NCBI RefSeq assembly: GCF_001542905.1
Contig: NZ_LOAJ01000002.1
Location: 62,001 to 126,000 of the forward strand
Reading direction: 5' to 3'
Origin: Halorubrum aethiopicum
GTDB taxonomy: Archaea; Halobacteriota; Halobacteria; Halobacteriales; Haloferacaceae
Length of the DNA: 64,000 nt
Under the pieces are notes generated by a model that made no database searches, had not been told where the DNA came from, and saw only the letters and a program-made list of their open reading frames with translations. A program made the translations under genes and the position numbers. This document shows, in pieces, positions 1 through 64,000 of the stretch (position 1 is its first letter; each line of letters starts with the position of its first letter).

Positions 1-1458
1 CACAGTATTTTTGTCTGAAAGAATTGCTGAGGGTCCATTGAATTTAAGACTTCCAGAACCGCCAGTTGAATATCTATTTAACAAATCACCAGCAGGACCA
101 AATTCAAGCATATTTCTTTGTTCATCACTGACAAATTCAGTATCACCAGGATAAATTATCCGTTCCCCACCATCTGCCAAAAGCATACTAAAACCTTCTT
201 CATACCCACTATCCTCAGTCAAATTCTCATAGGTCCAGGCCTCTGTACCAGTTTCTAAATCATACGCTAGAAAATCTTCACCGTTATCTCCAGTAAATGA
301 ATATACTTGCTTCCGTACTGGATCTATTTTAGATATATATCGATATGATGGCATTGTAAAGGATAAAACATTTCCGTCATATATCTCAGTGGAATCACCA
401 CTATTTACAGAAGTGTATCCATCAGCATAATCGATTCCATTTACACCGTCTCCACTCCCTCTGCGAAGATTCGTCAAAGTGTTTCCATTAGAAGTGGACA
501 CATGCTTAACATGTCCATTATCTGTTCCTATTGCGGTTAAAGATCCATCTTTATTGATATCTAATGCTGTGATGGTATCCGTCGTTGAGTTTGCCACAGT
601 ATACGAACTTAATGTTGATCCATCTGTGGCATCTAAAGTATGTATATCATATCCACCATTCACAATCAGTTTGTCTTCGTCGGGGAATTTTTTGATTTGC
701 GTGACATCATCGGCACTAGATCCGGATATTGTTGTACTCCAAGCAAGTGATCCGTTATTTGGATAAACAGCATAGACTTCAACATTTGTTTGATATTCAC
801 CGGATGACAAATATACTAAATTGGCTGTGTTAACTCCAGAAGATTGGGCACTGGCTGTACCACTATATTCTGAATCATCAATTGGATGCGTCCCAACAAA
901 CGCCACCGCCCCTACCATGCTCGTCACCATGAGCACTGAGAAGGCGACCGCGAACACATCCTCTCGACGTCTGTGAACCTGGAGACCCGCGGCCCGAACC
1001 GACGACCGCTCGAAGGCGACGACGTAACCACAGAACACACCCACGAGGACGCCGACACCGACACCAATCGCCGACACCACACCCCCATCCAAACCAACCC
1101 GAACCACGGCCCCGACGTTGCTCACAACAACAGCGATCCCGAGCGTCGCCGCGACCCCGAGCCCGATGATCTCACCGCTATCCATCGACCGAACCACTAC
1201 CGTCACGACCGCAACCAACGCGACCTGCGTCGCGATCAGCCCCCACGGGCCACCGACTCCAAGAGCCATCTCGATGACGGGATTCGCTTCCGAGAGCCCC
1301 GCTGAGAGCGCGAGACTCGTCGAAGCGGCATCGAGCGCCGCGAGTGTGACGACGACGAGCCACAGCCCGGCCCCCCGTGTCGAGGTGCCGAGCGCGTCGG
1401 CAACGTGATCGAGTACCCGAGCGATGCGACTCTGCGATGACGTACTACTGGTGAACAT
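1..1458 (-). CDS. partial membrane protein: DUF5658-like N-terminus fused to extracellular beta-propeller
   Basis: The reading frame opens at ATG 1456-1458 and runs off the left edge, so the C-terminus is missing (486 codons present). Hydrophobic segments lie near residues 31-52, 72-90, 98-118, 126-147 and 169-189. The first resembles the DUF5658 family (ALDAASTSLALSAGLSEANP). After about residue 200 come repeated blades such as NGSLAWSTTISGS and TGTEAWTYENL, typical of PQQ/WD-like propellers, probably outside the cell. An SD (GGAGG) lies about 9 nt before the start. The N-terminal third is GC-rich while everything below position ~905 is AT-rich, so the gene looks chimeric. Function unknown. 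Confidence 0.75.
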   Translation of the reverse strand, partial: MFTSSTSSQSRIARVLDHVADALGTSTRGAGLWLVVVTLAALDAASTSLALSAGLSEANPVIEMALGVGGPWGLIATQVALVAVVTVVVRSMDSGEIIGLGVAATLGIAVVVSNVGAVVRVGLDGGVVSAIGVGVGVLVGVFCGYVVAFERSSVRAAGLQVHRRREDVFAVAFSVLMVTSMVGAVAFVGTHPIDDSEYSGTASAQSSGVNTANLVYLSSGEYQTNVEVYAVYPNNGSLAWSTTISGSSADDVTQIKKFPDEDKLIVNGGYDIHTLDATDGSTLSSYTVANSTTDTITALDINKDGSLTAIGTDNGHVKHVSTSNGNTLTNLRRGSGDGVNGIDYADGYTSVNSGDSTEIYDGNVLSFTMPSYRYISKIDPVRKQVYSFTGDNGEDFLAYDLETGTEAWTYENLTEDSGYEEGFSMLLADGGERIIYPGDTEFVSDEQRNMLEFGPAGDLLNRYSTGGSGSLKFNGPSAILSDKNTV

Positions 1459-1516
1459 GACTGGAAACCTCCGTTCTGCTACCTCTCGGCGATCAGCCAC
1501 CGCCGAGACCGTGAAC

Positions 1517-1557
1517 GCCCCGGCCCGGACTCGAACCGGACTGCCTGCCGGACGGGG
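1517..1557 (-). other. tRNA T-arm-like hairpin in the 5' region of the propeller gene
   Basis: On the minus strand a 5-bp stem UCCGG/CCGGG closes a canonical 7-nt T-loop UUCGAGU (1524-1540). It is followed by CCGGGGC, whose inner five bases can pair with CCCCG at 1553-1557. There is no anticodon arm, so this is not a tRNA gene. It lies about 65 nt upstream of the start at 1458. Confidence 0.45.
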
Positions 1558-1649
1558 TACTAGTCGTCAAACCACTGTATCGCGAGGACAGCCGTCACTC
1601 CCGATGAGAAAACCGCGTATGAATGTGACCCGGCAAAACGGACACCGTA

Positions 1650-1703
1650 CCGTGTCATACCGGCACAACCCCCTTACAAGTTGTGTCGCTCAATATGACA
1701 CGG
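1650..1703 (+). promoter_or_regulatory. 10-bp inverted repeat enclosing a CACAACCCCCT motif
   Basis: CCGTGTCATA (1650-1659) and TATGACACGG (1694-1703) are perfect inverted repeats around one copy of the replicon-wide 11-mer (1664-1674). No convincing gene starts just downstream on the plus strand. The 1459-1797 interval otherwise holds nothing recognisable. Confidence 0.5.
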
Positions 1704-1797
1704 GTCGGGACGCCCGCTCACCGGGTCACTACCATATCATAAATGGATTCCTAAAGGTGTTTGCGATCGGTCCGCTCGACGCGACGCCGTTGGGCGG

Positions 1798-2454
1798 TCA
1801 GTAGTTCCCGGTCGCGACGAATTCTCGGATCGAGTCGTTGCCGAGTATCTTCCGGACGATCAGCTCGCAAATCGCTGAATCGCTCCGGTCGCCACGCGCT
1901 TTCAATTCGGCAGCGAGTTCGAGGGCGGCGTCACACTCGTCGTCTAACACCTCGGTCTCGATCGCGGCAATCAGTTCTTCGACGAACGACTCGAACGCGT
2001 CCGCCGGGAGGTCGCGCGGGATCCCGCCGAACACGAGGTAGCCATGGTCGGGGTTGAATCGCCACCGACTCGTCGACGGCTTCCGTGCGGCCGTTTCCGT
2101 CTCGGGCGTCACGAACCCCGACGCTGGCGGCGGGTACTCGCTCGGATCGCTCAAGACCACCTCCCTGTTTGCGTCGTGAAGCGCCCACTCCGCGTCGGGG
2201 GGCTCGTTGAGCGCATACGGACACAGCATCGTCGCCTGCCCTTTCTGAAGCGTCGCGACGATCCACTCGTCTTTCGAGGTGCCGCGATCGAGTCCCTGTA
2301 AGTGGTGGTCGTTGCGCGTCTCATCGAGCGGCTCACGCTCGGGATCGTACTCCTCCTCGACGCTTGCGAAGTAGTTTTCTCGCGGGTACGGTGACTCGCG
2401 CGTGCCAGGTGGTCGGCGTGACGATGTCTCTCCAGTGCGTTGTGTTTCGGACAT
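1798..2454 (-). CDS. hypothetical acidic protein
   Basis: 218 residues, no recognised domain. The N-terminal ~60 residues are charged and probably disordered; the C-terminal part (GYLVFGGIPRDLPADAFESF onward) looks globular and helical. The start at 2454 is chosen because the 11-mer CACAACCCCCT ends 3 nt before the ATG, as at other operon starts here. Single-gene unit; function unknown. Confidence 0.65.
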   Translation of the reverse strand: MSETQRTGETSSRRPPGTRESPYPRENYFASVEEEYDPEREPLDETRNDHHLQGLDRGTSKDEWIVATLQKGQATMLCPYALNEPPDAEWALHDANREVVLSDPSEYPPPASGFVTPETETAARKPSTSRWRFNPDHGYLVFGGIPRDLPADAFESFVEELIAAIETEVLDDECDAALELAAELKARGDRSDSAICELIVRKILGNDSIREFVATGNY

Positions 2455-2457
2455 GGT

Positions 2458-2485
2458 AGGGGGTTGTGCGACGGCGTTGCGCCGT
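2458..2485 (-). promoter_or_regulatory. CACAACCCCCT motif plus upstream hairpin
   Basis: The 11-mer (2458-2468) lies 3 nt upstream of the ATG at 2454. Just before it, ACGGCG-N3-CGCCGT (2471-2485) forms a strong short hairpin. Confidence 0.6.
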
Positions 2486-2599
2486 CAGCGGTTGAGGGGT
2501 GCCGTGGCTATTCGTCCGAGAGCAGAGTCGGCCCGTCACCCGATGTGACGAGTTCCAGCCGACCGAGCCGGCGGCCACAGTCGGCGGGCGTATGGGGGT

Positions 2600-2738
2600 T
2601 GCCGTCTGCCTCTCAGTTATCTTGACTGTCACGGCCATCGTACTTAAAGCCAGTCGTGACAACCAATTCGCGGGCTCGTGTGTAGGCGATCAGCGATCGG
2701 GTCAGTAGGTTACTATCGTATCTGAGAGGCAGACGGCA
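2600..2738. repeat. 139-bp element bounded by perfect 17-bp inverted repeats
   Basis: TGCCGTCTGCCTCTCAG (2600-2616) is the exact reverse complement of 2722-2738. The interior (105 bp) codes for nothing. The right arm abuts GTTACTATCGTAT (2709-2721), the left two thirds of the 19-bp palindrome found at 4631, 34704 and 40342, as if the palindrome had been interrupted. It could be a MITE remnant or a regulatory stem. It lies in a gene-free stretch (2469-3272) where I otherwise see only two small hairpins (CCCGGT/ACCGGG at 3179-3197, CGGGG/CCCCG at 3201-3217), perhaps the left end of the TnpB transposon. Confidence 0.55.
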
Positions 2739-3272
2739 TCTCCAGTCCCAAATAGTTCTATTGGAGGAATACCCAACACAAGGAAGAAGGCCGCTCAACA
2801 CGGCGATCTTGTTGAGTCCCATCCGTCGACAGTCGGTAGCTGATCTACCCACGAGAGTCGAGAGTGCGATATGAGTATGATATTTCTTTTTCCGTTTTTC
2901 GGCCGGTTGGTGGACCAGCCTATAATACGGTGGGGTGCCTGCTCTTGGCGTGACGGGTTCGTTCATCCGCTCAAAGGCGGCTTTGCGGTGTGTGATTTCC
3001 GAGACCACGTCGGGCGTAAGCCCTGTGCCCCAACCGCTCTTACTACTTCCTTGAGCCGGGTGCTGTTGATACACCGCTTTTCGCCTATCTCGACGTGGCC
3101 GCGTGGACGACTGCGGTCCGTGTCCATGCATCCAAGCCAGCGACGCACAAATCGAGCTTGTCGGCGGGCAGGCTGAATCCCGGTAGAATCAACCGGGACG
3201 CGGGGTGGAGTGCCCCGTTGCGAACGATGACATATAGCCACGTCCGCTTACTAACACCGTGTACCCGAAGTC

Positions 3273-3297
3273 CTAAGTAACTTACTGTCTTACTTAG
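3273..3297 (+). promoter_or_regulatory. operator-like inverted repeat before the RHH/TnpB pair
   Basis: CTAAGTAA (3273-3280) and TTACTTAG (3290-3297) are perfect 8-bp inverted repeats ending 3 nt before the ATG at 3301. This position suits autoregulation by the ribbon-helix-helix protein. Confidence 0.55.
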
Positions 3298-3300
3298 TGT

Positions 3301-3429
3301 ATGGTCAAACGGATCAATGTCGCACTCGACGATGAGGTCCACGAGCGCGGTACTGAGGTAAAAGACGCGCACGGGTGGACGTGGGAAGAGTTCATCGAAG
3401 AGGCGATAGACGAGTTCGATGATGAGTAA
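3301..3429 (+). CDS. small ribbon-helix-helix protein preceding TnpB
   Basis: 42 residues beginning MVKRINVALDDEVHERG, then KDAHGWTWEEFIEEAID: a beta strand followed by two helices, as in CopG/Arc-type DNA-binding proteins. Such small proteins commonly sit directly upstream of haloarchaeal IS1341-type tnpB genes. The ORF overlaps the tnpB start, so the two are probably translationally coupled. It probably binds the inverted repeat just before its own start (inference). Confidence 0.7.
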   Translation: MVKRINVALDDEVHERGTEVKDAHGWTWEEFIEEAIDEFDDE

Positions 3430-4600
3430 GGCGGCGCAGTCCTCGCTCACCAAGTTTGCCGCCGGTACCACAACCGAGGAGGTCGTACAGACAGCCGTCC
3501 TCGATCTGGGAACGAGTAACCAGAAAACCGAGCTTGTGCGCGACGGCATCGAGGAGTTTCAGGCAATGGCGTCGTACATCGGCGATATGGTGCCGTCGAT
3601 CCCCGAACCCGAGCGGTACCCCTACAACAACGTATTCTACCAACTCGTCACTGGGGAGTTCGAGGATCGAGCGGTAAAAGCGAGCGTGGCACAGAATGCG
3701 GCCCACCACGCCGTCGATATGTTCACGTCGCACGCCCAGCGCGGCGACCACGGGGATCGCCCCGATCTTGGAAACGGTTCGTTTCTGAAACTCACCAACC
3801 AAGACTTCGAGCTTGTCGAGAACGACACGGGCTACGGGTTCAAGGCGTCGTTCATCAGGTACAATCCGATCTGGTTCCACGTCAACACGACACCTCACTC
3901 TCGGGAGTATCTCGAACGCGTATTCGATGGCGACGCCGACACCGGTTCGTGCGTGCTTCACGTCACCGACGACGGAGACGTACGCGCACATTTGGCCGTG
4001 AAGTGGCCGGTAGAAGTGTATGAACCGCATGACGTCTCGACGCACGTCGGCGTCGATATCGGCGAGAACGTTCTGTACGCGGCGGCTGCGGTCTCGGGCG
4101 ACGGCGTGGCGGGCGTCAAGATGGAGTCGGGCCGGGAGTTTCGCCATCACCGGGAACAGCTCCAACAGAAACGCTATCGCTTGAGCGAGAAAGGTGACCT
4201 CCGGGGCGTGAAGGCGTGTCGGGGCGACATTGAACGGTACACCGACCACGTACTCCACACGGCGTCGAAAGAGGTCGTGGAGTTTGCCCGTGATCACACG
4301 CCGTGCGTAATCGTGTTGGAAGACCTCACTGGCTACCGGGAGACGGCCGACGATCCGATTCACGACTGGCCGTTCGCGGATCTTCAAACGAAAATCGCGT
4401 ACAAGGCGACGGCAGAGGGGATACCGGTGGAGCTGATCAACCCGCGAAACACGAGTATCCGATGCCGGAAATGCGGACAGGCGACCCCGGAGTTTCGCGA
4501 CGGTGCTGACTTCAAGTGCCGCCGCTGCGGCTACGAGGTTCACGCCGACGTGAACGCGGCAATCAACATCGGGCAGGCGTATCCCGATCAGAATCAGTAA
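3419..4600 (+). CDS. tnpB: IS200/IS605-family TnpB RNA-guided nuclease (IS1341 type)
   Basis: 393 residues with the RuvC-like catalytic set: D213 in GVDIGEN, E301 in VIVLEDLTGY and D377 in HADVNAAINI. A four-cysteine zinc finger lies between (C349/C352 and C367/C370). TnpB proteins are RNA-guided DNA nucleases guided by an RNA from the transposon right end. No TnpA (Y1 transposase) is present, so this is a tnpB-only element. The ATGs at 3419 and 3422 are both possible. It is convergent with the large gene at 4594-8112 and overlaps it by 7 bp, so the guide-RNA region must extend into that gene. Confidence 0.92.
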   Translation: MMSKAAQSSLTKFAAGTTTEEVVQTAVLDLGTSNQKTELVRDGIEEFQAMASYIGDMVPSIPEPERYPYNNVFYQLVTGEFEDRAVKASVAQNAAHHAVDMFTSHAQRGDHGDRPDLGNGSFLKLTNQDFELVENDTGYGFKASFIRYNPIWFHVNTTPHSREYLERVFDGDADTGSCVLHVTDDGDVRAHLAVKWPVEVYEPHDVSTHVGVDIGENVLYAAAAVSGDGVAGVKMESGREFRHHREQLQQKRYRLSEKGDLRGVKACRGDIERYTDHVLHTASKEVVEFARDHTPCVIVLEDLTGYRETADDPIHDWPFADLQTKIAYKATAEGIPVELINPRNTSIRCRKCGQATPEFRDGADFKCRRCGYEVHADVNAAINIGQAYPDQNQ

Positions 4601-7600
4601 TCCGCCTCGACGCGCCCGGCTCGTTCGTACGTTACTATCGGATAGTAACGGCATGCGATCGACTGTTGCTCGTGGTCGCTTACGACGCCGATCGTCGCGG
4701 TCGAACACCCCTGATCACACCCCGGATCATAGGGTGGTAAGGTAGTTCCAGTTTTCTCAACGGCGTTAGAAAACCCGGAGATGGCGGGCGGATCATGGGC
4801 TGGTAAGGTATTCTTGACAGTTTCCGAGGGCCAGTGTGCGGCGATCGGTGCGGCCCACTTCGCGAGTGTCGGGATCGCGTCGTTGAGTTCGTCGACAGTC
4901 GGCTGTCGACCGAGGTCGAGCCGGAGGTCGGCGGCCGACGTGTCGGTCTCGCCACGCCACGCCAGCGCGTTCGCGAGTTCCGACAGTACCTCCGTCTCGC
5001 TCCGTGGCTGGTCGGGGAGGATCGTGTCGCCGGTCGCAAGCGTCCGGGCGGTCGGGTCGGCGGGCTCGCGGTCGGCCTCGGGAGCCCACCACGGCTCCAG
5101 TGTCAGCCCCCACCCATCGTCAGTACGGTTCACCAGGTCGAGCATCCCGAGCGTCTCCATGTGCGTCGCGTAGGTCCGACGGTGGATACCCGCGGCGTCG
5201 GCGAGCGCGCCGGCTTCGAGCCGGCCGTCGGCGGTCACGAGCGCCCGCACGAGCTTCCCAACCGACGGTGCGAGCGTCGGGAACAGCTCCTCGCTGTCAA
5301 CACGAGCGAGACCGGCCCGAACGTCGGCCATCCGAAGGTCAGATTTGTGCTCGTTCGCGCCCATCCCCAGGAGTGCGTCGGCGACGATCAGCGGCGAAAC
5401 ACGGCCGGGTGCGTGTGAGAGCACGCTCAACAGCGCCCGCGTCACCCGGCCGGTATCCTGGCGCGCGGGACTCCAGCCCTTCTTGCTGATCAGGTTCTCG
5501 ACGACCGATCGGGCGTGCGTGTACGTTCCGCCGATGTGTACGGGAACGTCGATGGCGATTCCCTCTTCGTTGCCGTCGCGGATCGCATCGCGGGGTTGTA
5601 CGTCATCGAGCGCAGCCACCACGTCCTCGCGGAGTTCGTCCATCCCGTCGCCGACGACCACCCACGAGGCCGTGAGGTCCGCCGTGCGGTTCGTCGGGTC
5701 GACCTCCATCGGCAGGCGGTATTTGAGCTTGTCCGGCCGTGATTCGACGACCTGCCGCCACCCGCTGTGAGCGCCGTAGCGAGACTGCTTCGGCGCGGTC
5801 TTCGCAAGGAACGAGACCACGTCATTCCGGACGTTCTCGTTCGTTCGGGCGGCCTCACCCTCGGGGAACCGAAGCTGGATCGTCGTGTCCACCCCGACAC
5901 GATCGAGGAGTGCCGTCATGGACGCCAGCAGGCCGTGGGCGTCACGGAAGTACTCCCGACGTTCGTCGTCCTCCATGTCCTCCAGCCGGCTGAGTCGGGC
6001 CAGCACCGACCGGCCGACTTGATACAGATGGTCGCGGATCGCGAGGTAGTCGAGGCCGTCCTGGTCGATGACGCTCTCGGCGTTGATCCACCCGATCTGT
6101 ATCCCGCGTTGAAGGAACTCCAGTACATCTTGGGGCGCGGATCCGAGGTCGGAACACAGGTCCGTCACCGCCTCGCGATCGAGTGCCGTCCCCCAGATCC
6201 GGCCGGTGGATAAGGCGGCCGCGATACGCCCCAGCGTGGCTGCCGCGCCACCCCACTGAGTGACCGCGTGAAGGGTGCCCTCCATGAGCGACACCTGCGT
6301 CACCCGACCGTCCTCGAACGCCCGCACCGGAGCATCCGTGAGGGTGATACCATCCCCCCGCGAAGCCGCCGTACACCGCCTGTGAAGGGTGTAGGCATCC
6401 AGATTGCTGCCCCGACCATCCATCCAGCGGACGTACGCGCCGTCCGCGTCCGCGTCGCCGGTCGCCGCCAGCCACTCGGCGGGGGAGTCCGCCGGGGGGG
6501 CTGTCCCGAGTCCGGGGCCGTCCGACACACTGTACTTCTGCGAATCGATCATGGGGTGGTAAGACGCCGAATCGAGCGTTCCCTGCTCGGGCGAAACTAG
6601 CGAGTAATCCGGGGTGAGACAGTCCTTCGCCAGTTTCCCGGTGTCAGTCAGCGTGATCTGGTTGCTCCCGGTGGTATCCCGGTCGATCGCAACGAGTCCG
6701 GCGGCTTCGAGGTCGCCGGTGTAGCGATTGATGGAGTCGGGGGCCAGATCGATTTCGGCGTCATTCTGGAGCGAGCGGACGGAACGCGACTGATCCGCGA
6801 AGAGGTTGCCGACGAGCCGGTACCGGCCACCACTGTTGAGCGCGCCGAGGGCGTCGTACGCGTCGCGGCGATCAGCCTCACTCTCGTCACGGGTGGGTGG
6901 CCGGGACGTATCACGGCCGTCGGTAAGGTCATCGGCGATCTCGTGACGCTCAGCCCACTCACCAAACCGCTCGGCGAGCACGGTGCTGACGGCGTCGCCG
7001 GCGACGATCGTCACGTCGACGGCCGTCGCGAGCAGGTCGATCGCCTCGAAGAAGCGTTCGCCCTTCCGGCGATCCTCCATCGTCGTCCACGCGTCCGCGT
7101 CTAACTCAACGTGGAGCGTCGGCGTCACCCCACCCGCCCGGAGGAGCGCGCAGTGGCCGCGCCGGAGCGCGTCAAGGTGAGTATCTTCGAGATCCTGTCC
7201 CGTCCCGTACTTCGTGAGGTAGTCGCGAGCGTCCTCCGGGACGTGGTCGTGGCGAGCGGCGTCGACGACGGCTTGCCCGAAGGTCCCGTTCCCAGCGTCG
7301 ATGCCGTACTCGTCAGCTAGGTGGTGAACACCCGTCGGCTTGTTCGGGTCGGGTGTGCTCAACAGCGATCCGACCGGCTGGCGTTCGTCATCGGAGATCG
7401 CCTCGACCGCTTCGACACACGCGTCGGTCAGTGGGTCGAGGAGCTTCGGAAGGGCGTTGGCCCGTGAGGGCGACACGTTGCGAACGGTGTTCGTGAGGTC
7501 GGACTGTAACCCGGACGTGACGCGGACGCTCCCCTGTTCGGGGTATCGGTCGTCCGGGTCGGGCGTCTCGGGCAGTTCGACGGTCGAATGATTCGGTTCG

Positions 7601-8112
7601 AGGTGGTCGTCGGCGAGTATCTCTAGGAACTGCTCGCGCTCGGCGGGTTCTGGCTCGTAGTCGGGATCCTCGACGATCGCGTCGGCGACGTCTGCGGTCG
7701 TTACCCTCGCGTTCGCGTCCGGCGTGTAGACATCCGACCGCGCCGTGTGGGCGTCAAGGAGATCGCCGACACGAACGACGTTCCCGAGACAGTCGGGCGT
7801 CGCGGTGCCGGCGGCGTGGAACTCGTCGAGCTGCTGGTCGACCCGCTCGGCCAGCAGCGCGTAGTGATCAACGTCCTCCTTGTAGTTGCCGTCGTACCCG
7901 TTCGAGCGATCGGCCATGATCCGCGAGCGCATCTCGCAGGTGGCCTTCCAATCGTCACTCTCTCCGAGCTTTTTGAGCTGATCCGTCTTGTGGGTCGTCT
8001 CGCAGTGCGGACACGTCGCCGTCGCCGACGCCCGAAGGTCCTCGACGATCCACAGTTGCCCGCACCCACGATGATCGCCGTGACTGCCGCAGCCAACGAC
8101 AGCATACGTCAT
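4594..8112 (-). CDS. large zinc-finger and winged-helix protein (DUF5817-like N-terminus), possibly replication-associated
   Basis: 1172 residues. The N-terminus (MTYAVVGCGSHGDHRGCG, then CPHCETTHKTDQLKKLGES) matches the pattern of the haloarchaeal DUF5817 zinc-binding domain found on plasmid proteins. Helix-turn-helix-like segments occur near residues 415-500 (SVRSLQNDAEIDLAPDSINR) and around 990 (GALADAAGIHRRTYATHMET). No nuclease or polymerase motif seen. SD GGAGG precedes ATG 8110-8112, and a small hairpin (TCCTGT/ACAGGA) lies in the leader. The last ~20 codons run across a 19-bp palindrome, so the end may have been reshaped by the TnpB insertion. A replication role is only a guess from size and DNA-binding features. 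Confidence 0.7.
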   Translation of the reverse strand: MTYAVVGCGSHGDHRGCGQLWIVEDLRASATATCPHCETTHKTDQLKKLGESDDWKATCEMRSRIMADRSNGYDGNYKEDVDHYALLAERVDQQLDEFHAAGTATPDCLGNVVRVGDLLDAHTARSDVYTPDANARVTTADVADAIVEDPDYEPEPAEREQFLEILADDHLEPNHSTVELPETPDPDDRYPEQGSVRVTSGLQSDLTNTVRNVSPSRANALPKLLDPLTDACVEAVEAISDDERQPVGSLLSTPDPNKPTGVHHLADEYGIDAGNGTFGQAVVDAARHDHVPEDARDYLTKYGTGQDLEDTHLDALRRGHCALLRAGGVTPTLHVELDADAWTTMEDRRKGERFFEAIDLLATAVDVTIVAGDAVSTVLAERFGEWAERHEIADDLTDGRDTSRPPTRDESEADRRDAYDALGALNSGGRYRLVGNLFADQSRSVRSLQNDAEIDLAPDSINRYTGDLEAAGLVAIDRDTTGSNQITLTDTGKLAKDCLTPDYSLVSPEQGTLDSASYHPMIDSQKYSVSDGPGLGTAPPADSPAEWLAATGDADADGAYVRWMDGRGSNLDAYTLHRRCTAASRGDGITLTDAPVRAFEDGRVTQVSLMEGTLHAVTQWGGAAATLGRIAAALSTGRIWGTALDREAVTDLCSDLGSAPQDVLEFLQRGIQIGWINAESVIDQDGLDYLAIRDHLYQVGRSVLARLSRLEDMEDDERREYFRDAHGLLASMTALLDRVGVDTTIQLRFPEGEAARTNENVRNDVVSFLAKTAPKQSRYGAHSGWRQVVESRPDKLKYRLPMEVDPTNRTADLTASWVVVGDGMDELREDVVAALDDVQPRDAIRDGNEEGIAIDVPVHIGGTYTHARSVVENLISKKGWSPARQDTGRVTRALLSVLSHAPGRVSPLIVADALLGMGANEHKSDLRMADVRAGLARVDSEELFPTLAPSVGKLVRALVTADGRLEAGALADAAGIHRRTYATHMETLGMLDLVNRTDDGWGLTLEPWWAPEADREPADPTARTLATGDTILPDQPRSETEVLSELANALAWRGETDTSAADLRLDLGRQPTVDELNDAIPTLAKWAAPIAAHWPSETVKNTLPAHDPPAISGFSNAVEKTGTTLPPYDPGCDQGCSTATIGVVSDHEQQSIACRYYPIVTYERAGRVEADY
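4631..4649. promoter_or_regulatory. 19-bp palindrome GTTACTAT-CGG-ATAGTAAC
   Basis: Perfect 8-bp arms around a 3-bp centre. Near-identical copies at 34704 and 40342, a degenerate one at 25116 and a truncated one at 2709. This copy lies inside the extreme 3' coding end of the 1172-residue gene. Confidence 0.7.
4723..4810. repeat. direct repeats GGATCATRGGSTGGTAAGG
   Basis: Two ~20-bp copies at 4723-4744 and 4789-4810, 66 bp apart, and a third related copy at 6546-6563, all inside the 1172-residue gene. Their translations (LPxHDPP, LPPYDPG, SYHPMIDS) differ more than the DNA. They could be iterons or protein repeats. Confidence 0.5.
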
Positions 8113-8279
8113 CGCGAGCCTCCGTATGTCCTGTTAACGACAGGATACCCCGCCGATACCGCCGGTTTTCGGTGAGAAGATTTATGGGCTCCGCGCCAGA
8201 AGTCGCTACTGGATGCCAACGCGGATCACCTCCGTTATCGGTGGTGGACCCGTTACACGCACGACCTTGAGCCTCTGAC

Positions 8280-8815
8280 TGGGGTTCACGTAAGGGGGTT
8301 TGTGCCGGGCATCATCCGACTCCAGTTAGGGCTGGAGTCTTTCTGCGCGAGACCCGATGTCTCCACAGGCGCGGGTCCGGCCCGCGCGGTAGTTCCTGAG
8401 CGAGACTGCTTGCTATCTCGTCTCGCGGGTGCGTACTTAGTTCCAGCGAGCACCGCGAAACTGAAACTAGACGTGAAGCTGTCCGTCTCGATCTCAGCCT
8501 GAAAGTGTGCTGAGGTACTGAAAAGCCCCAAGCGGGGCGAGCCGCAGGGGGTTGTGCCGAAAAACCGGCTGGTGTCGCTCGCGAACACACCCTGTTGTGG
8601 TCGTGATCGCGCCCGCTTTCGCCAGCGCGACCGTGCTCTTCCTGAGCGGTCGGCCGCTACCCTCCGGCACGAGGCCGGACGCTCGCCCGCGGAATCGAAC
8701 CGCGGCTCACCAGGACGAGTTGTGATCATCGTAACCCCGACGTAGTCGGGGGAATCTGTACCCACGGCTCCTCCGTGGATGCCGGGCGAAGGGGCACGCG
8801 GGTACATCTTCATCT
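8280..8815 (-). other. gene-free structured block with motif copy, terminator and hairpins
   Basis: No credible CDS between 8113 and 8922. Read on the minus strand, it holds CCACGG/CCGTGG (8762-8778), CCCCGAC/GTCGGGG (8735-8751), a tRNA T-arm-like hairpin CCGCG-GTTCGATTC-CGCGG (8687-8705), one CACAACCCCCT copy (8546-8556), then a GCCCC/GGGGC hairpin followed by four Ts (8521-8538). A variant CACAAACCCCCT lies near 8297. The hairpin series resembles the structured right ends of haloarchaeal TnpB elements (from memory, not checked), so it may be a relic guide-RNA locus or another non-coding RNA. Confidence 0.5.
8521..8538 (-). terminator. hairpin followed by T-run
   Basis: GCCCC-GCTT-GGGGC followed by TTTT on the minus strand, directly downstream of the CACAACCCCCT copy at 8546-8556. 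Confidence 0.45.
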
Positions 8816-8922
8816 ACCACTAATAGCACCCTACTATTTAGTTGCTACGACGATATTTATTTCTCCGAAGAAGATTATACCAGACACATGATATTATTTA
8901 CTCGGGATTCAATTCGCCGGTA

Positions 8923-9177
8923 GTGGCTGGCAGAAAACGAACGGTATCCGATTATGCGATCCTTCGTGAGTTTCTTCTGTCATCTGATCCCGTACAAACG
9001 ACGACAGAGCTCACGAAGCCGTTGGATCTCACGAGGCAGGGGGTACATTCCCGACTCGAATCTCTACAGGAAGAGGGTTATCTCGACAGCAAAGAGGTGG
9101 GATCCAAAGCTCGCGTTTGGTGGGTAACTGATCAGGGCCGCGAGTATGTAGCTGAAAATCGGTCGGCAGACGATTAG
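8923..9177 (+). CDS. winged-helix DNA-binding protein
   Basis: 84 residues from GTG 8923 (VAGRKRTVSDYAILREF). The only upstream in-frame start is a TTG that would add residues overlapping the TATA-like ATATTTATT. HTH at about residues 30-50 (LTKPLDLTRQGVHSRLESL) and a wing ending VGSKARVWWVTD. It is homologous to the convergent gene 9174-9386, and the two stop codons overlap. Likely a small transcriptional regulator. Confidence 0.7.
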   Translation: MAGRKRTVSDYAILREFLLSSDPVQTTTELTKPLDLTRQGVHSRLESLQEEGYLDSKEVGSKARVWWVTDQGREYVAENRSADD

Positions 9178-9386
9178 TCGTTGACCCACCATACGACTGC
9201 TTTCGCGCCTACTTTCGTGCGCTCGATCTCGCCATTATTTACGAGCTCGGTTAGTCGATCATGCGCGTACTGCCGCGTCACTCCGAGGTCCTCGGCAACG
9301 TTGGTCGTCGTAACGAACGGCTTTCGGTTGCGTTCAAGAAACTCACGAACCTCTTTATCGACTGATTCTGAATAATTTTCGGACAT
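9174..9386 (-). CDS. winged-helix DNA-binding protein, paralogue of the convergent gene
   Basis: 70 residues starting MSENYSESVDKEVREFLERN. The core VAEDLGVTRQYAHDRLTELV followed by VGAKAVVWWVND closely parallels the neighbouring 8923-9177 protein. The start at 9386 excludes a hydrophobic N-terminal extension encoded by the AT-rich promoter region. Probably an opposing or co-acting regulator; target unknown. Confidence 0.75.
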   Translation of the reverse strand: MSENYSESVDKEVREFLERNRKPFVTTTNVAEDLGVTRQYAHDRLTELVNNGEIERTKVGAKAVVWWVND

Positions 9387-9545
9387 ACTCTCTCCTATGA
9401 CGAACAGTAGGATTTCTACGAAGCAAAAATCTTTTGTTGACACAAGGCAGATGAATATGTAGAGACGCGACTCTCAGGATGAGTACTCGATCAGGAAAAC
9501 CCGCGTGCGGTGACACGCGAGTCGGGTCTGAAACCAAGCAAACCC

Positions 9546-9839
9546 ATGTCAACTACGAAAACCGATCGACAAGAAAGTATCGACGCCATCCCCACCCGGG
9601 CGTACGTCCTCGGAACGGACGGCGACGGTCGCGAGCACTACCACGTCGCCGGGACCCCCCACCGCGTATGGGTCGTCGTCGACGGGCGGATCATCCATCA
9701 CCAGGACCTCGGCACCGAGCCGATCACGGTGTGGGTCGAACACGTCGAGGAGCAATACGGCTGGAGAGAGCGTGAACGGATCGAGCAGCCGGCGAGTGAG
9801 GCGCTCGTCGAGACGATCGTCGCGGGGGTTGAGCCGTGA
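9546..9839 (+). CDS. hypothetical protein
   Basis: 97 residues, mostly beta (YVLGTDGDGREHYHVAG, HRVWVVVDGRIIHHQ). Two-gene unit with 9836-10081 through a GTGA overlap. The 5' region contains a hairpin CGCGTG/CACGCG near 9502-9519. No family recognised. Confidence 0.65.
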   Translation: MSTTKTDRQESIDAIPTRAYVLGTDGDGREHYHVAGTPHRVWVVVDGRIIHHQDLGTEPITVWVEHVEEQYGWRERERIEQPASEALVETIVAGVEP

Positions 9840-10081
9840 CGTACACCGTCCTCGCGCGGAAGCGTGCTCGCGACGCGGCCGCCCGATGTGAGACGATCCC
9901 GATCGTCACTGCGGCGGACGTACTCGAACCGACGGCCGAGCGCTCGCGGTGGACGGTCGAGGTGATCGTCGCGGCGGCGGTCGCCCCGACTGCCGTGCTC
10001 TCGGAGCTCGTCGCCACGGACCTGGCGATCTGCGACGTCTCCCCACAGGGTTCGGCGACGGTCGTTACGGCGGTGGTCTGA
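9836..10081 (+). CDS. hypothetical small protein
   Basis: 81 residues from GTG, overlapping the upstream stop (GTGA). Moderately hydrophobic centre (VEVIVAAAVAPTAVLSELVA) that is probably a buried helix rather than a clear membrane span. No family recognised. Confidence 0.6.
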   Translation: MTYTVLARKRARDAAARCETIPIVTAADVLEPTAERSRWTVEVIVAAAVAPTAVLSELVATDLAICDVSPQGSATVVTAVV

Positions 10082-10180
10082 GCGTGCGTCGATCGTCTTC
10101 CTGTCGATCGAGGCCGTTCACTTCCACTTTCACCCCGGGTATGGCTGACACCCTTATCCCCATCCCTCGATTTCGACAGT

Positions 10181-10441
10181 ATGTCCACCCAACGGCGGAC
10201 GTTCGAGATACTGAAAGACCCGACCGGCCAGAAAACCGAGAACGTGACGGTCAATATCGAGTCACACCCGGACTACAATCGTGTCGTTCACGCGACGTGC
10301 GAGGAGACCCGCCGGGAAGCGAAGATCGGTATCGAGGGGACGAAAGCGGAGCCCGAGGCCGTTGCCCTCCACGGCGACGTGCCCGAGTGGATCGAACCCA
10401 TCCTGCGGAGCCTCGGGATTCGAGAAATTCGTTCGCGTTGA
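10181..10441 (+). CDS. hypothetical protein
   Basis: 86 residues starting MSTQRRTFEILKDPTGQ. Probably leaderless: a CTTATC-type TATA element lies about 28 nt upstream. The C-terminus (PEWIEPILRSLGIREIRSR) is helical. Function unknown. Confidence 0.65.
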   Translation: MSTQRRTFEILKDPTGQKTENVTVNIESHPDYNRVVHATCEETRREAKIGIEGTKAEPEAVALHGDVPEWIEPILRSLGIREIRSR

Positions 10442-10450
10442 CGACCCGTA

Positions 10451-10512
10451 TACCTAAGTATCAGGCCGTTGAACGGCGACGTGAACACGGGAAACCGTCA
10501 CTGGTGACCACG
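10451..10512 (+). promoter_or_regulatory. promoter and GNRA-hairpin leader
   Basis: TATA-like TACCTAAGTAT (10451-10461), hairpin ACGG-GAAA-CCGT (10487-10498) and ribosome site GGTGACCACG directly before ATG 10513. Same leader layout as at 25 kb, 29 kb, 32-33 kb and 47 kb, but without a clear CATAGTAA box. Confidence 0.7.
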
Positions 10513-10650
10513 ATGAGACACAACCCCCTTACACAGACGCGAACGCTTAGAAATAATGTTGGTATCGATAGCGATACCGGATTCGATACCGATAGTGATA
10601 CCGAACACGGTACCACATCGAATGATTGCCTGAGCGAGGTGCTCACGTAA
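10513..10650 (+). CDS. leader ORF (MRHNPL type) carrying iterons
   Basis: 45 codons starting MRHNPLTQTRTLRNN. Codons 3-6 are the 11-mer CACAACCCCCT (10519-10529). The middle encodes DSDT-rich repeats from three 12-bp iterons. The TAA overlaps the ATG of the next gene (TAATG) and an internal GAGGTG lies just before it, so translation of the leader probably delivers ribosomes to 10650. The peptide itself may have no function. Confidence 0.55.
   Translation: MRHNPLTQTRTLRNNVGIDSDTGFDTDSDTEHGTTSNDCLSEVLT
10573..10603 (+). repeat. 12-bp iteron cluster (GATACCG x3)
   Basis: GATACCG at 10573, 10585 and 10597, exactly 12 bp apart, preceded by an inverted GGTATCG at 10561. Same repeat as directly before parA. 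Confidence 0.7.
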
Positions 10651-11054
10651 TGTCCGCGCATACGATGCCGAATGACGATGAAACACGTCGCGACGGTGAT
10701 ATGCCGCTGTCGGCATTCGGCGGTGGTATCACGGATGACGACGGCCATCCAGGCGAGTACGACTACACGGCCGCGATCGAGCGCGGGCAGAAACCGTGGC
10801 GCGATCGCGAAGTCCTGCTGTTCCTCCGTATCGAGGAGGGAATGTCATACCGGCAGATCGCACAGGAGGCGTTCGACGGCGCGATCAGCGGCGAGGGCGT
10901 TCGGCAGGCCGCGAATCGGATGGATATTGACGCCGAGCGCGATCCGGCGGATCTGACGCCGCGTGAGCTTGCGCTCCGATATTCGCCGGAAGACGATCTG
11001 CCGACCGGCGACGACACGTACACGAAGTACACACTATCTGGTAACGATGAGTGA
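10650..11054 (+). CDS. putative helix-turn-helix protein
   Basis: 134 residues. The start at 10650 is chosen because it overlaps the leader ORF stop. A segment near residues 62-90 (MSYRQIAQEAFDGAISGEGV then RQAANRM) has the form of an HTH. Acidic tail with SPEDDLPTGDD. Likely DNA-binding; target unknown. Confidence 0.65.
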   Translation: MSAHTMPNDDETRRDGDMPLSAFGGGITDDDGHPGEYDYTAAIERGQKPWRDREVLLFLRIEEGMSYRQIAQEAFDGAISGEGVRQAANRMDIDAERDPADLTPRELALRYSPEDDLPTGDDTYTKYTLSGNDE

Positions 11055-11124
11055 TTGATTCAGATATAGAAAGGTAATTGAATCTGATTTAGAAACGTGG
11101 TACTCGCACACGATTGTTCCAGAT

Positions 11125-11172
11125 AGGTCGGTGGGTGGTCCCACCGTTTCCGGTTCGATTCCGGGCCGACCT
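11125..11172 (+). other. 48-nt tRNA-like structure lacking an anticodon arm
   Basis: AGGTCGG (11125-11131) pairs perfectly with CCGACCT (11166-11172) as a 7-bp acceptor-like stem. Next comes TG and a D-arm-like hairpin GGTG-GTCC-CACC. A T-arm then abuts the acceptor strand exactly as in tRNA (UCCGG, loop UUCGAUU, CCGGG; 11149-11165). No anticodon arm and no CCA. It sits at the expected 5' end of the PCNA operon transcript. Confidence 0.6.
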
Positions 11173-11185
11173 CTGCGGACTGCGG

Positions 11186-11196
11186 CACAACCCCCT
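11186..11196 (+). promoter_or_regulatory. CACAACCCCCT motif
   Basis: Directly abuts the ATG (11197) of the leader ORF of the PCNA operon. Confidence 0.75.
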
Positions 11197-11286
11197 ATGA
11201 CACGAGCACGACGCGCCAGCGGGCGCACGACGGCAGTCGTACCGAACGCAACCCACCCATCGACGCGGTCGGAGGGCGATCAATGA
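11197..11286 (+). CDS. leader ORF of the PCNA operon
   Basis: 29 codons starting MTRARRASGRTTAVV. Its TGA overlaps ATG 11283, and GGAGG lies inside it about 8 nt before that ATG. Very basic and arginine-rich, unlike haloarchaeal proteins in general, so the peptide is probably a by-product of translational coupling. Confidence 0.5.
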   Translation: MTRARRASGRTTAVVPNATHPSTRSEGDQ

Positions 11287-12140
11287 GCGACACCGAGGCG
11301 GTCGCGCAGGACGACGATGTAGACGGTGTTGCTACCGTCGACACGGAGGACACCGACGCGGCCTTCTCCGCGATCGGCGAGCAGCAGTTCTTCGTCGAGT
11401 TCTTCGAGCAGTTCGACGCTCTCGCCGAGGAGATGAAACTCCACCTCGATGATGACGGCCTCTCGGGAATCGTCGTCGACCCCGCGAACGTTGGAATGTG
11501 CCGGAACAGCCTCGATCGCGACGCGCTCGAACACTACGACGCATCGGGTGGCGTCATCGGGCTCAACATCTCCCGGATGCTGGATATCCTCGGGATGGGC
11601 GACAAAGACGACCTCGTTGAGCTCACCCTCGACACCGAAACACGAAAGTTACACATCGAAGTCGGGGGGCTCTCGTATACCCTCGCGCTGATCAACCCGG
11701 ACTCGATCCGACGGGAGCCGGAGATTCCGGATGACCTCGATCTACCGGCGACGGTCACGCTTCACGGCGAGGACCTCAACCGCGGGATCAAAGCGGCCGA
11801 CATGGTGAGCGACCACGTCCGGCTCCGGACGGGGACGAGCGACGACGGTAAGATCGCGTGCTACATTGAAGCCGAGGGCGACACCGACGACGTTGACCTC
11901 GAACTGACGCACGAGGATCTGGTCGACGTTGATGCGTCACCGGGCGACGGCAACAGCCTGTACTCGCTCGATTACTTCAAGGACATCAACAAGCCGATCC
12001 CGAAGGACGCCGAGGTGACGGTCGAACTCGGCGAGGAGTTCCCGGTCAAACTTCACTACGGGCACAGCGAGATGACTGAGGACGGCGACCTCGCGGGCGA
12101 CTGTACCGTGATGATCGCCCCCCGTATTCAGAGTGACTGA
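11283..12140 (+). CDS. pcn: PCNA-type DNA sliding clamp
   Basis: 285 residues. An acidic N-terminal extension of about 28 residues precedes a PCNA fold: FFVEFFEQFDALAEEMKLHL, GLNISRMLDILGMGDKDDLV, then the C-terminal signature SLYSLDYFKDINKPIPKDAE and EEFPVKLHYG ending in APR. PCNA is the trimeric processivity ring of archaeal replication; element-borne copies suggest dedicated replication. First main gene of an operon reaching 13771. I saw no polymerase in this window. Confidence 0.9.
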   Translation: MSDTEAVAQDDDVDGVATVDTEDTDAAFSAIGEQQFFVEFFEQFDALAEEMKLHLDDDGLSGIVVDPANVGMCRNSLDRDALEHYDASGGVIGLNISRMLDILGMGDKDDLVELTLDTETRKLHIEVGGLSYTLALINPDSIRREPEIPDDLDLPATVTLHGEDLNRGIKAADMVSDHVRLRTGTSDDGKIACYIEAEGDTDDVDLELTHEDLVDVDASPGDGNSLYSLDYFKDINKPIPKDAEVTVELGEEFPVKLHYGHSEMTEDGDLAGDCTVMIAPRIQSD

Positions 12141-12142
12141 CG

Positions 12143-12511
12143 ATGTCGGGCTCTCTACTTGATGACGACGGGATCCCGGAAGAGGTTGACGACGAGTTCC
12201 TCAACAAACTGGAGGCGGTCGCCGACGCCGAACAGCGCGTTGCGAACCTCACGGCCGAACTCGACCGGATCGACATCGGGCTCGATGAAGAGGACACCCG
12301 ACGCCTGTTGTGGGCGCACCTCACCGGATGGTCGCTTTCGGACATCTCGGAGACGTTCGAGGCTGTCGAGGACCTCCAGCGACGCGACTCGCGTGACCTC
12401 ACCGTTCGCCTGCTCGCGCAACTGTCGAACAACTCCCGGGAGGACGTACGTGACTTCCTCGACGAGTGTGACCGGCTCGACCGAAAGTACGGGTCGTCGG
12501 AGGAGGCGTGA
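12143..12511 (+). CDS. hypothetical helical protein of the PCNA operon
   Basis: 122 residues, helical and heptad-like at residues 20-50 (LNKLEAVADAEQRVANLTAE) and rich in acidic residues. Starts 2 nt after the PCNA stop and its own stop overlaps the next start. A clamp-associated role is possible from position only. Confidence 0.7.
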   Translation: MSGSLLDDDGIPEEVDDEFLNKLEAVADAEQRVANLTAELDRIDIGLDEEDTRRLLWAHLTGWSLSDISETFEAVEDLQRRDSRDLTVRLLAQLSNNSREDVRDFLDECDRLDRKYGSSEEA

Positions 12512-13032
12512 TGACCGCCGACGCGACGCCGACCGTGCTGGTCGGCTGCCCGGTCTGTAACACACAGCGAGAACTCCCGGCCGACGAGTGGGAGGCCGTC
12601 GTGAACGACCACAACGAGCGCGCACACGGCGGGTATCACACCGCCCGGTTGAAACGCGCGACGCTCCCGAGCGAGCGACTGGTCACGGACGGTGGAGCCA
12701 CCCCTGAAACCGACGACGTGAAGACCGACTCGGACGCGCTTCACCTCGACGCCGACCGAGGACTGTGGATTCCGCCGGCTGTTCGTGAGTTCGAGCAACA
12801 GATCGTGTTCCGGACGCCGAAGGGGACGATTCAGCACTTCGGGTCGACGCCGCTGGATCCCTACTACGGGCTGATCGACGCGGATTCGTTCGGTGACCCC
12901 GACGAGCTTCACGATCCGAAGAATCCGGACCTCGCACCCAACCGCGTCTCGATCAAGCCACAGGGCGAAGAGGCGCTCGTGTTCGAGGTGGACCACGTCC
13001 TCGACGCCGGCGGTGAGCGGAGGGCGATCTAA
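12511..13032 (+). CDS. zinc-finger protein with VTDGG linker
   Basis: 173 residues (GTG 12508 also possible). N-terminal CPVC plus downstream histidines (NDHNERAHGGYH) suggests a zinc-binding module. Then the linker RLVTDGGATPETDD, shared with several other proteins of the replicon, and a beta-rich C-terminal half. No family recognised. Confidence 0.7.
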   Translation: MTADATPTVLVGCPVCNTQRELPADEWEAVVNDHNERAHGGYHTARLKRATLPSERLVTDGGATPETDDVKTDSDALHLDADRGLWIPPAVREFEQQIVFRTPKGTIQHFGSTPLDPYYGLIDADSFGDPDELHDPKNPDLAPNRVSIKPQGEEALVFEVDHVLDAGGERRAI

Positions 13033-13127
13033 TGGATCACGCCGCACGGATCGAGGCGCAACTCCGGATGGACGATCGGGATCCCGATGAGGACGACGCA
13101 GACGACTCGGAGGATGGCGGTGAATGA
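13032..13127 (+). CDS. small acidic ORF
   Basis: 31 codons starting MDHAARIEAQLRMDD and ending in an Asp/Glu tail. ATG overlaps the upstream TAA (TAATG) and its TGA overlaps the next ATG, so it fits perfectly into the operon. No function inferred. Confidence 0.55.
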   Translation: MDHAARIEAQLRMDDRDPDEDDADDSEDGGE

Positions 13128-13771
13128 CCGGCGACGAGACGGTCTCGGCCTGTCCGAAGTGCGATAGCTCGTCGGTCGCGATGAACAATATTGGCGGGCT
13201 TCAATCGACGAACCTTGACGCCGACAAATATCGGTGTGCGGACTGCTACGAGACCTTCGACGAACCCGTGGAACGCGAGCGGCGAGGGGAGACGTTCTAC
13301 CGTGGGGACTCGATCGCGGCGAAACTCGACGCTGCCAGCCCGGACGACCTCGTGACTGACGGTGGGGTTGACCAGGTCATCGGCCTTCGCGACGCCTACG
13401 ATCAGCTCGATCACGAACTCGTTGAGTGCTCCGAGTCGCTGTCGGTCCAGACGTCGACGCCAGCGCTGTTCGAGTATGCCGACACGCCGGGAGAGACGGA
13501 CGCCGAGACGATCGCCGACCGACTCGCGGACTCGTCGATCGCGTTTCTGGATGTACTCGCGATGAACGGCGACGCGTGGTTCGAGTTCCACGTCTCGGGG
13601 ACAGCACACGACGACCACCACGGCGGGGATTGCCGGGTGACAATCACGACGGCCGGTGTGACCGTCGTCCGGACACACCGGAACCTGTCGATCGAGTCCT
13701 TCAAACGTGTCGTTGAGGCGGTCGCCGGGGGCGTCGACGCGCCGTTGCGGTTCAGTGGTAACGAACTCTAG
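13124..13771 (+). CDS. zinc-ribbon protein with VTDGG linker
   Basis: 215 residues. N-terminal zinc ribbon CPKC (residues 10-13) and CADC (38-41), then a linker DDLVTDGGVDQ and a globular region with FEFHVSGTAHDDHHGG. Zinc ribbons of this kind are common in small haloarchaeal DNA- or RNA-binding proteins. Last gene of the PCNA operon. Confidence 0.7.
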   Translation: MTGDETVSACPKCDSSSVAMNNIGGLQSTNLDADKYRCADCYETFDEPVERERRGETFYRGDSIAAKLDAASPDDLVTDGGVDQVIGLRDAYDQLDHELVECSESLSVQTSTPALFEYADTPGETDAETIADRLADSSIAFLDVLAMNGDAWFEFHVSGTAHDDHHGGDCRVTITTAGVTVVRTHRNLSIESFKRVVEAVAGGVDAPLRFSGNEL

Positions 13772-13855
13772 CCGGTCATGTTTCTATCAGCGAAGCGGCG
13801 TACGAGATTCAACCTAGATAAGCCCGAAGCAGTCTCACTATTTCTACTCCTTCCG

Positions 13856-14224
13856 TCATAGATAGTGCTTACACTCCCGAACGAAGCGATCGAGGTTTGA
13901 ACCAACTTGTGGCTCAACACTCATGAGGATACTGTGACAGTCTTCATGGGGAAACTGAAAGATAAACGCGTTCTCGTAGTGATGGATGAAACAGTGCTTG
14001 CTTCCGAGTGGACTGTCTTGACTCGTGTTTCTGTGATCGCCGAGCTGATCTCGGAAGGAGTCGGCGATCCGTGTGAACGCCTCACGACTGTATGACGTTG
14101 CCAACTTATCTGAAAGGTAAATTATCTCAATACTGTCTTGGTATATGACTACCACTGCCCGTAACGCACCCCCAACGTGTTCTGTCGCGTACTCGGCTAA
14201 CCGCCTTCCAGTCTCTTCGGGCAT
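13856..14224 (-). CDS. hypothetical protein
   Basis: 122 residues, alpha/beta, starting MPEETGRRLAEYATEHVGGA, with AVVVIYQDSIEIIYLSDKLA and HDSILMSVEP-like strands. Lower GC than the replicon genes. It resembles single-domain haloarchaeal sensor/hypothetical proteins in style, but I cannot name a family. Probably a passenger gene of the AT-rich island. Confidence 0.65.
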   Translation of the reverse strand: MPEETGRRLAEYATEHVGGALRAVVVIYQDSIEIIYLSDKLATSYSREAFTRIADSFRDQLGDHRNTSQDSPLGSKHCFIHHYENAFIFQFPHEDCHSILMSVEPQVGSNLDRFVRECKHYL

Positions 14225-14317
14225 AGCCCCTCATTGAGCCCCTTGGTATTTAATCGGACATGATGATTAAATGAATAGAGATCCTCACTATGTGGTATAA
14301 CGCAGCATTGCTCACAC

Positions 14318-14527
14318 TGCTTTATTGAATCCGATGACTACACGGCGATCACGATCTCTACAGGCGCGATAATTTCGCTCTTTGTTGGTGAAGTGGTAGA
14401 TCGATTCATCCAATGATCTCGATTTCCCCTTTCTGCCGAGATTCTATCTCTGAATTTTCTCGGTTGTATTCCTGAGCCGAGTACTGAATGACCTGATACC
14501 GACGCTTTCTGTGAATTTAATAGAGCA
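14318..14527. mobile_element. 210-bp IS5-derived MITE, copy A
   Basis: Starts TGCTTTATTGAATCCG and ends with the inverse of TGCTCTATTAAATTC, decayed versions of the ends of the intact IS5 copy at 20712. Same length and clearly alignable with copy B at 15076 (shared GAATCCGATGAC, GATCACG, GTAGATCGATT, GAGCCGAGTAC). Non-coding; no target duplication left. Confidence 0.7.
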
Positions 14528-14545
14528 CCCTGATCCAAACACAGC

Positions 14546-15010
14546 TCAGACACTATGGCGTTTGAGCCAAACTCCCCCGCCAACGAGAGCGAGTCCAGTG
14601 AGCACGCTCAAAATGCCACCGCCTACGACGATCGGATGTATCGAAACAACAACTCGAACCAAATATATTGAGCCGTTGTTGCTGACAAAATATTGGTTCG
14701 CAATATCGTTTCGATACTCAAAGTGGCTCCCATTATCGGAAGCTCCATAGTCGGTATAGGTGCGTTGGGAGGATTGGCGGGCACGTGTGAAAGCGGTCTG
14801 TTCTGCTGGCGAGAGAGCGGAAAATTCGATGGGGTCGATCTCTGAGACAGACACCGTATCTACAGCGTCTGCCATTGCTTCTTCGCTTGGTTCCTGTTCG
14901 ATTATCGAGGTTGTGTGCGTTGGGAAGCCAAGATACACACCGCCAACACCCGCTACCAGGCAGATGATACCGATGGCAAAAACAATCGTGGACTGCGTTG
15001 GGAGGGTCAT
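14546..15010 (-). CDS. membrane protein between two MITEs
   Basis: 154 residues with an N-terminal span (about 9-29, IVFAIGIICLVAGVGGVYLG) and a C-terminal span (about 125-149, VVGGGILSVLTGLALVGGGV). The ~95-residue loop between them contains NGS glycosylation-type sites, so it is probably external. AT-rich relative to the replicon. It lies exactly between two same-orientation MITEs, so it may have been carried or trapped by them. Confidence 0.7.
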   Translation of the reverse strand: MTLPTQSTIVFAIGIICLVAGVGGVYLGFPTHTTSIIEQEPSEEAMADAVDTVSVSEIDPIEFSALSPAEQTAFTRARQSSQRTYTDYGASDNGSHFEYRNDIANQYFVSNNGSIYLVRVVVSIHPIVVGGGILSVLTGLALVGGGVWLKRHSV

Positions 15011-15075
15011 GTCCGTTTTCTATCTTTTAAGGTCGTGTTCATCGGTGTTGTATGTATGCCCGAATCTGTGTTCTC

Positions 15076-15285
15076 TGCTCTGTGGAATCCGATGACGGTA
15101 CTGGGATCACGTATCTGAAGGAGCGATTTTCTGTTTTTCCCCGTCAATGTCGTAGATCGATTTGCCCGTTGAACCCGACTTCCTCTGCCGCCTGCGCAGA
15201 TTCCTTCTTAGAATTCTCTCTGATGGACTCTTGAGCCGAGTACAGATGACCCGATCCAGACGCATTCTTCGGATTTAACAAAGCA
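15076..15285. mobile_element. 210-bp IS5-derived MITE, copy B
   Basis: Starts TGCTCTGTGGAATCCG and ends with the inverse of TGCTTTGTTAAATCC. Direct repeat of copy A, the pair enclosing 14528-15075. Confidence 0.7.
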
Positions 15286-15357
15286 ACTCACAGGAACCAT
15301 CTTTGAAACTAGAATTCTGAATAGAGTTTTTGTAGCCGGTACCTGTGTTTATCAATT

Positions 15358-15388
15358 GGTATCGATATCGATACCGTATTCGATACCG
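15358..15388 (+). repeat. 12-bp iteron cluster upstream of the GHKL operon
   Basis: Palindrome GGTATCGATATCGATACC followed by GATACCG at 15370 and 15382. Lies just upstream of a TATA-like AATTATATC near 15408, in otherwise gene-free DNA (15286-15464). Confidence 0.65.
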
Positions 15389-15464
15389 TTCTTGTCACCC
15401 CGAGGAATTATATCGGCGGCGACCACGGTATCTGGTAGACGGACCAACACAACCGTCCACCACG

Positions 15465-15551
15465 ATGACCACCGGCACAACCCCCTACCACCAGCGCGTA
15501 GCATCGTCGATCCGCCGGCGATCAGGCTCTCCAGTGAGGGCTGATCGATGA
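15465..15551 (+). CDS. leader ORF of the GHKL operon
   Basis: 28 codons starting MTTGTTPYHQ. The 11-mer CACAACCCCCT (15476-15486) lies in a different reading frame from the MRHNPL leaders. TGA overlaps ATG 15548, with GAGGG inside the ORF before the overlap. Confidence 0.5.
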   Translation: MTTGTTPYHQRVASSIRRRSGSPVRADR

Positions 15552-18181
15552 GCGGCGACCTTCCGAATGCGATCGGTTCAACCGGCTCGTTAGCCCCGCT
15601 GGAAGCCGGGCTCTCGGACCTCGATATCGAGATCCAGCAGGGATCGAGTGATTTCCCGGATCTGACAGCACAAGTCGACGACACCGACGGCATCCAGCAG
15701 TTCGGCGTGCGGTTCGAGGATGCGGTCAAGCACATGTCCGTCAACAAGTACGAGTCCGTCGCGTCGATGATCCGCGAGTACGTCGCCAACATGGCGGCGA
15801 CGTGTCTCGACGCTGCCGAAGAACTCGGTGACTCGTACACGCCGACGATCCATATCGCGTACTACCCTGATTCAGAGACGCTGATCATGGAGGACAACGG
15901 GATGGGGATGAGCGACGCAGAAATTTCCAATATCGGGATCCAACTCGGCGTTTCGACGAACCGATACACGAAGGACCGTGGCGGGAAGTACGGGATCGGC
16001 CTGCTGTCGGGGCTCGTCGGCGTCGGTCTCGACGGGGCGTTCTATATGCACTCGCGTTCGCGACGGACGGACGAGTACGTCCGCGGGTACTGGTGTTCGA
16101 CTGGGTTCAAACGGGAAGACTCGCTGCCGGACAAACTCACTGACGGACAGTACGGTACGCGCTTCGAGTTCCCACTCACCGATCCCGAGGTGGACATCGC
16201 GGGATCCGTCGCCGAAATCGCTCGCTGGTCGCGGGTGCCGGTCCTCTACAGCGAGCACGCCTCAGACGGCTCGCTGATCGTCGACGACGAGTACGGCGGC
16301 CGGAGTGAGACGCCGTTCGTTGACGGCCCTGTCGATCCGGACGCTGCGGTCGTCGTCGAGAAGGAGGGCGTGTTCCGTGCGGTTCACGACCTCGGTGCCG
16401 ACGACGAGTGTGTGCTGCTCGACGTGCCGATCGAGCGGAACTTCGAGTCAAAACGATTGAATGACGGCGACGACCGGCTCGGACTCGACCTTCCCTACCG
16501 CCAGAGCTTCGACGTGGTGTTTCACTCCGAGGACGAAGAGATCGTCGCTGGCCCACATGAGGGGTTGACGCGGGTGAGTGACGGCGAGTACGCGAAGATG
16601 CCCGAGGAGTACCAAGAGGGCTACATCCCTGCATCGGAGTGCGCCCCGACGGACGTGTGGACGCCGTCGCCGGCGGGCGACCGCGACCGCTTCGAGGAGA
16701 ATCCGAGGTTCTGGCGGTGGCTCGCCAAGGAATTCCTCGCGACGTTCGAGCGTGATCTTTCCGCGTCCGTCGCGGCGATCGCCGACTCCGAGCGCGTCAT
16801 CGACGCCCCACAATCGGCGATCGACCACGTCGTGTCGTACGTCGAGGCGCAGGATTTTGCGGCGACCAACTGGTCTTCGATGACCATCCGCGGCCACCTG
16901 GACACGTTCGATCTCACGCTTCCGGACGGCCACGCGTCGGCGTTAGCCGCGCTCAGTCAAACGGTCGATAAGTGCGCTCGCGGGGGCGATCCGTGGAAGC
17001 GGTCGAACCGCGGTGAAGTCCGCATCTACCAACTCCTCACGGACCTCCCGGCTGACGCCGAGGTGTGGGCGTCCGCTCGCCCCTCCGAAAAGAAGGCCCG
17101 CGCCGTGTGGGACGACCACCCCGGAAACGTCGTCGTGTGCGTCGGCGGCGATCGACTGGATACCGTCCTCGAACAGTTCGGCTGGAACAAACTGAGCGAC
17201 ATCGGTCGCGACAGTCTCGACGAGTTCGACATCTCCAAGGAAACCCGTGAGATGTGGGAGCGTGACTACTCCTACACGAATCCGAACGCCGGCAAGGACG
17301 CGCCGAACCGGACGCTCTCGCTTCACCGCGCACAGCTCACCGACGACACCGATCGGGGGTTCAAAGACCAAACCCGCAAGGAATCGGCGCGATACCTTCG
17401 GGCGTATTTCGAAGCACGCAACAGCGGGTATACACCCGACCGCGGAATCCTCGCCAACCCGATCGACCTGCTAATCCTGTTCCCCTCGAACAGCGACGAG
17501 TCGATCACGGAGTACGTCGGTACACTCGGACACGGGAACGTCCGGCTCGCGACGTGTGCGGTCAAGACCTACGAGTATCTCGCTGACCTCGATCAGGTCA
17601 CTCGCATCGAGGAGTACCTCGACGCGTCTCGACAGCGGCAGTTCGACACGTCGGCCGGCCGGTGCTCGATTCCCGAAGCTCGCGAGCATGGTGAGACGAT
17701 CGTCATCCACCTCGCGCCCGAAGACGCGGTATCGAACCTTCGGGACGAACGGGCCATGCGACGAGCCGCTGAGTGGTTCGAGCAGGAACCGGAGACGGGG
17801 TCGGCGTACCGCGGCCGTGACGCCCTCGATGGCGTGGTGTACGTCCCGGCGACTGAGGACATGATCAGCCGCGTCCTCCCCGTGTTCCGGCATGATGACG
17901 TTCGCCTCGCGACTCACGAGACGGAGTTCTCACTCCCGGACCCCACGCTGATCGAGGAACCGGGATACGACACCGAACTCTACGTCTATACTCGGCTGCC
18001 CGAGTGGGAGGAGACGGCGGAGTTCCGAATGCTCCGGAGTCAACGACAGAGCCTCCGTTCCGGAATGATGGGCGTCATCGACGGACTCGCACAACTCCAC
18101 GATGAGGGACTGCCAGCGCCGAGCCAGCAGTCGACCGTCGACGGCGAGACCTACCGCGACATGCTGGAGGTGTTCGAGTAG
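15548..18181 (+). CDS. GHKL-type ATPase, T4 rIIA-like candidate
   Basis: 877 residues. The GHKL (Hsp90/MutL/histidine kinase) ATP site is clear: N-box E77 and N81 (REYVANM), DNGMGM at 116-121, and a glycine-rich lid GGKYGIG at 145-151. A long C-terminal region without recognised domains follows. Phage rIIA-like proteins have this layout (N-terminal GHKL, long tail), usually next to an rIIB gene; here the next gene could be the partner. Other options are a MORC/Hsp90-like defence ATPase. First main gene of a three-gene operon. Confidence 0.75.
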   Translation: MSGDLPNAIGSTGSLAPLEAGLSDLDIEIQQGSSDFPDLTAQVDDTDGIQQFGVRFEDAVKHMSVNKYESVASMIREYVANMAATCLDAAEELGDSYTPTIHIAYYPDSETLIMEDNGMGMSDAEISNIGIQLGVSTNRYTKDRGGKYGIGLLSGLVGVGLDGAFYMHSRSRRTDEYVRGYWCSTGFKREDSLPDKLTDGQYGTRFEFPLTDPEVDIAGSVAEIARWSRVPVLYSEHASDGSLIVDDEYGGRSETPFVDGPVDPDAAVVVEKEGVFRAVHDLGADDECVLLDVPIERNFESKRLNDGDDRLGLDLPYRQSFDVVFHSEDEEIVAGPHEGLTRVSDGEYAKMPEEYQEGYIPASECAPTDVWTPSPAGDRDRFEENPRFWRWLAKEFLATFERDLSASVAAIADSERVIDAPQSAIDHVVSYVEAQDFAATNWSSMTIRGHLDTFDLTLPDGHASALAALSQTVDKCARGGDPWKRSNRGEVRIYQLLTDLPADAEVWASARPSEKKARAVWDDHPGNVVVCVGGDRLDTVLEQFGWNKLSDIGRDSLDEFDISKETREMWERDYSYTNPNAGKDAPNRTLSLHRAQLTDDTDRGFKDQTRKESARYLRAYFEARNSGYTPDRGILANPIDLLILFPSNSDESITEYVGTLGHGNVRLATCAVKTYEYLADLDQVTRIEEYLDASRQRQFDTSAGRCSIPEAREHGETIVIHLAPEDAVSNLRDERAMRRAAEWFEQEPETGSAYRGRDALDGVVYVPATEDMISRVLPVFRHDDVRLATHETEFSLPDPTLIEEPGYDTELYVYTRLPEWEETAEFRMLRSQRQSLRSGMMGVIDGLAQLHDEGLPAPSQQSTVDGETYRDMLEVFE

Positions 18182-18987
18182 TGAGCCCCGAGGACCTCCC
18201 GGAAGACGCGGATATCGTCGGTGAGTTCGGCAACTCATATCTCCTCGACGACGGCGACACCACGCACACGGTCCCGCGGACGGCTGCGTACGAGCTCGCA
18301 TACATCTACGGGCACGCGGACCTGGTATTCGGCGACGCCGAGACGCCGCCGACGATCTTCGAGGGTGACGCTGACGAGCCGTCGGTCGTCGTCCGGCCGA
18401 CCGACAGTCAGCGCGTGTTTACCCTCCGGGTCGATGACCGGAAGCCAGTCCAGAACCCACCCGCCGGTCGGGATCGGGTGCTGTCGGGCGTCCGCGAGAT
18501 CGTAGCGGCGGACGGTCGAGAGTCAATCGTCCATCTCTACGAGGAACTTGCCGACGCGCAGGCCGATGCCGACCTTCTCCAGAAAGTACAGCGTCGGTAC
18601 GCACCGGTGCCACCGGCGTCGATCCAACACACCGATGACGGGTGGGTGATCGAGGACCTGTTCCTGCTGACGTGGCTGGGATCGGTCTATCTCGTCACCC
18701 GCAACTTCGATCAGGCGACCTACCGTGTGAGCGGTGGGATCAGCCGCTCCGATGACGACGTTGAGTTCATCGGACTCACGCCCAGAGGTGATCCTGAAGA
18801 CGTTGCGGCCGACCTCGACGTCGAGGTGGACGGCGAGACGCTCGGTGCGAATGAAATGGAGTTTCTCTGGAAGGCGTACTGGCTCGCGACGTATCGCGAG
18901 CGCCACGATGACGATCTCTTCTGGGATCTCATCGAGCGCCACGTCCAGACGACTCGTGCGGCCGAACAGCAGCGACGACCCGACTGA
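18181..18987 (+). CDS. hypothetical protein, possible rIIB-like partner of the GHKL ATPase
   Basis: 268 residues from GTG overlapping the upstream TAG. Contains VIEDLFLLTWLGSVYLVTRN, a central hydrophobic patch, in an otherwise acidic sequence. No family recognised; the partner idea rests on gene order and tight coupling only. Confidence 0.6.
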   Translation: MSPEDLPEDADIVGEFGNSYLLDDGDTTHTVPRTAAYELAYIYGHADLVFGDAETPPTIFEGDADEPSVVVRPTDSQRVFTLRVDDRKPVQNPPAGRDRVLSGVREIVAADGRESIVHLYEELADAQADADLLQKVQRRYAPVPPASIQHTDDGWVIEDLFLLTWLGSVYLVTRNFDQATYRVSGGISRSDDDVEFIGLTPRGDPEDVAADLDVEVDGETLGANEMEFLWKAYWLATYRERHDDDLFWDLIERHVQTTRAAEQQRRPD

Positions 18988-18997
18988 GGTACCCACG

Positions 18998-19468
18998 ATG
19001 GCAACACAGAAACAGAAACCGACGGCAGATGGAGTGGAACAGGCACAGGAACGGATGGACGCGGCGCAGGAACCGACGGTCGGAACGGACGATGTCGGTG
19101 CGAAGCTCGCGGACGCCGTTCGTGACGGTGCGGATGGGATCGGCATGACCGAATTCACGGAGCCGTCGGCCGCGGCGGCACACGGGCACTCTCCCGATAA
19201 GGGCGAGGGCTCGCACGATCTTCGTGGCGCGTTCAACGTCGACGAGGACTTCATCCGCGAGCACTTCGATGGAGGGGTGGTCCCGAACGGCCACGAAGCC
19301 GTCCACTACATGCTCGCGCACAAGGAGTCGTTCATCGAGTCGGACACGCCGATCTTCACCGACGTGGCCGACGACGATGCGGCTCGCTGGAATGCGATCC
19401 AGAAGACAGCCGGCGGGGCACCGATCCCGCCCGCTCGCCGCGCCGCTCTCGATTGTATCAATCACTGA
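18998..19468 (+). CDS. hypothetical acidic protein of the GHKL operon
   Basis: 156 residues starting MATQKQKPTADGVEQAQERM. N-terminal half low-complexity and probably disordered; C-terminal half with NVDEDFIREHFDGGVVPNGH looks structured. Follows 18987 by 10 nt. Function unknown. Confidence 0.65.
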   Translation: MATQKQKPTADGVEQAQERMDAAQEPTVGTDDVGAKLADAVRDGADGIGMTEFTEPSAAAAHGHSPDKGEGSHDLRGAFNVDEDFIREHFDGGVVPNGHEAVHYMLAHKESFIESDTPIFTDVADDDAARWNAIQKTAGGAPIPPARRAALDCINH

Positions 19469-19528
19469 TCCAGTTGGGAGTTCATTCAGTGTACGGATAC
19501 TTTCTTTTCAATCTATACCAAAAACAAA

Positions 19529-19957
19529 TTACTGAATATCTTTAACGAGTGTATTCATCGTACCTCTTATCTCATCATAATCCAAAGGATTTTCACGGTT
19601 TGGTATTGTAAAATCATGACTAGAAACTGCTTCTTCTATATTTTGATAGTTATCTAGAATACGATTAGCATCTTCTACTTCTACTTCGATTCTACACGTC
19701 CCAACGTGTTCCGATTCAATATTTGTGACTCTAACTAGTAGTAAGTCAGAATCTCGTATCCCTTGGTTTTCAATGTCTGGAATATTAAATAATCCGGGTC
19801 CTACATCAAATGGATTTCTCACTGGTTCCCCTGAAGCGATTGGTTCATTCTGAAAAATATAGAACAGATCCCCGATATACATCTCGTTTGGATCTTTGAT
19901 CTCATTCAGTCTATTATCAAAAAGTATTGATGGTTGGGATTCAATCAGTGGTGCCAT
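19529..19957 (-). CDS. hypothetical AT-rich gene
   Basis: 142 residues starting MAPLIESQPSILFDNRLNEI. Soluble, with alternating strand segments (LLLVRVTNIESEHVGTCRIE). About 37% GC, far below its neighbours, which marks it as a recent acquisition. Divergent from 20146-20745. No family recognised. Confidence 0.65.
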   Translation of the reverse strand: MAPLIESQPSILFDNRLNEIKDPNEMYIGDLFYIFQNEPIASGEPVRNPFDVGPGLFNIPDIENQGIRDSDLLLVRVTNIESEHVGTCRIEVEVEDANRILDNYQNIEEAVSSHDFTIPNRENPLDYDEIRGTMNTLVKDIQ

Positions 19958-20145
19958 GATGTGTATTGATATTACGATGATCCTATAAAATTGCCAGCTT
20001 GGTAATTTTTAATCCATCATTAGCAGGCTAATCGATGCGTATTACACCAACATTCTGGTTCCATCGGTGTTTATCTCACACACATTCGTTTCCACGAAAA
20101 TATAATGAGTCAACGGTATAATGGCTTGATTACATCCAGTTCACT

Positions 20146-20745
20146 ATGTCCTCAGATAAAATTGAAATCTATCGATCAGCGTATGACGAGTATTCTACAA
20201 CTCATTCACAGCTCCATGACATTCAGCAAAATCTCAATACCAAAGCAATCGAGATCGCGAAAATAAATCTGCTCGTAGGCAGTATCATCGCCACTGTCGT
20301 CACGATACAGCCTGAAAATATTTCACTGCTATATTTTTTTGTGGGCTCTGCTACTCTTTTAGGTTCCATTTGGTATTCGGCGGTCGTATATTCACAAACC
20401 AAATCATATGATATTGGTTTGGCAAGCTCTGCTTTTGACCAAATGGCATCGACAGACGATCTTGAGGAACATTATCTGAAACTCTCTCAAGAATACAGTC
20501 AGATGGTTTCTGATTTTGATGACCCGTATGACGAAGAAAAACAAGATTTTGAGCGTTCATTGTGGCTAGCGATAGCGACGATCTTCCTCTTTGTTTTTGG
20601 AGCAATTAGTACAATAATTCGAATTGCCTTTGAATTCCAGTACCCACTGTCCTTCGATTATCCTGTTATTTTGATCATCGGAGTTTTGCTTGTGTATGGA
20701 ATGGATCGAGATGCTCTGTTGAATCCGCAGAAGGCAACGGGATAG
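20146..20745 (+). CDS. four-span membrane protein, 3' end replaced by an IS5 insertion
   Basis: A helical N-terminal region precedes membrane spans near residues 40-55, 60-83, 143-165 and 168-186. The last ten codons (ALLNPQKATG) are IS sequence. Removing the IS and one copy of the GATCGAGA duplication restores ...MDREKE and a TAA at 21662-21664, so only three native residues were lost. Paralogous to 58944-59652 (KAIEIAKINLLVGS versus KAIQIFRIDLLAAS). The general layout is like SLATT-type membrane effectors, but assignment is tentative. Confidence 0.7.
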   Translation: MSSDKIEIYRSAYDEYSTTHSQLHDIQQNLNTKAIEIAKINLLVGSIIATVVTIQPENISLLYFFVGSATLLGSIWYSAVVYSQTKSYDIGLASSAFDQMASTDDLEEHYLKLSQEYSQMVSDFDDPYDEEKQDFERSLWLAIATIFLFVFGAISTIIRIAFEFQYPLSFDYPVILIIGVLLVYGMDRDALLNPQKATG

Positions 20746-21646
20746 CGTCGCTCTGAAGGCGGAAGCGAAGCGGAAGAGCCGAATGTGTCCAAACTCCTCT
20801 TCCGCTTCGTTAAGCAAGCCGCGTCGCTGGCTCAAAAGCGCTGTGCCGCCAGTCCAACGGCGGTGAGTGATCCGACTGGCCACGGATTTCCCGGGTGGAA
20901 GCATGTGACGCTCCACTTTTTGCGGGTTCACATGGACGCGACGTACCGCGAGATTGTGGATTGGGCGAGTGAGATGGATCGCGTTCGTGGTCTGTTACAG
21001 CTGGCGCGGACGGCATTTCCCGCACCCTCAACGCTGTATCGGTCGTTTGAGAGGGTGCCCATGTCGATATGGCGTGGGTTCCTTCGTGAGTCCGCGACCA
21101 TCTGCGATCCGGGCTCGCACGGTGCCATCGATGCCACGTTCTTCGACCGCGAAACGGCATCGAGACACTACCAACACCGCTCGGATCGCCACATACGCAC
21201 GCTCAAAACGACGGCGCTCGTCGATACAGACTCGTGTGCCATCCTCGATCTTCACTGCTCGGCACACTGGCCTCACGACACACAAACCGGCCGTCGAGTC
21301 GCTCTTCGCAACATCGGGAAAATAGAGAGTCTCGCCGGTGACAAAGGCTATGACGACCAATCTCTCCGGAACGCCCTCCGTTCAGAGGGCGTCCGGCCTT
21401 TGCTGCGTCACCGGCTGTTTGCTGCGTACGATCACGCACACAACGCACGGTTGGACAGCGAGTTATACGGCCAACGCTGGATGGCCGAGACCGCCTTTTC
21501 GGCCATCAAGCGTCGGTTCGGCCCCGCTGTCCACCCTCGCGCATGGTACCGCGAGTTCCGCGAACTCGTGTTGACCGCCGCTGTCTACAACCTCGAACAG
21601 GCGCTCAAACAGTGACCCCGACGCCGTCATCGGATTCAACAAAGCA
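20712..21646 (+). mobile_element. IS5-family insertion sequence, 935 bp, intact
   Basis: 16-bp terminal inverted repeats TGCTYTGTTGAATCCG (one mismatch) at 20712-20727 and 21631-21646. They are flanked by a perfect 8-bp target duplication GATCGAGA (20704-20711 and 21647-21654). One transposase gene inside. The exact duplication indicates a recent insertion. Confidence 0.93.
20785..21615 (+). CDS. IS5-family DDE transposase
   Basis: 276 residues. The DDE set is visible as GAIDATFFDRE (first D), LAGDKGYDD (second D) and WMAETAFSAIKRRFG (E, with the Y/W-x-E-x3-K/R pattern of IS5/IS4-like enzymes). N-terminal HTH-like region before residue 90. Full length and bounded by intact IS ends, so probably active. 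Confidence 0.92.
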   Translation: MSKLLFRFVKQAASLAQKRCAASPTAVSDPTGHGFPGWKHVTLHFLRVHMDATYREIVDWASEMDRVRGLLQLARTAFPAPSTLYRSFERVPMSIWRGFLRESATICDPGSHGAIDATFFDRETASRHYQHRSDRHIRTLKTTALVDTDSCAILDLHCSAHWPHDTQTGRRVALRNIGKIESLAGDKGYDDQSLRNALRSEGVRPLLRHRLFAAYDHAHNARLDSELYGQRWMAETAFSAIKRRFGPAVHPRAWYREFRELVLTAAVYNLEQALKQ

Positions 21647-21690
21647 GATCGAGAGAAAGAATAATGTGGTGTCACGTTTCTGATCAGACT

Positions 21691-21768
21691 ATGTCAGACG
21701 ATGACGATCAGAACGACGATGGTGGATACGATCGGAAACCCATCGATAAAGACGATGATCCCGATTAG
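21691..21768 (+). CDS. small acidic protein downstream of the IS-hit membrane protein gene
   Basis: 25 codons starting MSDDDDQNDDGGYDRKPIDK. Before the IS insertion it lay 26 nt after the stop of the 20146 gene. The paralogous membrane gene at 58944 is also followed by small acidic ORFs with a similar RKRPTIE/RERPVIE core, which supports it as a real gene. Confidence 0.5.
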   Translation: MSDDDDQNDDGGYDRKPIDKDDDPD

Positions 21769-21875
21769 AAAAACGGATCTAGGTCCTTTGTAGCGTCAGT
21801 TGCCAAGATTGGGATTTTAGGGGGTGTAAGTTATTCGCACGGATAGACGGAGTAACACGAATCCGTCGCTCGAAA

Positions 21876-21947
21876 ATGAACGGCACAACCCCCTTCGCAG
21901 TGACGGTCGCACAGATACAGATCACCGCCAGCGAGGTCTCGGCATGA
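21876..21947 (+). CDS. leader ORF of the second clamp operon
   Basis: 23 codons starting MNGTTPFAVTV. The 11-mer CACAACCCCCT is at 21884-21894. The TGA overlaps ATG 21944, with GAGGT just before it. A TAAGTTATT box near 21827 and an inverted repeat ACGGAT/ATCCGT lie upstream. 21769-21875 holds no other gene. Confidence 0.5.
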   Translation: MNGTTPFAVTVAQIQITASEVSA

Positions 21948-22726
21948 GTACTACCCGCTCGCCGCCGCAGTTCGAGAACCTCGCGCGGCTCGACGCTCAC
22001 ATCGAGACGACCGACCTTCTCCCGGTCGCCCGGCTGCTGGCGTACCTCACGGACGACGTGACCCTCCAGTTCACCGACGCCGGCCTGCGCGTCAAAACGC
22101 TCTCAGATACGAGCGTGATAGGCTTCGACGCGACCGTTCCCGTCGAGTACGGAACCGACACCGAACCCGTCACCTTCGGCGTCGACACCGATCAGTTCCT
22201 CAGCGCAGTCTCGTTCATCAGCGACCCGGACTCGATCAAGCTCCAGATTCGCACCGATGATCCGGAGATCACGGTCTCGACAGGCTCGCGACTCAACTAC
22301 GTTGATGCGCTCGAACCCGACGATCCCGAGACGATCAGCCCGCACCCGGAGGTAGAGTACGCGACTACCGCCGCCGTCGACGCCCACGAGCTCAAGCGAG
22401 CGGTCGCGACGGTCTTCGGGAGTGGTGACGGCGCAGTGTTCGTGACCCTCACCGACGACACGCTGTGGGCGACCGTCCCCGGGGTCGAGGCTGTCGGGAC
22501 GGCATCGCTCGCGAAGACCGAGGGCCGCCACACCTACACGCGACTCTCGGACGAGTTGTTCGGCGGGATCCTCCAGCGGGTTCATCCCGACGAGACACTG
22601 ACCGTGAGTACACGCGAAGAGTTCCCGTTCCACATCGAAGCGGAGCACTACACCGTCACGATCGTCCCGCAGCAGTTCCCCGAGGACGAGTACGACCCGC
22701 TGGCCGACGTGGAGGACTCGGCATGA
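21944..22726 (+). CDS. divergent PCNA-like sliding clamp
   Basis: 260 residues, PCNA length. Features of the fold: VARLLAYLTDDVTLQFTDAG, VDTDQFLSAVSFISDPDSIK, HELKRAVATVFGSGDGAVFV, then LFGGILQRVHPDETLTVST and EEFPFHIEAEHYTVTIVP. The second domain lacks the usual interdomain signature, so it is clearly more diverged than the 11283 clamp. Might form mixed rings with it or be a specialised loader target (inference). Confidence 0.65.
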   Translation: MSTTRSPPQFENLARLDAHIETTDLLPVARLLAYLTDDVTLQFTDAGLRVKTLSDTSVIGFDATVPVEYGTDTEPVTFGVDTDQFLSAVSFISDPDSIKLQIRTDDPEITVSTGSRLNYVDALEPDDPETISPHPEVEYATTAAVDAHELKRAVATVFGSGDGAVFVTLTDDTLWATVPGVEAVGTASLAKTEGRHTYTRLSDELFGGILQRVHPDETLTVSTREEFPFHIEAEHYTVTIVPQQFPEDEYDPLADVEDSA

Positions 22727-23016
22727 GTGCCACCCCACTCCGGCGTCGTGATAGGCTGAGCGTCATCGACGAGGATGGCGAGGAACGCGAAGTGTTCGGG
22801 TGGGTAACGATCGAACGTACGTCGACCGTCCGCGGGAGCAACCCGGTGGTCGACCACGGCGAGCCGACCATCTCCGCCGGCGACGCGATCGGGATGGACC
22901 CCGACGCCGTCACTCACTGGGTCGCTCAAGAAGTCGAGGACGAGTTCCTCATCGACGTTCGCGACCACGGCATCGACGTGATCGACCCGACAAGCGAGGA
23001 GGTGACCGTCCTGTGA
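22723..23016 (+). CDS. hypothetical protein of the second clamp operon
   Basis: 97 residues starting MSATPLRRRDRLSVIDEDGE, ATGA overlap with the clamp gene. Small beta-rich protein ending FLIDVRDHGIDVIDPTSEEV. No family recognised. Confidence 0.7.
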   Translation: MSATPLRRRDRLSVIDEDGEEREVFGWVTIERTSTVRGSNPVVDHGEPTISAGDAIGMDPDAVTHWVAQEVEDEFLIDVRDHGIDVIDPTSEEVTVL

Positions 23017-23399
23017 GCACCCACACCGACAGTCCCGGCGGGACTGACATGCTCGCGCTTCGAGAGGCCCTCACGAGCAACGGCATCGAGATCGTCGACC
23101 TTCGACTCACGCAGGGCGACCCACACCTGGTGTACGAACAGCCGGGCGAACCCGACCTCGACGCCGACGGCGACACGCATCTCCAGCAAGTCGTCACGAT
23201 CGCGCTCGTCTTCGCGGGCCACGCCCGGGCAGTCGACCGACTTGCGACGGTGACGGCGGTCGAACCCGATTCACACGAACTGACCGGGCGGCTGTACGTG
23301 AACCGGCGGGTTGTCGACGAGTACCGACAGGACGACATCTCGAAGCAGGAGTACGCGACCGAGGTCGCGTCGACGTTCCGCTCCCGGGATATCTGTTAA
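23013..23399 (+). CDS. hypothetical protein
   Basis: 128 residues from GTG overlapping the upstream TGA. Alpha/beta, with LQQVVTIALVFAGHARAVDR and a C-terminal helix. Function unknown; the start is fixed by coupling. Confidence 0.65.
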   Translation: MSTHTDSPGGTDMLALREALTSNGIEIVDLRLTQGDPHLVYEQPGEPDLDADGDTHLQQVVTIALVFAGHARAVDRLATVTAVEPDSHELTGRLYVNRRVVDEYRQDDISKQEYATEVASTFRSRDIC

Positions 23400-23400
23400 G

Positions 23401-23772
23401 ATGACCACCGGCCCCGACCTCATCGCGCTTGCCGCCGTGGTCGTCGTCGCGATCACGTATCTGTACGATCGCGTTGCCGGCGACGATCCCGAGCCCGGCA
23501 CCGTTGAGCACGCCGAGCACCTGTGGACGACCGATCAGATCAGTATGGCCGAGTACGAACGCCGAGTCGAACTCGCAGTCGACGACCGTGCCCAGCGGAT
23601 TCAGACGGTCACACGCGCCATCTCCGGCGTCGGTCCGGACACAGCGCGTGCGCTCGCGTCGGAGTTCGAGTCCCTCGACGAGCTACACCGTGCGGATCGC
23701 GAGCGCATCGAGAGCATCCACGGTATCGGCCCGTCGACCGCCGACGCGATCGAAGAGCACCTCGCACGATGA
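23401..23772 (+). CDS. membrane-anchored helix-hairpin-helix protein
   Basis: 123 residues. One N-terminal membrane span (about 8-22, IALAAVVVVAITYLY). Then a short linker and a tandem helix-hairpin-helix module: ISGVGPDTARALASEF and IHGIGPSTADAIEEHL. HhH motifs bind DNA non-specifically, so this would tether DNA at the membrane. An SHOCT-like TDQISMAEYERR segment lies between. Confidence 0.75.
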   Translation: MTTGPDLIALAAVVVVAITYLYDRVAGDDPEPGTVEHAEHLWTTDQISMAEYERRVELAVDDRAQRIQTVTRAISGVGPDTARALASEFESLDELHRADRERIESIHGIGPSTADAIEEHLAR

Positions 23773-23861
23773 TCCGCTACACCCACCTTCTGACGGCCGT
23801 CTCGACAGCGCTCGCTGACTACCGGGACTCTTGGACGAGCGGGACACGGGGGAGCGCATGA
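23769..23861 (+). CDS. small ORF in the second clamp operon
   Basis: 30 codons starting MIRYTHLLTAVSTALADYRD. Both ends overlap neighbours (ATGA), which supports expression. No function inferred. Confidence 0.5.
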   Translation: MIRYTHLLTAVSTALADYRDSWTSGTRGSA

Positions 23862-24106
23862 GCGCCGACGCCCGCGTGCCAATCGATCGCGCTCGCGAGT
23901 GGCAGGTCGTCGCGACGGTTCCTCACTCCGAGACCGACATCGACGTGGAAGAAATCGAGCCTGAGACGGGACTCACGCAACGCGCCGCTCGTGAGCTAGC
24001 GAACGAGCGCAACCGAGCAGGGGTTGCGCGACCGACGATCCAGTGGAAAGCTGAGCCGACGGAGCGGCTCGCCGACCGTGACGCGCTGGTCGATTGCCTG
24101 CGCTGA
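23858..24106 (+). CDS. hypothetical protein, last gene of second clamp operon
   Basis: 82 residues starting MSADARVPIDRAREWQVVAT, with a central GLTQRAARELANERNRAG helix pair. Convergent with 24212-25012. Function unknown. Confidence 0.65.
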   Translation: MSADARVPIDRAREWQVVATVPHSETDIDVEEIEPETGLTQRAARELANERNRAGVARPTIQWKAEPTERLADRDALVDCLR

Positions 24107-24211
24107 AACGTTCGCAAAAAGCCCGTCGTCTTTGCCGACCGCTACAACCGCCCAGCGTCCGCGTCCTCGGCGAGCCCCCGAGTCGCAGGTCAGCTTCGCG
24201 CTCGAACGTCG

Positions 24212-25012
24212 TCATGCCGACGCTCCATCCTCCTCGACGAACGCGCACACCGAGTCGTCCTGCCGGAACCACCGTAGTCGAACGCTCCCATCCTCGCGAA
24301 GCTGCTCTTCGACACCGAGCAGGCCAGCGATCGACCCGGCGTTGAACTGCCGCTGGGTGTTTTGCCCGCCGGCGAGATTTATTGCCACGCTGTTCCGGAC
24401 CTCTTCGGCCGGAGTGTCGGTCGGCGTCATGACCATGACCGCGCGGCCGTCGACGCAGTCCATCGTCACCTCAACGCGATCATACTCGGCCCCGAGCCCG
24501 ATCGACTCGCTGAGGACGGTCGGCACCGAGCCCGTCACCTGTGCGTAGTCGCTGTCGCTCCGCTCGACGCGATTGAGCGACGTACTGTGCGGCATCTCGC
24601 CGGCCGCCCGGAACAGGTCTACCGGATACGCGGGCTCCCACTCGGGAACTGTCGCGTGGATCGTCACGTTCTCGTCGGGGTCACACGCGTACTCGTCGGC
24701 GTCGGGCCACTCCACGTCGAGGCCGTCGATTCCCCACGCTTCCGTGAACAGCCGCGGGAGTCGGAGTTCAACCTGCCCGGTCGAGTCGTACACGACGGCC
24801 GACATGGTACGCGTCGAATCGTCGTCGACGTCGCCGATCGTGATGTCGAGTCCGAGGCCGTCGCTCCCGGTCCGGTCACATCGCACCTGGAACGCCGTCC
24901 GGAGCGCGTCGCGGTCGTGGATACTGGTCGACGTTGCGAGTGGCTTCGGGAGCGTCAACCGGACACTCCCGCTTACGAGTCTGATCGAAGTCATGTGGAT
25001 TTCCTGTAGCAT
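24212..25012 (-). CDS. hypothetical protein of clamp-like length
   Basis: 266 residues. ATG 25010-25012 is preferred because the leader ribosome site AGGTGACCACAGCG ends directly before it; an in-frame ATG lies at 24994. Alternating strands and helices, ending AGSIAGLLGVEEQLREDG and VRLRWFRQDDSVCAFVEE, vaguely like the last PCNA domain. The similarity is weak and I do not assign it. It has its own CATAGTAA promoter. Confidence 0.65.
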   Translation of the reverse strand: MLQEIHMTSIRLVSGSVRLTLPKPLATSTSIHDRDALRTAFQVRCDRTGSDGLGLDITIGDVDDDSTRTMSAVVYDSTGQVELRLPRLFTEAWGIDGLDVEWPDADEYACDPDENVTIHATVPEWEPAYPVDLFRAAGEMPHSTSLNRVERSDSDYAQVTGSVPTVLSESIGLGAEYDRVEVTMDCVDGRAVMVMTPTDTPAEEVRNSVAINLAGGQNTQRQFNAGSIAGLLGVEEQLREDGSVRLRWFRQDDSVCAFVEEDGASA

Positions 25013-25020
25013 CGCTGTGG

Positions 25021-25095
25021 TCACCTGCGCTTTCGCGTATTTCGGTGTTCTCAAGCCGCCTGTATAATACTTACTATGCGAAAAGAGATTACAGA
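25021..25095 (-). promoter_or_regulatory. CATAGTAA promoter with GNRA-hairpin leader
   Basis: Minus strand: TAATCT near 25090, CATAGTAA (25071-25078), TATA box GTATTATA (25063-25070), hairpin CGC-GAAA-GCG (25028-25037), SD AGGTGA (25021-25026). Drives the gene starting at 25012. Confidence 0.8.
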
Positions 25096-25115
25096 TGAAA
25101 CGAGAAGTGTCGCAC

Positions 25116-25134
25116 ATTACTATCGGATAGGAAC
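25116..25134. promoter_or_regulatory. degenerate copy of the 19-bp palindrome
   Basis: ATTACTATCGGATAGGAAC: one changed base in each arm relative to the intact copies. It overlaps the stop codon of the C5 methyltransferase gene. Confidence 0.55.
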
Positions 25135-26325
25135 GTCGGCCGAGTCCTGCTCGTGTTCGAGGACCGCGTCCCGCAGGTGGCCCGCTAGGTGCGCGACGAG
25201 ATTCGGCGGGACGGCGTTCGCGGCCTGCCGGTACTGTTCGACGCGCGTTCCGGCGAAGGTCACCATATCCGGGAACGTTTGAAGCCGGGCAACCTCGCGA
25301 ACAGTCAGTCGCCGCACGTCGTTCACGGGCTCGTCCAGCGTCGAGGGCGACCGGCCCACGAACGACACCGGCGGTGTTCCGTCGCTTACGGTCATCGTCG
25401 GAGCCGGTCGGTCGGAGTGAAGACGTCGGTCGGTAGTCCGACTCCCACAAAACCCGAGCTCCCATTCGGCATACTTCGCCCGCGTCGCGTCGGCGTGATC
25501 GGGCGCGACGTGGTTCGGCGGCACCACCACGATCGTCCCGTCCACCTCCCGATGACCAGCCACGGTGTGCGGGTCGACGCGGTGTCGCCCCCACTCTCCG
25601 GCACCCGGCTGGAGTTCCTCGATCGTCGCATGAACCGGATCATCGGCCGGCGGCATGGACACAATCGGCTCCGGAAGCGAATCAAGCGCCTCACCCGCAG
25701 TATCGTAGCCCTCCAGCGCCGTCCCAGTGAGCGTCCGCGTCGGCGCGGGCGCGGTCACGACGGGTGGTTCCCACTGGTCGGGCGTCGGGCAGTCCTCGCG
25801 AACGGCGATGATGAACACGCGCTCGCGAGCCTGTGGGACGTTGTAGTCGGCGGCATCCAGCCGGAGCGTCGCCACGGTGTAGCCCTCGCCGGCGTCGGTG
25901 AGCGCGTCGACGAGCGCGCCGTGGGTCGGGCCGTGAAGATCCTGTAGACCGACGACGTTCTCGACGACGACGATCCGCGGGCCGACCGCGTCGACCCACT
26001 CAGGCACACAGAAGGCGAGTTGGTTCCGCGGGTCGTCGTCAACACTCCCACCGGATGACGAGAATCCCTGACACGGGGGACCAGCGAACAACAGGTCGAG
26101 GTCGTCGGGAACGTGGTCGGGACGCACGTCGGTCGCATCGCCGTACTGCGCGATGTCGGTCCCCTCAGTGTGGTTCACGCGGTAGGCGTACGACGCGACC
26201 GGGTCCGTCTCCCACGCTGCCCGCACGTTGAACCCGCCGGCGACGAGTCCGATCGTCGCGCCGCCCACCCCGGCGAACATGTCGACCGCCGTGGGACCGT
26301 CCTCGGGAAGCGAGAGCGTCGGCAT
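25120..26325 (-). CDS. DNA (cytosine-5)-methyltransferase
   Basis: 401 residues with all core motifs: DMFAGVGGATIG (motif I), AGPPCQGFSSSG with catalytic C85 (IV), VVVENV (VI), QARERVFIIAV (VIII) and EQYRQAANAVPP (X). It methylates cytosine C5; the target sequence is unknown. The start at 26325 overlaps the upstream stop (ATGA). No partner restriction gene is visible, so it may protect the replicon from host enzymes. Last gene of the operon from 28961. Confidence 0.93.
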   Translation of the reverse strand: MPTLSLPEDGPTAVDMFAGVGGATIGLVAGGFNVRAAWETDPVASYAYRVNHTEGTDIAQYGDATDVRPDHVPDDLDLLFAGPPCQGFSSSGGSVDDDPRNQLAFCVPEWVDAVGPRIVVVENVVGLQDLHGPTHGALVDALTDAGEGYTVATLRLDAADYNVPQARERVFIIAVREDCPTPDQWEPPVVTAPAPTRTLTGTALEGYDTAGEALDSLPEPIVSMPPADDPVHATIEELQPGAGEWGRHRVDPHTVAGHREVDGTIVVVPPNHVAPDHADATRAKYAEWELGFCGSRTTDRRLHSDRPAPTMTVSDGTPPVSFVGRSPSTLDEPVNDVRRLTVREVARLQTFPDMVTFAGTRVEQYRQAANAVPPNLVAHLAGHLRDAVLEHEQDSADVPIR

Positions 26326-26909
26326 CACGCCCACCCGCCGATTTCGGCCTGTTCGGTCGTCTCCTCGACGCTCGAACCCCCGGTCTCGTCGTCGATGATC
26401 CCGGCGTCGACGGCCGCCTCGACGCGCTCGGCGTGTGACTTTCGGACGCGGTGGCCCGACGGTCGCTGGCACTTCGTCCCGACGCCGGCGTCACAGTCCG
26501 GACACGCTACCCCGCGGGCGTCGCGGTCGCGTTGGCTCGCACCGCCGCGCTCGTTACGGTCGTTCGTGTCGGCGATCTCCGTGATCTTCTCTCGGAAACG
26601 CGCTCGACGCTGCCCGTGGGTGCCCTCGAAGCCCTCCGGAGAGTTCCACGCCGTCGTGTCGTACCATCCGTCGGCCGCGTCCTCCAGCGTGAGCCACTGC
26701 GTCGGCGACGGATCCTCAGCGTAGATGTTCACGAGGTGGTCCGTGATCGGGTGGGGCGACTCGTCGGCGTCGTCGAGAGACTCCGGGCCGCACCCGCAGG
26801 CGACGATGAATCCCCCGTCACCGATCTTCATGATCCGAACATCGGGACCCGGAACGTCGTGGTCGGCGTCGCTGACGTGGCACTCGTAGGTGAGGACGCG
26901 GTCGGTCAT
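26325..26909 (-). CDS. hypothetical protein with C-terminal zinc-binding motif
   Basis: 194 residues starting MTDRVLTYECHVSDADHDVP. The C-terminal part has CPDCDAGVGTKCQRPSGH followed by RKSHAERVEAA, a zinc-binding arrangement common in small phage proteins. The ATGA overlap with both neighbours fixes the start. Function unknown; may bind nucleic acid. Confidence 0.7.
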   Translation of the reverse strand: MTDRVLTYECHVSDADHDVPGPDVRIMKIGDGGFIVACGCGPESLDDADESPHPITDHLVNIYAEDPSPTQWLTLEDAADGWYDTTAWNSPEGFEGTHGQRRARFREKITEIADTNDRNERGGASQRDRDARGVACPDCDAGVGTKCQRPSGHRVRKSHAERVEAAVDAGIIDDETGGSSVEETTEQAEIGGWA

Positions 26910-27634
26910 CGTTCTCCACCGAAGGCGTCGAGTCCCGACTGTCCGGGAACCATGCCCTCGGCCTCGATCCCGTGTTGCTCTCGCGCCCACTCCCGAGTCT
27001 GTTTGAGCGCAACCTCCAGCCCGCACTCGTCGGGGAGATCGAGTAACACCGCGCGCTCGCTGGCGTCCGAGCGCGTCCACGGTGCTCGTTCGACCGTTGC
27101 GGCCCCGCTTCCGTTCCAGACATGAAGGTAGAGATAATCGTACTCGTCGGCTGAGCCGGCGTCACCGCCGAACAGTGACGAGCGCTCCGGTGCGTCTCGA
27201 CGCCGGTAGTAGATCGTCTGAGCACGCTCTGCCAGCTCGTACAGTTCGAGGTCGTATCCTGCGGGCGGGATGAACACCGCCTCGGTTACGTTGGGGTGCG
27301 ACCATCCGTCTGGCGCATGGTGGCGCATCCAGCCGAGCGCACGGTCGCACATGGCCGCCGTGGCCGCTCGGTCGCCCGCGGTCGCGTCCTCGTGATTCAG
27401 TCGCTCGATCGTCGCCGGCCGCTCTTCGACGGTAACCGTCCGCCCGATCCCAACTACGCGAGCGTCTCCGATTGCGAGTCGGACGTAGCCGAGTGAGCAA
27501 AAGACGCCCACGAACGCGGATCCATCCGCGGCCGTCCAAACATGCGCGTTGATCCCGGACTCCGGGTCGTGCGACCAGCCGTTCACGCCCGCGGGAAGCT
27601 CGTAGTCGTCGGGGAGGGGCGGCTTCGAGACCAT
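26906..27634 (-). CDS. hypothetical protein
   Basis: 242 residues starting MVSKPPLPDDYELPAGVNGW. Alpha/beta, with an N-terminal beta domain and a C-terminal helix VALKQTREWAREQHGIEAEG. Starts directly after the TGT-like gene stop. No family recognised. Confidence 0.7.
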   Translation of the reverse strand: MVSKPPLPDDYELPAGVNGWSHDPESGINAHVWTAADGSAFVGVFCSLGYVRLAIGDARVVGIGRTVTVEERPATIERLNHEDATAGDRAATAAMCDRALGWMRHHAPDGWSHPNVTEAVFIPPAGYDLELYELAERAQTIYYRRRDAPERSSLFGGDAGSADEYDYLYLHVWNGSGAATVERAPWTRSDASERAVLLDLPDECGLEVALKQTREWAREQHGIEAEGMVPGQSGLDAFGGER

Positions 27635-28306
27635 TCAGCCCCACCCCTCGATCGACGCCTGCTCGGCCGCCCGGTCGGGCTCGATCGGCTGCGTCTCCTC
27701 GGTCGCCTCCTCCAACAGATCGAGGTAGTGCCAGTACTGGTTCTGGAACACAGTCGTCGTGTCCGCGGAATCGAACCCCTGTCGGTAGGCCCACACGAGG
27801 CCGTCCACGCCGCCGGGACACCCGACATGTGTCCGGAGGTCGCGCTCGTCGGCGAGCCGGATTATCTCCGCGGCGTGCGCGCGCTTCCACCGGGTCGTCC
27901 CGCCGACGAACACGCCTTGACAGCCCTCGATCGCGTCGAACTGCTCGGCGATCGGCAGGCCGGGCTGGAGTACCCAGTACCGCATACACTGCCCCGAGCC
28001 GACGCCCATCGAGCGCCGGTACAACCAGTCGCGATGTCGCTGGATCGTCGCTTCCGCGGCACGATATACGTCCGGGAGCACGAGGAAATCGGGGCTTCGC
28101 GGCATCTCGATCAGCGCGCGCTCGACCGTTTCGACCCACGCGTCGGGATCGAAGTGGTCCGTGAACGCGCCGTTGTCGAGAAAGTACGGGGCGTCGTGCG
28201 GTGTCATCTTCGCTGGCGTCCACCCATAGCCGTGCGAATGTGAGGGCGCGTGTCGACGCGCTCGTTTCAGGTTCTCCGGGCTCGCGCCGGTGTAGTAGAG
28301 CCGCAT
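27635..28306 (-). CDS. TGT/DpdA-like TIM-barrel protein, candidate DNA guanine transglycosylase
   Basis: 223 residues from ATG 28306 (ATGA overlap). Landmarks of the tRNA-guanine transglycosylase fold: FLDNGAF (D44, compare DSGGF), DFLVLPDVYR (79-80), WVLQPGLP (111-118), GVFVGGTTRWK, HVGCPGGVDGL and GFDSADTT (D182 in the place of the TGT nucleophile). Phage DpdA proteins of this family insert 7-deazaguanines into DNA. It is much shorter than tRNA TGT and has no tRNA-binding domain. Its neighbour, a C5 methyltransferase, fits a DNA-modification role (inference). Confidence 0.55.
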   Translation of the reverse strand: MRLYYTGASPENLKRARRHAPSHSHGYGWTPAKMTPHDAPYFLDNGAFTDHFDPDAWVETVERALIEMPRSPDFLVLPDVYRAAEATIQRHRDWLYRRSMGVGSGQCMRYWVLQPGLPIAEQFDAIEGCQGVFVGGTTRWKRAHAAEIIRLADERDLRTHVGCPGGVDGLVWAYRQGFDSADTTTVFQNQYWHYLDLLEEATEETQPIEPDRAAEQASIEGWG

Positions 28307-28890
28307 CACTCCCACCCCACGTCCGGAGCCGCCCACGACTCCCGAATACACCCGACGCGCACGAGGTCGGCCACCGGGTAGTACACGGCAGCGGTGCCGT
28401 CGTCGCGAGCGTGTCGCTCACCTGTGAGCCGACCGTCGTCGACGGCCGTCCGGAAGGCCTCCACGTCGATGAGCCATGCCCGGATCAGGTGGTCGTCCGC
28501 TTCGTCGCGAAGCCCGAACACCATATCGCGCGGGAAGAGCCCGGACTCGTCGATGCCCGCGGGGACGCGGTCGGATTCACACGGTGTCGTACACCCGTTC
28601 GCGACGCGCCAGGAGAAATCCCGGCGGCCGGCGACGTTCGGGCGGATGCGCTCGCCGACGGGAAGGATCGCGTTGTTCGTATCGACGAGCCAGTCGACGC
28701 CGGCGTAGTCGAGAAACGTCACCGGGTCGTACTCGCCGCCGGTCTCGTACGCGCCCCCCTTCGCCGTCTCGACGGACACAAGCGACGCGTCCGCGACGCC
28801 GTACCACTCGCGAAGGCGCGCTCGCACGTCGCTCGCAACGCCGCCGGCGGCGTCCTTCCGGTCCTGGTCGAAGCACCGGGCGTCGCTCAT
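28306..28890 (-). CDS. hypothetical protein, first main gene of the modification operon
   Basis: 194 residues starting MSDARCFDQDRKDAAGGVAS. ATG 28890 is chosen because the leader-ORF stop overlaps it and GGAGGTG precedes it. Contains WLIDVEAFRTAVDDGRLTGE near the C-terminus. No family recognised; probably works with the TGT-like or methyltransferase products. Confidence 0.7.
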   Translation of the reverse strand: MSDARCFDQDRKDAAGGVASDVRARLREWYGVADASLVSVETAKGGAYETGGEYDPVTFLDYAGVDWLVDTNNAILPVGERIRPNVAGRRDFSWRVANGCTTPCESDRVPAGIDESGLFPRDMVFGLRDEADDHLIRAWLIDVEAFRTAVDDGRLTGERHARDDGTAAVYYPVADLVRVGCIRESWAAPDVGWE

Positions 28891-28961
28891 GCGACACCTC
28901 CGGGCAAGTCGTCGAGCTCCGATCTGTGATTCTGCGGCTGCCATAGGGGGTTGTGCCTCAT
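28887..28961 (-). CDS. leader ORF (MRHNPL type) of the modification operon
   Basis: 24 codons starting MRHNPLWQPQNHRS. Codons 3-6 are CACAACCCCCT (28945-28955), the same frame as at 10513. The TGA overlaps the ATG at 28890, and a strong GGAGGTG lies inside the ORF 5 nt before it. Confidence 0.55.
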   Translation of the reverse strand: MRHNPLWQPQNHRSELDDLPGGVA

Positions 28962-28966
28962 CGTGG

Positions 28967-29050
28967 TCACCTTGACCGGTTTCCCGGCGTTACCACTCAC
29001 TCTCTCACGCACTCACTTATAATTTACTATGCGAAAAAGGAGTATTACGG
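28967..29050 (-). promoter_or_regulatory. CATAGTAA promoter with GNRA-hairpin leader
   Basis: Minus strand: CATAGTAA (29024-29031), TATA ATTATAA (29017-29023), hairpin CCGG-GAAA-CCGG (28976-28987), SD AAGGTGA (28967-28973), then ATG 28961. Confidence 0.8.
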
Positions 29051-29055
29051 ACGGC

Positions 29056-29214
29056 TCACGCAAGGTGGTACTCGATCAATCGCTCGCCGAGTCGCGCGGT
29101 CATGATCAACAGGAACGCCCCGACGAACGCGAGGATGGCCGTCGCGAGGAATAGCGCGTACCCGACCTCGACGACCTCGGCGACCGCGGTCACCCCTGAA
29201 ACGACGGCCGTCAT
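29056..29214 (-). CDS. small membrane protein
   Basis: 52 residues starting MTAVVSGVTAVAEVVEVGYA with a membrane helix around 17-42 (LFLATAILAFVGAFLLIMTA). ATGA overlap with the upstream gene. Function unknown. Confidence 0.65.
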   Translation of the reverse strand: MTAVVSGVTAVAEVVEVGYALFLATAILAFVGAFLLIMTARLGERLIEYHLA

Positions 29215-29936
29215 GGGGACGCCTGCTCGTCCGCCCGGCTGAGCCGGTCGACGCGCGTACACGAGCCGCAGCGTTGCCAGGTGCCGTCCATCCCGCCATC
29301 GGGCTCGGCGAGGTGGACGGCGTCGTCGCCGGTCATCGTCTGATACGAGAGGATCCGGTAGCGATCTCCCTCGACATCGAGGAAGACGTGGCGTGCGCCC
29401 TCGAAAATCTCGCTCGCGATCGGCGGCGTGTCGTCAACGCGGTCGACCGTCCCCGTCATCGTCCCAATTGCGTCCCCCTGGACCCGAACTCGATCACCGA
29501 CTGCGAGGTCTCGAACCGTCTCGATCGGCGCGTGGCCCCCGTCGGTCCGGATACGCGCCTGCCCGCCACCCGTTCGGCGGTCGCGATCGACACGCACTCC
29601 GGCCGGGATGGTCACCGTTCCCTCTGGAGAGACCGTCACCCGACTCGTGCGGAGAACTGGGCGGAACGTCGTGCCGTCCCACCGATCAACGCGAATGTCC
29701 GGAAGATTCTCGGCAGGCTCGGCAGCCAGCAGGTAGGCCACGTTCTCGCTCGTCGCCCGGACTCCCTCCCTGCCGAACGCGTCGGCCATGTCGAGCACGC
29801 GGAGTGTCACGTCCAGCGGGACAACCCGAATCCGGTCGAACTGTTCGACTGATCGAAGCCGTTCGATCGCGTTGCTGTCGGTCGCTGATTGCTCTATCGT
29901 GTCGATACGTCCTGCCGTCGGTCGATGGTCGCCCAT
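29211..29936 (-). CDS. hypothetical protein
   Basis: 241 residues starting MGDHRPTAGRIDTIEQSATD. Central beta-rich part with VTVSPEGTVTIPAGVRVDRD, then an RTDGG motif, and a C-terminal CGSC pair. Driven by its own CATAGTAA promoter. No family recognised. Confidence 0.7.
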   Translation of the reverse strand: MGDHRPTAGRIDTIEQSATDSNAIERLRSVEQFDRIRVVPLDVTLRVLDMADAFGREGVRATSENVAYLLAAEPAENLPDIRVDRWDGTTFRPVLRTSRVTVSPEGTVTIPAGVRVDRDRRTGGGQARIRTDGGHAPIETVRDLAVGDRVRVQGDAIGTMTGTVDRVDDTPPIASEIFEGARHVFLDVEGDRYRILSYQTMTGDDAVHLAEPDGGMDGTWQRCGSCTRVDRLSRADEQASP

Positions 29937-29942
29937 GTGTGG

Positions 29943-30025
29943 TCACCTGCGCGCCCGAGTTTCCCCGAGCACGTTTCTCACATTACACCGACGCCACATA
30001 AATATTACTATGCGAAAAAAGATTA
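29943..30025 (-). promoter_or_regulatory. CATAGTAA promoter with GNRA-hairpin leader
   Basis: Minus strand: TAATCT near 30021, CATAGTAA (30005-30012), TATA TATTTAT (29998-30004), hairpin CGGG-GAAA-CTCG with one G-U pair (29956-29967), SD AGGTGA (29943-29948), start 29936. Confidence 0.82.
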
Positions 30026-30057
30026 TAGGAGAGATCGAGCGAACGGAATCCGGAGCG

Positions 30058-30831
30058 TTAGGACACGCCGAGATCGCGAGCGGCCACCGCTGAGATCGTG
30101 AGACCGGTCACTCCGAATGAGACCTCTCCGTCCACGGTTTCTGTGATGAGTTTCTGGAGGTCCTTGAGGTATGACTCGGGCCGTTCCTCCGTAATTCGCG
30201 TCGTTGCTTTGGTCTCAAAGTGCGCGCCTCGGTGGGCAACATATATCTCGACGAATCGACGGCGTATCGGCGCTGGGCTCTCCCACACGACGGTCGGAAC
30301 GGCCGATAGCTCGGTCTTCGTGCCTCGTGGCGCTCCCATCGCAACGAGACACCGGCCGAGGACCGATGCGTCCGCGGTAGGATACACCTCTGTCGCCCGT
30401 CCGTCAGTATCGACGTGTCGCGTCTGTGCGTCGACGCCAACCGCCTCGAACGCGTCGTATATCGTCTCAATATCAACCCGCCGACCGGGTGAGACTGCCG
30501 GTACGAACGTCTCGTTGATGCTCCCGCCCGCGAGGACGTGCGCGAGCAACTCAACGAGCGCGCCGGCCATGTCGCTGCCGGGCTCTGGATCCAGCCAGCC
30601 GTACGCACTCGCCGTGTGGACGCCGTGGACGGGGTCGGGTTTCACATCGCCCATCCACCCGCGGACGCGCGACGGTGGAAGTTCGAGCGCGTTCCCGACC
30701 GCAGTCCGGCCGGCATTCGGGTGCTCGGCAGTGTATCCCTGGACGCGCTGGTAGTCTTCGACCTTCTCCCACGGGTCAGGATAGACGCGATCAGAATAGG
30801 TGCGCGCAAGCGATTGCGGTGTCGGTTCCAT
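30058..30831 (-). CDS. HTH-containing hypothetical protein
   Basis: 257 residues. An N-terminal HTH-like segment (AGRTAVGNALELPPSRVRGW) precedes an alpha/beta region. A C-terminal part (ESYLKDLQKLITETVDGEVS) is reminiscent of, but does not show, LAGLIDADG endonuclease motifs. No GNRA leader seen upstream. Probably DNA-binding; function unknown. Confidence 0.6.
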   Translation of the reverse strand: MEPTPQSLARTYSDRVYPDPWEKVEDYQRVQGYTAEHPNAGRTAVGNALELPPSRVRGWMGDVKPDPVHGVHTASAYGWLDPEPGSDMAGALVELLAHVLAGGSINETFVPAVSPGRRVDIETIYDAFEAVGVDAQTRHVDTDGRATEVYPTADASVLGRCLVAMGAPRGTKTELSAVPTVVWESPAPIRRRFVEIYVAHRGAHFETKATTRITEERPESYLKDLQKLITETVDGEVSFGVTGLTISAVAARDLGVS

Positions 30832-30926
30832 ACGCTTGCTATGCCCTTATCTACATTACATCTTCCGGAGTCAATATCACAATTAAGATTTGGAACGACG
30901 TATTTATACCTCTCTCGGGGCTATCT

Positions 30927-31046
30927 ATGGTCATACCGACCGACAAATCGAAGGGTGACGACGGGATGGGGGTCATCCCGAACGCCAGGACGGAGGGAAG
31001 TCGTGCCTCGAAAGGCACCCGACAATCCGTCTTGGAACATCGTTAA
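30927..31046 (+). CDS. short ORF in the pilin 5' region
   Basis: 39 codons starting MVIPTDKSKGDDGMG, about 20 nt after a TATTTATA box, so it could be leaderless. Two hairpins (GGGGTCATCCC, GTGCCT/AGGCAC) lie inside, so the region may be a structured 5' leader rather than a gene. Confidence 0.35.
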   Translation: MVIPTDKSKGDDGMGVIPNARTEGSRASKGTRQSVLEHR

Positions 31047-31084
31047 TCCTCGCATTTGTCGCGTTGGGTAAACAACAGAAACCC

Positions 31085-31561
31085 ATGAACATCAAAAACG
31101 CGTTTCAGGACTCTGACCGTGCCGTCAGCCCCGTGATCGGGGTCATACTGATGGTCGCTATAACCGTGATACTGGCGGCCGTCATCGGGACGTTCGTGCT
31201 CGGTCTCGGGGATCAGCTTGGTGACAGCCAACCGACTGCGCAGTTGGATATTAGCGCAACTGAAGACGGTAGCGGGGGAGAAATAATCATCGAACACACG
31301 GGCGGTGACGAGATTCGATTGTCTGAATTCAACATACAGGTACGTCAAGACGACGGAACTGTAGAAGACGGCACTCAAACACTCAGTGATGTGACTGGGG
31401 GTACCAGTACACTTAGTGTTGGTGAGACAGCAACTGTTGAATTCGATGCTAGTGGAAATGCCACAAACAATATCCGACTAATCCACACGCCATCGGATTC
31501 GATTTACGCTGACAGAACCGTCATAATCGATGACTTCGGAGGATACAGCGCTCTTCCGTAG
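31085..31561 (+). CDS. type IV pilin (archaeal PilA-like)
   Basis: 158 residues. N-terminus MNIKNAFQDSDRAVSPVIGV followed by a hydrophobic helix VILMVAITVILAAVIGTFVL: the class III signal and H-domain of haloarchaeal adhesion pilins (DUF1628 type), cleaved by PibD. The rest is a beta-rich head. ATG 31085 chosen since the upstream TTG adds residues not seen in this family. Lower GC than neighbours. It lies back-to-back with another pilin. Confidence 0.88.
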   Translation: MNIKNAFQDSDRAVSPVIGVILMVAITVILAAVIGTFVLGLGDQLGDSQPTAQLDISATEDGSGGEIIIEHTGGDEIRLSEFNIQVRQDDGTVEDGTQTLSDVTGGTSTLSVGETATVEFDASGNATNNIRLIHTPSDSIYADRTVIIDDFGGYSALP

Positions 31562-31621
31562 ATAATTAAATCGGCCTTATGCCGATTCTATAGGAGTTCT
31601 AGTTCTGCTCCCGGAAGGTGA

Positions 31622-32029
31622 CTATTCCTCGACCCGCGTGAACACCTCCTCCTCACCGTACGGCCCGGTGTGAACGACGACGATCGTGCGGTTCGACCCG
31701 CTCGCGTCAACCGTCACGGAGTCACCTTCACTCACACTCCCGTACTCGCCCCACCGCTGAGAGTCGTCGACGTCGCCGTCGATAAGAATCTCCTCGGCCG
31801 GGACGGCGTCGCCGCCGGTGTGGGTTACCTCGACGCTGTCGGTCCCGAACGTTACCGTGAACTCGGCGTCGGCGTCACCCGACAACTCTCCGGTTTGCTC
31901 GTCGGTGAGCTGTAAGACAAGCGTCCCGGCGGCCGCCGAGAGAGCGACCGTAATCGCGATCATCAATACCACGCCGATGACGGGGCTTACGCCCCTGTCG
32001 TCGGCACCGAAGTCGATGTGTGCTACCAT
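31622..32029 (-). CDS. type IV pilin (archaeal PilA-like)
   Basis: 135 residues with MVAHIDFGADDRGVSPVIGV followed by VLMIAITVALSAAAGTLVLQ, the same processing site and helix as the convergent 31085 gene. The head is acidic and beta-rich (VEVTHTGGDAVPAEEILIDG). Unlike that gene it has the replicon GC content and a CATAGTAA/GNRA leader, so it belongs to the replicon regulon. Confidence 0.9.
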   Translation of the reverse strand: MVAHIDFGADDRGVSPVIGVVLMIAITVALSAAAGTLVLQLTDEQTGELSGDADAEFTVTFGTDSVEVTHTGGDAVPAEEILIDGDVDDSQRWGEYGSVSEGDSVTVDASGSNRTIVVVHTGPYGEEEVFTRVEE

Positions 32030-32035
32030 TCGTGG

Positions 32036-32115
32036 TCACCTGTGAGCCGGGTTTCCCCGACCCGATTCAACAAAACACCTGCCAGTACTTATAATTTACT
32101 ATGTAGAATAAGATT
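32036..32115 (-). promoter_or_regulatory. CATAGTAA promoter with GNRA-hairpin leader (pilin)
   Basis: Minus strand: TAATCT near 32112, CATAGTAA (32096-32103), TATA ATTATAA (32089-32095), hairpin CGGG-GAAA-CCCG (32048-32059), SD AGGTGA (32036-32041). Divergent from the next module. Confidence 0.82.
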
Positions 32116-32124
32116 ACAAACTTT

Positions 32125-32210
32125 CTAATCCTATCTAACATAGTAATACTTATGTAGAGGCCGCTCCTTGGTGTAGATGCGCACGGGCGAAAGCCCGACG
32201 CGCAAGGTGA
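32125..32210 (+). promoter_or_regulatory. CATAGTAA promoter with GNRA-hairpin leader
   Basis: TAATCC near 32126, CATAGTAA (32139-32146), TATA TACTTATG (32147-32154), hairpin CGGGC-GAAA-GCCCG (32184-32197), SD AAGGTGA (32204-32210), start 32217. Confidence 0.82.
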
Positions 32211-32216
32211 CCACGA

Positions 32217-32861
32217 ATGGACGAACCTACGACGACGACGGAGGAATCGACACAAGACCTCGCGGATCCGCCGCGCTACGAACTGTCGCACGATCGCGAC
32301 AGCGTCGCACACAAGAACGCCCGCCGGGCGGGGTACTACGGCATCATGTACGCCGACGAGTACGTGTGGAGTAACCGGCAGTGTACGGCCGAGGCCTACG
32401 GCGAGTTTTACGCCGACGCCCGCCCCGGAAAGCGCCACCGGATGATCAACGGCCAGCCGCGCCGGTCGCTCAAGTTCCACACGACGTGGATGGACGTGGC
32501 CGAAGCAAAGCCGTGTCTCGAAGAGATCGGCTCGTACAATCGCTTCGACGGCGACGTGACGGCCAACGCGCTCGACGACCTTCCGGAGCCCGTCCGGGTC
32601 GTCGTCGGCCGGGAGTCCTCGCCTGTCATGTATGTGTGGACGGTCGACGCGCCGGCCGCGTTCGACGTGTTCGACGAGCTGATCGTTGAGCACGAACCCG
32701 TCCGCGACGATCCCGACGAGATCGTCCCGGCGACGGACCACCGGCCGAACGAACTCGGCGGCGTGCCGAGCCCCGAGACGTTCCCGATCATCACAGTCGG
32801 GAAGGGTCGCGACGAACTGGTCTCCGGCGTTCCCACACTCTTGAGGGCGTGGTGGGATTGA
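32217..32861 (+). CDS. hypothetical protein
   Basis: 214 residues starting MDEPTTTTEESTQDLADPPR. Globular, with aromatic-rich RRAGYYGIMYADEYVWSNRQ near residue 38 and RVVVGRESSPVMYVWTVDAP later. Single gene with its own leader module. No family recognised. Confidence 0.75.
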   Translation: MDEPTTTTEESTQDLADPPRYELSHDRDSVAHKNARRAGYYGIMYADEYVWSNRQCTAEAYGEFYADARPGKRHRMINGQPRRSLKFHTTWMDVAEAKPCLEEIGSYNRFDGDVTANALDDLPEPVRVVVGRESSPVMYVWTVDAPAAFDVFDELIVEHEPVRDDPDEIVPATDHRPNELGGVPSPETFPIITVGKGRDELVSGVPTLLRAWWD

Positions 32862-32905
32862 CGGCATAGCCAACCCTCCCGACGAGCCATTTTTTCGCAG
32901 CCCCT

Positions 32906-32992
32906 ATAATCTTAATCAACATAGTAACAGTTATAGGGGCGGCGCGTGTTGGTGGAAGTACGCGACGGGTGAAAGCCCGACGCGGAAGGTGA
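32906..32992 (+). promoter_or_regulatory. CATAGTAA promoter with GNRA-hairpin leader
   Basis: TAATCTTAATC (32907-32917), CATAGTAA (32920-32927), TATA AGTTATAG, hairpin CGGGU-GAAA-GCCCG with a U-G pair next to the loop (32966-32979), SD AAGGTGA (32986-32992), start 32999. Confidence 0.82.
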
Positions 32993-32998
32993 CCACAG

Positions 32999-33457
32999 AT
33001 GGGAACACAGCATACCGACACGACCGCCGGATCGAGCGACAACCAGCCGACCAGCCGCCGCGAGCGGCTCGACGCCGCGTTCGACGCCGACGCGGGGACG
33101 GTGACCGACGAGTGGGAGGGCGCGGCCATCTACACGTCGTGGGGGTACGGGCAGACGAACGTGAACCTCGCGGCGATCGTCGAGGTGTCCGACTCCGGGA
33201 AGACCGTGCTCGCCCGCATGGTCCGGGCCGATGTCGAGACGCACTCGAACGGGAGTGAGGGCGTCCGCCCGACCGAGGAGTGCTACGGCGAGCCCTTCCG
33301 GCTACACGTCTGGGGAAGCTCGCGCGGAGCGTCGTTCCGCGGCAGCTACCCGTACATCGACGGCGACCCGGAGACCGGCACCCGGCTCGACTCGTTCATC
33401 CCCGTGGCCGAACGCGACAGCCCAATCCACCAGACGCCGACGAACCGCGGCCACTAA
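32999..33457 (+). CDS. hypothetical protein
   Basis: 152 residues starting MGTQHTDTTAGSSDNQPTSR. The body (YTSWGYGQTNVNLAAIVEVS, CYGEPFRLHVWGSSRGASFR) is beta-rich and probably a small single domain. Single leader-driven gene; no family recognised. Confidence 0.72.
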   Translation: MGTQHTDTTAGSSDNQPTSRRERLDAAFDADAGTVTDEWEGAAIYTSWGYGQTNVNLAAIVEVSDSGKTVLARMVRADVETHSNGSEGVRPTEECYGEPFRLHVWGSSRGASFRGSYPYIDGDPETGTRLDSFIPVAERDSPIHQTPTNRGH

Positions 33458-33498
33458 CGGCCGCCACCCCGTCGACGTCTTGAATTGTATTTCTGATA

Positions 33499-33579
33499 CT
33501 CTTATTCTACATAGTAACACTTATGATGGTGCCTGCCCTCGGTGAATACGTGCTCGGGGAAACCCGGGCGCGCAGGTGA
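33499..33579 (+). promoter_or_regulatory. CATAGTAA promoter with GNRA-hairpin leader, now driving a truncated gene
   Basis: CATAGTAA (33510-33517) preceded by CTTATTCTA, TATA ACTTATG, hairpin CGGG-GAAA-CCCG (33555-33566), SD AGGTGA (33574-33579), start 33585. Confidence 0.8.
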
Positions 33580-33584
33580 CCACA

Positions 33585-33722
33585 ATGAAAACACAACAGA
33601 CCGCCACAAGTCGGCGCGAGTGGATCGACACGGACGCCGAGCAGGATGTCAAGGAGGAGTTAAGCTCAGTTATCCTCGCGTCTAACCCGACAAGAGCCCC
33701 TTGCGCGAACGAAAATGGGTAG
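33585..33722 (+). pseudogene. leader-driven gene truncated at an HNH endonuclease insertion
   Basis: 45 codons starting MKTQQTATSRREWIDTDAEQ. The first ~30 residues have the replicon codon bias; the last ~15 (ILASNPTRAPCANENG) do not, and the ORF runs into the start of the HNH gene at 33715. The most economical reading is that a homing-type insertion replaced most of a normal leader-driven gene. The missing part is not found downstream. Confidence 0.5.
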
Positions 33723-34683
33723 AATGAACTCCGAGCCGAAATATCGCGACGAGGAATGGCTCCGCGAGCAGTACGTGGAAGAACACCGGAGTACAACCGA
33801 TATTTCAGAAGAATGTGGTTGTGCTCGATCGACAGTATCCAAATGGCTCAATAAACACGACATAGAGACTCGAACGGGGCGAGTGTCGGATGAGCGCTTG
33901 AATGATGCTGATTGGCTGCGTAAACAGTATGTGGAGGAACGCCGGAGGTCCTCCGAGATTGCCGAAGATTGTGGTTGTTCCAAACCGACAGTGGTCAGAC
34001 GGTTAAACAAACACAATATCGAGGTTCGAACGGAAACGAACACGACTACAGACCAGCGATTGGCCGATCCTGAATGGCTCCGCGAGCAGTGCGTGGATGA
34101 GCGACGGAGCATCTACGATATCGCCAACGAATGCGGTTGTGACAGCTCGACAGTATCCAGATGGTTAAGCAAACACGACATAGAGGCGGCACAGAGTGAG
34201 CAACAGACTCCTGACCAGCGCTTAATCGACGCAGACTGGCTCCGCGAGCAGTACGTGGAGGAGGGTCAGAGTACCAACGAGATTGCTGACGACCGTGATT
34301 GTTCCAGTTGGACAGTGTCTAAATGGTTAAGCAAACACGACATAGAGGCGCGCCCCGGTATTGGCGAACTCTCTGGCGAGGAACATCCGCACTACAACGG
34401 TGGCCCCGCGCCTTACGGTCCCGGCTGGAACTACCGGAAGCGCGCCGAGGTACGCGAGCGTGACGATCACACCTGCCAAGATCCGCGCTGCTCCGTCACC
34501 CAAGCCGACCACCTCGACGAGTACGGTAAGAAGCTCCATGTCCACCACCTACGGAAAGCGCGGGACGTTGAGGATCCCGAGGATCGGAACGCTAAAACAA
34601 ACCTGATCACACTGTGTCGCGACTGCCATCACCATTGGGAGAGGATTTCCGACACAGGACTCGTCCCCGAGGTAGAACGATGA
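33715..34683 (+). CDS. HNH endonuclease with four tandem HTH repeats
   Basis: 322 residues (ATG 33724 also possible). Four ~38-residue HTH units at about 14-52, 66-104, 120-157 and 174-212, each of the form EWLREQYVEE...STVSKWLNKHDIE. A C-terminal HNH domain has CxxxxC (254-259), HVHHLRKARD (275-284), TNLITLCRDCHHHW (295-308). Tandem HTHs suit recognition of a long homing site. GC content is lower than in the surrounding replicon genes, and it sits at the break of a truncated gene, so it is a likely mobile intronless homing endonuclease. Confidence 0.8.
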   Translation: MGRMNSEPKYRDEEWLREQYVEEHRSTTDISEECGCARSTVSKWLNKHDIETRTGRVSDERLNDADWLRKQYVEERRRSSEIAEDCGCSKPTVVRRLNKHNIEVRTETNTTTDQRLADPEWLREQCVDERRSIYDIANECGCDSSTVSRWLSKHDIEAAQSEQQTPDQRLIDADWLREQYVEEGQSTNEIADDRDCSSWTVSKWLSKHDIEARPGIGELSGEEHPHYNGGPAPYGPGWNYRKRAEVRERDDHTCQDPRCSVTQADHLDEYGKKLHVHHLRKARDVEDPEDRNAKTNLITLCRDCHHHWERISDTGLVPEVER

Positions 34684-34703
34684 TGTCGCCCGGCTCGGCT
34701 CTA

Positions 34704-34722
34704 GTTACTATCGTATAGTAAC
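34704..34722. promoter_or_regulatory. 19-bp palindrome GTTACTAT-CGT-ATAGTAAC
   Basis: Perfect 8-bp arms. Between the HNH gene stop and the promoter of the 34822 leader ORF (TATA ATATATTTT near 34761). Confidence 0.7.
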
Positions 34723-34821
34723 GGTCGCTCGTCGTCGATCGACGTCGCCGACGCTTCCCGATATATTTTCACCCCACCGGCGGAAGGACTATGGCACCGT
34801 ATCGAGACCTGTCAGTCGCTG

Positions 34822-34902
34822 ATGTATACACCGCACAACCCCCTTACTCAGAGACAGCCGCCGCTCACGTTTTACCCACCCGCCCAGCAGAGGGTCGAAT
34901 GA
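34822..34902 (+). CDS. leader ORF of the large secreted protein
   Basis: 26 codons starting MYTPHNPLTQRQPPL. The 11-mer is at 34834-34844 in the HNPL frame. The TGA overlaps ATG 34899 with AGAGGG just before it. Confidence 0.5.
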   Translation: MYTPHNPLTQRQPPLTFYPPAQQRVE

Positions 34903-37900
34903 CTCCCCGGTTCGAGCGCACGCTCTCGGTCGCGTGTGCGGTCCTGCTCGTCGTGTCGATGACAACCGCCGGCGTGTCGCTGTCGGCCGCTCCGACGGCC
35001 GCACAGACCGGCTCGAACGGCACCGATACCATCTCAGATGACTTCGAGAGCTATGCTGTCGGCGCGACGAATCCCGGCCAGTGGGAGCTTCAATCCGCGG
35101 GTGACACGCCGAGTGAAGTGATCGGCGACTCACTCACGGGCTCGCAATCCCTGTCGCTCGCAGCGGGTGACGCCTCGGCCGTCCGCCCGGATGCCACCGT
35201 CAACAGCGATGGGTTCGCCATTCAGGCGCTCATCCGAACGACCGATCAGGGCGGAGAGATCGAGTTCGGCGACGTACGGTTCGAGTACGACACCGGCGAG
35301 TTCACGAATCGGTTGTATCTCACTGATGGGACGAATCAGACGACTGCCGAGGGCGCGGCGACCGCCGGCGAGTGGACGCGGGTCCAGTTCGTCGGCGACG
35401 ATGGCGACCTCGCGGTAAAAACATGGCCCGCCGGTGATGCCGAACCCGACCAGCCGGATCTCCAGCTTGATAGCGTCTCGGAATCGGGCGCGCTCACGAT
35501 CCGGGCTTCGACGGACAGTTCCACGCTCGATATCGACTCGATCGACCTCCAGCCGTACTCGACGTTCGGGAGTGCGACCGTCTCGGGGACCGTCACCGAC
35601 CAGTACGGCGAGCCCGTTCCGAACGCGACGGTCCAGGGGATCGGCGTCACCGAACGCGCGATCGACGGCGACGATCTCGACGCCGAAGCGAACGCCCTCC
35701 TCGATGAGCTTTCGGACCCCCTTCCGGACATCTTCGATCCGGATGCTGACCTCACGGAGACGTACGCGAACGCGGATGGCACCTATGCCGCCGTCCACCC
35801 GGCGAGCGCGTGGGACCTCGGCGGCGTCAGTCTCGGTTCCGGTGCGGTATCCTCATCGATCACGCCGAGCCTCGATACGCCCGCGGTGGTTCTCCCGGCG
35901 GACGAGCAACTCGTCGTCTCGACGTGGGACGCCACCGAGACGGGCGGCGTGCTCTCACAGGACGGCGTGGATAGCTCACTCCCCGGCGCAACGACGGCCG
36001 AGCCCGTGGTCATCGAGCAACTCGGGCCGACCGGCGAGACGACCCACATGCGGACGGTCGACCCCCGGTCACTCGTCGAGGTGACGGCGATCGCAAACCT
36101 CGGAACGAAGACCCACGAGGGCGCGGTTGTCGACCTCCCGCCGGGGATCTATCGCGTCCATCCAGAAGACGCCCCGGAGACGGCGGTCGTCGTGGCCGTC
36201 GGTGACCCCGCCGCACTCGCGAACACGATCGAGGCCGACCTCCGAGACGACGCCGACCGGCTCACCGCGCGGGCCGACCGCGTGCGGGCATTGACGGCGG
36301 ACGGCGGGGGCGTGACGGATCTCTCGACCGAGACGAACGCCACCGGCGCGTACACGCTCTCCGTTCCGAGCAGCGTCGAGACCGTCCACCTCCAGGCGTT
36401 CGGTGTCGGCGGCGACACACAGACTGTCCTCGACACGAACCCGGAGAACGCGTCGCTCGCGGACGTACGCGACGCCTACGACGGCGGGTATACCGGCACG
36501 CTCACACTCTCGACGACGCCCGTCCGGACGACGCCACCCGACGACCAAGCCGACCTCACGGTCCATCGGCTCGACGCGCCGCCGGTCGCGTCGCCCGTTG
36601 CCTTCGAGGATCGACTCGACGCATGGGCGAACGATACGCTCGACACCCGGCTGTCGGATCTCAGGTCATCGGTCGTCGACGATCTCACCGGTAACGAGCT
36701 GACGCGCGAGAATCTCACGGCCGTCTACGATGACCTCGACGCGCTTCGCGAGCAGAACGACGCCCTCGACGAGCGGGTTCGGGAGCGACTCAGCGAGCGG
36801 ATCGAGGATCCGACTGCCGTCGACGACGACGTGCTCCGGGAGGAGGTGGCCGGGATTCAGGCCGCGATCGACGACCTCCAGCATACGATCGACGCCGAAC
36901 CGCCCGAGACTGATCTCGATGACGGGCTCTTGTCCTACGAGACGGTGTTCGACGCGCCCATCCCCGCAGAGGCGGTCGCCGTCACGGCCACGTACGCGAA
37001 CGGGACGACCGAGCGGATCGGCGACGAGTACGTGACCGTCGAGGAGGGCGGGTTCGGCCCGCTTTCGTCGACGACCGTCGCGATCGAGGAGTACCCCGTC
37101 CCCGCGGGAATGCAGGTCGCGGACGTGCGTGTCCAGGTCGCCGGCGCGGATCGACTCGGCGAGAGTCGGGATCGCGTTGCCAGCGACGCCCTCGATGGCG
37201 ATTTAGCGAGTCTCGATGCGATCACGGTGTCGACGTTCGATCCCGGCCCGGACGACCGCGTCACCCTCGCCGTCGACGCCGGCGACACACGGATGCGCGT
37301 TGTGGACGTGGCCGCGCGCAACGCCGCAGGCGACCCCGTCACGGCGACCGTCGACGGCGGCCGGGCGACCGTCCACACCGACGGCCAGGGTATCCACACG
37401 ATCGCGCTCACGTACGAACAAGCCGGCGTCGAGATGACCGAGACGCTCCGCGTCGAGGCCGGCGCAACGAGCGGATCGACACCCGCGACCGTCCGCATGT
37501 CCGAGGGGCCGAGCGGGACGTACGCGATCACCTCGGGGCTCGCCGGGGCGACCGTCGAGACTAGCGGCGACGGGCTGTCGATCGAGGCCCGTGCGGCCGC
37601 CGACGACACGCCGGGGGCTATCCACCTCCATCCGCAGGCGGCCATGAGCGGCGACGTGGACACCCTCGACGTCGAGGTCCTCCGGGCGGACGGCGAGACC
37701 AGCCTCGACCGGCACGCGTCCGTGTACGTCCACACGACGGGACTCGCGGAGGACGCGTTGCTGTGGCGGGACGATGGCCCGATCACTCGCGGGGGCGACA
37801 CGCAGTACGGCGAAGTGCTTGACCGGGGCGATGGGAAGGCCGTCGTCTCAACGTACACGGACGCCGACGGAGCCGTGACGGTCGACATCCGGCACGAGCC

Positions 37901-37964
37901 GAGCGTCCTCGACCGTGCCCAACATTGGACCGCCGTTCGTTCGCCAATTTCACTCCCGATGTAG
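34899..37964 (+). CDS. large secreted surface protein
   Basis: 1021 residues. ATG 34899 is preferred over an in-frame ATG at 34791 because a Sec signal peptide follows at once (SVACAVLLVVSMTTAGVSLS, cleavage near AAQT). A LamG-like beta sandwich (about 35-190), a carboxypeptidase-regulatory-like domain (VSGTVTDQYGEPVPNATVQG), a helical stalk near 580-680 (LREQNDALDERVRERLSERI) and more beta domains follow. No membrane anchor: the end (AVRSPISLPM) looks clipped. Possible adhesin or spike. Confidence 0.8.
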   Translation: MTPRFERTLSVACAVLLVVSMTTAGVSLSAAPTAAQTGSNGTDTISDDFESYAVGATNPGQWELQSAGDTPSEVIGDSLTGSQSLSLAAGDASAVRPDATVNSDGFAIQALIRTTDQGGEIEFGDVRFEYDTGEFTNRLYLTDGTNQTTAEGAATAGEWTRVQFVGDDGDLAVKTWPAGDAEPDQPDLQLDSVSESGALTIRASTDSSTLDIDSIDLQPYSTFGSATVSGTVTDQYGEPVPNATVQGIGVTERAIDGDDLDAEANALLDELSDPLPDIFDPDADLTETYANADGTYAAVHPASAWDLGGVSLGSGAVSSSITPSLDTPAVVLPADEQLVVSTWDATETGGVLSQDGVDSSLPGATTAEPVVIEQLGPTGETTHMRTVDPRSLVEVTAIANLGTKTHEGAVVDLPPGIYRVHPEDAPETAVVVAVGDPAALANTIEADLRDDADRLTARADRVRALTADGGGVTDLSTETNATGAYTLSVPSSVETVHLQAFGVGGDTQTVLDTNPENASLADVRDAYDGGYTGTLTLSTTPVRTTPPDDQADLTVHRLDAPPVASPVAFEDRLDAWANDTLDTRLSDLRSSVVDDLTGNELTRENLTAVYDDLDALREQNDALDERVRERLSERIEDPTAVDDDVLREEVAGIQAAIDDLQHTIDAEPPETDLDDGLLSYETVFDAPIPAEAVAVTATYANGTTERIGDEYVTVEEGGFGPLSSTTVAIEEYPVPAGMQVADVRVQVAGADRLGESRDRVASDALDGDLASLDAITVSTFDPGPDDRVTLAVDAGDTRMRVVDVAARNAAGDPVTATVDGGRATVHTDGQGIHTIALTYEQAGVEMTETLRVEAGATSGSTPATVRMSEGPSGTYAITSGLAGATVETSGDGLSIEARAAADDTPGAIHLHPQAAMSGDVDTLDVEVLRADGETSLDRHASVYVHTTGLAEDALLWRDDGPITRGGDTQYGEVLDRGDGKAVVSTYTDADGAVTVDIRHEPSVLDRAQHWTAVRSPISLPM

Positions 37965-38327
37965 CGGCAAATATCTTATATTGGCTACACTTTATTGCTG
38001 TATGCTAACGACACTCTCACTGGCGGTAGACAAGCACCAGTTGGACTGACCTAACTAGCTTTTCCCCACTACCGTCTTTCAAGCCCGGTTGTGACCACAA
38101 TCCTCTTTATCGGGCGGCGTCTCCCGTGAGATAGAACCCGCTGCTGCCGGTGTCCTACCGTTGTGGTCACCTTGCGCGTCAAACCCGCAAACACAACTCT
38201 TTCGACACACCGTAGCAGGGCGGGTTCACTTCAACAGTCGTGAGCGACAGCACTCCGTCGCTCTCGCGGTCGCTATACCCTATTCGTGAATCTGTCTTGA
38301 TGGCGGTTGCCGCCACTATCTTTATGC
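37965..38327. other. gene-free interval with a decayed leader module
   Basis: No gene. On the minus strand AAGGTGACCACA (38162-38173) is preceded by a degraded hairpin (GCGGGTTTGACGCGC) and followed by ACG instead of ATG: a vestigial leader. Also a GGTTGTGACCACAATCC inverted repeat near 38087 and a hairpin AGCGAC/GTCGCT near 38242-38262 before the parA iterons. Confidence 0.5.
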
Positions 38328-38358
38328 GATACCGCTATCGATACCGTAATCGATACCG
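38328..38358 (+). repeat. 12-bp iteron cluster directly before parA, candidate centromere/operator
   Basis: GATACCG at 38328, 38340 and 38352, separated by CTATC and TAATC; the last unit abuts the parA ATG. Upstream TATA-like CTTTATG is at 38319-38325. Such repeats before parA genes typically serve as both operator and partition site. Confidence 0.75.
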
Positions 38359-39372
38359 ATGGATGCCTTCACTGATAGCGGGCTGCCGTGGGATGACTAC
38401 GGCGCGCTCCGAGAGACAGACCTCGGGGCGTACATCCCCGATGACGAAACGCTCCGAGCGGTCGCGTTCGTCGATAAGGGCGGGACAAGCAAGACGACGA
38501 GTCTCGCGCACATGGGCGTCGTGGCCGACCAAGAATTAGGTCTCGATACCCTTCTGATCGCGCTCGACGGCAAGCAAAACGACCTTGCGACGCACTTCGG
38601 GATCGAGGGCGACGACCTCGACGACGCGACCCGTTGGCCGACGATCGCGCAGGCGTTCGCGCCGAACATCGACCAGATCGACGAACGGCTGCGGTCGGAG
38701 GGCGACACCGACGACGGCGTGCTCGCGGACTTGGCAGTCTCCACGGGCGAAGGGCCGGACCTGATCCCCGCGAGCGAGGAACTGGACGGCGTCGACAAGT
38801 CGTTGAGCGACATCGACGACCCGGCACAGCGGTACTCGTTCCTCGACGACTTCCTGAGCCAGTACGTCGACGACCAGTACGACCTCGTGTTGATCGACGT
38901 ACCCGGAAGCACCTCGAACGTCGCGGCGAACGCGTTGTGGGCGACGAAACACGTGTTCACGCCCGTCCGACCGAGCCCGCTCGATACGAAGCAGGCTGCG
39001 AAGATCCGGGCGGAAATCAACGAGAAACGCGAGCGCCACGACTTCCTCTCGGATCTGGAGTTGACGATGGTCGTACTCTCGCAGGTGAGCTCGCAAACGA
39101 AGGCCGGGCGGTACTTCCTCGATCAGTTCCGCGAGGCGTTCCCCGTCGAACTCTCGCCCGTCCCCGTCCGGGATTCACAGGCCGTGATCAACGCGCAACT
39201 GGAGCGCGAGACGCTATTCGCACACGATTCCGACCTCGCGAGCGCCGAAGAGGCGCGCGACCAGTACCGGCAGAACACCGCCGAACTGGTCCGGCGACTC
39301 GGCACTCCGGAGTGGAAGGACGGCGTCGATGGCGTTGACGCCGAGGCGGCCAGCGGGGAGGTGATTCGATGA
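38359..39372 (+). CDS. parA: ParA-family partition ATPase
   Basis: 337 residues. Deviant Walker A motif DKGGTSKTT (39-47), Walker B region YDLVLIDVPGS, and the typical third motif SSQTKAGRYFLDQF. ParA ATPases move plasmid copies along the nucleoid with a centromere-binding partner. The next gene overlaps it (ATGA) and is the probable partner. Probably leaderless and autoregulated through the iterons at its start. Confidence 0.9.
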   Translation: MDAFTDSGLPWDDYGALRETDLGAYIPDDETLRAVAFVDKGGTSKTTSLAHMGVVADQELGLDTLLIALDGKQNDLATHFGIEGDDLDDATRWPTIAQAFAPNIDQIDERLRSEGDTDDGVLADLAVSTGEGPDLIPASEELDGVDKSLSDIDDPAQRYSFLDDFLSQYVDDQYDLVLIDVPGSTSNVAANALWATKHVFTPVRPSPLDTKQAAKIRAEINEKRERHDFLSDLELTMVVLSQVSSQTKAGRYFLDQFREAFPVELSPVPVRDSQAVINAQLERETLFAHDSDLASAEEARDQYRQNTAELVRRLGTPEWKDGVDGVDAEAASGEVIR

Positions 39373-39791
39373 CGGATTCTGATGGTGAGCCGAGTCTAGA
39401 AGAACTGCGCGAGGGGTCTACCTTCGGCGATCGCGACGATCCGAACGCGTCGAGTCCCTACGAGAACGGGAACGGCGACCCCGACGACGACGCGATCCGA
39501 GAGGATCTAATCGAGCGCATCGACGGGAAGGTGTCGGGCTCAGAGAATCGGTCCCTTGGATGTCGTGACCCGATGTTCGCGGCGTATCTCGACCATCTCT
39601 CGGAGAACGACGAGCGGATGGAGTCAGTCGTGACAGCACTCGCCGAAGACCTCGACATGGCCGTTCCTGACGATCCACAGAAGGCCGACGTGATCCGGCT
39701 ACTCTTGCGGCTCGGGCTTCGCGACGGCACGAGCGAAGAGTACGAGCGGTTGGTCGACGCGCGGGGCGAGCAAGCGAAGCGGTCGATATAG
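39369..39791 (+). CDS. probable centromere-binding partner of ParA
   Basis: 140 residues, ATGA overlap with parA. A disordered acidic N-terminus of about 45 residues precedes a helical C-terminal region (ADVIRLLLRLGLRDGTSEEY), which has the shape of a small dimeric DNA-binding domain. Position and size fit a ParB-like adaptor; there is no ParB/Srx domain. Inferred from context. Confidence 0.6.
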   Translation: MTDSDGEPSLEELREGSTFGDRDDPNASSPYENGNGDPDDDAIREDLIERIDGKVSGSENRSLGCRDPMFAAYLDHLSENDERMESVVTALAEDLDMAVPDDPQKADVIRLLLRLGLRDGTSEEYERLVDARGEQAKRSI

Positions 39792-39839
39792 GATAGATCC
39801 GACCCGGAGCCTTTTGTACGATAGCGGGCCAATTTCGGT

Positions 39840-40325
39840 ATGGCATTCAGTAGCCTACTCGATACGGTACTGGCCGAGGAAGCTCGCAACAAAGAATTAG
39901 ACGCAGAACGCGACGACGGATTTCAGACGTGGGTGAAGCGGCTGAATCAGGAATCAAGAGTCCTCATTAAACGTGCCGACCGGTTGGACTTCACCGATAG
40001 CAGTGACCGGCAGAGATTCAACGAGCTGATCGAAACGATGGAAGATCGCTTTCGAACCCTCCGGGAACAGGACACAATCGGTGAAGTGCCGATCGCCGTC
40101 GTCATGGAGCTTGAAACGCTCCTCGACGAGTTTGCCGAAGCACCCACGTCCGGCGCTGCTGTCTCTCGTGGAACGCTCGGAACACCGTCTCCAGCGAAGC
40201 AGGTTCGAAACGCTCGCCGGAAGAAGGAACGAGAGAAACGGCGAGCAAAGCGTGCTTTAGATACCGCCGACACGATCGCGGAGCAGGTTCAAGCAGTCTA
40301 CAACGCACTCCCCAATGACGAGTAG
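39840..40325 (+). CDS. helical hypothetical protein downstream of the par genes
   Basis: 161 residues, almost fully helical with a basic segment ARRKKEREKRRAKRALDTAD near residue 123, unusual in this acidic proteome and suggestive of nucleic-acid binding. Own promoter likely. A replication or partition accessory role is possible. Confidence 0.6.
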   Translation: MAFSSLLDTVLAEEARNKELDAERDDGFQTWVKRLNQESRVLIKRADRLDFTDSSDRQRFNELIETMEDRFRTLREQDTIGEVPIAVVMELETLLDEFAEAPTSGAAVSRGTLGTPSPAKQVRNARRKKEREKRRAKRALDTADTIAEQVQAVYNALPNDE

Positions 40326-40341
40326 CTCACACGTCCTATCT

Positions 40342-40360
40342 GTTACTATCATATAGTAAC
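40342..40360. promoter_or_regulatory. 19-bp palindrome GTTACTAT-CAT-ATAGTAAC
   Basis: Perfect 8-bp arms, 16 bp after the stop of the 39840 gene. Confidence 0.7.
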
Positions 40361-40479
40361 TACACCACTGGGAATCCCTTTTCCGATGAATATCGTACAT
40401 TTTCGAATATGATTGAGCATGGGTGTCAAAGTGTTAGATAAACAACAAAGTTATGTCAATCAGTTACTGAAAAGGGGTA

Positions 40480-41508
40480 GTGGGAAATTCGGATCATACA
40501 CTCAGTAATTACTTTAGCAGGTCGTCGTCTATTCTTTTACTTGCTCCGTCACACCAATCTCCTGACGACAAAGCCTGTATCGATCTGTTGACTCAGGATC
40601 AACCTAGTGAGACCAACGTACTGAGCGTAACACTCTCAGCATCCCCCTCTGAGCGGCTGTCGGTATGGCAACGCGAAGCAGGGAACGAACTCCCAACACG
40701 AGCGACAATCATCGATGGCAGAAGAGAGATGACGAAAGCAAACCTTCCAACCTCTGAAGCCGGAACGATTTCCGTACGGGGGCTTCCGAGAGAGGCGGAT
40801 CTCTTCGATCTCAGTATCTCGATTGCCAGCCAACTCGGGGAGTGGCAATCCACCGACGAAACGACTAGTTTGTGTCTTCACTCTGTAACGGCACTACTCG
40901 CCACCTATGACGCCGAGCGAGTAGTCGATCTGATCTCTGCCCTCAACGACCTTTGTGAACGTTTCAGTGTGACTGCTCACCACCACATCGATCCGGACAA
41001 GCACGATGAAGAGATGTTAGCAATGCTTCGTCCATTATACGATGCGGTGATCGAGTACACGCCAGAGGATGGCTGGATCCCGACTGAAAGTGTAACCATG
41101 ACGACGAAACCGTCATTCCGTTCGACGGTAACACCACCTGGTGGGGTGTCAAAGATAGATCCTGACCACCCTGAAACGGTACCGATGCGGTATTCGTTCG
41201 AGACGCTGCTGGATCTGTTATCGCCTCCGCGTCGGCGTACGTTGTTGTATCATCTAAAGAACCAACCAGATCAAGTGATCCCACTTGACCGCCTAGCTGA
41301 GGAGATCCATGACATTGACCGGTCACTGCCGATCCGCGATTCATCATCACCAGAGGATATCCGGAACGAGCTTCTCGATTGTCATCTCCCGTCGTTACAA
41401 GAAGCTGGAATCGCCAAGTATGACGCCAATTCCGAGACGGTCCATTATACACAGAATCAAGGATTGGAATCCTTCCTTCAATATATCGAAACGATCGAAT
41501 TGGGCTGA
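40480..41508 (+). CDS. DUF7504/DUF7344-like regulator
   Basis: 342 residues from GTG 40480. The N-terminal two thirds (SILLLAPSHQ, TSLCLHSVTALLATYDAERV) look like the RecA-like domain annotated DUF7504 in haloarchaea. The C-terminus (SFETLLDLLSPPRRRTLLYH then DRLAEEI) is the winged-helix DUF7344 pattern. Proteins of this kind are haloarchaeal regulators of unknown signal. GC is lower than the replicon genes. Names given from memory. Confidence 0.6.
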   Translation: MGNSDHTLSNYFSRSSSILLLAPSHQSPDDKACIDLLTQDQPSETNVLSVTLSASPSERLSVWQREAGNELPTRATIIDGRREMTKANLPTSEAGTISVRGLPREADLFDLSISIASQLGEWQSTDETTSLCLHSVTALLATYDAERVVDLISALNDLCERFSVTAHHHIDPDKHDEEMLAMLRPLYDAVIEYTPEDGWIPTESVTMTTKPSFRSTVTPPGGVSKIDPDHPETVPMRYSFETLLDLLSPPRRRTLLYHLKNQPDQVIPLDRLAEEIHDIDRSLPIRDSSSPEDIRNELLDCHLPSLQEAGIAKYDANSETVHYTQNQGLESFLQYIETIELG

Positions 41509-41633
41509 GTAACGCTTTCGAAATTACCGACAGAAGAAGAGAATCAACGAGTCCAGCACGTGCCTCTTCGGTTGTCGTCCCGGGCCTATTTACGCCATAC
41601 TGACGCGTCTACACTACGGACCGGCACGACCGG

Positions 41634-41644
41634 CACAACCCCCT
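41634..41644 (+). promoter_or_regulatory. CACAACCCCCT motif
   Basis: Abuts the ATG at 41645 of the nine-gene operon; TATA-like CTATTTA near 41586. Confidence 0.75.
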
Positions 41645-41974
41645 ATGAGCGACCGACACGCACCCTCGACAGCCGAACAGTCAGCCGACTCAGGACACCG
41701 GGCTTCCGGTGAGACTGACGCCCTCTCCGCCGGCGACACGCACGTCGTCCGCGGCGTCGGCGAGAACACCCGCGTCGAGTGTCCCGACCACGACACGGTG
41801 TACGGCCCACACCCTGGAGCGCGATCGCTGTTCGCGTTCTGCCCGTACTGCGGGGCCGACGCCGACACGATCGGCCACGAGTCCGGTCCCGTCGAGGGCG
41901 AACTCCAGTGCCCGTCGACGGCCATGAGCACGTATCGCTTCTGTCCCGGCTGCGGGGCCGAGGTGAACGAATGA
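41645..41974 (+). CDS. zinc-ribbon protein
   Basis: 109 residues. Cysteines in CPDHDT, CPYCGAD and a final CPGCGAE plus a further C form one or two zinc ribbons. First gene of an operon of nine overlapping genes to 45572. Role unknown. Confidence 0.72.
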   Translation: MSDRHAPSTAEQSADSGHRASGETDALSAGDTHVVRGVGENTRVECPDHDTVYGPHPGARSLFAFCPYCGADADTIGHESGPVEGELQCPSTAMSTYRFCPGCGAEVNE

Positions 41975-42582
41975 GCACCGACTCGGACCGCGACGACTCG
42001 GACGGCAGTATCGAGCGCGACGCCGGCGTTCCGGACATCCCCGACCTCGACGAATGCCAGCGGTGCGGCGACGAGCGAGACGGCCACGCGTACCTCCTCG
42101 TGTTCGGCGAGTGGAACCCCGATCGGTCGGGCTTCGAGCGCCCCCCGGCCATGCGACCCTTCTGTCGGGACTGCTGGCAAGAACACCACGGCCGGACGAC
42201 CGGCACACACTGGTCGATCGACGACCCGCAACGCGTGTGGGACGTACTCCGGGCGTCCGATGGCGAGCTTGTCGCCGACCTCATGCCGCTGTTCATGGGC
42301 GGGCGGCCGTTCGTCCGCGTCGATGGCGACGGCGAACTCACGGCCGTCGGCCCGACGATGATCGACGGCGGCGAGAATGGTGAGGGGACGCCCGTCATCG
42401 AGGAGAAGATCGTCCGGCTGGAGGGCTTCGACCGTGAGGCGTTGTTCGAGGCGATCCGGAGCTATCGCGACCTGCCGGACGATAGCGGCTCGGTCATCAT
42501 CCGGCCGGTTGAAGAGACGCCGTTCGAGCGGTTCACGGGGCGGGGCGAACACTCGGCGAGTCTCGGACGGTGGACGAAATGA
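41971..42582 (+). CDS. hypothetical zinc-binding protein
   Basis: 203 residues starting MSTDSDRDDSDGSIERDAGV. N-terminal CQRCGDERDGH and CRDCWQEHH form a zinc module, followed by an alpha/beta domain. ATGA overlaps at both ends. No family recognised. Confidence 0.7.
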   Translation: MSTDSDRDDSDGSIERDAGVPDIPDLDECQRCGDERDGHAYLLVFGEWNPDRSGFERPPAMRPFCRDCWQEHHGRTTGTHWSIDDPQRVWDVLRASDGELVADLMPLFMGGRPFVRVDGDGELTAVGPTMIDGGENGEGTPVIEEKIVRLEGFDREALFEAIRSYRDLPDDSGSVIIRPVEETPFERFTGRGEHSASLGRWTK

Positions 42583-42797
42583 GCGACGATCACGGCGGGA
42601 AAGCAGATCATGTACCTACGGCAGGCGAGGCAGAAATCAGCGGGACGCTCGAAACGGTCGCCAACTCTGGAGAGGGTCAATGCCGCTTCTGTGACTACGT
42701 AGCAGAAGGTGATTCCTTCGGAGAGATATTCGAGGATCTCGCAGAACACGGCGAGCAGGAACACGACTGGGATCCGACGGAGGGCTGGTCCGAATGA
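42579..42797 (+). CDS. small zinc-finger protein
   Basis: 72 residues with CRFCDYVAEGDSFGEIFEDL followed by AEHGEQEH: a C2H2-like finger. Overlaps both neighbours. Probably binds nucleic acid or protein. Confidence 0.65.
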   Translation: MSDDHGGKADHVPTAGEAEISGTLETVANSGEGQCRFCDYVAEGDSFGEIFEDLAEHGEQEHDWDPTEGWSE

Positions 42798-43270
42798 GCG
42801 TCGGCGACGACGACCACAACCCGCTCTTGAGCCCGCCGTCGACGGGCCTCGACACGGGGAACTGGGACGCCGACGGCCCGCTCGCCGGGTGGCGTGTCGA
42901 ACGCGATCGTGACGGTCGCGTCCTCGACTTCGTCATCGAGTCGACGTGGGACCGGAAGGGGTGTTTCTGTCTCCTTACGCGAGTGACTGAGTACATCGTG
43001 CTCGGCCGTCACCACGGTCCGGAGCGGATCGGCGAGTCCGCGACTTACTACCGGGGGTTCGTCTACGAGCCGGCGGTCGAGTCGCTGCCGAAGGGCTGCT
43101 TCGGGACACGACTCGTCCAGTGTGAGAACCGTGGTGGTTGGTTCGTGTGGGACGAGCGGACGTGGCGGAACAGCTGTAAGTCGTACACGAAGACCGTAAG
43201 CGAGGTCGCCCACCGGAAGACCGACCGGCTCGCCGACGCCGCCGCGCAACGTCGCGAGGGAGAACTATGA
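42794..43270 (+). CDS. hypothetical protein
   Basis: 158 residues starting MSVGDDDHNPLLSPPSTGLD. Three cysteines (GCFCLLTRV, GCFGTRLVQCEN) and a C-terminal basic helix. No family recognised. Confidence 0.65.
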   Translation: MSVGDDDHNPLLSPPSTGLDTGNWDADGPLAGWRVERDRDGRVLDFVIESTWDRKGCFCLLTRVTEYIVLGRHHGPERIGESATYYRGFVYEPAVESLPKGCFGTRLVQCENRGGWFVWDERTWRNSCKSYTKTVSEVAHRKTDRLADAAAQRREGEL

Positions 43271-43617
43271 GCGTCGATGACACCGCGACACCGTCTCGTC
43301 CGCTCCCACGCGTCCGTGTCGAACATCCGAGCGCCGAGCGCGGGGCCGAGGACGTACGCGTCCACCTGGACGAGCCCGGTTGTGAGTTGTGCGGCGTCCC
43401 GGACACACCCCGTGTGCTCGTTGAAATCCCGTGGACCGGGAAGCGCGGACTCCGGCCCGTCTGTCGCGGCCACCCGGAGCATCCCGAGCATCCGGGGTAC
43501 CCCAGCCGGGAGAACCCGACCGAGTACCGAATTTGTCCGGGGTGTGGAGCCGTAGATCGGCTCCTTTCGGCCGGCGTGTGTCGAGCCTGTTTCGACCCGA
43601 CGGAGGAAACCCAATGA
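43267..43617 (+). CDS. zinc-finger protein
   Basis: 116 residues with CELCGVPDTPRVLVE, then CRGHPEHPEHPG and CPGCGAVDRLLSAGVCRAC, i.e. two zinc sites. Just upstream of the adenine methyltransferase gene. Function unknown. Confidence 0.68.
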   Translation: MSVDDTATPSRPLPRVRVEHPSAERGAEDVRVHLDEPGCELCGVPDTPRVLVEIPWTGKRGLRPVCRGHPEHPEHPGYPSRENPTEYRICPGCGAVDRLLSAGVCRACFDPTEETQ

Positions 43618-44261
43618 GCACTGACGACACCGCCGCGCCGACGACCGTCGACGGGACGAGCATGGCGTTCGTCGCCAACAAGAAGAAGGACTCGTGGCGG
43701 ACGCCGCCCGCGCTCTACGAGCCGATCGCCGAGGCCGTCGGCGGGATCGACCTCGACCCGTGTGCCGGCCCGTCCGGTGACCGGCTGGAACTACCGGGCG
43801 ACGCCGAACCTGCGGAGGACCTCCCGCCGACCAAGATCGCGGATCGGAACGTCATGCCGTGGGAGGACGGCCTCTCCGTGAGGTGGATGGGTGACGTGTT
43901 CGTGAACCCGCCGTTCTCAGATGTCGACGAGTGGCTGGCGATGGCCGTCGGCGCGTGGATGGCCGGCGACGCCGACCGCGTGTTCTTCGTCACGGCCGCG
44001 AACACCGGGACGCTCGCGTGGTATCACCGCTGGATCGCGTCGTTCGCGTCGATGACGTACTTCACCGGCCCGAGACAGAACTACATCGATCCCGAACAGA
44101 ATGAGCTCGCGAGTGGCGTCTCGTTCAACACGGCTGTCTCCGTATTCGGCGAGGTTCCCGCGTCGCTGGCGCGGTACTGGAGACGGGAGGGCGACCTCGT
44201 GGTCCGCCCGTGGAACGCCGGTGGGATCGTCGAGGACCAAGGCGACGGAGGTGACCGATGA
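43614..44261 (+). CDS. phage-type DNA N6-adenine methyltransferase (Dam_2-like)
   Basis: 215 residues. It has the layout of the phage N-6-adenine-methyltransferase family: KKDSWRTPPALYEPIAEAVG, DLDPCAGP (46-53) for cofactor binding and the catalytic VNPPFSD (97-103), then FVTAANTGTLAWYHRWIA. Methylates adenine N6; target unknown. The start is fixed by the ATGA overlap. No restriction partner, so likely protective or regulatory. Confidence 0.85.
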   Translation: MSTDDTAAPTTVDGTSMAFVANKKKDSWRTPPALYEPIAEAVGGIDLDPCAGPSGDRLELPGDAEPAEDLPPTKIADRNVMPWEDGLSVRWMGDVFVNPPFSDVDEWLAMAVGAWMAGDADRVFFVTAANTGTLAWYHRWIASFASMTYFTGPRQNYIDPEQNELASGVSFNTAVSVFGEVPASLARYWRREGDLVVRPWNAGGIVEDQGDGGDR

Positions 44262-44875
44262 GCAATCGCCCAAAGGACCGCCAGAAAGGGATGGACACCC
44301 TGTTTCCGATGGCCGACGCCCACTCGTGTCGTGTCTGTAACGAGCACGTCGAGGACGGCCGGCGGAACTACTGCTCGCCCCGCTGTAAGCGGATCGCGAA
44401 GGCCGTCCAGCGGATGTTCGTGTGGGACTGCGTCCGCGAAGCCGTCTTCGAGCGCGACGACTACACCTGCCAAGAGTGCGGGCTCTCGAAGGATCGTTGG
44501 TGGCGGGCGTACTGGCAGGTCCGTGAGCGGATCGACGAGTTAAGCGCGCCGGCCCACCCGAAAAAGAGCGACCACCCCGCGGCGTCGTACGACCGCTGGC
44601 GACGCGTCCGGGGCGAGATTCAGGAGCGGTACGGCGTGGGCTCGCCGACCGACGGGGGGTTCCACGCGGATCACATCGAGCGCGTCGCCGACGGGGGCCA
44701 CCCGTTCGCTGAGACGAACCTCCAGACGCTCTGTAAGTACTGTCACCGCGAGAAGACCGCCGCGGAGAACCGGACGGGCGAGCCGTCGATCGAAGACCGC
44801 CCGGAGGTCGGCCTCGACGCGTACATGGACGCCGCGACCGACGGCGGCGACGTCGACGCTGGAGGTGACCGATGA
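44258..44875 (+). CDS. HNH endonuclease
   Basis: 205 residues. N-terminal zinc module CRVCNEHVEDGRRNYCSPRC, a CQECG pair, then HADHIERVADGG and TNLQTLCKYCHREK, the HNH core with its zinc knuckle. Encoded directly after the methyltransferase, so a restriction-like pairing is possible, though many phage HNH proteins act in DNA processing instead. Confidence 0.85.
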   Translation: MSNRPKDRQKGMDTLFPMADAHSCRVCNEHVEDGRRNYCSPRCKRIAKAVQRMFVWDCVREAVFERDDYTCQECGLSKDRWWRAYWQVRERIDELSAPAHPKKSDHPAASYDRWRRVRGEIQERYGVGSPTDGGFHADHIERVADGGHPFAETNLQTLCKYCHREKTAAENRTGEPSIEDRPEVGLDAYMDAATDGGDVDAGGDR

Positions 44876-45219
44876 GCCCGTCGATCCCGACCCTCGCGTT
44901 CGCCGATCGGCACGTCGCGCCCATCGTGAAGGGGCAGAAGACGGCGACGATCCGCCTCGATCTCGACTCACGGATCCAACTCGGCCGGCGCGTCCAGTTC
45001 GTCGATACCGAGGGCGAGCGGTTCGCGACCGCGATCATTGACGACCGAGGCTACGAGCGGCTGGCACGACTCGCCCGGACCGACGTGGCCGGCCACCAGC
45101 GGTACGCTCAGCCGGCCGACTTGGTGGCCGAGATGCGCGAGTACTACCCCGACCGGCGCGTGACGGGCGACACGCTCGCGGACGTACTCTACTGGAGAGT
45201 CGATGACCTATGGGAGTGA
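44872..45219 (+). CDS. ASCH-domain protein
   Basis: 115 residues: LAFADRHVAPIVKGQKTATI followed by RVQFVDTEGERFATAIIDDRGYE matches the small RNA-binding-like ASCH beta barrel with its KTxTIR signature near the start. ASCH proteins bind modified nucleosides or RNA; the exact role here is unknown. Confidence 0.78.
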   Translation: MSPSIPTLAFADRHVAPIVKGQKTATIRLDLDSRIQLGRRVQFVDTEGERFATAIIDDRGYERLARLARTDVAGHQRYAQPADLVAEMREYYPDRRVTGDTLADVLYWRVDDLWE

Positions 45220-45572
45220 CCGAGACGCGACAAGAGCGGTTCGAGGCTCCGCCACGGGCCGTGCGTTTCGACGAGACGGAGCCGGCAGTGACGCGGCGCG
45301 TGTTCCGGTGTGACGGCCACCGCTACGAGAACGAGCTCGCGTATGACCTGCGCGACGACGGCGACCGGCTCGCGTTCGAGCGCAAGCTCGACACGTTCAT
45401 CGAGTGGTTCGAGGACGCGCAAGAGCGGTCCGACGGGCGGGTGTACGTCGAGGATGAGGCCGGACACTGGGTGTTCCGCCGCGGCCACACGCTGATCGCC
45501 TGTAACGTCGAGGAGGTCTCGAAGCGGGACCGCCGGATCTATTTCTCGGTCGACGTTCTCGACAGCGCGTAG
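45210..45572 (+). CDS. hypothetical protein, last gene of the 41.6-45.6 kb operon
   Basis: 120 residues starting MGVTETRQERFEAPPRAVRF. Beta-rich with FEDAQERSDGRVYVEDEAGH. Convergent with 45573-46868; the two stop codons are adjacent. No family recognised. Confidence 0.68.
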   Translation: MGVTETRQERFEAPPRAVRFDETEPAVTRRVFRCDGHRYENELAYDLRDDGDRLAFERKLDTFIEWFEDAQERSDGRVYVEDEAGHWVFRRGHTLIACNVEEVSKRDRRIYFSVDVLDSA

Positions 45573-46868
45573 TTACTCGCTTTTCGCGATCCGCTTTGCG
45601 AGGTCCATCACGGTCTCGATGTTCGTCGCATCCTCGTCGTTTGTGGTCGTGCTACCATTCTCAACGATATCAGACGGGTTGGTGAACATCTGCCCCATCG
45701 AGACGAGCATGAACTCGGCGAGCTGGGCATCGGTCTCATCGAGCGACTGCTGAGACTCTAAGACCTTTCGAGAGGGTTCAAGTGTCTGTGCCATCGTCGA
45801 TTTGAAGGCGTACTCCTCCATGAGGCGTCGCTTGCGAGAGTAGTTCTTAGATGTGAACCACACACCGACTAGGAGTGGAATCAAGAGCGTCACACGCGAA
45901 ACGGTACCAATACCAAGACTGGTAGATTCTAGAAGGCTCCAAAATATCACGATAGCTCCCGCAATAAGGGCGATTATCGCACCAAAGGTGAGTCTGGCCC
46001 ATCGTGTCGCCGAATTTTCTAGTTCTTCTTTTCGCTCAGTGAAGTTTCTATCAAGAGACGCTGCAATCGCACCGCTAAGTAGTGTATCAATTCGATCTTC
46101 AATATCATCGAGGCTGCTTTTCTGCTGGCTTAATTGCTCAGATCTGTCTTCTATCTCAGAGAGATTTGAATCGAGCCGATCTTCGTAGTCGTTCATCTGC
46201 TCTGTCTTTTTGAGAACTTTCTCGTAACGATCGTTGATTGTATCTGCTTCCTTCTTAATGTCCTGAGACGTGTTCGAAGCCTTGTTTTCGATTTCCTCTA
46301 AGCTTCCTTGAGACTCCTTTGCCGAAGAAACAATCCGATCGATCTCATCTTGCTGTTCAGATATGTCGTCGTGGATAGAATTTATCTTCTCGTGCGTCTC
46401 TTCGGCTTCCCCGAGATTTTGGATTGCCTTCTGGTGCTCCTCACGGGTTTGTTCGAGTTTATGTAATTGCTCGGAGAAATCGAGATGTTCTCCGACCCGT
46501 AAATCTAGACTTAGGTCCCCAATGACGTAAGTTTGGAGTTTGTCGACACGATTGATGAAGTCCTTACCAGGGTTGTTTCTCCGCCCATCGTTTTTGTTTA
46601 CAATGTTGCCAGCTTCCTGACGAACACTGTTTAATCGGTCTTTGATGTTACTTTGCTGTCCTCTCCCGAAGACGCTAATAATATCATTTTCAATAGCAAT
46701 CTCAAGCAACTCAGAGATATGCTCAAAGTCTGCAATTGCCTCATTTAGTGTGATCCCCCCATGTTCTGTGGTGTAGTTTTCTTCAGCTGCTATCTCAGAA
46801 AATTCACTGACATTGTCAAAGTGTTCGTGGTTGAGTAAGTCACGAATCTTCTCAACGTGCTGGCTCAT
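45573..46868 (-). CDS. long coiled-coil membrane protein
   Basis: 431 residues. A helical N-terminal domain is followed by a long coiled coil (about 130-270, e.g. EQTREEHQKAIQNLGEAEET). Two membrane spans follow (about 296-318 and 325-343) and a C-terminal helical region with SMGQMFTNPSDI. AT-rich compared with the operons on both sides. The shape recalls membrane-tethered sensors or apolipoprotein/MCP-like stalks; no enzymatic motif seen. Likely an acquired accessory gene, possibly defensive (speculative). Confidence 0.7.
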   Translation of the reverse strand: MSQHVEKIRDLLNHEHFDNVSEFSEIAAEENYTTEHGGITLNEAIADFEHISELLEIAIENDIISVFGRGQQSNIKDRLNSVRQEAGNIVNKNDGRRNNPGKDFINRVDKLQTYVIGDLSLDLRVGEHLDFSEQLHKLEQTREEHQKAIQNLGEAEETHEKINSIHDDISEQQDEIDRIVSSAKESQGSLEEIENKASNTSQDIKKEADTINDRYEKVLKKTEQMNDYEDRLDSNLSEIEDRSEQLSQQKSSLDDIEDRIDTLLSGAIAASLDRNFTERKEELENSATRWARLTFGAIIALIAGAIVIFWSLLESTSLGIGTVSRVTLLIPLLVGVWFTSKNYSRKRRLMEEYAFKSTMAQTLEPSRKVLESQQSLDETDAQLAEFMLVSMGQMFTNPSDIVENGSTTTNDEDATNIETVMDLAKRIAKSE

Positions 46869-46913
46869 GTCCTACTACTGATTAGTCCATCACAAAGAAT
46901 GATTCCCACTCCA

Positions 46914-47000
46914 AATAATCTAACTTTACATAGTAATTACTAAGTGGGGTCGGTCCGTTGGTCGAAGTGTGCCCGGGGAAACCCGGACGCGCAAGGTGAC
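46914..47000 (+). promoter_or_regulatory. CATAGTAA promoter with GNRA-hairpin leader
   Basis: TAATCTAACTTTA (46916-46928), CATAGTAA (46929-46936), TATA TTACTAAG, hairpin CCGGG-GAAA-CCCGG (46973-46986), SD AAGGTGACCAC before ATG 47006. Confidence 0.82.
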
Positions 47001-47005
47001 CACAG

Positions 47006-47470
47006 ATGGATGACACCGATTTCGACGTTGCCGACGCAGCACAGGAACTCGAACGCAAGCCGACGACGCAGAGTGGCTCCGTCCGCAAGAACGACGCGAT
47101 GGCGTGGCTGAAAGGCCTCGATACGCCCTCGGACGACGAGCTGATCAGCGCGGTGACGCACAAGCCCGACGAGTTCTCAGGGTCGACGTTCGCGACGCCA
47201 GTCTCACAGGTCCGCGTGACGGGTGACTCGACGTTCATTTCCGCCGTCGCCGGCCTGCTCAAGCCGCTCCTCGTGTGGGAGAGTTCCGCGACCCGGCTCG
47301 ATCTCAAGGTCCAACAGGTCGAGGATCGCGAGACCGGCGAGTTGACCGACAACTACGCGCTGTACCTCGGTGCGGCCGAACGCGGCGGCCAGGGCAAGAT
47401 CGCGTCAGCACTGATGGGAACGAACAAGGAGAACGACCGGAAGCTGCTGGAGGCTCTCGACGATATGTAG
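47006..47470 (+). CDS. hypothetical protein
   Basis: 154 residues starting MDDTDFDVADAAQELERKPT. Ends with AAERGGQGKIASALMGTNKE, a possible basic-glycine loop. Leader-driven single gene. No family recognised. Confidence 0.7.
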   Translation: MDDTDFDVADAAQELERKPTTQSGSVRKNDAMAWLKGLDTPSDDELISAVTHKPDEFSGSTFATPVSQVRVTGDSTFISAVAGLLKPLLVWESSATRLDLKVQQVEDRETGELTDNYALYLGAAERGGQGKIASALMGTNKENDRKLLEALDDM

Positions 47471-47506
47471 GCGCGACCTCTCCCGGTAACCCATCTTTCA
47501 TTCTTT

Positions 47507-47592
47507 GATAATCTTATTCAGCATAGTAAAATCTAAGTAGGGGCGGGGATTCGATCGGGGTGTGCTCGGGGAAACTCGGGCGCGCAGGTGAC
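47507..47592 (+). promoter_or_regulatory. CATAGTAA promoter with GNRA-hairpin leader
   Basis: TAATCTTATTC (47509-47519), CATAGTAA (47522-47529), TATA-like AATCTAAG, hairpin CGGG-GAAA-CTCG (47567-47578), SD AGGTGACCACC before ATG 47598. Confidence 0.82.
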
Positions 47593-47597
47593 CACCG

Positions 47598-48005
47598 ATG
47601 AACGAAACCTTCGGAAACGCAGGCGTAGTACAGACCACCGACCGCCTCAGCAACGAGGCCGGCTGGAGCGCGGTCGAAGAGCGTGTCACGGAGAAGCTCG
47701 ACGACGCGGCCGAGATATTCGATGCCGCCGAGACGATCCACGAGTGGGACGACCTTCACGCGTGGGCGGCCGCGTTCGCCGAGGGCGGCTCGGCGATCAC
47801 GTTCGAGCACCCCGACGGCGCGTGGGTCCGGATCAGCGAGGGCTCGGTGAAAAACGGGTTCGATGTCCACACTTCGACTGGCGCGGAGCGGGTGGTCCCC
47901 CAGCGGGCGATCGTCTCGACGAAGCGGTACGTCCACTCCCTCGACCGGTGCGTGACGACGGCCGTCGCACAGATGTGCGCGTACAGTCGCGACGGCGAGT
48001 TCTGA
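47598..48005 (+). CDS. hypothetical protein
   Basis: 135 residues starting MNETFGNAGVVQTTDRLSNE. N-terminal helical half, C-terminal beta half (AITFEHPDGAWVRISEGSVK). Leader-driven single gene. No family recognised. Confidence 0.7.
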   Translation: MNETFGNAGVVQTTDRLSNEAGWSAVEERVTEKLDDAAEIFDAAETIHEWDDLHAWAAAFAEGGSAITFEHPDGAWVRISEGSVKNGFDVHTSTGAERVVPQRAIVSTKRYVHSLDRCVTTAVAQMCAYSRDGEF

Positions 48006-48041
48006 CGGGAGGTTAAAGGCGATCCTTCGAGTGGTGGGCGT

Positions 48042-48575
48042 ATGCCCGCCCAACGGTCGTATGTCGTTGTCGAGGCCCTCAACGGCACAGACGTACTTCG
48101 ATTCAGCGTTGAGGGCGATCTTGAATCTGGTCGTTCCGTCTACTTTACCGACCAGTCCCCCGTGTTCACCGTGACTGTCGAGAATCTAACCGAAAAGCGA
48201 GTAGAACTAGATAATTGGGCGCGGTTGATTTTCGATGAATCGGATAGTGCTCACGAGTCGGGTGAACAGATCAGCTGTACGCTCGGACCGAAAGAGACCG
48301 ATTCATTCGATTTTGAACTGGACATGCTCTCCCACCAGGGAAACGCAGCTATCGGGGTTCATACTATGTCTGCGTCTGAGGACGATGATCAATACTCAAC
48401 AAGAAAGAACAATAATCGGATGAAACGTCTCTACACCTTCATGGTGTACGATCGGGAATATTACAAGCTGAACTACCTCCGACCGCGACGGGCACAGTAT
48501 GCGGCAGCGATACTTACGGTCGGCATCGTTTTGTTCAGCGCAGCCTCCTACTTCTACAGCATCGGGTGGATATGA
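48042..48575 (+). CDS. hypothetical protein with C-terminal membrane anchor
   Basis: 177 residues. N-terminal ~110 residues form a beta-sandwich-like domain (VFTVTVENLTEKRVELDNWA). One membrane span near the C-terminus (about 153-173, AAAILTVGIVLFSAASYFYS). Medium GC. Function unknown. Confidence 0.65.
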   Translation: MPAQRSYVVVEALNGTDVLRFSVEGDLESGRSVYFTDQSPVFTVTVENLTEKRVELDNWARLIFDESDSAHESGEQISCTLGPKETDSFDFELDMLSHQGNAAIGVHTMSASEDDDQYSTRKNNNRMKRLYTFMVYDREYYKLNYLRPRRAQYAAAILTVGIVLFSAASYFYSIGWI

Positions 48576-48587
48576 AAACCCGAACGG

Positions 48588-49190
48588 CTACCCTTCGACA
48601 ACGTCGTCCAGCTCGACACCCTCCAGTACGTGTTCGTCGTGATACCCTTCCTCGGCGAGCCACGCGCACAGCGAGCGCACGTCGCTCACCAGGTGCCGCT
48701 TGGCGTCGCGGGTGACGTACCGCCTCGCGACTCGCAGGAGCGTCTCCACGGCTGTCTCTCGGCTGTGGGGCTCCGTGAGTCGCACGTCGTTCCGTCGCTC
48801 GAACCGGCGGGCGTACGCGGCGATCCGCGAGCGCGTCGCCTCGATCGTCGACTCCGCGAGGTCGCGCTGCTGGAGTGACTCGATATACTCGCTAAGAGCG
48901 ACCATGACCTCGTGATCGTCTTCCGCAAGCTCCCAGTCGTAGCCCTCGTAGGGAACGACACCGACGTCTTCGCGAAAGAACTCGCGAGGAGTACGGTCGT
49001 GACGTTCGCTAAGCGTGTAGATGAGCCCGCGGAATCGATCCGCGACCCACCGATAGGGCGGGTGTTCGGTCTCGGGATCCATCCCGTCGGCCCGCATGGC
49101 CGGCGCGATCGTCTCCCAGTACGCCTCGACGAGCTCATCGATGGTGAGCGAACTCCATCGAACCGAGCCATCGGAATAGGTCCTCGTCAC
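48588..49190 (-). CDS. stand-alone SAM-like core-binding domain protein (tyrosine-recombinase N-terminal type)
   Basis: 200 residues from GTG overlapping the upstream TGA. The C-terminal half (SEYIESLQQRDLAESTIEAT, then DVRSLCAWLAEEGYHDEHVL) has the pattern of the N-terminal core-binding domain of tyrosine integrases, but no catalytic R-H-R-H-Y domain follows. It may bind att-like sites or act as a recombination accessory factor. Last gene of the sixteen-gene operon. Confidence 0.6.
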   Translation of the reverse strand: MTRTYSDGSVRWSSLTIDELVEAYWETIAPAMRADGMDPETEHPPYRWVADRFRGLIYTLSERHDRTPREFFREDVGVVPYEGYDWELAEDDHEVMVALSEYIESLQQRDLAESTIEATRSRIAAYARRFERRNDVRLTEPHSRETAVETLLRVARRYVTRDAKRHLVSDVRSLCAWLAEEGYHDEHVLEGVELDDVVEG

Positions 49191-49777
49191 GCCCGATCCC
49201 CCGTGGTCATATCCTCGGAGGCGTCCGCGACGGCAGTATCGCTTTCGGTACTGATCGCGGTATCGCTATCGGTATCGCTATCGGTATCGAATACGATACC
49301 GGATACGGTATCACTTATTTGCGGCCGGCTCACACACTCACGAACGAACTCGGGAGCGTCACGAGTTGGGGTGATTTGCGACCGATAGATCGTGATAGCG
49401 TCGTCGGGGCGACCGATGTCCAGGTCTCGAAGCGACTGTTCGAGGACCGAACGCGAGACCGTGTCGTGCGACCAGCCGCCCGAGGGGTAGGTGTGCCAGC
49501 GGTGGAACGCCGGCTCGTCGCCCTCGACGTCTCCGGCGGCGTCGTCGTACGCGAGCCACCACTCGTGATCAGACGGGAGATAGAGGTAGATCGCGACGGT
49601 CCCCCGCGTCGCTTCGAGCGCGTCGAGCCACGCGCCGGCGTCGATCGCGTCGTTCGTCCGCCGTCCTGCGAGCACGTCGATGACGGGCTTCGTTGCTCGC
49701 GACGGCGCGAAGGGCGAGCCCTCACACCCGACCAGCAGGCGGTAGGCGGACGGGCCAGCAGTCCGGCGCGTCCCCAT
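49187..49777 (-). CDS. hypothetical protein with iteron-encoded C-terminal repeats
   Basis: 196 residues from ATG 49777 (ATGA overlap). Globular domain with VAIYLYLPSDHEWWLAYDDA, then a C-terminal tail of (DTDS)n repeats encoded by 12-bp iterons. The tail is probably dispensable and present because of the DNA repeats. Confidence 0.65.
   Translation of the reverse strand: MGTRRTAGPSAYRLLVGCEGSPFAPSRATKPVIDVLAGRRTNDAIDAGAWLDALEATRGTVAIYLYLPSDHEWWLAYDDAAGDVEGDEPAFHRWHTYPSGGWSHDTVSRSVLEQSLRDLDIGRPDDAITIYRSQITPTRDAPEFVRECVSRPQISDTVSGIVFDTDSDTDSDTAISTESDTAVADASEDMTTGDRA
49258..49312 (-). repeat. 12-bp iteron cluster inside a coding sequence
   Basis: CGGTATC at 49258, 49270, 49282 and 49306 (exact 12-bp register), with one inverted unit GATACCG at 49295. 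Confidence 0.72.
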
Positions 49778-50163
49778 CAACCGAGCACCCCGTGAAGCGC
49801 GAGGGCGTTCGTGAACGCCGCCAGCGACGTAAGGAGCGCGCCGAAGGCCACGACGCCGGCGGCGGCCGTCCGCGACCACTCACGGACGATCAGGACGGCC
49901 GTCGCGACCAGCGCGAGCGCGCCGAGCTTGAACGCGGCGAAGCCCGCGAAGCCGTAGGCGTGGATGACCGCCTTGATGACGGGGTTGTCCTCGGAGAAGC
50001 CGGCGGTGAGTCCGTACTGCGTCGTGACGAAATCGAGGATCGATGCGATCACCAGGACCGTCCACGCGGCCGCCGCGAGCATGGCGTCCCGCTGCTCGGC
50101 GTCGATATCGCCGACCGCACCACCGATCCGACCGTCCGAACCTCGGGAGTGACTACTCGACAT
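49777..50163 (-). CDS. DUF5658-like membrane protein
   Basis: 128 residues with three or four spans; the first contains SILDFVTTQYGLTAGFSEDNP followed by VIKAVI, close in pattern to the N-terminus of the partial gene at 1-1458. Function of the family unknown. Confidence 0.7.
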   Translation of the reverse strand: MSSSHSRGSDGRIGGAVGDIDAEQRDAMLAAAAWTVLVIASILDFVTTQYGLTAGFSEDNPVIKAVIHAYGFAGFAAFKLGALALVATAVLIVREWSRTAAAGVVAFGALLTSLAAFTNALALHGVLG

Positions 50164-50575
50164 GGCGATCCTCCGGGCTCATATCGAGCGACTCGACGGG
50201 ATCGGCCGCTTCGGTCGGTCCGAGCACGTCGAAGTCCGGGAGTGCGCCCACGAGCGGGCGGCTGTCCGATCGAGTGTAAAGGTCGGTCGCAACCTCCTGG
50301 TGGCCCTCCAGCCCCGATCCTTCGAGCCGGGCGATCACGTCGTCCTTGCCGTCGAGCGGGATGAAGTGGATCACGTCCGTCTCGTCGGCGTCGTAGTCCG
50401 CCCAGCCTTCAGGGGGCGACCGATCGCCGAGGCTGTCGGCGTACTCGCGAATCGACCGAGGCTCGCGAACGACGATGACCCAGTCGTCAGCACCGTCCCG
50501 CGTGTACTCACAGATCGTCCCGACCGTCACGTCCTCGCGAGGGAGTGAGTCCGTCTCGCTGTCGGGCTCAGTCAT
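50153..50575 (-). CDS. hypothetical protein
   Basis: 140 residues starting MTEPDSETDSLPREDVTVGT. Contains DDWVIVVREPRSIREYADSL. Overlaps both neighbours. No family recognised. Confidence 0.65.
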   Translation of the reverse strand: MTEPDSETDSLPREDVTVGTICEYTRDGADDWVIVVREPRSIREYADSLGDRSPPEGWADYDADETDVIHFIPLDGKDDVIARLEGSGLEGHQEVATDLYTRSDSRPLVGALPDFDVLGPTEAADPVESLDMSPEDRHVE

Positions 50576-51083
50576 CACTCTCCTCCGTGAAGCCGAACTC
50601 GTTGAGCGACGCGTTTTCGGCGGCCTTCTCTTCGATCTCTTCCTCGGCGACACACCACTCACACCACCAGTCGTCGGGCGTGTCCGGATCGATGCGCTCC
50701 GTCTCGTCGAGGTCGACCCGTGCGTCGTCGTCGCGGATGACGTGGAGACACTCCGGGCACATCTCGGCTTCGTCGGCAGGCACGAGCAGCCCGTCGATCG
50801 CCCCGATCCGCTCCATCACGTCGAAGGCGGTGACGTACTGCGGGATACGCGTGACCGTCCACTCGTTGCCGTGGACGTTGTGGCCGCCGCGCTCGATCGT
50901 GTCGAACTGGTCGTAGGTGTGGAACGAGTCGCCGTGTTCGCGATTCAAGTGACGCGCGCCACGCTTCGCGATCGACGACAGCTCGTCGCCGCCGAAAATA
51001 CTCGAACAGTCATGCCGGGAACACTCGAACCGGAACGTATCGAGCGCTGGTTCGGTCGCCGGCGCGTCGTTGCTCCGAGACAT
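50568..51083 (-). CDS. zinc-finger protein
   Basis: 171 residues. CSRHDCSSIFGGDELSSIAK followed by HLNREH is a C2H2-like finger, and CPECLHVI with CEWC forms a second zinc site. Probably nucleic-acid binding. ATGA overlap at its start. Confidence 0.7.
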   Translation of the reverse strand: MSRSNDAPATEPALDTFRFECSRHDCSSIFGGDELSSIAKRGARHLNREHGDSFHTYDQFDTIERGGHNVHGNEWTVTRIPQYVTAFDVMERIGAIDGLLVPADEAEMCPECLHVIRDDDARVDLDETERIDPDTPDDWWCEWCVAEEEIEEKAAENASLNEFGFTEESDD

Positions 51084-51451
51084 CAGTACCAGCACCCCTC
51101 TTCGGCCCACGACGCCAGTACGTCGTTCTTCTGTTCGCGAGAGTAGCCGTCGTACTCGCTGTCGCGCTTTGCCGGGCCGATCGACTCGGCAAGGTCGCGG
51201 AGGACGTGCCAAGACGTCTGCCCCATCGGCGTCTCGATCCACACTATCGCCCACTCGTCGCCGGCGTCCGGGGCCGGCTTCCACCCAGACGGTGCGCCCG
51301 TCGCGACGGCCAGCGCACACGCCAGCAGGTTGCGGTCGTGATACACGTCGTTGAGCGTCTTTTCGTTCGTCTCGTCGGCGGTATCGCTATCGGTACCGTA
51401 TTCGGTATCGTTAACGGTATCGCTTTCAGTATCGCTATCGATATCGTTCAT
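51083..51451 (-). CDS. hypothetical protein with iteron-encoded N-terminal repeats
   Basis: 122 residues. The first ~25 residues (DIDSDTESDTVNDTEYGTDS) come from a 12-bp iteron cluster; the conserved-looking domain follows (DEWAIVWIETPMGQTSWHVL then DYDGYSREQKNDVLASWAEE-like). No family recognised. Confidence 0.65.
   Translation of the reverse strand: MNDIDSDTESDTVNDTEYGTDSDTADETNEKTLNDVYHDRNLLACALAVATGAPSGWKPAPDAGDEWAIVWIETPMGQTSWHVLRDLAESIGPAKRDSEYDGYSREQKNDVLASWAEEGCWY
51379..51445 (-). repeat. 12-bp iteron cluster inside a coding sequence
   Basis: CGGTATC at 51379, 51403 and 51415, with variants CGGTACC 51391, CAGTATC 51427 and CGATATC 51439, all in one 12-bp register. Confidence 0.7.
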
Positions 51452-52227
51452 GGTTCGGCCTCCAGGTGGTTGCGCGCGTCTCGAACCGCCGGGTGCGGGT
51501 CGGGTAGTTCACGGATCGTTTTCTGGACGTAGACGCCGTGCGTCTCGTGTTCAACGGTGAGGTCAGTCCCCGTCTCGGGATGCCGAGCGGCGCTCTGCTT
51601 GAAGAAGAACTGGACGCTGTCACGGCGGCACTGATCGCGGATCGAACGCGCCCACGCGTGTTCCATGTCCCGGTAGCCGTCGCCGCTCTCGCCGCCGACG
51701 ATCGCCCACTCGTACCCGGAGAGATCCACGTCGCCGACCGGACCGATCAGCGGCTCGAACGAGACGAACAGCACGTCAGCGTCACACCCACGGAGGAGGT
51801 CGAGACGTTCGGTCACCCGATCGTCCTCGACACTCGTCCCCATCCACACGTTCGGCGGCCACTCCAGCGTCATGTGGGCGGCTCGTCCCGGCCGCTTCGT
51901 GAGGATCTGGAAGATGACGTGCGGGCAGTTCCGCATCACCGCGAACACGTCCTCGATGTACGCGTCGGGCACCTCGGCGTGGAAGAGGTCGCTCATCGAG
52001 TTGACGAACACCCGCGCCGGCTCGTCTATTTCGTACGGCTCTTCGAGCTTGTGCCGCTGGAGGGTGACGTTCTCCTCGGCGTGCTCGGCCGTCCACGGCT
52101 CGTCCGTGTGGCCGTGCATCCGAGAGATAGTCTCGGCGTAGCAGTTCTCACAGCCCGCGGAGACCTTGCTACAGCCGTGTGTGGGATTCCAAGTGCGGTC
52201 AGTCCACGCGATCGCGCTATCTTGCAT
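51448..52227 (-). CDS. DUF5131 (phage Gp37/Gp68 family) protein
   Basis: 259 residues from ATG 52227. The family signature is clear: IAWTDRTWNPTHGCSKVSAG followed by CENCYAE, a three-cysteine motif, then FQILTKRPGRAA and IVGGESGDGYRDM. DUF5131 proteins occur in phages and mobile elements and are thought to be radical-SAM-like or nucleotide-modifying enzymes; the reaction is not established to my knowledge. Confidence 0.85.
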   Translation of the reverse strand: MQDSAIAWTDRTWNPTHGCSKVSAGCENCYAETISRMHGHTDEPWTAEHAEENVTLQRHKLEEPYEIDEPARVFVNSMSDLFHAEVPDAYIEDVFAVMRNCPHVIFQILTKRPGRAAHMTLEWPPNVWMGTSVEDDRVTERLDLLRGCDADVLFVSFEPLIGPVGDVDLSGYEWAIVGGESGDGYRDMEHAWARSIRDQCRRDSVQFFFKQSAARHPETGTDLTVEHETHGVYVQKTIRELPDPHPAVRDARNHLEAEP

Positions 52228-52717
52228 CGGCGTCACCCCCGGCGTTGCGACCGTCGTAGGCGTCGTCGAACGTGTTGATCCACTCCCGTTGGTTCGCCGT
52301 GAGCCCGTGGCGTTCGACCGCCTGCGCGCCGTTCGTGTCGGGCTTGGCGTGAAGCCACTCGCGACGGTTCTGTTCGAGCAGCATCAACGCGAGATTCAGC
52401 ACCGGGCCGTCGTACTGCTCTTTCAGTCGGTCAGCGTGCTCGTTCTTGACCCGGCGGGGTGTCCCGCCGCGAGAGTCGGGATCACAATCGTCGATCGTCT
52501 TTTCGACCACGTCAAGCGCACGGCGTAGTTCTGAGTACGCGTCGATCAACTCCCGGTGGACCCGCCAGAGGTCACTCGCCGGGGTTCGCGTCGTCGCGAG
52601 GCCGGCCGTCTGCGTGACGGCGTCGGCCGTCTCCTCGTTCGCGGCCGCGACTCGTTCGGACACGCGCTGGAGTTGCTCGCGCGTCTCGCCGTCGACGCGT
52701 TCCTCGATGCCCGTCAT
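52217..52717 (-). CDS. helical hypothetical protein
   Basis: 166 residues, mostly helical (TREQLQRVSERVAAANEETA; YSELRRALDVVEKTIDDCDP). Overlaps the DUF5131 start by 11 nt. No family recognised. Confidence 0.65.
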   Translation of the reverse strand: MTGIEERVDGETREQLQRVSERVAAANEETADAVTQTAGLATTRTPASDLWRVHRELIDAYSELRRALDVVEKTIDDCDPDSRGGTPRRVKNEHADRLKEQYDGPVLNLALMLLEQNRREWLHAKPDTNGAQAVERHGLTANQREWINTFDDAYDGRNAGGDADAR

Positions 52718-53256
52718 CGCGGATCCTCCAGTATATCTGCGGCAGTCGTGTCGCTCTCGATAACCATCTCGCCGTCCTCAGTCTCGACGAGAATGCCGGT
52801 ATCGCTATCGGTATCGTATTCGCTATCGGTATCGATATCACCAAGATCGGTGGTCTCGTCCCCAGAGCCTTCGAACCACACCAGGCCCGGCACGTCGATG
52901 TCGGGATAGTCGTGAAACCACTTATCAGGAAGCCACTCGTCGGCCTCCCGTTCGGTCATGGGTGTCGGGAAGACGATGATCGCTTCGAGGTCGTACGGGA
53001 CCGTGACCCCGCCGCTGTTGCCATCGTCGAGGCCGAACCCGATGCCGCCGTCCGGCGCGACGTAGTGTGCTATCCAGCCGCCGTCGAGCTTCGCCTCTCG
53101 GAGTTCGTCTTTCGTGACGAGCTCACAGACGAGGATCCCCTCCTCGATCGTGTGAGAGCCGTCATCGGCGTCGACTTCGACCGTCCGCGTCGGGCGGCCG
53201 ATCCGCCAGCCGGCGTACTCGTACTCGTCGTCGACGTTGTGGTCGTCGTTACGCAT
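52714..53256 (-). CDS. hypothetical protein with iteron-encoded tail
   Basis: 180 residues starting MRNDDHNVDDEYEYAGWRIG. Globular beta-rich domain; near the C-terminus TDSEYDTDSDTGIL is encoded by iterons. Start fixed by overlap with 53249-53764. Confidence 0.65.
   Translation of the reverse strand: MRNDDHNVDDEYEYAGWRIGRPTRTVEVDADDGSHTIEEGILVCELVTKDELREAKLDGGWIAHYVAPDGGIGFGLDDGNSGGVTVPYDLEAIIVFPTPMTEREADEWLPDKWFHDYPDIDVPGLVWFEGSGDETTDLGDIDTDSEYDTDSDTGILVETEDGEMVIESDTTAADILEDPR
52797..52833 (-). repeat. 12-bp iteron cluster inside a coding sequence
   Basis: CGGTATC at 52797, 52809 and 52827, the last 18 bp from its neighbour; degenerate CGATATC follows at 52833. Confidence 0.65.
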
Positions 53257-53764
53257 CGGTCTCACCCTCGTTCTCGCGGTCTGTCTCCCGAGCGCGTGCC
53301 GACCGGCGGTTCTCTTCGTCGGCGAGTCGGTGACGGAGTTCTCGGAGGTCGCTCTCGGAGAGCGATTCCTTGTGCCGAGCGAACGTCTCGATGAGCCCCA
53401 CGTCGGCCCCGCGGTAGCGAAGGGCCGTCGTGAGCGCGTCGCGAAGCTCGCGGAGGTCCTCGGTATTCTCGAACGCCGTCTCCGAGTAGATATCGTCGCC
53501 CTCGACATCGAGACTGATCGACGCGTACAGCGTCGCGACGGGGTCCGGATCGTCGATTGTGTGCGCCGCCACGCCCAGCGAAAGCGTACAGTCGCCCTCC
53601 TCGTACATCCGGACGCGGCCGTCCTCGATGTTCACACCCATCGACGCGTCGAACTCGGTGACGCTCGGGAACACGGCGTCGTCCATCGCAACCGGGACAG
53701 TCTCGCCGTTCGGCATCGTGAGAGTATCGTCGCCGTCATCATCGCAGGTGCCGATGGAGCGCAT
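53249..53764 (-). CDS. hypothetical protein
   Basis: 171 residues starting MRSIGTCDDDGDDTLTMPNG. Beta-rich first half, helical charged C-terminus (LSESDLRELRHRLADEENRR). Start overlaps the upstream stop. Confidence 0.65.
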   Translation of the reverse strand: MRSIGTCDDDGDDTLTMPNGETVPVAMDDAVFPSVTEFDASMGVNIEDGRVRMYEEGDCTLSLGVAAHTIDDPDPVATLYASISLDVEGDDIYSETAFENTEDLRELRDALTTALRYRGADVGLIETFARHKESLSESDLRELRHRLADEENRRSARARETDRENEGETDA

Positions 53765-54186
53765 CAGGCCACCTCCACGTAGCCGATCCGCTCAGTCTTC
53801 TCCGAGACGACCCGGAGCCCGGTGTGTCGTTCAACCATGTCCTCGGCTTCGGCCTGCGTCTCCGCCGTCCGTTCGTACCGCTCGTACCGGTACCCACTCG
53901 GCGTGTCGTCGGCCTCCTTCACGACCACTTCCCACTCGGGGATCAGCTCTGTCTGTTCGGCCATCGACGCGTCGCCGAGGTCAGACTCGATCGCGGCGTA
54001 CTGCCGGTAGATTTCCTCGACACTCGCGCCCTGATCGCGGAGGTCAACCGCGATCGCGGCGAAGTGGTTGTCCGACTCGCGGAGCTTCTGGAACTCACGT
54101 TCGGCGCGAGCGCGCTGCTGCAGGCTCACGCCATCGTTGGGTTGGATCGATTCGTCCGTCGTCGTGTCGTCAGTCTCAGTCGTCAT
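53764..54186 (-). CDS. hypothetical acidic protein
   Basis: 140 residues from ATG 54186, preferred because it lies in the ATGA/overlap pattern of the operon. Helical N-terminal half (LQQRARAEREFQKLRESDNH), beta C-terminal half with RYERYERTAETQAEAEDMVE. No family recognised. Confidence 0.65.
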   Translation of the reverse strand: MTTETDDTTTDESIQPNDGVSLQQRARAEREFQKLRESDNHFAAIAVDLRDQGASVEEIYRQYAAIESDLGDASMAEQTELIPEWEVVVKEADDTPSGYRYERYERTAETQAEAEDMVERHTGLRVVSEKTERIGYVEVA

Positions 54187-54433
54187 CGGGGGTTGTGCCG
54201 GTGTCGTCGGCGTCGTCGGTATGGTCAGTCGCGCTGTGCTCCGTCTCGTCCTCCATCTCGTCGAGGAGGTCGGCGATCGCGAGCCGGATCGCATGCGAGC
54301 GATTCCGGAACTCGCCGGCCTCGACGCGCTCGTCGAGTTCGTTCAGGTGGTCACGCGAGACGCGGGCCGTGATCCGGTGGCGGAGCGCGTCCACATCGTC
54401 GGGGAACACGGGTTTGCGCTCACCGGTCGCCAT
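54176..54433 (-). CDS. ribbon-helix-helix protein
   Basis: 85 residues. RITARVSRDHLNELDERVEA followed by FRNRSHAIRLAIADLL is a CopG-type RHH core; the tail is Asp/Thr-rich and disordered. A candidate transcription factor for the replicon operators. Confidence 0.75.
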   Translation of the reverse strand: MATGERKPVFPDDVDALRHRITARVSRDHLNELDERVEAGEFRNRSHAIRLAIADLLDEMEDETEHSATDHTDDADDTGTTPDDD

Positions 54434-55343
54434 CGGTCGCACCTCCGTTAGTCGCGACCGCGGTCGTGGCATCAATCTCGTCACTCATCCAGCCGATTTG
54501 CTCGAACATCCCGCCTTGCGCGGCCTCGACCTCTTGGAACGGGAACAAGACTGTCAGATCACCAGGAGCGCGAAGCGCGTCGAAGACGCCACGCTCTTCC
54601 AGCGGGTCGCGATAGGCGTGGCCGAGGAGTACCTCCAACTCCACGTCTCGCGGGTCAACGTCGTCGGTAGTCTTCGCGATCCACGCCGCGAGCCCCTCGT
54701 GAACGGTGAGCGCCCACAGGTCGAGCCGGGTGTCCACGGGCTCACCCGAGGGAAGCCGCGCATCCGAGTCGACCGGAATACCGCGCCAGTCGTCGGGCGT
54801 CCGTTCGTAGTACGCGATCGGCGTCTCCGGGTGAAGCACGTCATGCTCGGCGGAAATGACCCGCCAGTCGTCTCGGAGTTCGCCGTAGCCGCCCTTGTTC
54901 GACCAGTACGCACCTTTGTACCGCTCTTCCGCCGGCAGCAACCCATCGTCTTCGTACTTCGAGCCGGAGCAGCCGACCGCAGCGAGCCGGAGCGGGTCGC
55001 GATCGCGGTGGGCGTCGATCGCCCTCGCAGCCGAGAGCGTGATGCTCATCCCGTACCAACGGTCGCCGATCTCGGTGCCTCCGCGCTCGATGTCGCGGAG
55101 CCCGCGCTCGGCCGCCGGCAGCGTGTCGAAGGCGGTCGCGATGTTCGCTGCGAAGGTGCCACGAACGCGCTCGCCGGCGTCGGCGAGGATGTCGATCAGC
55201 AACTCGTAGAGGTCGCGGTCGGTGGAATCGACCGTCACCGCGTGGCTGACGTGGCCGCGGAACTCCTTGACGACCACGAGGTCGTCGGTCGGAAGTTCGT
55301 GCTCGCGGGGCATCGGAGTGGAGTCGGCGGTGTCACTCGACAT
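54420..55343 (-). CDS. DUF6884-domain protein
   Basis: 307 residues from ATG 55343. Central LRLAAVGCSGSKYEDDGLLP, AEERYKGAYW and WRVISAEHDVLHPETPIAYY match the DUF6884 pattern, related to the domain found with archaeosine/7-deazaguanine enzymes. With the TGT-like gene at 27635 this hints at base modification (inference). Helical C-terminal extension ends in TNGGATDGDR. Confidence 0.65.
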   Translation of the reverse strand: MSSDTADSTPMPREHELPTDDLVVVKEFRGHVSHAVTVDSTDRDLYELLIDILADAGERVRGTFAANIATAFDTLPAAERGLRDIERGGTEIGDRWYGMSITLSAARAIDAHRDRDPLRLAAVGCSGSKYEDDGLLPAEERYKGAYWSNKGGYGELRDDWRVISAEHDVLHPETPIAYYERTPDDWRGIPVDSDARLPSGEPVDTRLDLWALTVHEGLAAWIAKTTDDVDPRDVELEVLLGHAYRDPLEERGVFDALRAPGDLTVLFPFQEVEAAQGGMFEQIGWMSDEIDATTAVATNGGATDGDR

Positions 55344-56091
55344 CGGCGACCCCCTGCCATTCGACACGATCGACGGCTTCGTCGACCATCCAAATACGGG
55401 CGACCACGGTCCCGTGTTCGTGCTCACCGGGATCGATCCGATCTTCCGCTTGTTCGATCAACGACTCCGCTTCGTCATGTTCGTCGCGTGAGATGGTTGG
55501 TCGACCGTCCGACCACTTCCAGCCGACGAGGTTCTTCCCGAGCCGGTCAGCCGCGTCGAAAATACGGAGTATGGCGTCGTGTTCAACCCCACCGCCGTCG
55601 GCGACGAGCTCACTCCCAGTCCGCGCGTCGACCGCGTTCCGGTACGATGCGTCGGCGTACGCAGGACACCGTTCCGCTGCCGCGGAACGAGCCTCTTGTA
55701 CCGTGTCGTAGGTCTCGTTTCCAGCGTAGTGAGCGGTGTACTTGCGGTCGGGTACGTCCGGCGGCCGCTCGAACAGTTCGCGCGTCTTGACCTGATACTC
55801 GACGACCCACTCGTGTTCCTTCAGGTCGACCACCTGGCACATGGCTCGTTTCGGATGGATCGTCACGTGCGTCAACACCCGCTCGCCGAGGTCGAGATCG
55901 GTGTCATCGATGGCGTTCGGAACCCGGAACTTCTCGCGACCGTCGCGAGGGTCGTACCAGATCACGCCTGCCTTATCGGACATCGCGTACCGGGCGTGCG
56001 CGTAGTGGGTCCGTCCATCGAGATCGACGCCGATGCCGATCGTCGGAACGGTGCCGGCCGCCTGATCGATGGTGCGCTGGCTACTCGCCAT
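55333..56091 (-). CDS. hypothetical protein
   Basis: 252 residues starting MASSQRTIDQAAGTVPTIGI. N-terminal beta domain (GVDLDGRTHYAHARYAMSDK), a linker with LVADGGGVEHD, and a helical C-terminus. Overlaps both neighbours. No family recognised. Confidence 0.65.
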   Translation of the reverse strand: MASSQRTIDQAAGTVPTIGIGVDLDGRTHYAHARYAMSDKAGVIWYDPRDGREKFRVPNAIDDTDLDLGERVLTHVTIHPKRAMCQVVDLKEHEWVVEYQVKTRELFERPPDVPDRKYTAHYAGNETYDTVQEARSAAAERCPAYADASYRNAVDARTGSELVADGGGVEHDAILRIFDAADRLGKNLVGWKWSDGRPTISRDEHDEAESLIEQAEDRIDPGEHEHGTVVARIWMVDEAVDRVEWQGVADVE

Positions 56092-56977
56092 CGTCAGCAC
56101 CCCGCGTATCCACGTCGCCAACCCACTCATCGAGGGACGCGTTGTTCGAGAGCCGACGGCGGGTCGTCTCGATCTCCGCCTCACAGTCGTCACACCAGAA
56201 CGACGCTTCACTCGGGTCGCCGTCGCCGTCGAGGATGCGGTCCTTCCAGTAGTCGAGCCAGGTGAACGACTCGCCACAGATTTCACACGGCATCGACGGA
56301 TTCCGGTCGATAGGCTGTTCGGGTTCGGGCTGGAGGTCGTCGTAGGAGCCGACCGCCATCCCGCCGTCAGTCAGCAACCCCTGTTCGGGATCGTCGACGA
56401 GCTCTCCGCCATCATCCTCGGGGAGCCGCACGACGCCGACCCGCTGGTCCAGTTCCAGCCGGTCCATCGACCCGGCGGCCGACCGGACCTGCTGCTCCGT
56501 GAGTCCCGTTCGCTCCGCGGCCTCGCGGAACGACAGTTCGGGGTACTCACTCGACTCGATCGCGTCCCGAATCTGCTCGGGGACGGATTGCTCGTCGGGG
56601 TCGGATTCAGAGACACCGCCATCCGTAACGACCGTGTTCCACCGTTCCATCCGGTCGAGACACGTCTCACACGTCACCGGCGGGACGTACTCCTCGCCGT
56701 CCTCGACGAACCGCTCCTCGCGACTCTCGCGCGGAACGTACGAGTCGTTTTCACAGAGCCAGGAGTCCTCAGTCCGTGAGAGCCGGCCGTCCGTGAAGCC
56801 CTCCTTCACGTGAAGATGGACGACGGTGTTGGCCGCGTGACCGGTGCCGGTACTGCCACGAAGCAACCCCGACCGGCGCAGCTTGATCGCCGTGTCGTGC
56901 TCGAACGGGATTTCATACCGACTCCAGAACCGCTCGGCTGCCTCGATCGCGGAGTCATCTCCGGACTGCTCAGACAT
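56081..56977 (-). CDS. zinc-finger and winged-helix protein
   Basis: 298 residues. A CETC pair and CEICGESF/CDDCEAE zinc sites flank an HTH (SFREAAERTGLTEQQVRSAA). Two TDGG linkers (TVVTDGGVSESD, LLTDGGMAVG). Likely a regulator or DNA-handling protein of the operon. Confidence 0.7.
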   Translation of the reverse strand: MSEQSGDDSAIEAAERFWSRYEIPFEHDTAIKLRRSGLLRGSTGTGHAANTVVHLHVKEGFTDGRLSRTEDSWLCENDSYVPRESREERFVEDGEEYVPPVTCETCLDRMERWNTVVTDGGVSESDPDEQSVPEQIRDAIESSEYPELSFREAAERTGLTEQQVRSAAGSMDRLELDQRVGVVRLPEDDGGELVDDPEQGLLTDGGMAVGSYDDLQPEPEQPIDRNPSMPCEICGESFTWLDYWKDRILDGDGDPSEASFWCDDCEAEIETTRRRLSNNASLDEWVGDVDTRGADDGE

Positions 56978-57938
56978 CGTCGCCCTCCGGAACCCGCTCC
57001 CACTCTTCGTTGACGGTGACGCGGATCTGGTCTAACCGGCTGGCGTCATCGAGCGTGTCCTCGATCGTCGAGAACACTGCCTCGGCGTCCTCTTCGATGT
57101 GCGTGTCCGAGTAGAGAGTCGCGGTCAGAGAGGCGTGTTCCGTCTCGAACGCCACCGCAGTCTCGTCCATCAGGTGCGACGACGGCTTCCCGTCGTGGGG
57201 CGGCCGGAATCCACTCGCGCTCCGGAGGTGATTCACCGCGGCTTTGTCAGCAACGAGGAGACCGACTTCACCGACGCTCTCCCGGCCTTCCGCTTCGATC
57301 TTGAGGAGGAATCCCTGTCCCCACGTCAGATTCGTCCCCGACCACTCGTCGTTGTGCGTCTGTTCGTCCGCGTCGTCGGACTCGGTGACGCCGCCATCCG
57401 TCACGGCCTCGCCGCGCTCGCGACGCTTCTCCAGCACCTCGCGATCGACTATCGACACGTCGACTGCCGACGAAGCGACCGACTGCTCAGCCTGCTCGCG
57501 CGTAGTTGCCGTCGTCGGCTCGAACGAGGTGTGCTCGTGATACCGGACTACGTCGCCGTCGACGAGCTCGTAGAACCAGGTCAGGTACTCGCGCTCCGGG
57601 TTCACGCACCGGACGAGTTGGTCGCCGTCGAGCACCTCGAACCGCCCGGACTCGACATGTGCGAGCCGGAGCGTCCCGGCCACGTTGAACGGATAAACGT
57701 CGTCAACCATCGTCACCGACGAGTGATTCGCGTGAGCATCGCCGTTAAACGCCATACAGCCGGGATCCTGTGGAAACGAGTCAACACGCTGTTGGACCGC
57801 CTCCGAGTCGCCGGGCTCGACGTCGCCGATTTCGATCAGGTCGTACCCGTCCGGGTGGATGACGATCGCCGCGTCCTCCAGGGCCGGTCGGGGATCTGTA
57901 CTACTACCGCCATCTGCTGTCGTAGGGGGTTGTGCCAT
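56970..57938 (-). CDS. hypothetical protein, first gene of the sixteen-gene operon
   Basis: 322 residues. The start MAQPPTTADGG places CACAACCCCCT inside codons 2-5. Contains an internal linker AVTDGGVTESDDADE and a C-terminal half with VGLLVADKAAVNHLRSASGF. The sixteen genes to 48588 are contiguous or overlapping, so they are probably one transcript. No family recognised. Confidence 0.7.
   Translation of the reverse strand: MAQPPTTADGGSSTDPRPALEDAAIVIHPDGYDLIEIGDVEPGDSEAVQQRVDSFPQDPGCMAFNGDAHANHSSVTMVDDVYPFNVAGTLRLAHVESGRFEVLDGDQLVRCVNPEREYLTWFYELVDGDVVRYHEHTSFEPTTATTREQAEQSVASSAVDVSIVDREVLEKRRERGEAVTDGGVTESDDADEQTHNDEWSGTNLTWGQGFLLKIEAEGRESVGEVGLLVADKAAVNHLRSASGFRPPHDGKPSSHLMDETAVAFETEHASLTATLYSDTHIEEDAEAVFSTIEDTLDDASRLDQIRVTVNEEWERVPEGDDV
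57924..57934 (-). promoter_or_regulatory. CACAACCCCCT motif in the first codons of the sixteen-gene operon
   Basis: Here the motif is read in the third possible frame (GCA CAA CCC CCT). Upstream on the minus strand are a TATA-like AATATTAAG near 58026, a hairpin CCGGCGTC/GACGCCGG (near 57962-57983) and the palindrome GGCTGGAACCAGCC just before the ATG. Confidence 0.72.
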
Positions 57939-57978
57939 AGTGGCTGGTTCCAGCCGACCGGCGTCACCGTCGACGCCG

Positions 57979-58010
57979 GCGAGCGACTCAGAACCTATCT
58001 CACCCTCTAT
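57979..58010. repeat. imperfect direct repeat, left copy (partner 60252-60283)
   Basis: 32 bp, 26 identical with 60252-60283, sharing an exact ACTCAGAACCTA core. The two copies bracket an AT-rich island that ends in a tyrosine-integrase fragment, so they may be attachment sites. Confidence 0.45.
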
Positions 58011-58144
58011 TTGCCACTAACTTAATATTTTGCGTGTCAAGTTTTGTCTGCTGTATTGTGGACTCTACTGTCAATAAAGAGCCGGTATCATTATTATATC
58101 ACCATTTTCCGGAGTTTTATTTAATCACGGGAGGACATGCTGGT

Positions 58145-58606
58145 ATGATATCTTGGAGTGATGAAGCGGCGTCGTTCCGCGATCTGGTGACAAGTAAGGC
58201 AGGATTAGGATTTGTGCTCTGTTCGATCGTATCGGTCAGTTCACTCGTTGCGTTCATACGCGGCGTTGTTGAGATAGGACTGCCAATTTCCCTGGCAGTA
58301 CTCGGTGGGTTCTCGCTTGCGGCCCCTTTCGCATATCTACTTGACCGTGACAGCCTCATGTGGGCTGTTACGAGGCCTGCGGCCGGCGGTCTGACACTTG
58401 TCTTTGGAGCGGGGATTCTCGGTGGGATTGCGGGATATACGGGAGAAGAAGCGTACATTCAAGAATCGCTCATTGGACTCGTCGGCCTAATTGGTGCTAC
58501 GTTAGTGGTCGCAGCGATCCCTGCCGCCGTGGCGATCGGCGTCGTCATGGCCATTCACGGACCCGGCGGTCGGTCGTCGGGGCCGGACGACTTCCCGGAA
58601 GAATAA
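58145..58606 (+). CDS. membrane protein
   Basis: 153 residues from ATG 58145, which follows GGGAGGAC; a GTG at 58034 is in frame but lies upstream of the TATA-like TTTATTTAATC (58111). Four predicted spans. No family recognised; part of the AT-rich island. Confidence 0.6.
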   Translation: MISWSDEAASFRDLVTSKAGLGFVLCSIVSVSSLVAFIRGVVEIGLPISLAVLGGFSLAAPFAYLLDRDSLMWAVTRPAAGGLTLVFGAGILGGIAGYTGEEAYIQESLIGLVGLIGATLVVAAIPAAVAIGVVMAIHGPGGRSSGPDDFPEE

Positions 58607-58714
58607 ACTCGATACCAGTGTTTTGAGCCCAGAGAGACGCTAAACGTCGGCTGATTACTTTCACCTCGGTTCCATTACCAATTTGTGCTTCCCAATCGTC
58701 ATTCGACGACGACA

Positions 58715-58888
58715 ATGGGGCTATTTAGCAAGTTAGTGGAAAGTATCGTGGCGGTGATCGCAGGACTGTTGGGGTTCGGATTTCTCGTCGCTGGAGGCCA
58801 ACAGGCAGCGTATGGTGGCGGAATCAGCGGGACAATTATCGTCCTCATCGGGATCGTGCTACTCCTCTTCGCAGCGAAGGCGACATGA
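58715..58888 (+). CDS. small membrane protein
   Basis: 57 residues starting MGLFSKLVESIVAVIAGLLG with two hydrophobic helices separated by a glycine-rich turn (GGQQAAYGGGISG). Function unknown. Confidence 0.6.
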   Translation: MGLFSKLVESIVAVIAGLLGFGFLVAGGQQAAYGGGISGTIIVLIGIVLLLFAAKAT

Positions 58889-58943
58889 GTCTCCGTCGTA
58901 CCGAGACTAATTATTTAAATGAAGGTGCGTACAGATAATCCGA

Positions 58944-59652
58944 ATGGCCGACTTGCCGGAAAATGAGTTCGAAGAACGCGTTGAGCGGTCACGCCTCGCT
59001 CGGGAGGAGGGCCGTCAAACGCTTTCTGAGCAAACGGAGACCCTTTCCGATATAGACGAGAAGGCAATCCAAATATTCAGGATTGATTTGTTGGCAGCCA
59101 GTGTTCTTGTAACTGGATTTTCGATTGCTGTCGGTAATTCTCAGGGAGGCGGGTATGAACAGTACCTCACTTTGTATACGGGTACTGGTGCCCTGCTACT
59201 CCTCTCTTCGATGATATTCGCTTCAATAACGTACACGTCTACTGCAAACCAGATTGGAATTTCTCGGAATGCGATCAACGACTCAATACTCAATCAGGAC
59301 TTCGACTACGATCTTGTCCAAGAAGAAATCGCTAAGAAATACGGCGACATGATTTATGAAAATTTCAAGAAGAACGCAACGAATGTCTTGTTTTTTTACC
59401 CTTACGCTAATGTCGACTGTTGAGGCAATCTGTTATATATCAATTGGATTACTAGAAATTTACTCAGAGAATTTGATCCATCCGGTGGTGAACATACCCG
59501 TCCTCATCTTCTTTGGAGTGTTCGGCAAATTGAGTGGCTTATACGGGACAATAGAACGCTGGGAGCGCCTAACGTCACCTAGAAAGCGATTTACAAACTG
59601 GTGTCAACAGTGGCGAGATAGATTTTCGAGAGGAGATGAGACTTCAGATTAA
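58944..59652 (+). pseudogene. four-span membrane protein gene, frameshifted at a T7 run
   Basis: Frame 1 reads to TGA 59421-59423. A shift at the seven-T run (59391-59397) joins ...NATNVLFF to TLTLMSTVEAICYISIGLLE and extends to 59652, restoring two more membrane spans. The joined protein (about 236 residues) parallels the 20146 gene in length, span pattern and the KAIQIFRIDLLAAS motif. Either a real mutation, a sequencing error or slippage-dependent expression. Confidence 0.65.
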
Positions 59653-59700
59653 CCCTCTATGCGGGTAAGACTCATACGGGCGGACCACGAACTGGAAGCC

Positions 59701-59820
59701 ATGAGCGCGAGTGAACCAGAGGAAGACGAGGATGACAGAGAACGCCCCGTGATTGAGACACAGGTCGCTTTCAAGGGGGATTTCGACGAAGACACCTCGG
59801 AAGACGAAGACAATGAGTGA
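59701..59820 (+). CDS. small acidic protein
   Basis: 39 codons starting MSASEPEEDEDDRERPVIET. Overlaps the next ORF, which repeats the same RxRPxIET core, so the pair looks like a tandem duplication. Confidence 0.5.
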   Translation: MSASEPEEDEDDRERPVIETQVAFKGDFDEDTSEDEDNE

Positions 59821-59953
59821 CGAGACTAGTGAAGATCCAACGGATGATGAAGATGAAGAAGAACGAAAAAGGCCGACTATCGAGACAAAAGAGGCATTAG
59901 CAGATCACTCTGCCGTCGATAATTCTGACGACTCAGAGTCGGACGACGAGTAG
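59813..59953 (+). CDS. small acidic protein, tandem paralogue
   Basis: 46 codons starting MSDETSEDPTDDEDEEERKR, with the RPTIET core shared with 59701 and loosely with 21691. Follows the four-span membrane protein gene as in the 20-21 kb copy. Confidence 0.5.
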   Translation: MSDETSEDPTDDEDEEERKRPTIETKEALADHSAVDNSDDSESDDE

Positions 59954-60014
59954 TCTCAATTATCGGTTGTAGTTCTACCTTCTCCAGAATACAATGGTCG
60001 GACTGTCGGAACGC

Positions 60015-60248
60015 CTACCGCTCGCTCACCCGCTGATCCGTCTGTGAGAACGCCTCGGTGGCCATGTCGGCGCGTTCGGCGGCCTCGATGTGCTGGTACG
60101 CCTCGCGAACCTGCTCTTCGCTGTTATCGAGATACCGAGCCGCCGCGGCGTAGCCGAACTGCCGGACAAGCACTTCCCCGACTCCACGTCGCCCACCATG
60201 AAGTTCGAGATGATCGTCGTCGAGTGAGAGATCCCATCCACGAGACAT
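60015..60248 (-). pseudogene. C-terminal fragment of a tyrosine recombinase
   Basis: 77 codons: LELHGGRRGVGEVLVRQFGY (the H-x-x-R box), then ARYLDNSEEQVREAYQHIEA with the nucleophile tyrosine. The N-terminal and first catalytic parts are absent, so it is an integrase remnant like those left at element junctions. Homologous in layout to 63752-64000. Confidence 0.7.
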
Positions 60249-60251
60249 TCG

Positions 60252-60283
60252 ACGAGCAACTCAGAACCTAACTTGTCCTCTAT
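60252..60283. repeat. imperfect direct repeat, right copy (partner 57979-58010)
   Basis: Lies 3 bp upstream of the start of the integrase fragment; see left copy. Confidence 0.45.
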
Positions 60284-60370
60284 GACTGTCGATTTGTAGA
60301 AAGAGAGTCAGGTAATTGGAACTACTACTGAGCGCCAGTTACAATACTGGGTGTGGTGAAAACGAGTACA

Positions 60371-61156
60371 ATGCAAGTCGATGTTGGAGTTGCATCATAT
60401 CCAGATCTATCATTGAGCGAGCTGTTCCAACAAAGCAAGAACCTCAATGTGGACTTCATCGAGATCGTTATGGAGGGGGAGTATCATCGAGCGAAGCTCG
60501 CGAACAGAGTTTCGGAGTGTGACCGACTCATGGGTGATGAAATCTCGCTTATCGTCCATCTTCCGTTCGGTGGTCTCGATGTCGGCTCTCCATTCCACCA
60601 CGTTCGGAGCGGGGCCGTCCAAGAACTCAAGAAGAACATCGAACTCGCGAGTGATCTCGGTGCGGAGAAAGCCGTCTTTCATGCCGACACGTTCGTTCAC
60701 CCGGAGATCTGGGACAAAGAGACGATTCTGGACAGTCTTTGTGAATCCGTACAAGAGCTAGACTCCTTTGCGAGACGACATGATGTTGAACTCGGGATAG
60801 AAAACGTCCCTAGTCCCTTCATTACAGTGGGCGATTTCCCGCTGCTCTTCGACGAAACCACGATTAATGCGACTCTCGATACCGGTCACTCACGAGTAAA
60901 CCAGATCAGTCACGAGACGGTTTCGCGATTGCTTGAGACACACGGTGATCGCTTCACTCACTTCCATCTGAACGACACGCGTGGCGCAAGCGACGACCAC
61001 CTTCCAGTAGGAATGGGAACAACGGATTTTGCCTCGCTATTTCGATCGCTCCCGAACGAGTGGAACGGATCGATGACGGTCGAGGCCATCACGACCGATT
61101 TCGAGTACATGGCTGCCGGAGTTGAACGCCTTAGAGAAATTCTACAGGCGATTTGA
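60371..61156 (+). CDS. sugar-phosphate isomerase/epimerase-like TIM-barrel protein
   Basis: 261 residues (GTG 60353 also possible). Xylose-isomerase-like barrel: IVHLPFGGLDVGSPFHHVRS, AEKAVFHADTFVHPE, VELGIENVPSP, ATLDTGHSRV and TVEAITTDFEYM supply the metal-binding E/D/H residues of the AP-endonuclease-2 family. Substrate unknown. Looks like a host metabolic gene. Confidence 0.82.
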   Translation: MQVDVGVASYPDLSLSELFQQSKNLNVDFIEIVMEGEYHRAKLANRVSECDRLMGDEISLIVHLPFGGLDVGSPFHHVRSGAVQELKKNIELASDLGAEKAVFHADTFVHPEIWDKETILDSLCESVQELDSFARRHDVELGIENVPSPFITVGDFPLLFDETTINATLDTGHSRVNQISHETVSRLLETHGDRFTHFHLNDTRGASDDHLPVGMGTTDFASLFRSLPNEWNGSMTVEAITTDFEYMAAGVERLREILQAI

Positions 61157-61176
61157 AATCGAAATGGAATCGTACG

Positions 61177-62148
61177 CTAACTCATCTCCTCGTACGTTTC
61201 GAGGTCAATTCCAAGTTCCATCATCACTTCGGCTACGGGATCATACTCCTCGATACCGCCCGTCACGACCCCGTCAAACCAGAGTGGGAACTCGGCGTCC
61301 TCTGAAATAAACGCCTCCGAGGGCGCATCAAGGAGGGCCTGTTCAACGGGATCGCGATTCTCGGACTCCCACTCACGACGGGAAAGGATCGGTGGGCGTG
61401 GTATCGGCTCTGAAACCGCGAGCAGGTCCAGAGCCGGTTCAGCACTCCCTGCTGATTCCGCAGCAGGATCGTTCTCGACGAACCGTTCGGGGAGTTGCTC
61501 CGGTGGAACATGCTCGACAACCGAAAATGATCCCGTCCCCGCTGCCTTCACTGACTCACGATTGATGAGCTGTTCGCGAGCAACAGCGTGATCACTGTAG
61601 GTCGCTTCAAAGTCATTCGCATCCCCAGTAGGGGCTTCGCCGATATCCAACCCGCCTTCTGAAAGCATAGAGAGAGGGAATAGTGCGCCTGGTGTCGAGA
61701 GTGGGTCCGCAAACGTGATCTCAGTCCCGGCTAGCTCGCTGATGTCACTGATGTCATCATCAGGGAACGTGGTGATAAACGCGAATTCACGATCCGTACC
61801 GAACGCGCGTCGGAGCCCGACAACGTCTGTGACTTCCATCCGATTTCCCATGATCGCGACCGTATGGGGTGTCCCAGAAATGTCGATCTGATCGTTGCGA
61901 AAAGCCTGTAAGATGGCGGCGTAATTTGAGGCTTCATTGACTTCAACCGTGACACCGGCTTCTTCTTCGACATACTCGAATAGTGGTCGCCACTGTTCGC
62001 GTGTATCCACGTCACCCTCAACAGGCGTCAGTCCAAACCGCACCACATCTTCGTTCCCTGATCCACTGTTTCCGAGACAGCCTGCTACTCCACCAAGACC
62101 GACTGTCCCTACTCCGGTAACCCCCCTGAGGTACTTGCGTCGCCTCAT
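61177..62148 (-). CDS. PhnD-type phosphate/phosphonate ABC transporter substrate-binding lipoprotein
   Basis: 323 residues from ATG 62148. Tat-type lipoprotein signal: MRRRKYLRGVTGVGTVGLGG ending in the lipobox VAGC. The body (RFGLTPVEGDVDTREQWRPL, IDISGTPHTVAIMGNRMEVT) is the periplasmic phosphonate-binding fold. No permease or ATPase gene is visible next to it in the window. Confidence 0.85.
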   Translation of the reverse strand: MRRRKYLRGVTGVGTVGLGGVAGCLGNSGSGNEDVVRFGLTPVEGDVDTREQWRPLFEYVEEEAGVTVEVNEASNYAAILQAFRNDQIDISGTPHTVAIMGNRMEVTDVVGLRRAFGTDREFAFITTFPDDDISDISELAGTEITFADPLSTPGALFPLSMLSEGGLDIGEAPTGDANDFEATYSDHAVAREQLINRESVKAAGTGSFSVVEHVPPEQLPERFVENDPAAESAGSAEPALDLLAVSEPIPRPPILSRREWESENRDPVEQALLDAPSEAFISEDAEFPLWFDGVVTGGIEEYDPVAEVMMELGIDLETYEEMS

Positions 62149-62317
62149 GTTACTCAACACCACATTCTGTTTGGCATTATATTTTGATATTCTACATATA
62201 TAGCGATATGAAAGACACATATAGAGTTGTGAAGTCACGAATCGAAAAGGAATTCACGCTAGCTACTGAATGAGTGTTATCTAATATATCCGAACCGAGA
62301 TTGAAGATAGAGTGAAT

Positions 62318-63751
62318 TCAATCATCCTTCCGTCCGTTGATTGAGGCTATGATTTCTCGGGCTGTCGCAAGGACGATCACGAATAGGAGCCCAAAGAGTG
62401 GGAGAAGTTTCATTTCCATCCTCCGAGGCGTGTCATTATAACTTGGGTGACGGGTGATCTGGTCAGGAAGAATTCGTCCCGATTTCGTCATATAGGCTGG
62501 TTCGACTGTCGAATTGGATTCTTCAAGAAGGGTACGTAACTCTGCTTCAGAGCGATTGCCACCCAGCCGTTCGTAATCATCATGAAATGCCGATACATCG
62601 TATTCAGACCCTGGAGAACCACCACCTACCGCTGAGAAGAGATCGTAGATTGTTGCGTCTCCATGCTCGCGGAGATCGGCGTCAAGGCGCGCCAGAATCA
62701 GCGCACCAGAAGTGTAATCGTCTCGGTCTGGAATGGCTCCAGATTCTGGAAGATAACTACTCGAATTTGTGAGATTTGAGCCGGACGAATATCGGTTCCA
62801 GTACGTAAGCTGAGAGTCATACTCTGCTGGAGACAGCATACCATTATCGTACAGAATCCGTGCTGTGAGATAGGTTGCAGAACCTTCTGTAAACCAGCGC
62901 ATCTCATCTGAGAGGATGTACCGCTGATTTAGGTGAATGTACTCATGTAACGGTGTGTGTACCTGCGTACTACCGCTTCCCCAACCCTCTCCAGAGACCG
63001 CATCAGCCCTAAAGGAGTACCCTCGAACATCACCAGGATGGAGAAAGAGCGTACTCTCACAGTAGTAGCGGCGAGGAGTGATCGTCTCCGCGCCGTGTTG
63101 TAATCCTTCAAGCGACGCGTTCCCCACGGATGAATCAACAGCCGATGGAATAATCAAGTGGAGCCGGTTCGGGCCGTTTCTGATTGTCTCTACACGGGTT
63201 ACCTCACCGACGTACATGATACTCGTACCCCTATACCCGCCATCGGGGAACGCTAATTGAAATCGAGCGCCATCGTGACCGGGGATAATACTTGTTGATA
63301 CTGATTCATTATGACTGGTGTACGTCTCCGGGAGATTTCTTAGATCGTCATTGTCCGGGATGAAGACGGTCTGATTTACCACATATTCAATCAGAGCAGT
63401 ACCGTTGCCCGTATACTCAAAATGTCGTGTATGTGATTCTTCGAATCCATCTACGTTACGAACATCCAGATATTTAGGTAACGAGACAGTAAATGAATCT
63501 TCTCCGTCCTGAACAATATATTCCAGCAAAACTACACCAGGTTCAGGAGCCGTCGCAGAGACCGAAACAGGTGGGCCGGATCCATCTCGATGTCGGCCGT
63601 TGAGCTGATCGTACGCCGGCGTACACTGATCAGTCTGCGCTGTTGTCGAAGTCGCCTGTTGAGAGACACCCGAAACAGGGACAGTTCCAGCAACAAATCC
63701 AATAAGGAGGATCACACTCCAGATGACGGAGAGAACAGCATCCCGTTTCAT
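62318..63751 (-). CDS. membrane-anchored zinc metalloprotease (gluzincin)
   Basis: 477 residues. N-terminal signal peptide (about 7-27), beta-rich exodomain, then the zinc site HEYIH (269-273) with the third ligand in WFTEGSATYL (E289), as in M1-like gluzincins. One C-terminal span (about 447-466). The start directly follows the integrase stop. Lower GC than the replicon. Substrate unknown. Confidence 0.82.
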   Translation of the reverse strand: MKRDAVLSVIWSVILLIGFVAGTVPVSGVSQQATSTTAQTDQCTPAYDQLNGRHRDGSGPPVSVSATAPEPGVVLLEYIVQDGEDSFTVSLPKYLDVRNVDGFEESHTRHFEYTGNGTALIEYVVNQTVFIPDNDDLRNLPETYTSHNESVSTSIIPGHDGARFQLAFPDGGYRGTSIMYVGEVTRVETIRNGPNRLHLIIPSAVDSSVGNASLEGLQHGAETITPRRYYCESTLFLHPGDVRGYSFRADAVSGEGWGSGSTQVHTPLHEYIHLNQRYILSDEMRWFTEGSATYLTARILYDNGMLSPAEYDSQLTYWNRYSSGSNLTNSSSYLPESGAIPDRDDYTSGALILARLDADLREHGDATIYDLFSAVGGGSPGSEYDVSAFHDDYERLGGNRSEAELRTLLEESNSTVEPAYMTKSGRILPDQITRHPSYNDTPRRMEMKLLPLFGLLFVIVLATAREIIASINGRKDD

Positions 63752-64000
63752 TCAGGAATCATTCTCATCAGTATCGATATCGGTGTCGAAAACCTCGCTC
63801 CCAACGTCGGAGAGATCACTCGCTTCCTTGTGTGCGTACATCTTCGAGGTGGTTTCCGGGTCAGCGTGCCTGAGAGCGCGCTGGGCGGCCTCCGCACCGG
63901 CGGCGTCGTAGTAGGCCTCACCGGCTCCGCGCCGGGCTCCGTGAAGCGTGAGGTAGTCCTTCGGGTCGTCTGAGCAGTCCACACCCGCCACCTCGGAGAG
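63752..64000 (-). CDS. tyrosine recombinase/integrase, C-terminal part (runs off the right edge)
   Basis: The frame is open to the window end (LSEVAGVDCSDDPKDYLTLH). Catalytic HGAR box, then LRHADPETTSKMYAHKE with the histidine and nucleophile tyrosine. Tail with VFDTDIDTDEN, near a weak iteron-like stretch. It may be the integrase of the replicon or of a neighbouring element. Confidence 0.85.
   Translation of the reverse strand, partial: LSEVAGVDCSDDPKDYLTLHGARRGAGEAYYDAAGAEAAQRALRHADPETTSKMYAHKEASDLSDVGSEVFDTDIDTDENDS

Follow-up and report, generated by a model that had tools for sequence, protein, structure and literature searches.

A nine-copy promoter-leader cassette points to a plasmid-wide regulon on a pR1SE-like plasmid of Halorubrum aethiopicum

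Results

Nine cassette copies with fixed promoter spacing

Sequence comparison strongly supports a plasmid-wide regulon on a 166 kb plasmid (C2) of Halorubrum aethiopicum, and we consider it likely that a repeated promoter-leader cassette serves there to co-regulate plasmid genes through a dedicated factor encoded by the plasmid. The window, by which we mean the whole 64,000-nt stretch of DNA analyzed here, lies on C2, which is pR1SE-like by gene content. Each cassette (module) spans ~75–90 nt and comprises, in order, an upstream element, the box CATAGTAA, a TATA element, a hairpin with a GAAA loop, GGTGACC, and the start codon. The copies in the window, together with one box-less relative, are:

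25016–25093 (-): copy 1, short-leader class, TAATCTCTTTTCG-CATAGTAA-GTA-TTATAC, then an GCGAAAGC hairpin and GGTGACCAC
28962–29046 (-): copy 2, 5' of the modification operon
29938–30027 (-): copy 3
32031–32118 (-): copy 4, before a pilin gene, divergent pair with copy 5
32124–32215 (+): copy 5, divergent pair with copy 4
32905–32997 (+): copy 6
33495–33584 (+): copy 7
46914–47004 (+): copy 8
47507–47596 (+): copy 9
10481–10512 (+): leader-only copy, CACGGGAAACCGTCACTGGTGACCACG before the ATG at 10513, box-less (10503), with a different promoter

The nine CATAGTAA sites named in the earlier note, at 25071(-), 29024(-), 30005(-), 32096(-), 32139, 32920, 33510, 46929 and 47522, are all present; 0.40 matches were expected in the window, and none of 100 shuffles reached nine. 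The claimed junction of box and TATA also held, with a TATA-like element beginning 3 nt past CATAGTAA in 9/9 copies and no indel. TAATCT had been placed 12–18 nt upstream in most copies: the exact motif was found in six of the nine, but at a fixed distance of 13 nt from start to start (7 nt between), with TAATCC, TACTCC or TACTCT at that position in the remaining three. Across the Halorubrum copies, the stretch from upstream element through box to TATA is free of indels. De novo clustering of C2 upstream regions grouped eight of the nine module genes with one palindrome-leader gene (the threshold was 21, and no reversed decoy scored above 16.5); the ninth module gene begins with an ORF of 24 aa, which gene calling had passed over.

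Upon inspection of the leaders, we noted a feature absent from the earlier note: all nine carry a hairpin, then GGTGACCAC abutting the start codon. The inner five stem pairs were paired in 184 of 210 cases versus 121 ± 6.5 after re-pairing of the arms, in a test that took the best-stem loop of each module and so favors pairing somewhat; the scored loop was GAAA in 40/42 modules. Stem pairs were counted outward from the loop and not from RNAalifold on a MAFFT alignment, which paired the stems wrongly because those of unequal length misalign. The distance from TATA to loop is 36–40 nt in long leaders and 31–36 nt in those of the 266-aa genes, and that from loop to Shine-Dalgarno (SD) is more variable. 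The leaders of some copies are near-identical (families D14 and D17), and one resembling the 10481–10512 copy occurs in another genome (G361, C11:466417).

The box takes the BRE position and its half-site recurs in palindromes

The archaeal BRE consensus is RNWAAW, and AGTAAN within the box fits it directly before TATA. It had been proposed that a putative factor bound here would touch the BRE/TFB site; this stands as a prediction from position, since the box occupies the place of the BRE, where any bound protein would be in contact with the TFB site. AGTAAN being a strong BRE, part of the conservation of the box needs no extra factor. Another ~18 bits of conservation lie 5' of TAGTAA, and this part differs as a whole from lineage to lineage. 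No TFB gene was found on C2, with all TFIIB-domain matches on C1 and C3, and we therefore rejected a plasmid-encoded TFB with its own promoter class.

Palindromes built from the same half-site as the box number seven on C2 and none elsewhere in the genome, and are absent from the two Natrialbaceae plasmids described below. Those in the window, with one near-palindrome, are:

4631–4649: GTTACTAT-N3-ATAGTAAC
34704–34722: GTTACTAT-N3-ATAGTAAC
40342–40360: GTTACTAT-N3-ATAGTAAC, just past the parA operon
25116–25134: near-palindrome TTACTATCGGATAGGAA, with an ATAGTAA half that lies 47 nt 5' of the copy 1 box

A role as partition site is not favored because parA is directly preceded by 12-bp repeats of its own (38330).

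Genes behind the cassettes

A pilin, the modification operon and many unknowns had been claimed as targets, and a pilin, this operon and unknowns do lie behind modules:

24212–25012 (-): 266-aa protein driven by copy 1, candidate regulator with a weak AbrB-like signal
25120–28961 (-): modification operon behind copy 2, with a short ORF at 28961 and ORFs at 28306–28890, 27635–28306, 26906–27634, 26325–26909 and 25120–26325
25120–26325 (-): C5-cytosine DNA methylase of this operon, PF00145
29211–29936 (-): 241-aa protein behind copy 3, found in module elements only
29056–29214 (-): 52-aa ORF after the 241-aa gene
31622–32029 (-): type IV pilin, PF07790, behind copy 4
32217–32861 (+): 214-aa protein behind copy 5, found in module elements only
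32999–33457 (+): 152-aa protein behind copy 6
33585–34683 (+): 45-aa ORF together with the tandem-HTH gene that it overlaps, behind copy 7
33715–34683 (+): tandem-HTH protein with HNH-like C-terminus, behind copy 7
34791–37964 (+): a second protein homologous to ORF6 of pR1SE, the large plasmid-vesicle protein (33% identical over 478 aa), encoded past the palindrome that follows copy 7
47006–47470 (+): 154-aa protein behind copy 8
47598–48005 (+): 135-aa protein behind copy 9

When regulon proteins were scanned, none matched a known anti-restriction family. Structure predictions for the 214- and 266-aa proteins had a mean pLDDT of 39 and were left out of fold searches.

Candidate regulators

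Two paralogous winged-HTH genes, lying tail to tail at 8842–9177 (+) and 9174–9443 (-), had been suggested as regulators. Their relatives do co-occur with the module, being found on four other module-bearing elements and, at E<=1e-4, on none of 15 module-less vesicle-plasmid sequences; however, a plasmid backbone gene (sliding clamp) has nearly the same pattern, and this co-occurrence was not taken to mark the pair as the regulator. Our best candidate is instead the 266-aa regulon member, whose gene is present in 5/5 other module elements, each time with its module. Outside divergent pairs in Halorubrum, an extra upstream half-site occurs at 266-aa promoters only (4/4), and in three of the four it completes a full or near-full palindrome. 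The 266-aa protein could be the DNA-binding regulator that reads the modules, and would then control itself through this extra palindromic site, a reading we hold at a little below even confidence. It had no match to Pfam, NCBIfam or PDB profiles, and an AbrB identity was weak (hhalign probability 38%).

The module is restricted to vesicle-type plasmids

The whole genome (3.33 Mb) contains 14 CATAGTAA, 11 of them on C2. Complete modules in the host genome are on C2 only, and a covariance-model search of the host chromosome returned none. The regulon had been called replicon-specific, and the box was indeed not found before many chromosomal genes. Among 392 Halobacteria genomes, the covariance model matched five, all of which belong to the 24 with core gene ORF24 (hypergeometric p ~6e-7); a broader second model, run on these 24 vesicle-core genomes, matched the same five. 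Four more copies lie on pR1SE2. Related plasmids from two families of Halobacteria thus share the regulon. The plasmids of Natronorubrum and Natronosalvus keep TAGTAA as well as the GAAA loop, and the stems covary, but their upstream half is a different one: the Halorubrum element is TAA-rich, whereas most Natrialbaceae copies have an ATGC-type element. Orthologues keep the module: those of the 266-aa protein in six elements, and those of the 214-aa and 135-aa proteins in five each.

Searching C2 with the pR1SE core by tblastn identified homologues of ORF6, ORF7, ORF8 and ORF9 and of the ORFs at positions 17, 21, 23, 24 and 25 (C2:41431–59850, 52–87% identity; numbers beyond ORF9 were assigned by position), and blastn of C2 43–62 kb against pR1SE gave collinear matches in reverse orientation. 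This vesicle core has no module. pR1SE is also without one, yet transfers in vesicles, hence transfer does not require the regulon. In genomes G216 and G361, module and vesicle core are far apart or on different contigs.

IMG/VR matches to the box plus GGTGACCAC (n=37) were treated as chance because the sequences, with a GC of 34–53%, contain no such module, and a DNA-level search of a phage collection found no match. At least one further vesicle plasmid, pHALXA03, has a cassette that is built alike but unrelated, hence such a strategy may have evolved repeatedly.

Discussion

We propose that a pR1SE-like vesicle plasmid equips a scattered group of its genes with a promoter-leader cassette. 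A plasmid-encoded protein would bind the upstream element and ATAGTAA, next to or over the BRE; with one protein reading all these sites, all module promoters would switch together. Transcription would start ~26 nt past TATA, which would place the hairpin at the extreme 5' end of the mRNA, where it might protect the message or aid translation. By analogy with the establishment regulons of bacteria, we suggest tentatively that a repressor holds the genes low in a settled host and that they fire when the vesicle-borne plasmid enters a naive cell; DNA methylase, surface proteins and small unknown proteins would then be made. It is somewhat doubtful that the complete scheme applies, namely a zygotic-induction regulon in which a self-encoded repressor acts on BRE-fused half-sites and on its own palindrome, and vesicle entry fires the 5'-hairpin mRNAs.

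The box might be only a strong BRE with the flanking preference of one host TFB paralogue, its genes being constitutively strong with no plasmid factor involved. The match of AGTAAN to RNWAAW directly 5' of TATA and the several host TFB genes on C1 and C3, with none on C2, are consistent with this. We nevertheless find it unlikely: just 14 CATAGTAA in 3.3 Mb indicate that the box is no general promoter type, the ~18 bits upstream of TAGTAA are altered as a set between lineages, and the same half-site makes up palindromes found only on the plasmid. Control might also lie mainly in the leader, as a riboswitch or a site for an RNA-binding protein, with the promoter incidental. Such a translational switch would suit the near-invariant GAAA loop and the box-less leaders at 10503 and in G361, but we judge it improbable, given that the SD lies outside the main stem in predicted folds, that the loop keeps its distance to TATA more closely than its distance to the SD, and that Rfam gives no match for the leader.

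The copies could also be alike through spread with cargo genes, as a moron-like capture unit, or through recent duplication, and not through selection for co-regulation. Neighboring genes are unrelated, regulon membership varies between plasmids, and the D14 and D17 leaders are near-identical. However, stems differ yet remain complementary, TATA spacing is kept while they vary, and orthologues retain their own leader type across genera, GCGAAAGC being kept before the 266-aa gene at 24–35% protein identity; we give this origin little credence as a substitute for co-regulation. Capture and co-regulation are compatible, as a regulatory cassette may also ease gene capture. As to timing, vesicle making in the donor, rather than entry into the recipient, might be what turns the genes on. 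Such a late or surface function is favored by the pilin and the ORF6 homologue, which lie in or behind the regulon, but we regard it as rather unlikely: the vesicle core is without the module, pR1SE makes vesicles without it, and a DNA methylase and small variable ORFs suit establishment better.

Vesicle-transferred plasmids such as pR1SE blur the boundary between plasmid and virus. The cassette gives a direct list of the genes such plasmids would switch together and points to candidate regulators; it also suggests that archaea may meet the problem of establishing incoming DNA in the same manner as conjugative plasmids of bacteria. For studies of mRNA stability and translation in haloarchaea, the predicted 5'-end hairpin is a compact natural element.

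With its vesicle core homologues and RepH, our plasmid groups by gene content with pR1SE and the apHPV plasmid-vesicle plasmids (PMC10818511), and differs in its module region, which pR1SE is missing. The apHPV genome survey makes no mention of promoters or hairpins and says nothing on gene control (PMC10818511). Among haloarchaeal promoters, the GvpE-activated ones of gas-vesicle genes have a 20-nt UAS beside the BRE (PMC8241225). The module likewise has a conserved ~20-bp element directly 5' of BRE and TATA, at a fixed distance and common to more than one promoter; however, the sequences are unrelated, the activator is identified in the gas-vesicle system, and that system has two promoters in one gene cluster versus nine here across ~22 kb. 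To our knowledge, GvpE-activated promoters have no conserved leader hairpin.

The Frpo-type promoters in the leading regions of F-like plasmids also stand, repeated, before several establishment operons, but work as folded single-stranded DNA (PMC8708921), unlike the double-stranded TATA promoter and separate RNA hairpin seen here. Closest are EGeRS1 and EGeRS2, the establishment gene regulatory sequences of the pLS20 family of Bacillus conjugative plasmids, with the Reg repressor of p576 (PMC8708921). They too are multi-copy cassettes on a transferable plasmid, where they precede several operons that are clustered and variable, and our module is such a regulatory sequence shared by several operons of one mobile element. 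EGeRS2 combines a promoter with operators for the repressor and with 5' inverted repeats that are believed to make the mRNA longer-lived, and unrelated cassettes do the same job in different plasmid lineages (PMC8708921), as pHALXA03 may illustrate here. The systems differ in that EGeRS use bacterial sigma promoters with an RHH repressor and serve conjugation, whereas the ~90-nt cassette described here uses archaeal TATA/BRE with a putative factor, showed no recognized anti-restriction gene among the regulon proteins scanned, which include a C5-cytosine methylase, and belongs to a plasmid type that would move in vesicles. We read the regulon as the probable equivalent, in archaea, of the establishment regulons of bacterial plasmids.

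A repeated promoter-leader cassette

The earlier note had described a nine-copy promoter box joined to the TATA element, and CATAGTAA was indeed present at all nine named places in the window (9 versus 0.40 expected; none of 100 shuffles reached nine). Comparison of the flanking sequences showed that the similarity of the nine boxes extends past the TATA element. In every copy GGTGACCAC lies 44–60 nt 3' of the box, with an ATG 1–4 nt beyond, and between the two sits a G+C-rich hairpin whose loop is GAAA. The unit is a promoter-leader cassette (hereafter, the module) of about 75–90 nt. When 98 upstream regions of the replicon (contig C2) were clustered de novo, eight of the nine module genes fell into one group, together with one palindrome-leader gene (C2:30037); the regions in reversed form scored at most 16.5 versus a threshold of 21. 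Copy 2 was absent from the cluster because of its short first ORF, of only 24 codons.

Across 28 Halorubrum modules, TAGTAA carries 11 bits of information and the TATA part 9, against approximately 18 bits for the sequence upstream of TAGTAA; AGTAAN also matches the BRE consensus. The upstream half is common within Halorubrum and within Natrialbaceae, but different between the two. Such a pattern would be expected from co-evolution with a trans-acting factor and would not readily be explained by TFB alone.

Distribution of the module and the genes behind it

Replicon C2 is 165,936 bp long, in a 3.33 Mb genome of three contigs, and the window covers C2:62001–126000. The proposal of a replicon-specific regulon held up in a genome-wide motif search: CATAGTAA occurs 14 times, 11 of them on C2, and box plus GGTGACC only in the nine copies. 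The proposed gene content was likewise recovered, with a type IV pilin, a methylase operon (the C5-cytosine methylase being the last gene of this module-headed operon) and unknown proteins of 266, 241, 214, 154, 152 and 135 aa behind modules. A further module heads a tandem-HTH protein, with an ORF6 homologue downstream; the protein at window 33715–34683 has four tandem ~54-aa HTH repeats and an HNH-like C-terminus.

The core of the vesicle plasmid pR1SE is found at C2:41431–59850 (52–87% protein identity), and a homologue of its replication protein (ORF1, RepH) at window 4594–8112 (85% DNA identity); replication gene and vesicle core are thus both common to pR1SE and the C2 plasmid. PMC10818511, by contrast, reports no RepH homologue in any of the elements that it newly identified. 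Over much of its remaining length, the window is collinear with the region of another plasmid, pR1SE2, that is absent from pR1SE. A second, divergent ORF6 homologue lies at window 34791–37964 (33% identity over 478 aa), so that C2 has two ORF6-type vesicle proteins, one with the core (C2:57163–59850) and one in the module region.

pR1SE2 carries four modules. A scan of 84,980 genomes found Hrr. saccharovorum DSM 1137 and Halorubrum sp. CSM-61; its other matches, single sites in unrelated organisms, were taken as chance. A covariance model built from 21 modules matched five of 392 Halobacteria genomes.

Genomes matched by the covariance model
Halorubrum aethiopicum (this genome)
Hrr. saccharovorum DSM 1137
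Halorubrum sp. CSM-61
Natronosalvus amylolyticus (NZ_CP101158)
Natronorubrum daqingense (NZ_CP019329)

The last two have a different box: in most copies an ATGC element stands a few bases before CAATAGTAA. TATA follows at unchanged distance, then the GAAA hairpin and GGTGACCACG; vesicle-core genes are on both plasmids. Of the 392 genomes, 24 have the core gene ORF24, among them all five module-bearing ones, and a second model, built from 42 modules and applied to those 24, found the five and no others. In Hrr. saccharovorum and CSM-61, module and core are on different contigs (one) or far apart on one contig (the other).

Relatives of the 266-, 241-, 214- and 135-aa proteins occur in module elements, not all in every element, and their orthologues are mostly module-headed as well; none was found at E≤1e-4 in 15 module-less vesicle-plasmid sequences, several of them partial. 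Even at 24–35% protein identity, the 266-aa gene (window 24212–25012, −) retains a short GCGAAAGC leader of its own.

Further elements were noted on the replicon. A conserved non-coding stretch, GAACCCGCCCTGCTACGGTG...GACGCGCAAGGTGACCACAACGG...CACCGGCAGC, at window 38100–38250 (−) between the ORF6 homologue and parA, recurs at L085:29129, L104:17777, L107:9529 and L162:18819. It has 18 nt in common with the copy 5 leader, but in the window its SD-like motif lacks an ATG within 200 nt, and it is possibly a small RNA. A second upstream element, TTCACTTCCACTTTCACTCC...CATGGCT, has three copies, at C2:8338, 10422 and 72181 (+), the last at window 10181. GATACCG-type repeats with a 12-bp period look like partition iterons; they lie immediately upstream of parA and are also scattered across the replicon, in some cases within genes.

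GATACCG-type repeats (window positions)
10559–10617
15344–15402
38330–38358
49221–49327
51366–51472
52784–52854

The leader hairpin

The inner five stem positions, counted outward from the loop, are paired in 184 of 210 cells, a count biased towards pairing in that the loop was picked for the best stem; arms re-paired between modules gave 121 ± 6.5 (maximum 146 in 5000). At stem position 3 there are 23 G-C and 15 C-G pairs. Of 42 loops, 40 were scored as GAAA; for the remaining two the script had picked the wrong loop, and visual inspection gave GAGA and GAAA. The TATA-to-loop distance is 36–40 nt in long leaders and 31–36 before 266-aa genes, and loop-to-SD ranges from about 10 to 18, with one two-box copy and one copy without GAAA mis-measured by the script.

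Archaeal transcription generally starts about 26 nt after TATA, which would place the loop about 11–13 nt from the 5' end. Since the SD lies outside the main stem in predicted folds, a role in 5'-end stability or as a translation aid is favored over SD masking. For the 266-aa class, whose short hairpin is predicted to fold weakly, the evidence is conserved sequence rather than stability. Box-less leaders at window 10503 and in G361, one of the two other Halorubrum genomes matched by the covariance model, indicate that the leader has some independence.

A candidate factor

A 19-bp palindrome, GTTACTAT-N3-ATAGTAAC, comprises two copies of the box half-site. Within this genome it is confined to C2, where there are seven; it is also present on pR1SE and pR1SE2 and in G361 and G216 (the other of those two Halorubrum genomes), but absent from the two Natrialbaceae plasmids. 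Two loci, C2:30037–30109 (−) and pR1SE 33285–33351 (+), have the palindrome followed directly by leader hairpin and GGTGACC, with no module TATA between; here it is possibly an operator between TATA and start.

Divergent module pairs aside, where each module has the other's box nearby, the only Halorubrum modules with an extra half-site in the roughly 110 nt upstream are the four that head the 266-aa gene. Three of these have it at −47, as a palindrome with a mismatch, and the fourth has it at −81. This looks like autoregulation and puts the 266-aa protein first among the candidate factors. It matched no known family; its profile against six host AbrB-type domains gave P = 3e-4 with a probability of only 38% (reversed profile, P = 0.6). 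The wHTH pair (window 8842–9443) and the tandem-HTH protein are possible candidates.

Mechanism and comparison with known systems

In the best-supported mechanism, a plasmid-encoded factor would read the upstream element together with ATAGTAA at the edge of the BRE and set all cassettes together, and transcripts would start with the hairpin. The factor may activate, as GvpE does beside the BRE (PMC8241225), or repress. We favor repression, with the genes induced when the plasmid enters a new cell, by analogy, because the organization matches the pLS20-family establishment regulons (PMC8708921): both have multiple copies, operons that are clustered and variable, a 5'-region inverted repeat, and sister plasmids with unrelated cassettes. 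Against this reading, pR1SE is able to transfer although it lacks the module, and the regulon proteins scanned included no recognizable anti-restriction gene product. The parallel to unrelated sister-plasmid cassettes comes from pHALXA03, a module-less vesicle plasmid with four copies of a different cassette (TATA, hairpin, fixed end CGGTGTTCCCC, ATG); one of its hairpins reads GGGCGAAAGCCC.

Cassettes of pHALXA03 (NC_015659), each CGGTAGTTTTATGATATACCGTAACTAAGTTACG, hairpin, CGGTGTTCCCC, ATG
17421 (−)
17841 (−)
18171 (+)
19002 (+)

We found no earlier description of the cassette in searches of an open-access library, and a survey of these plasmids makes no mention of promoters or hairpins. 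A plasmid establishment or UAS regulon is already known as a kind; the archaeal, vesicle-plasmid, promoter-plus-hairpin form is new.
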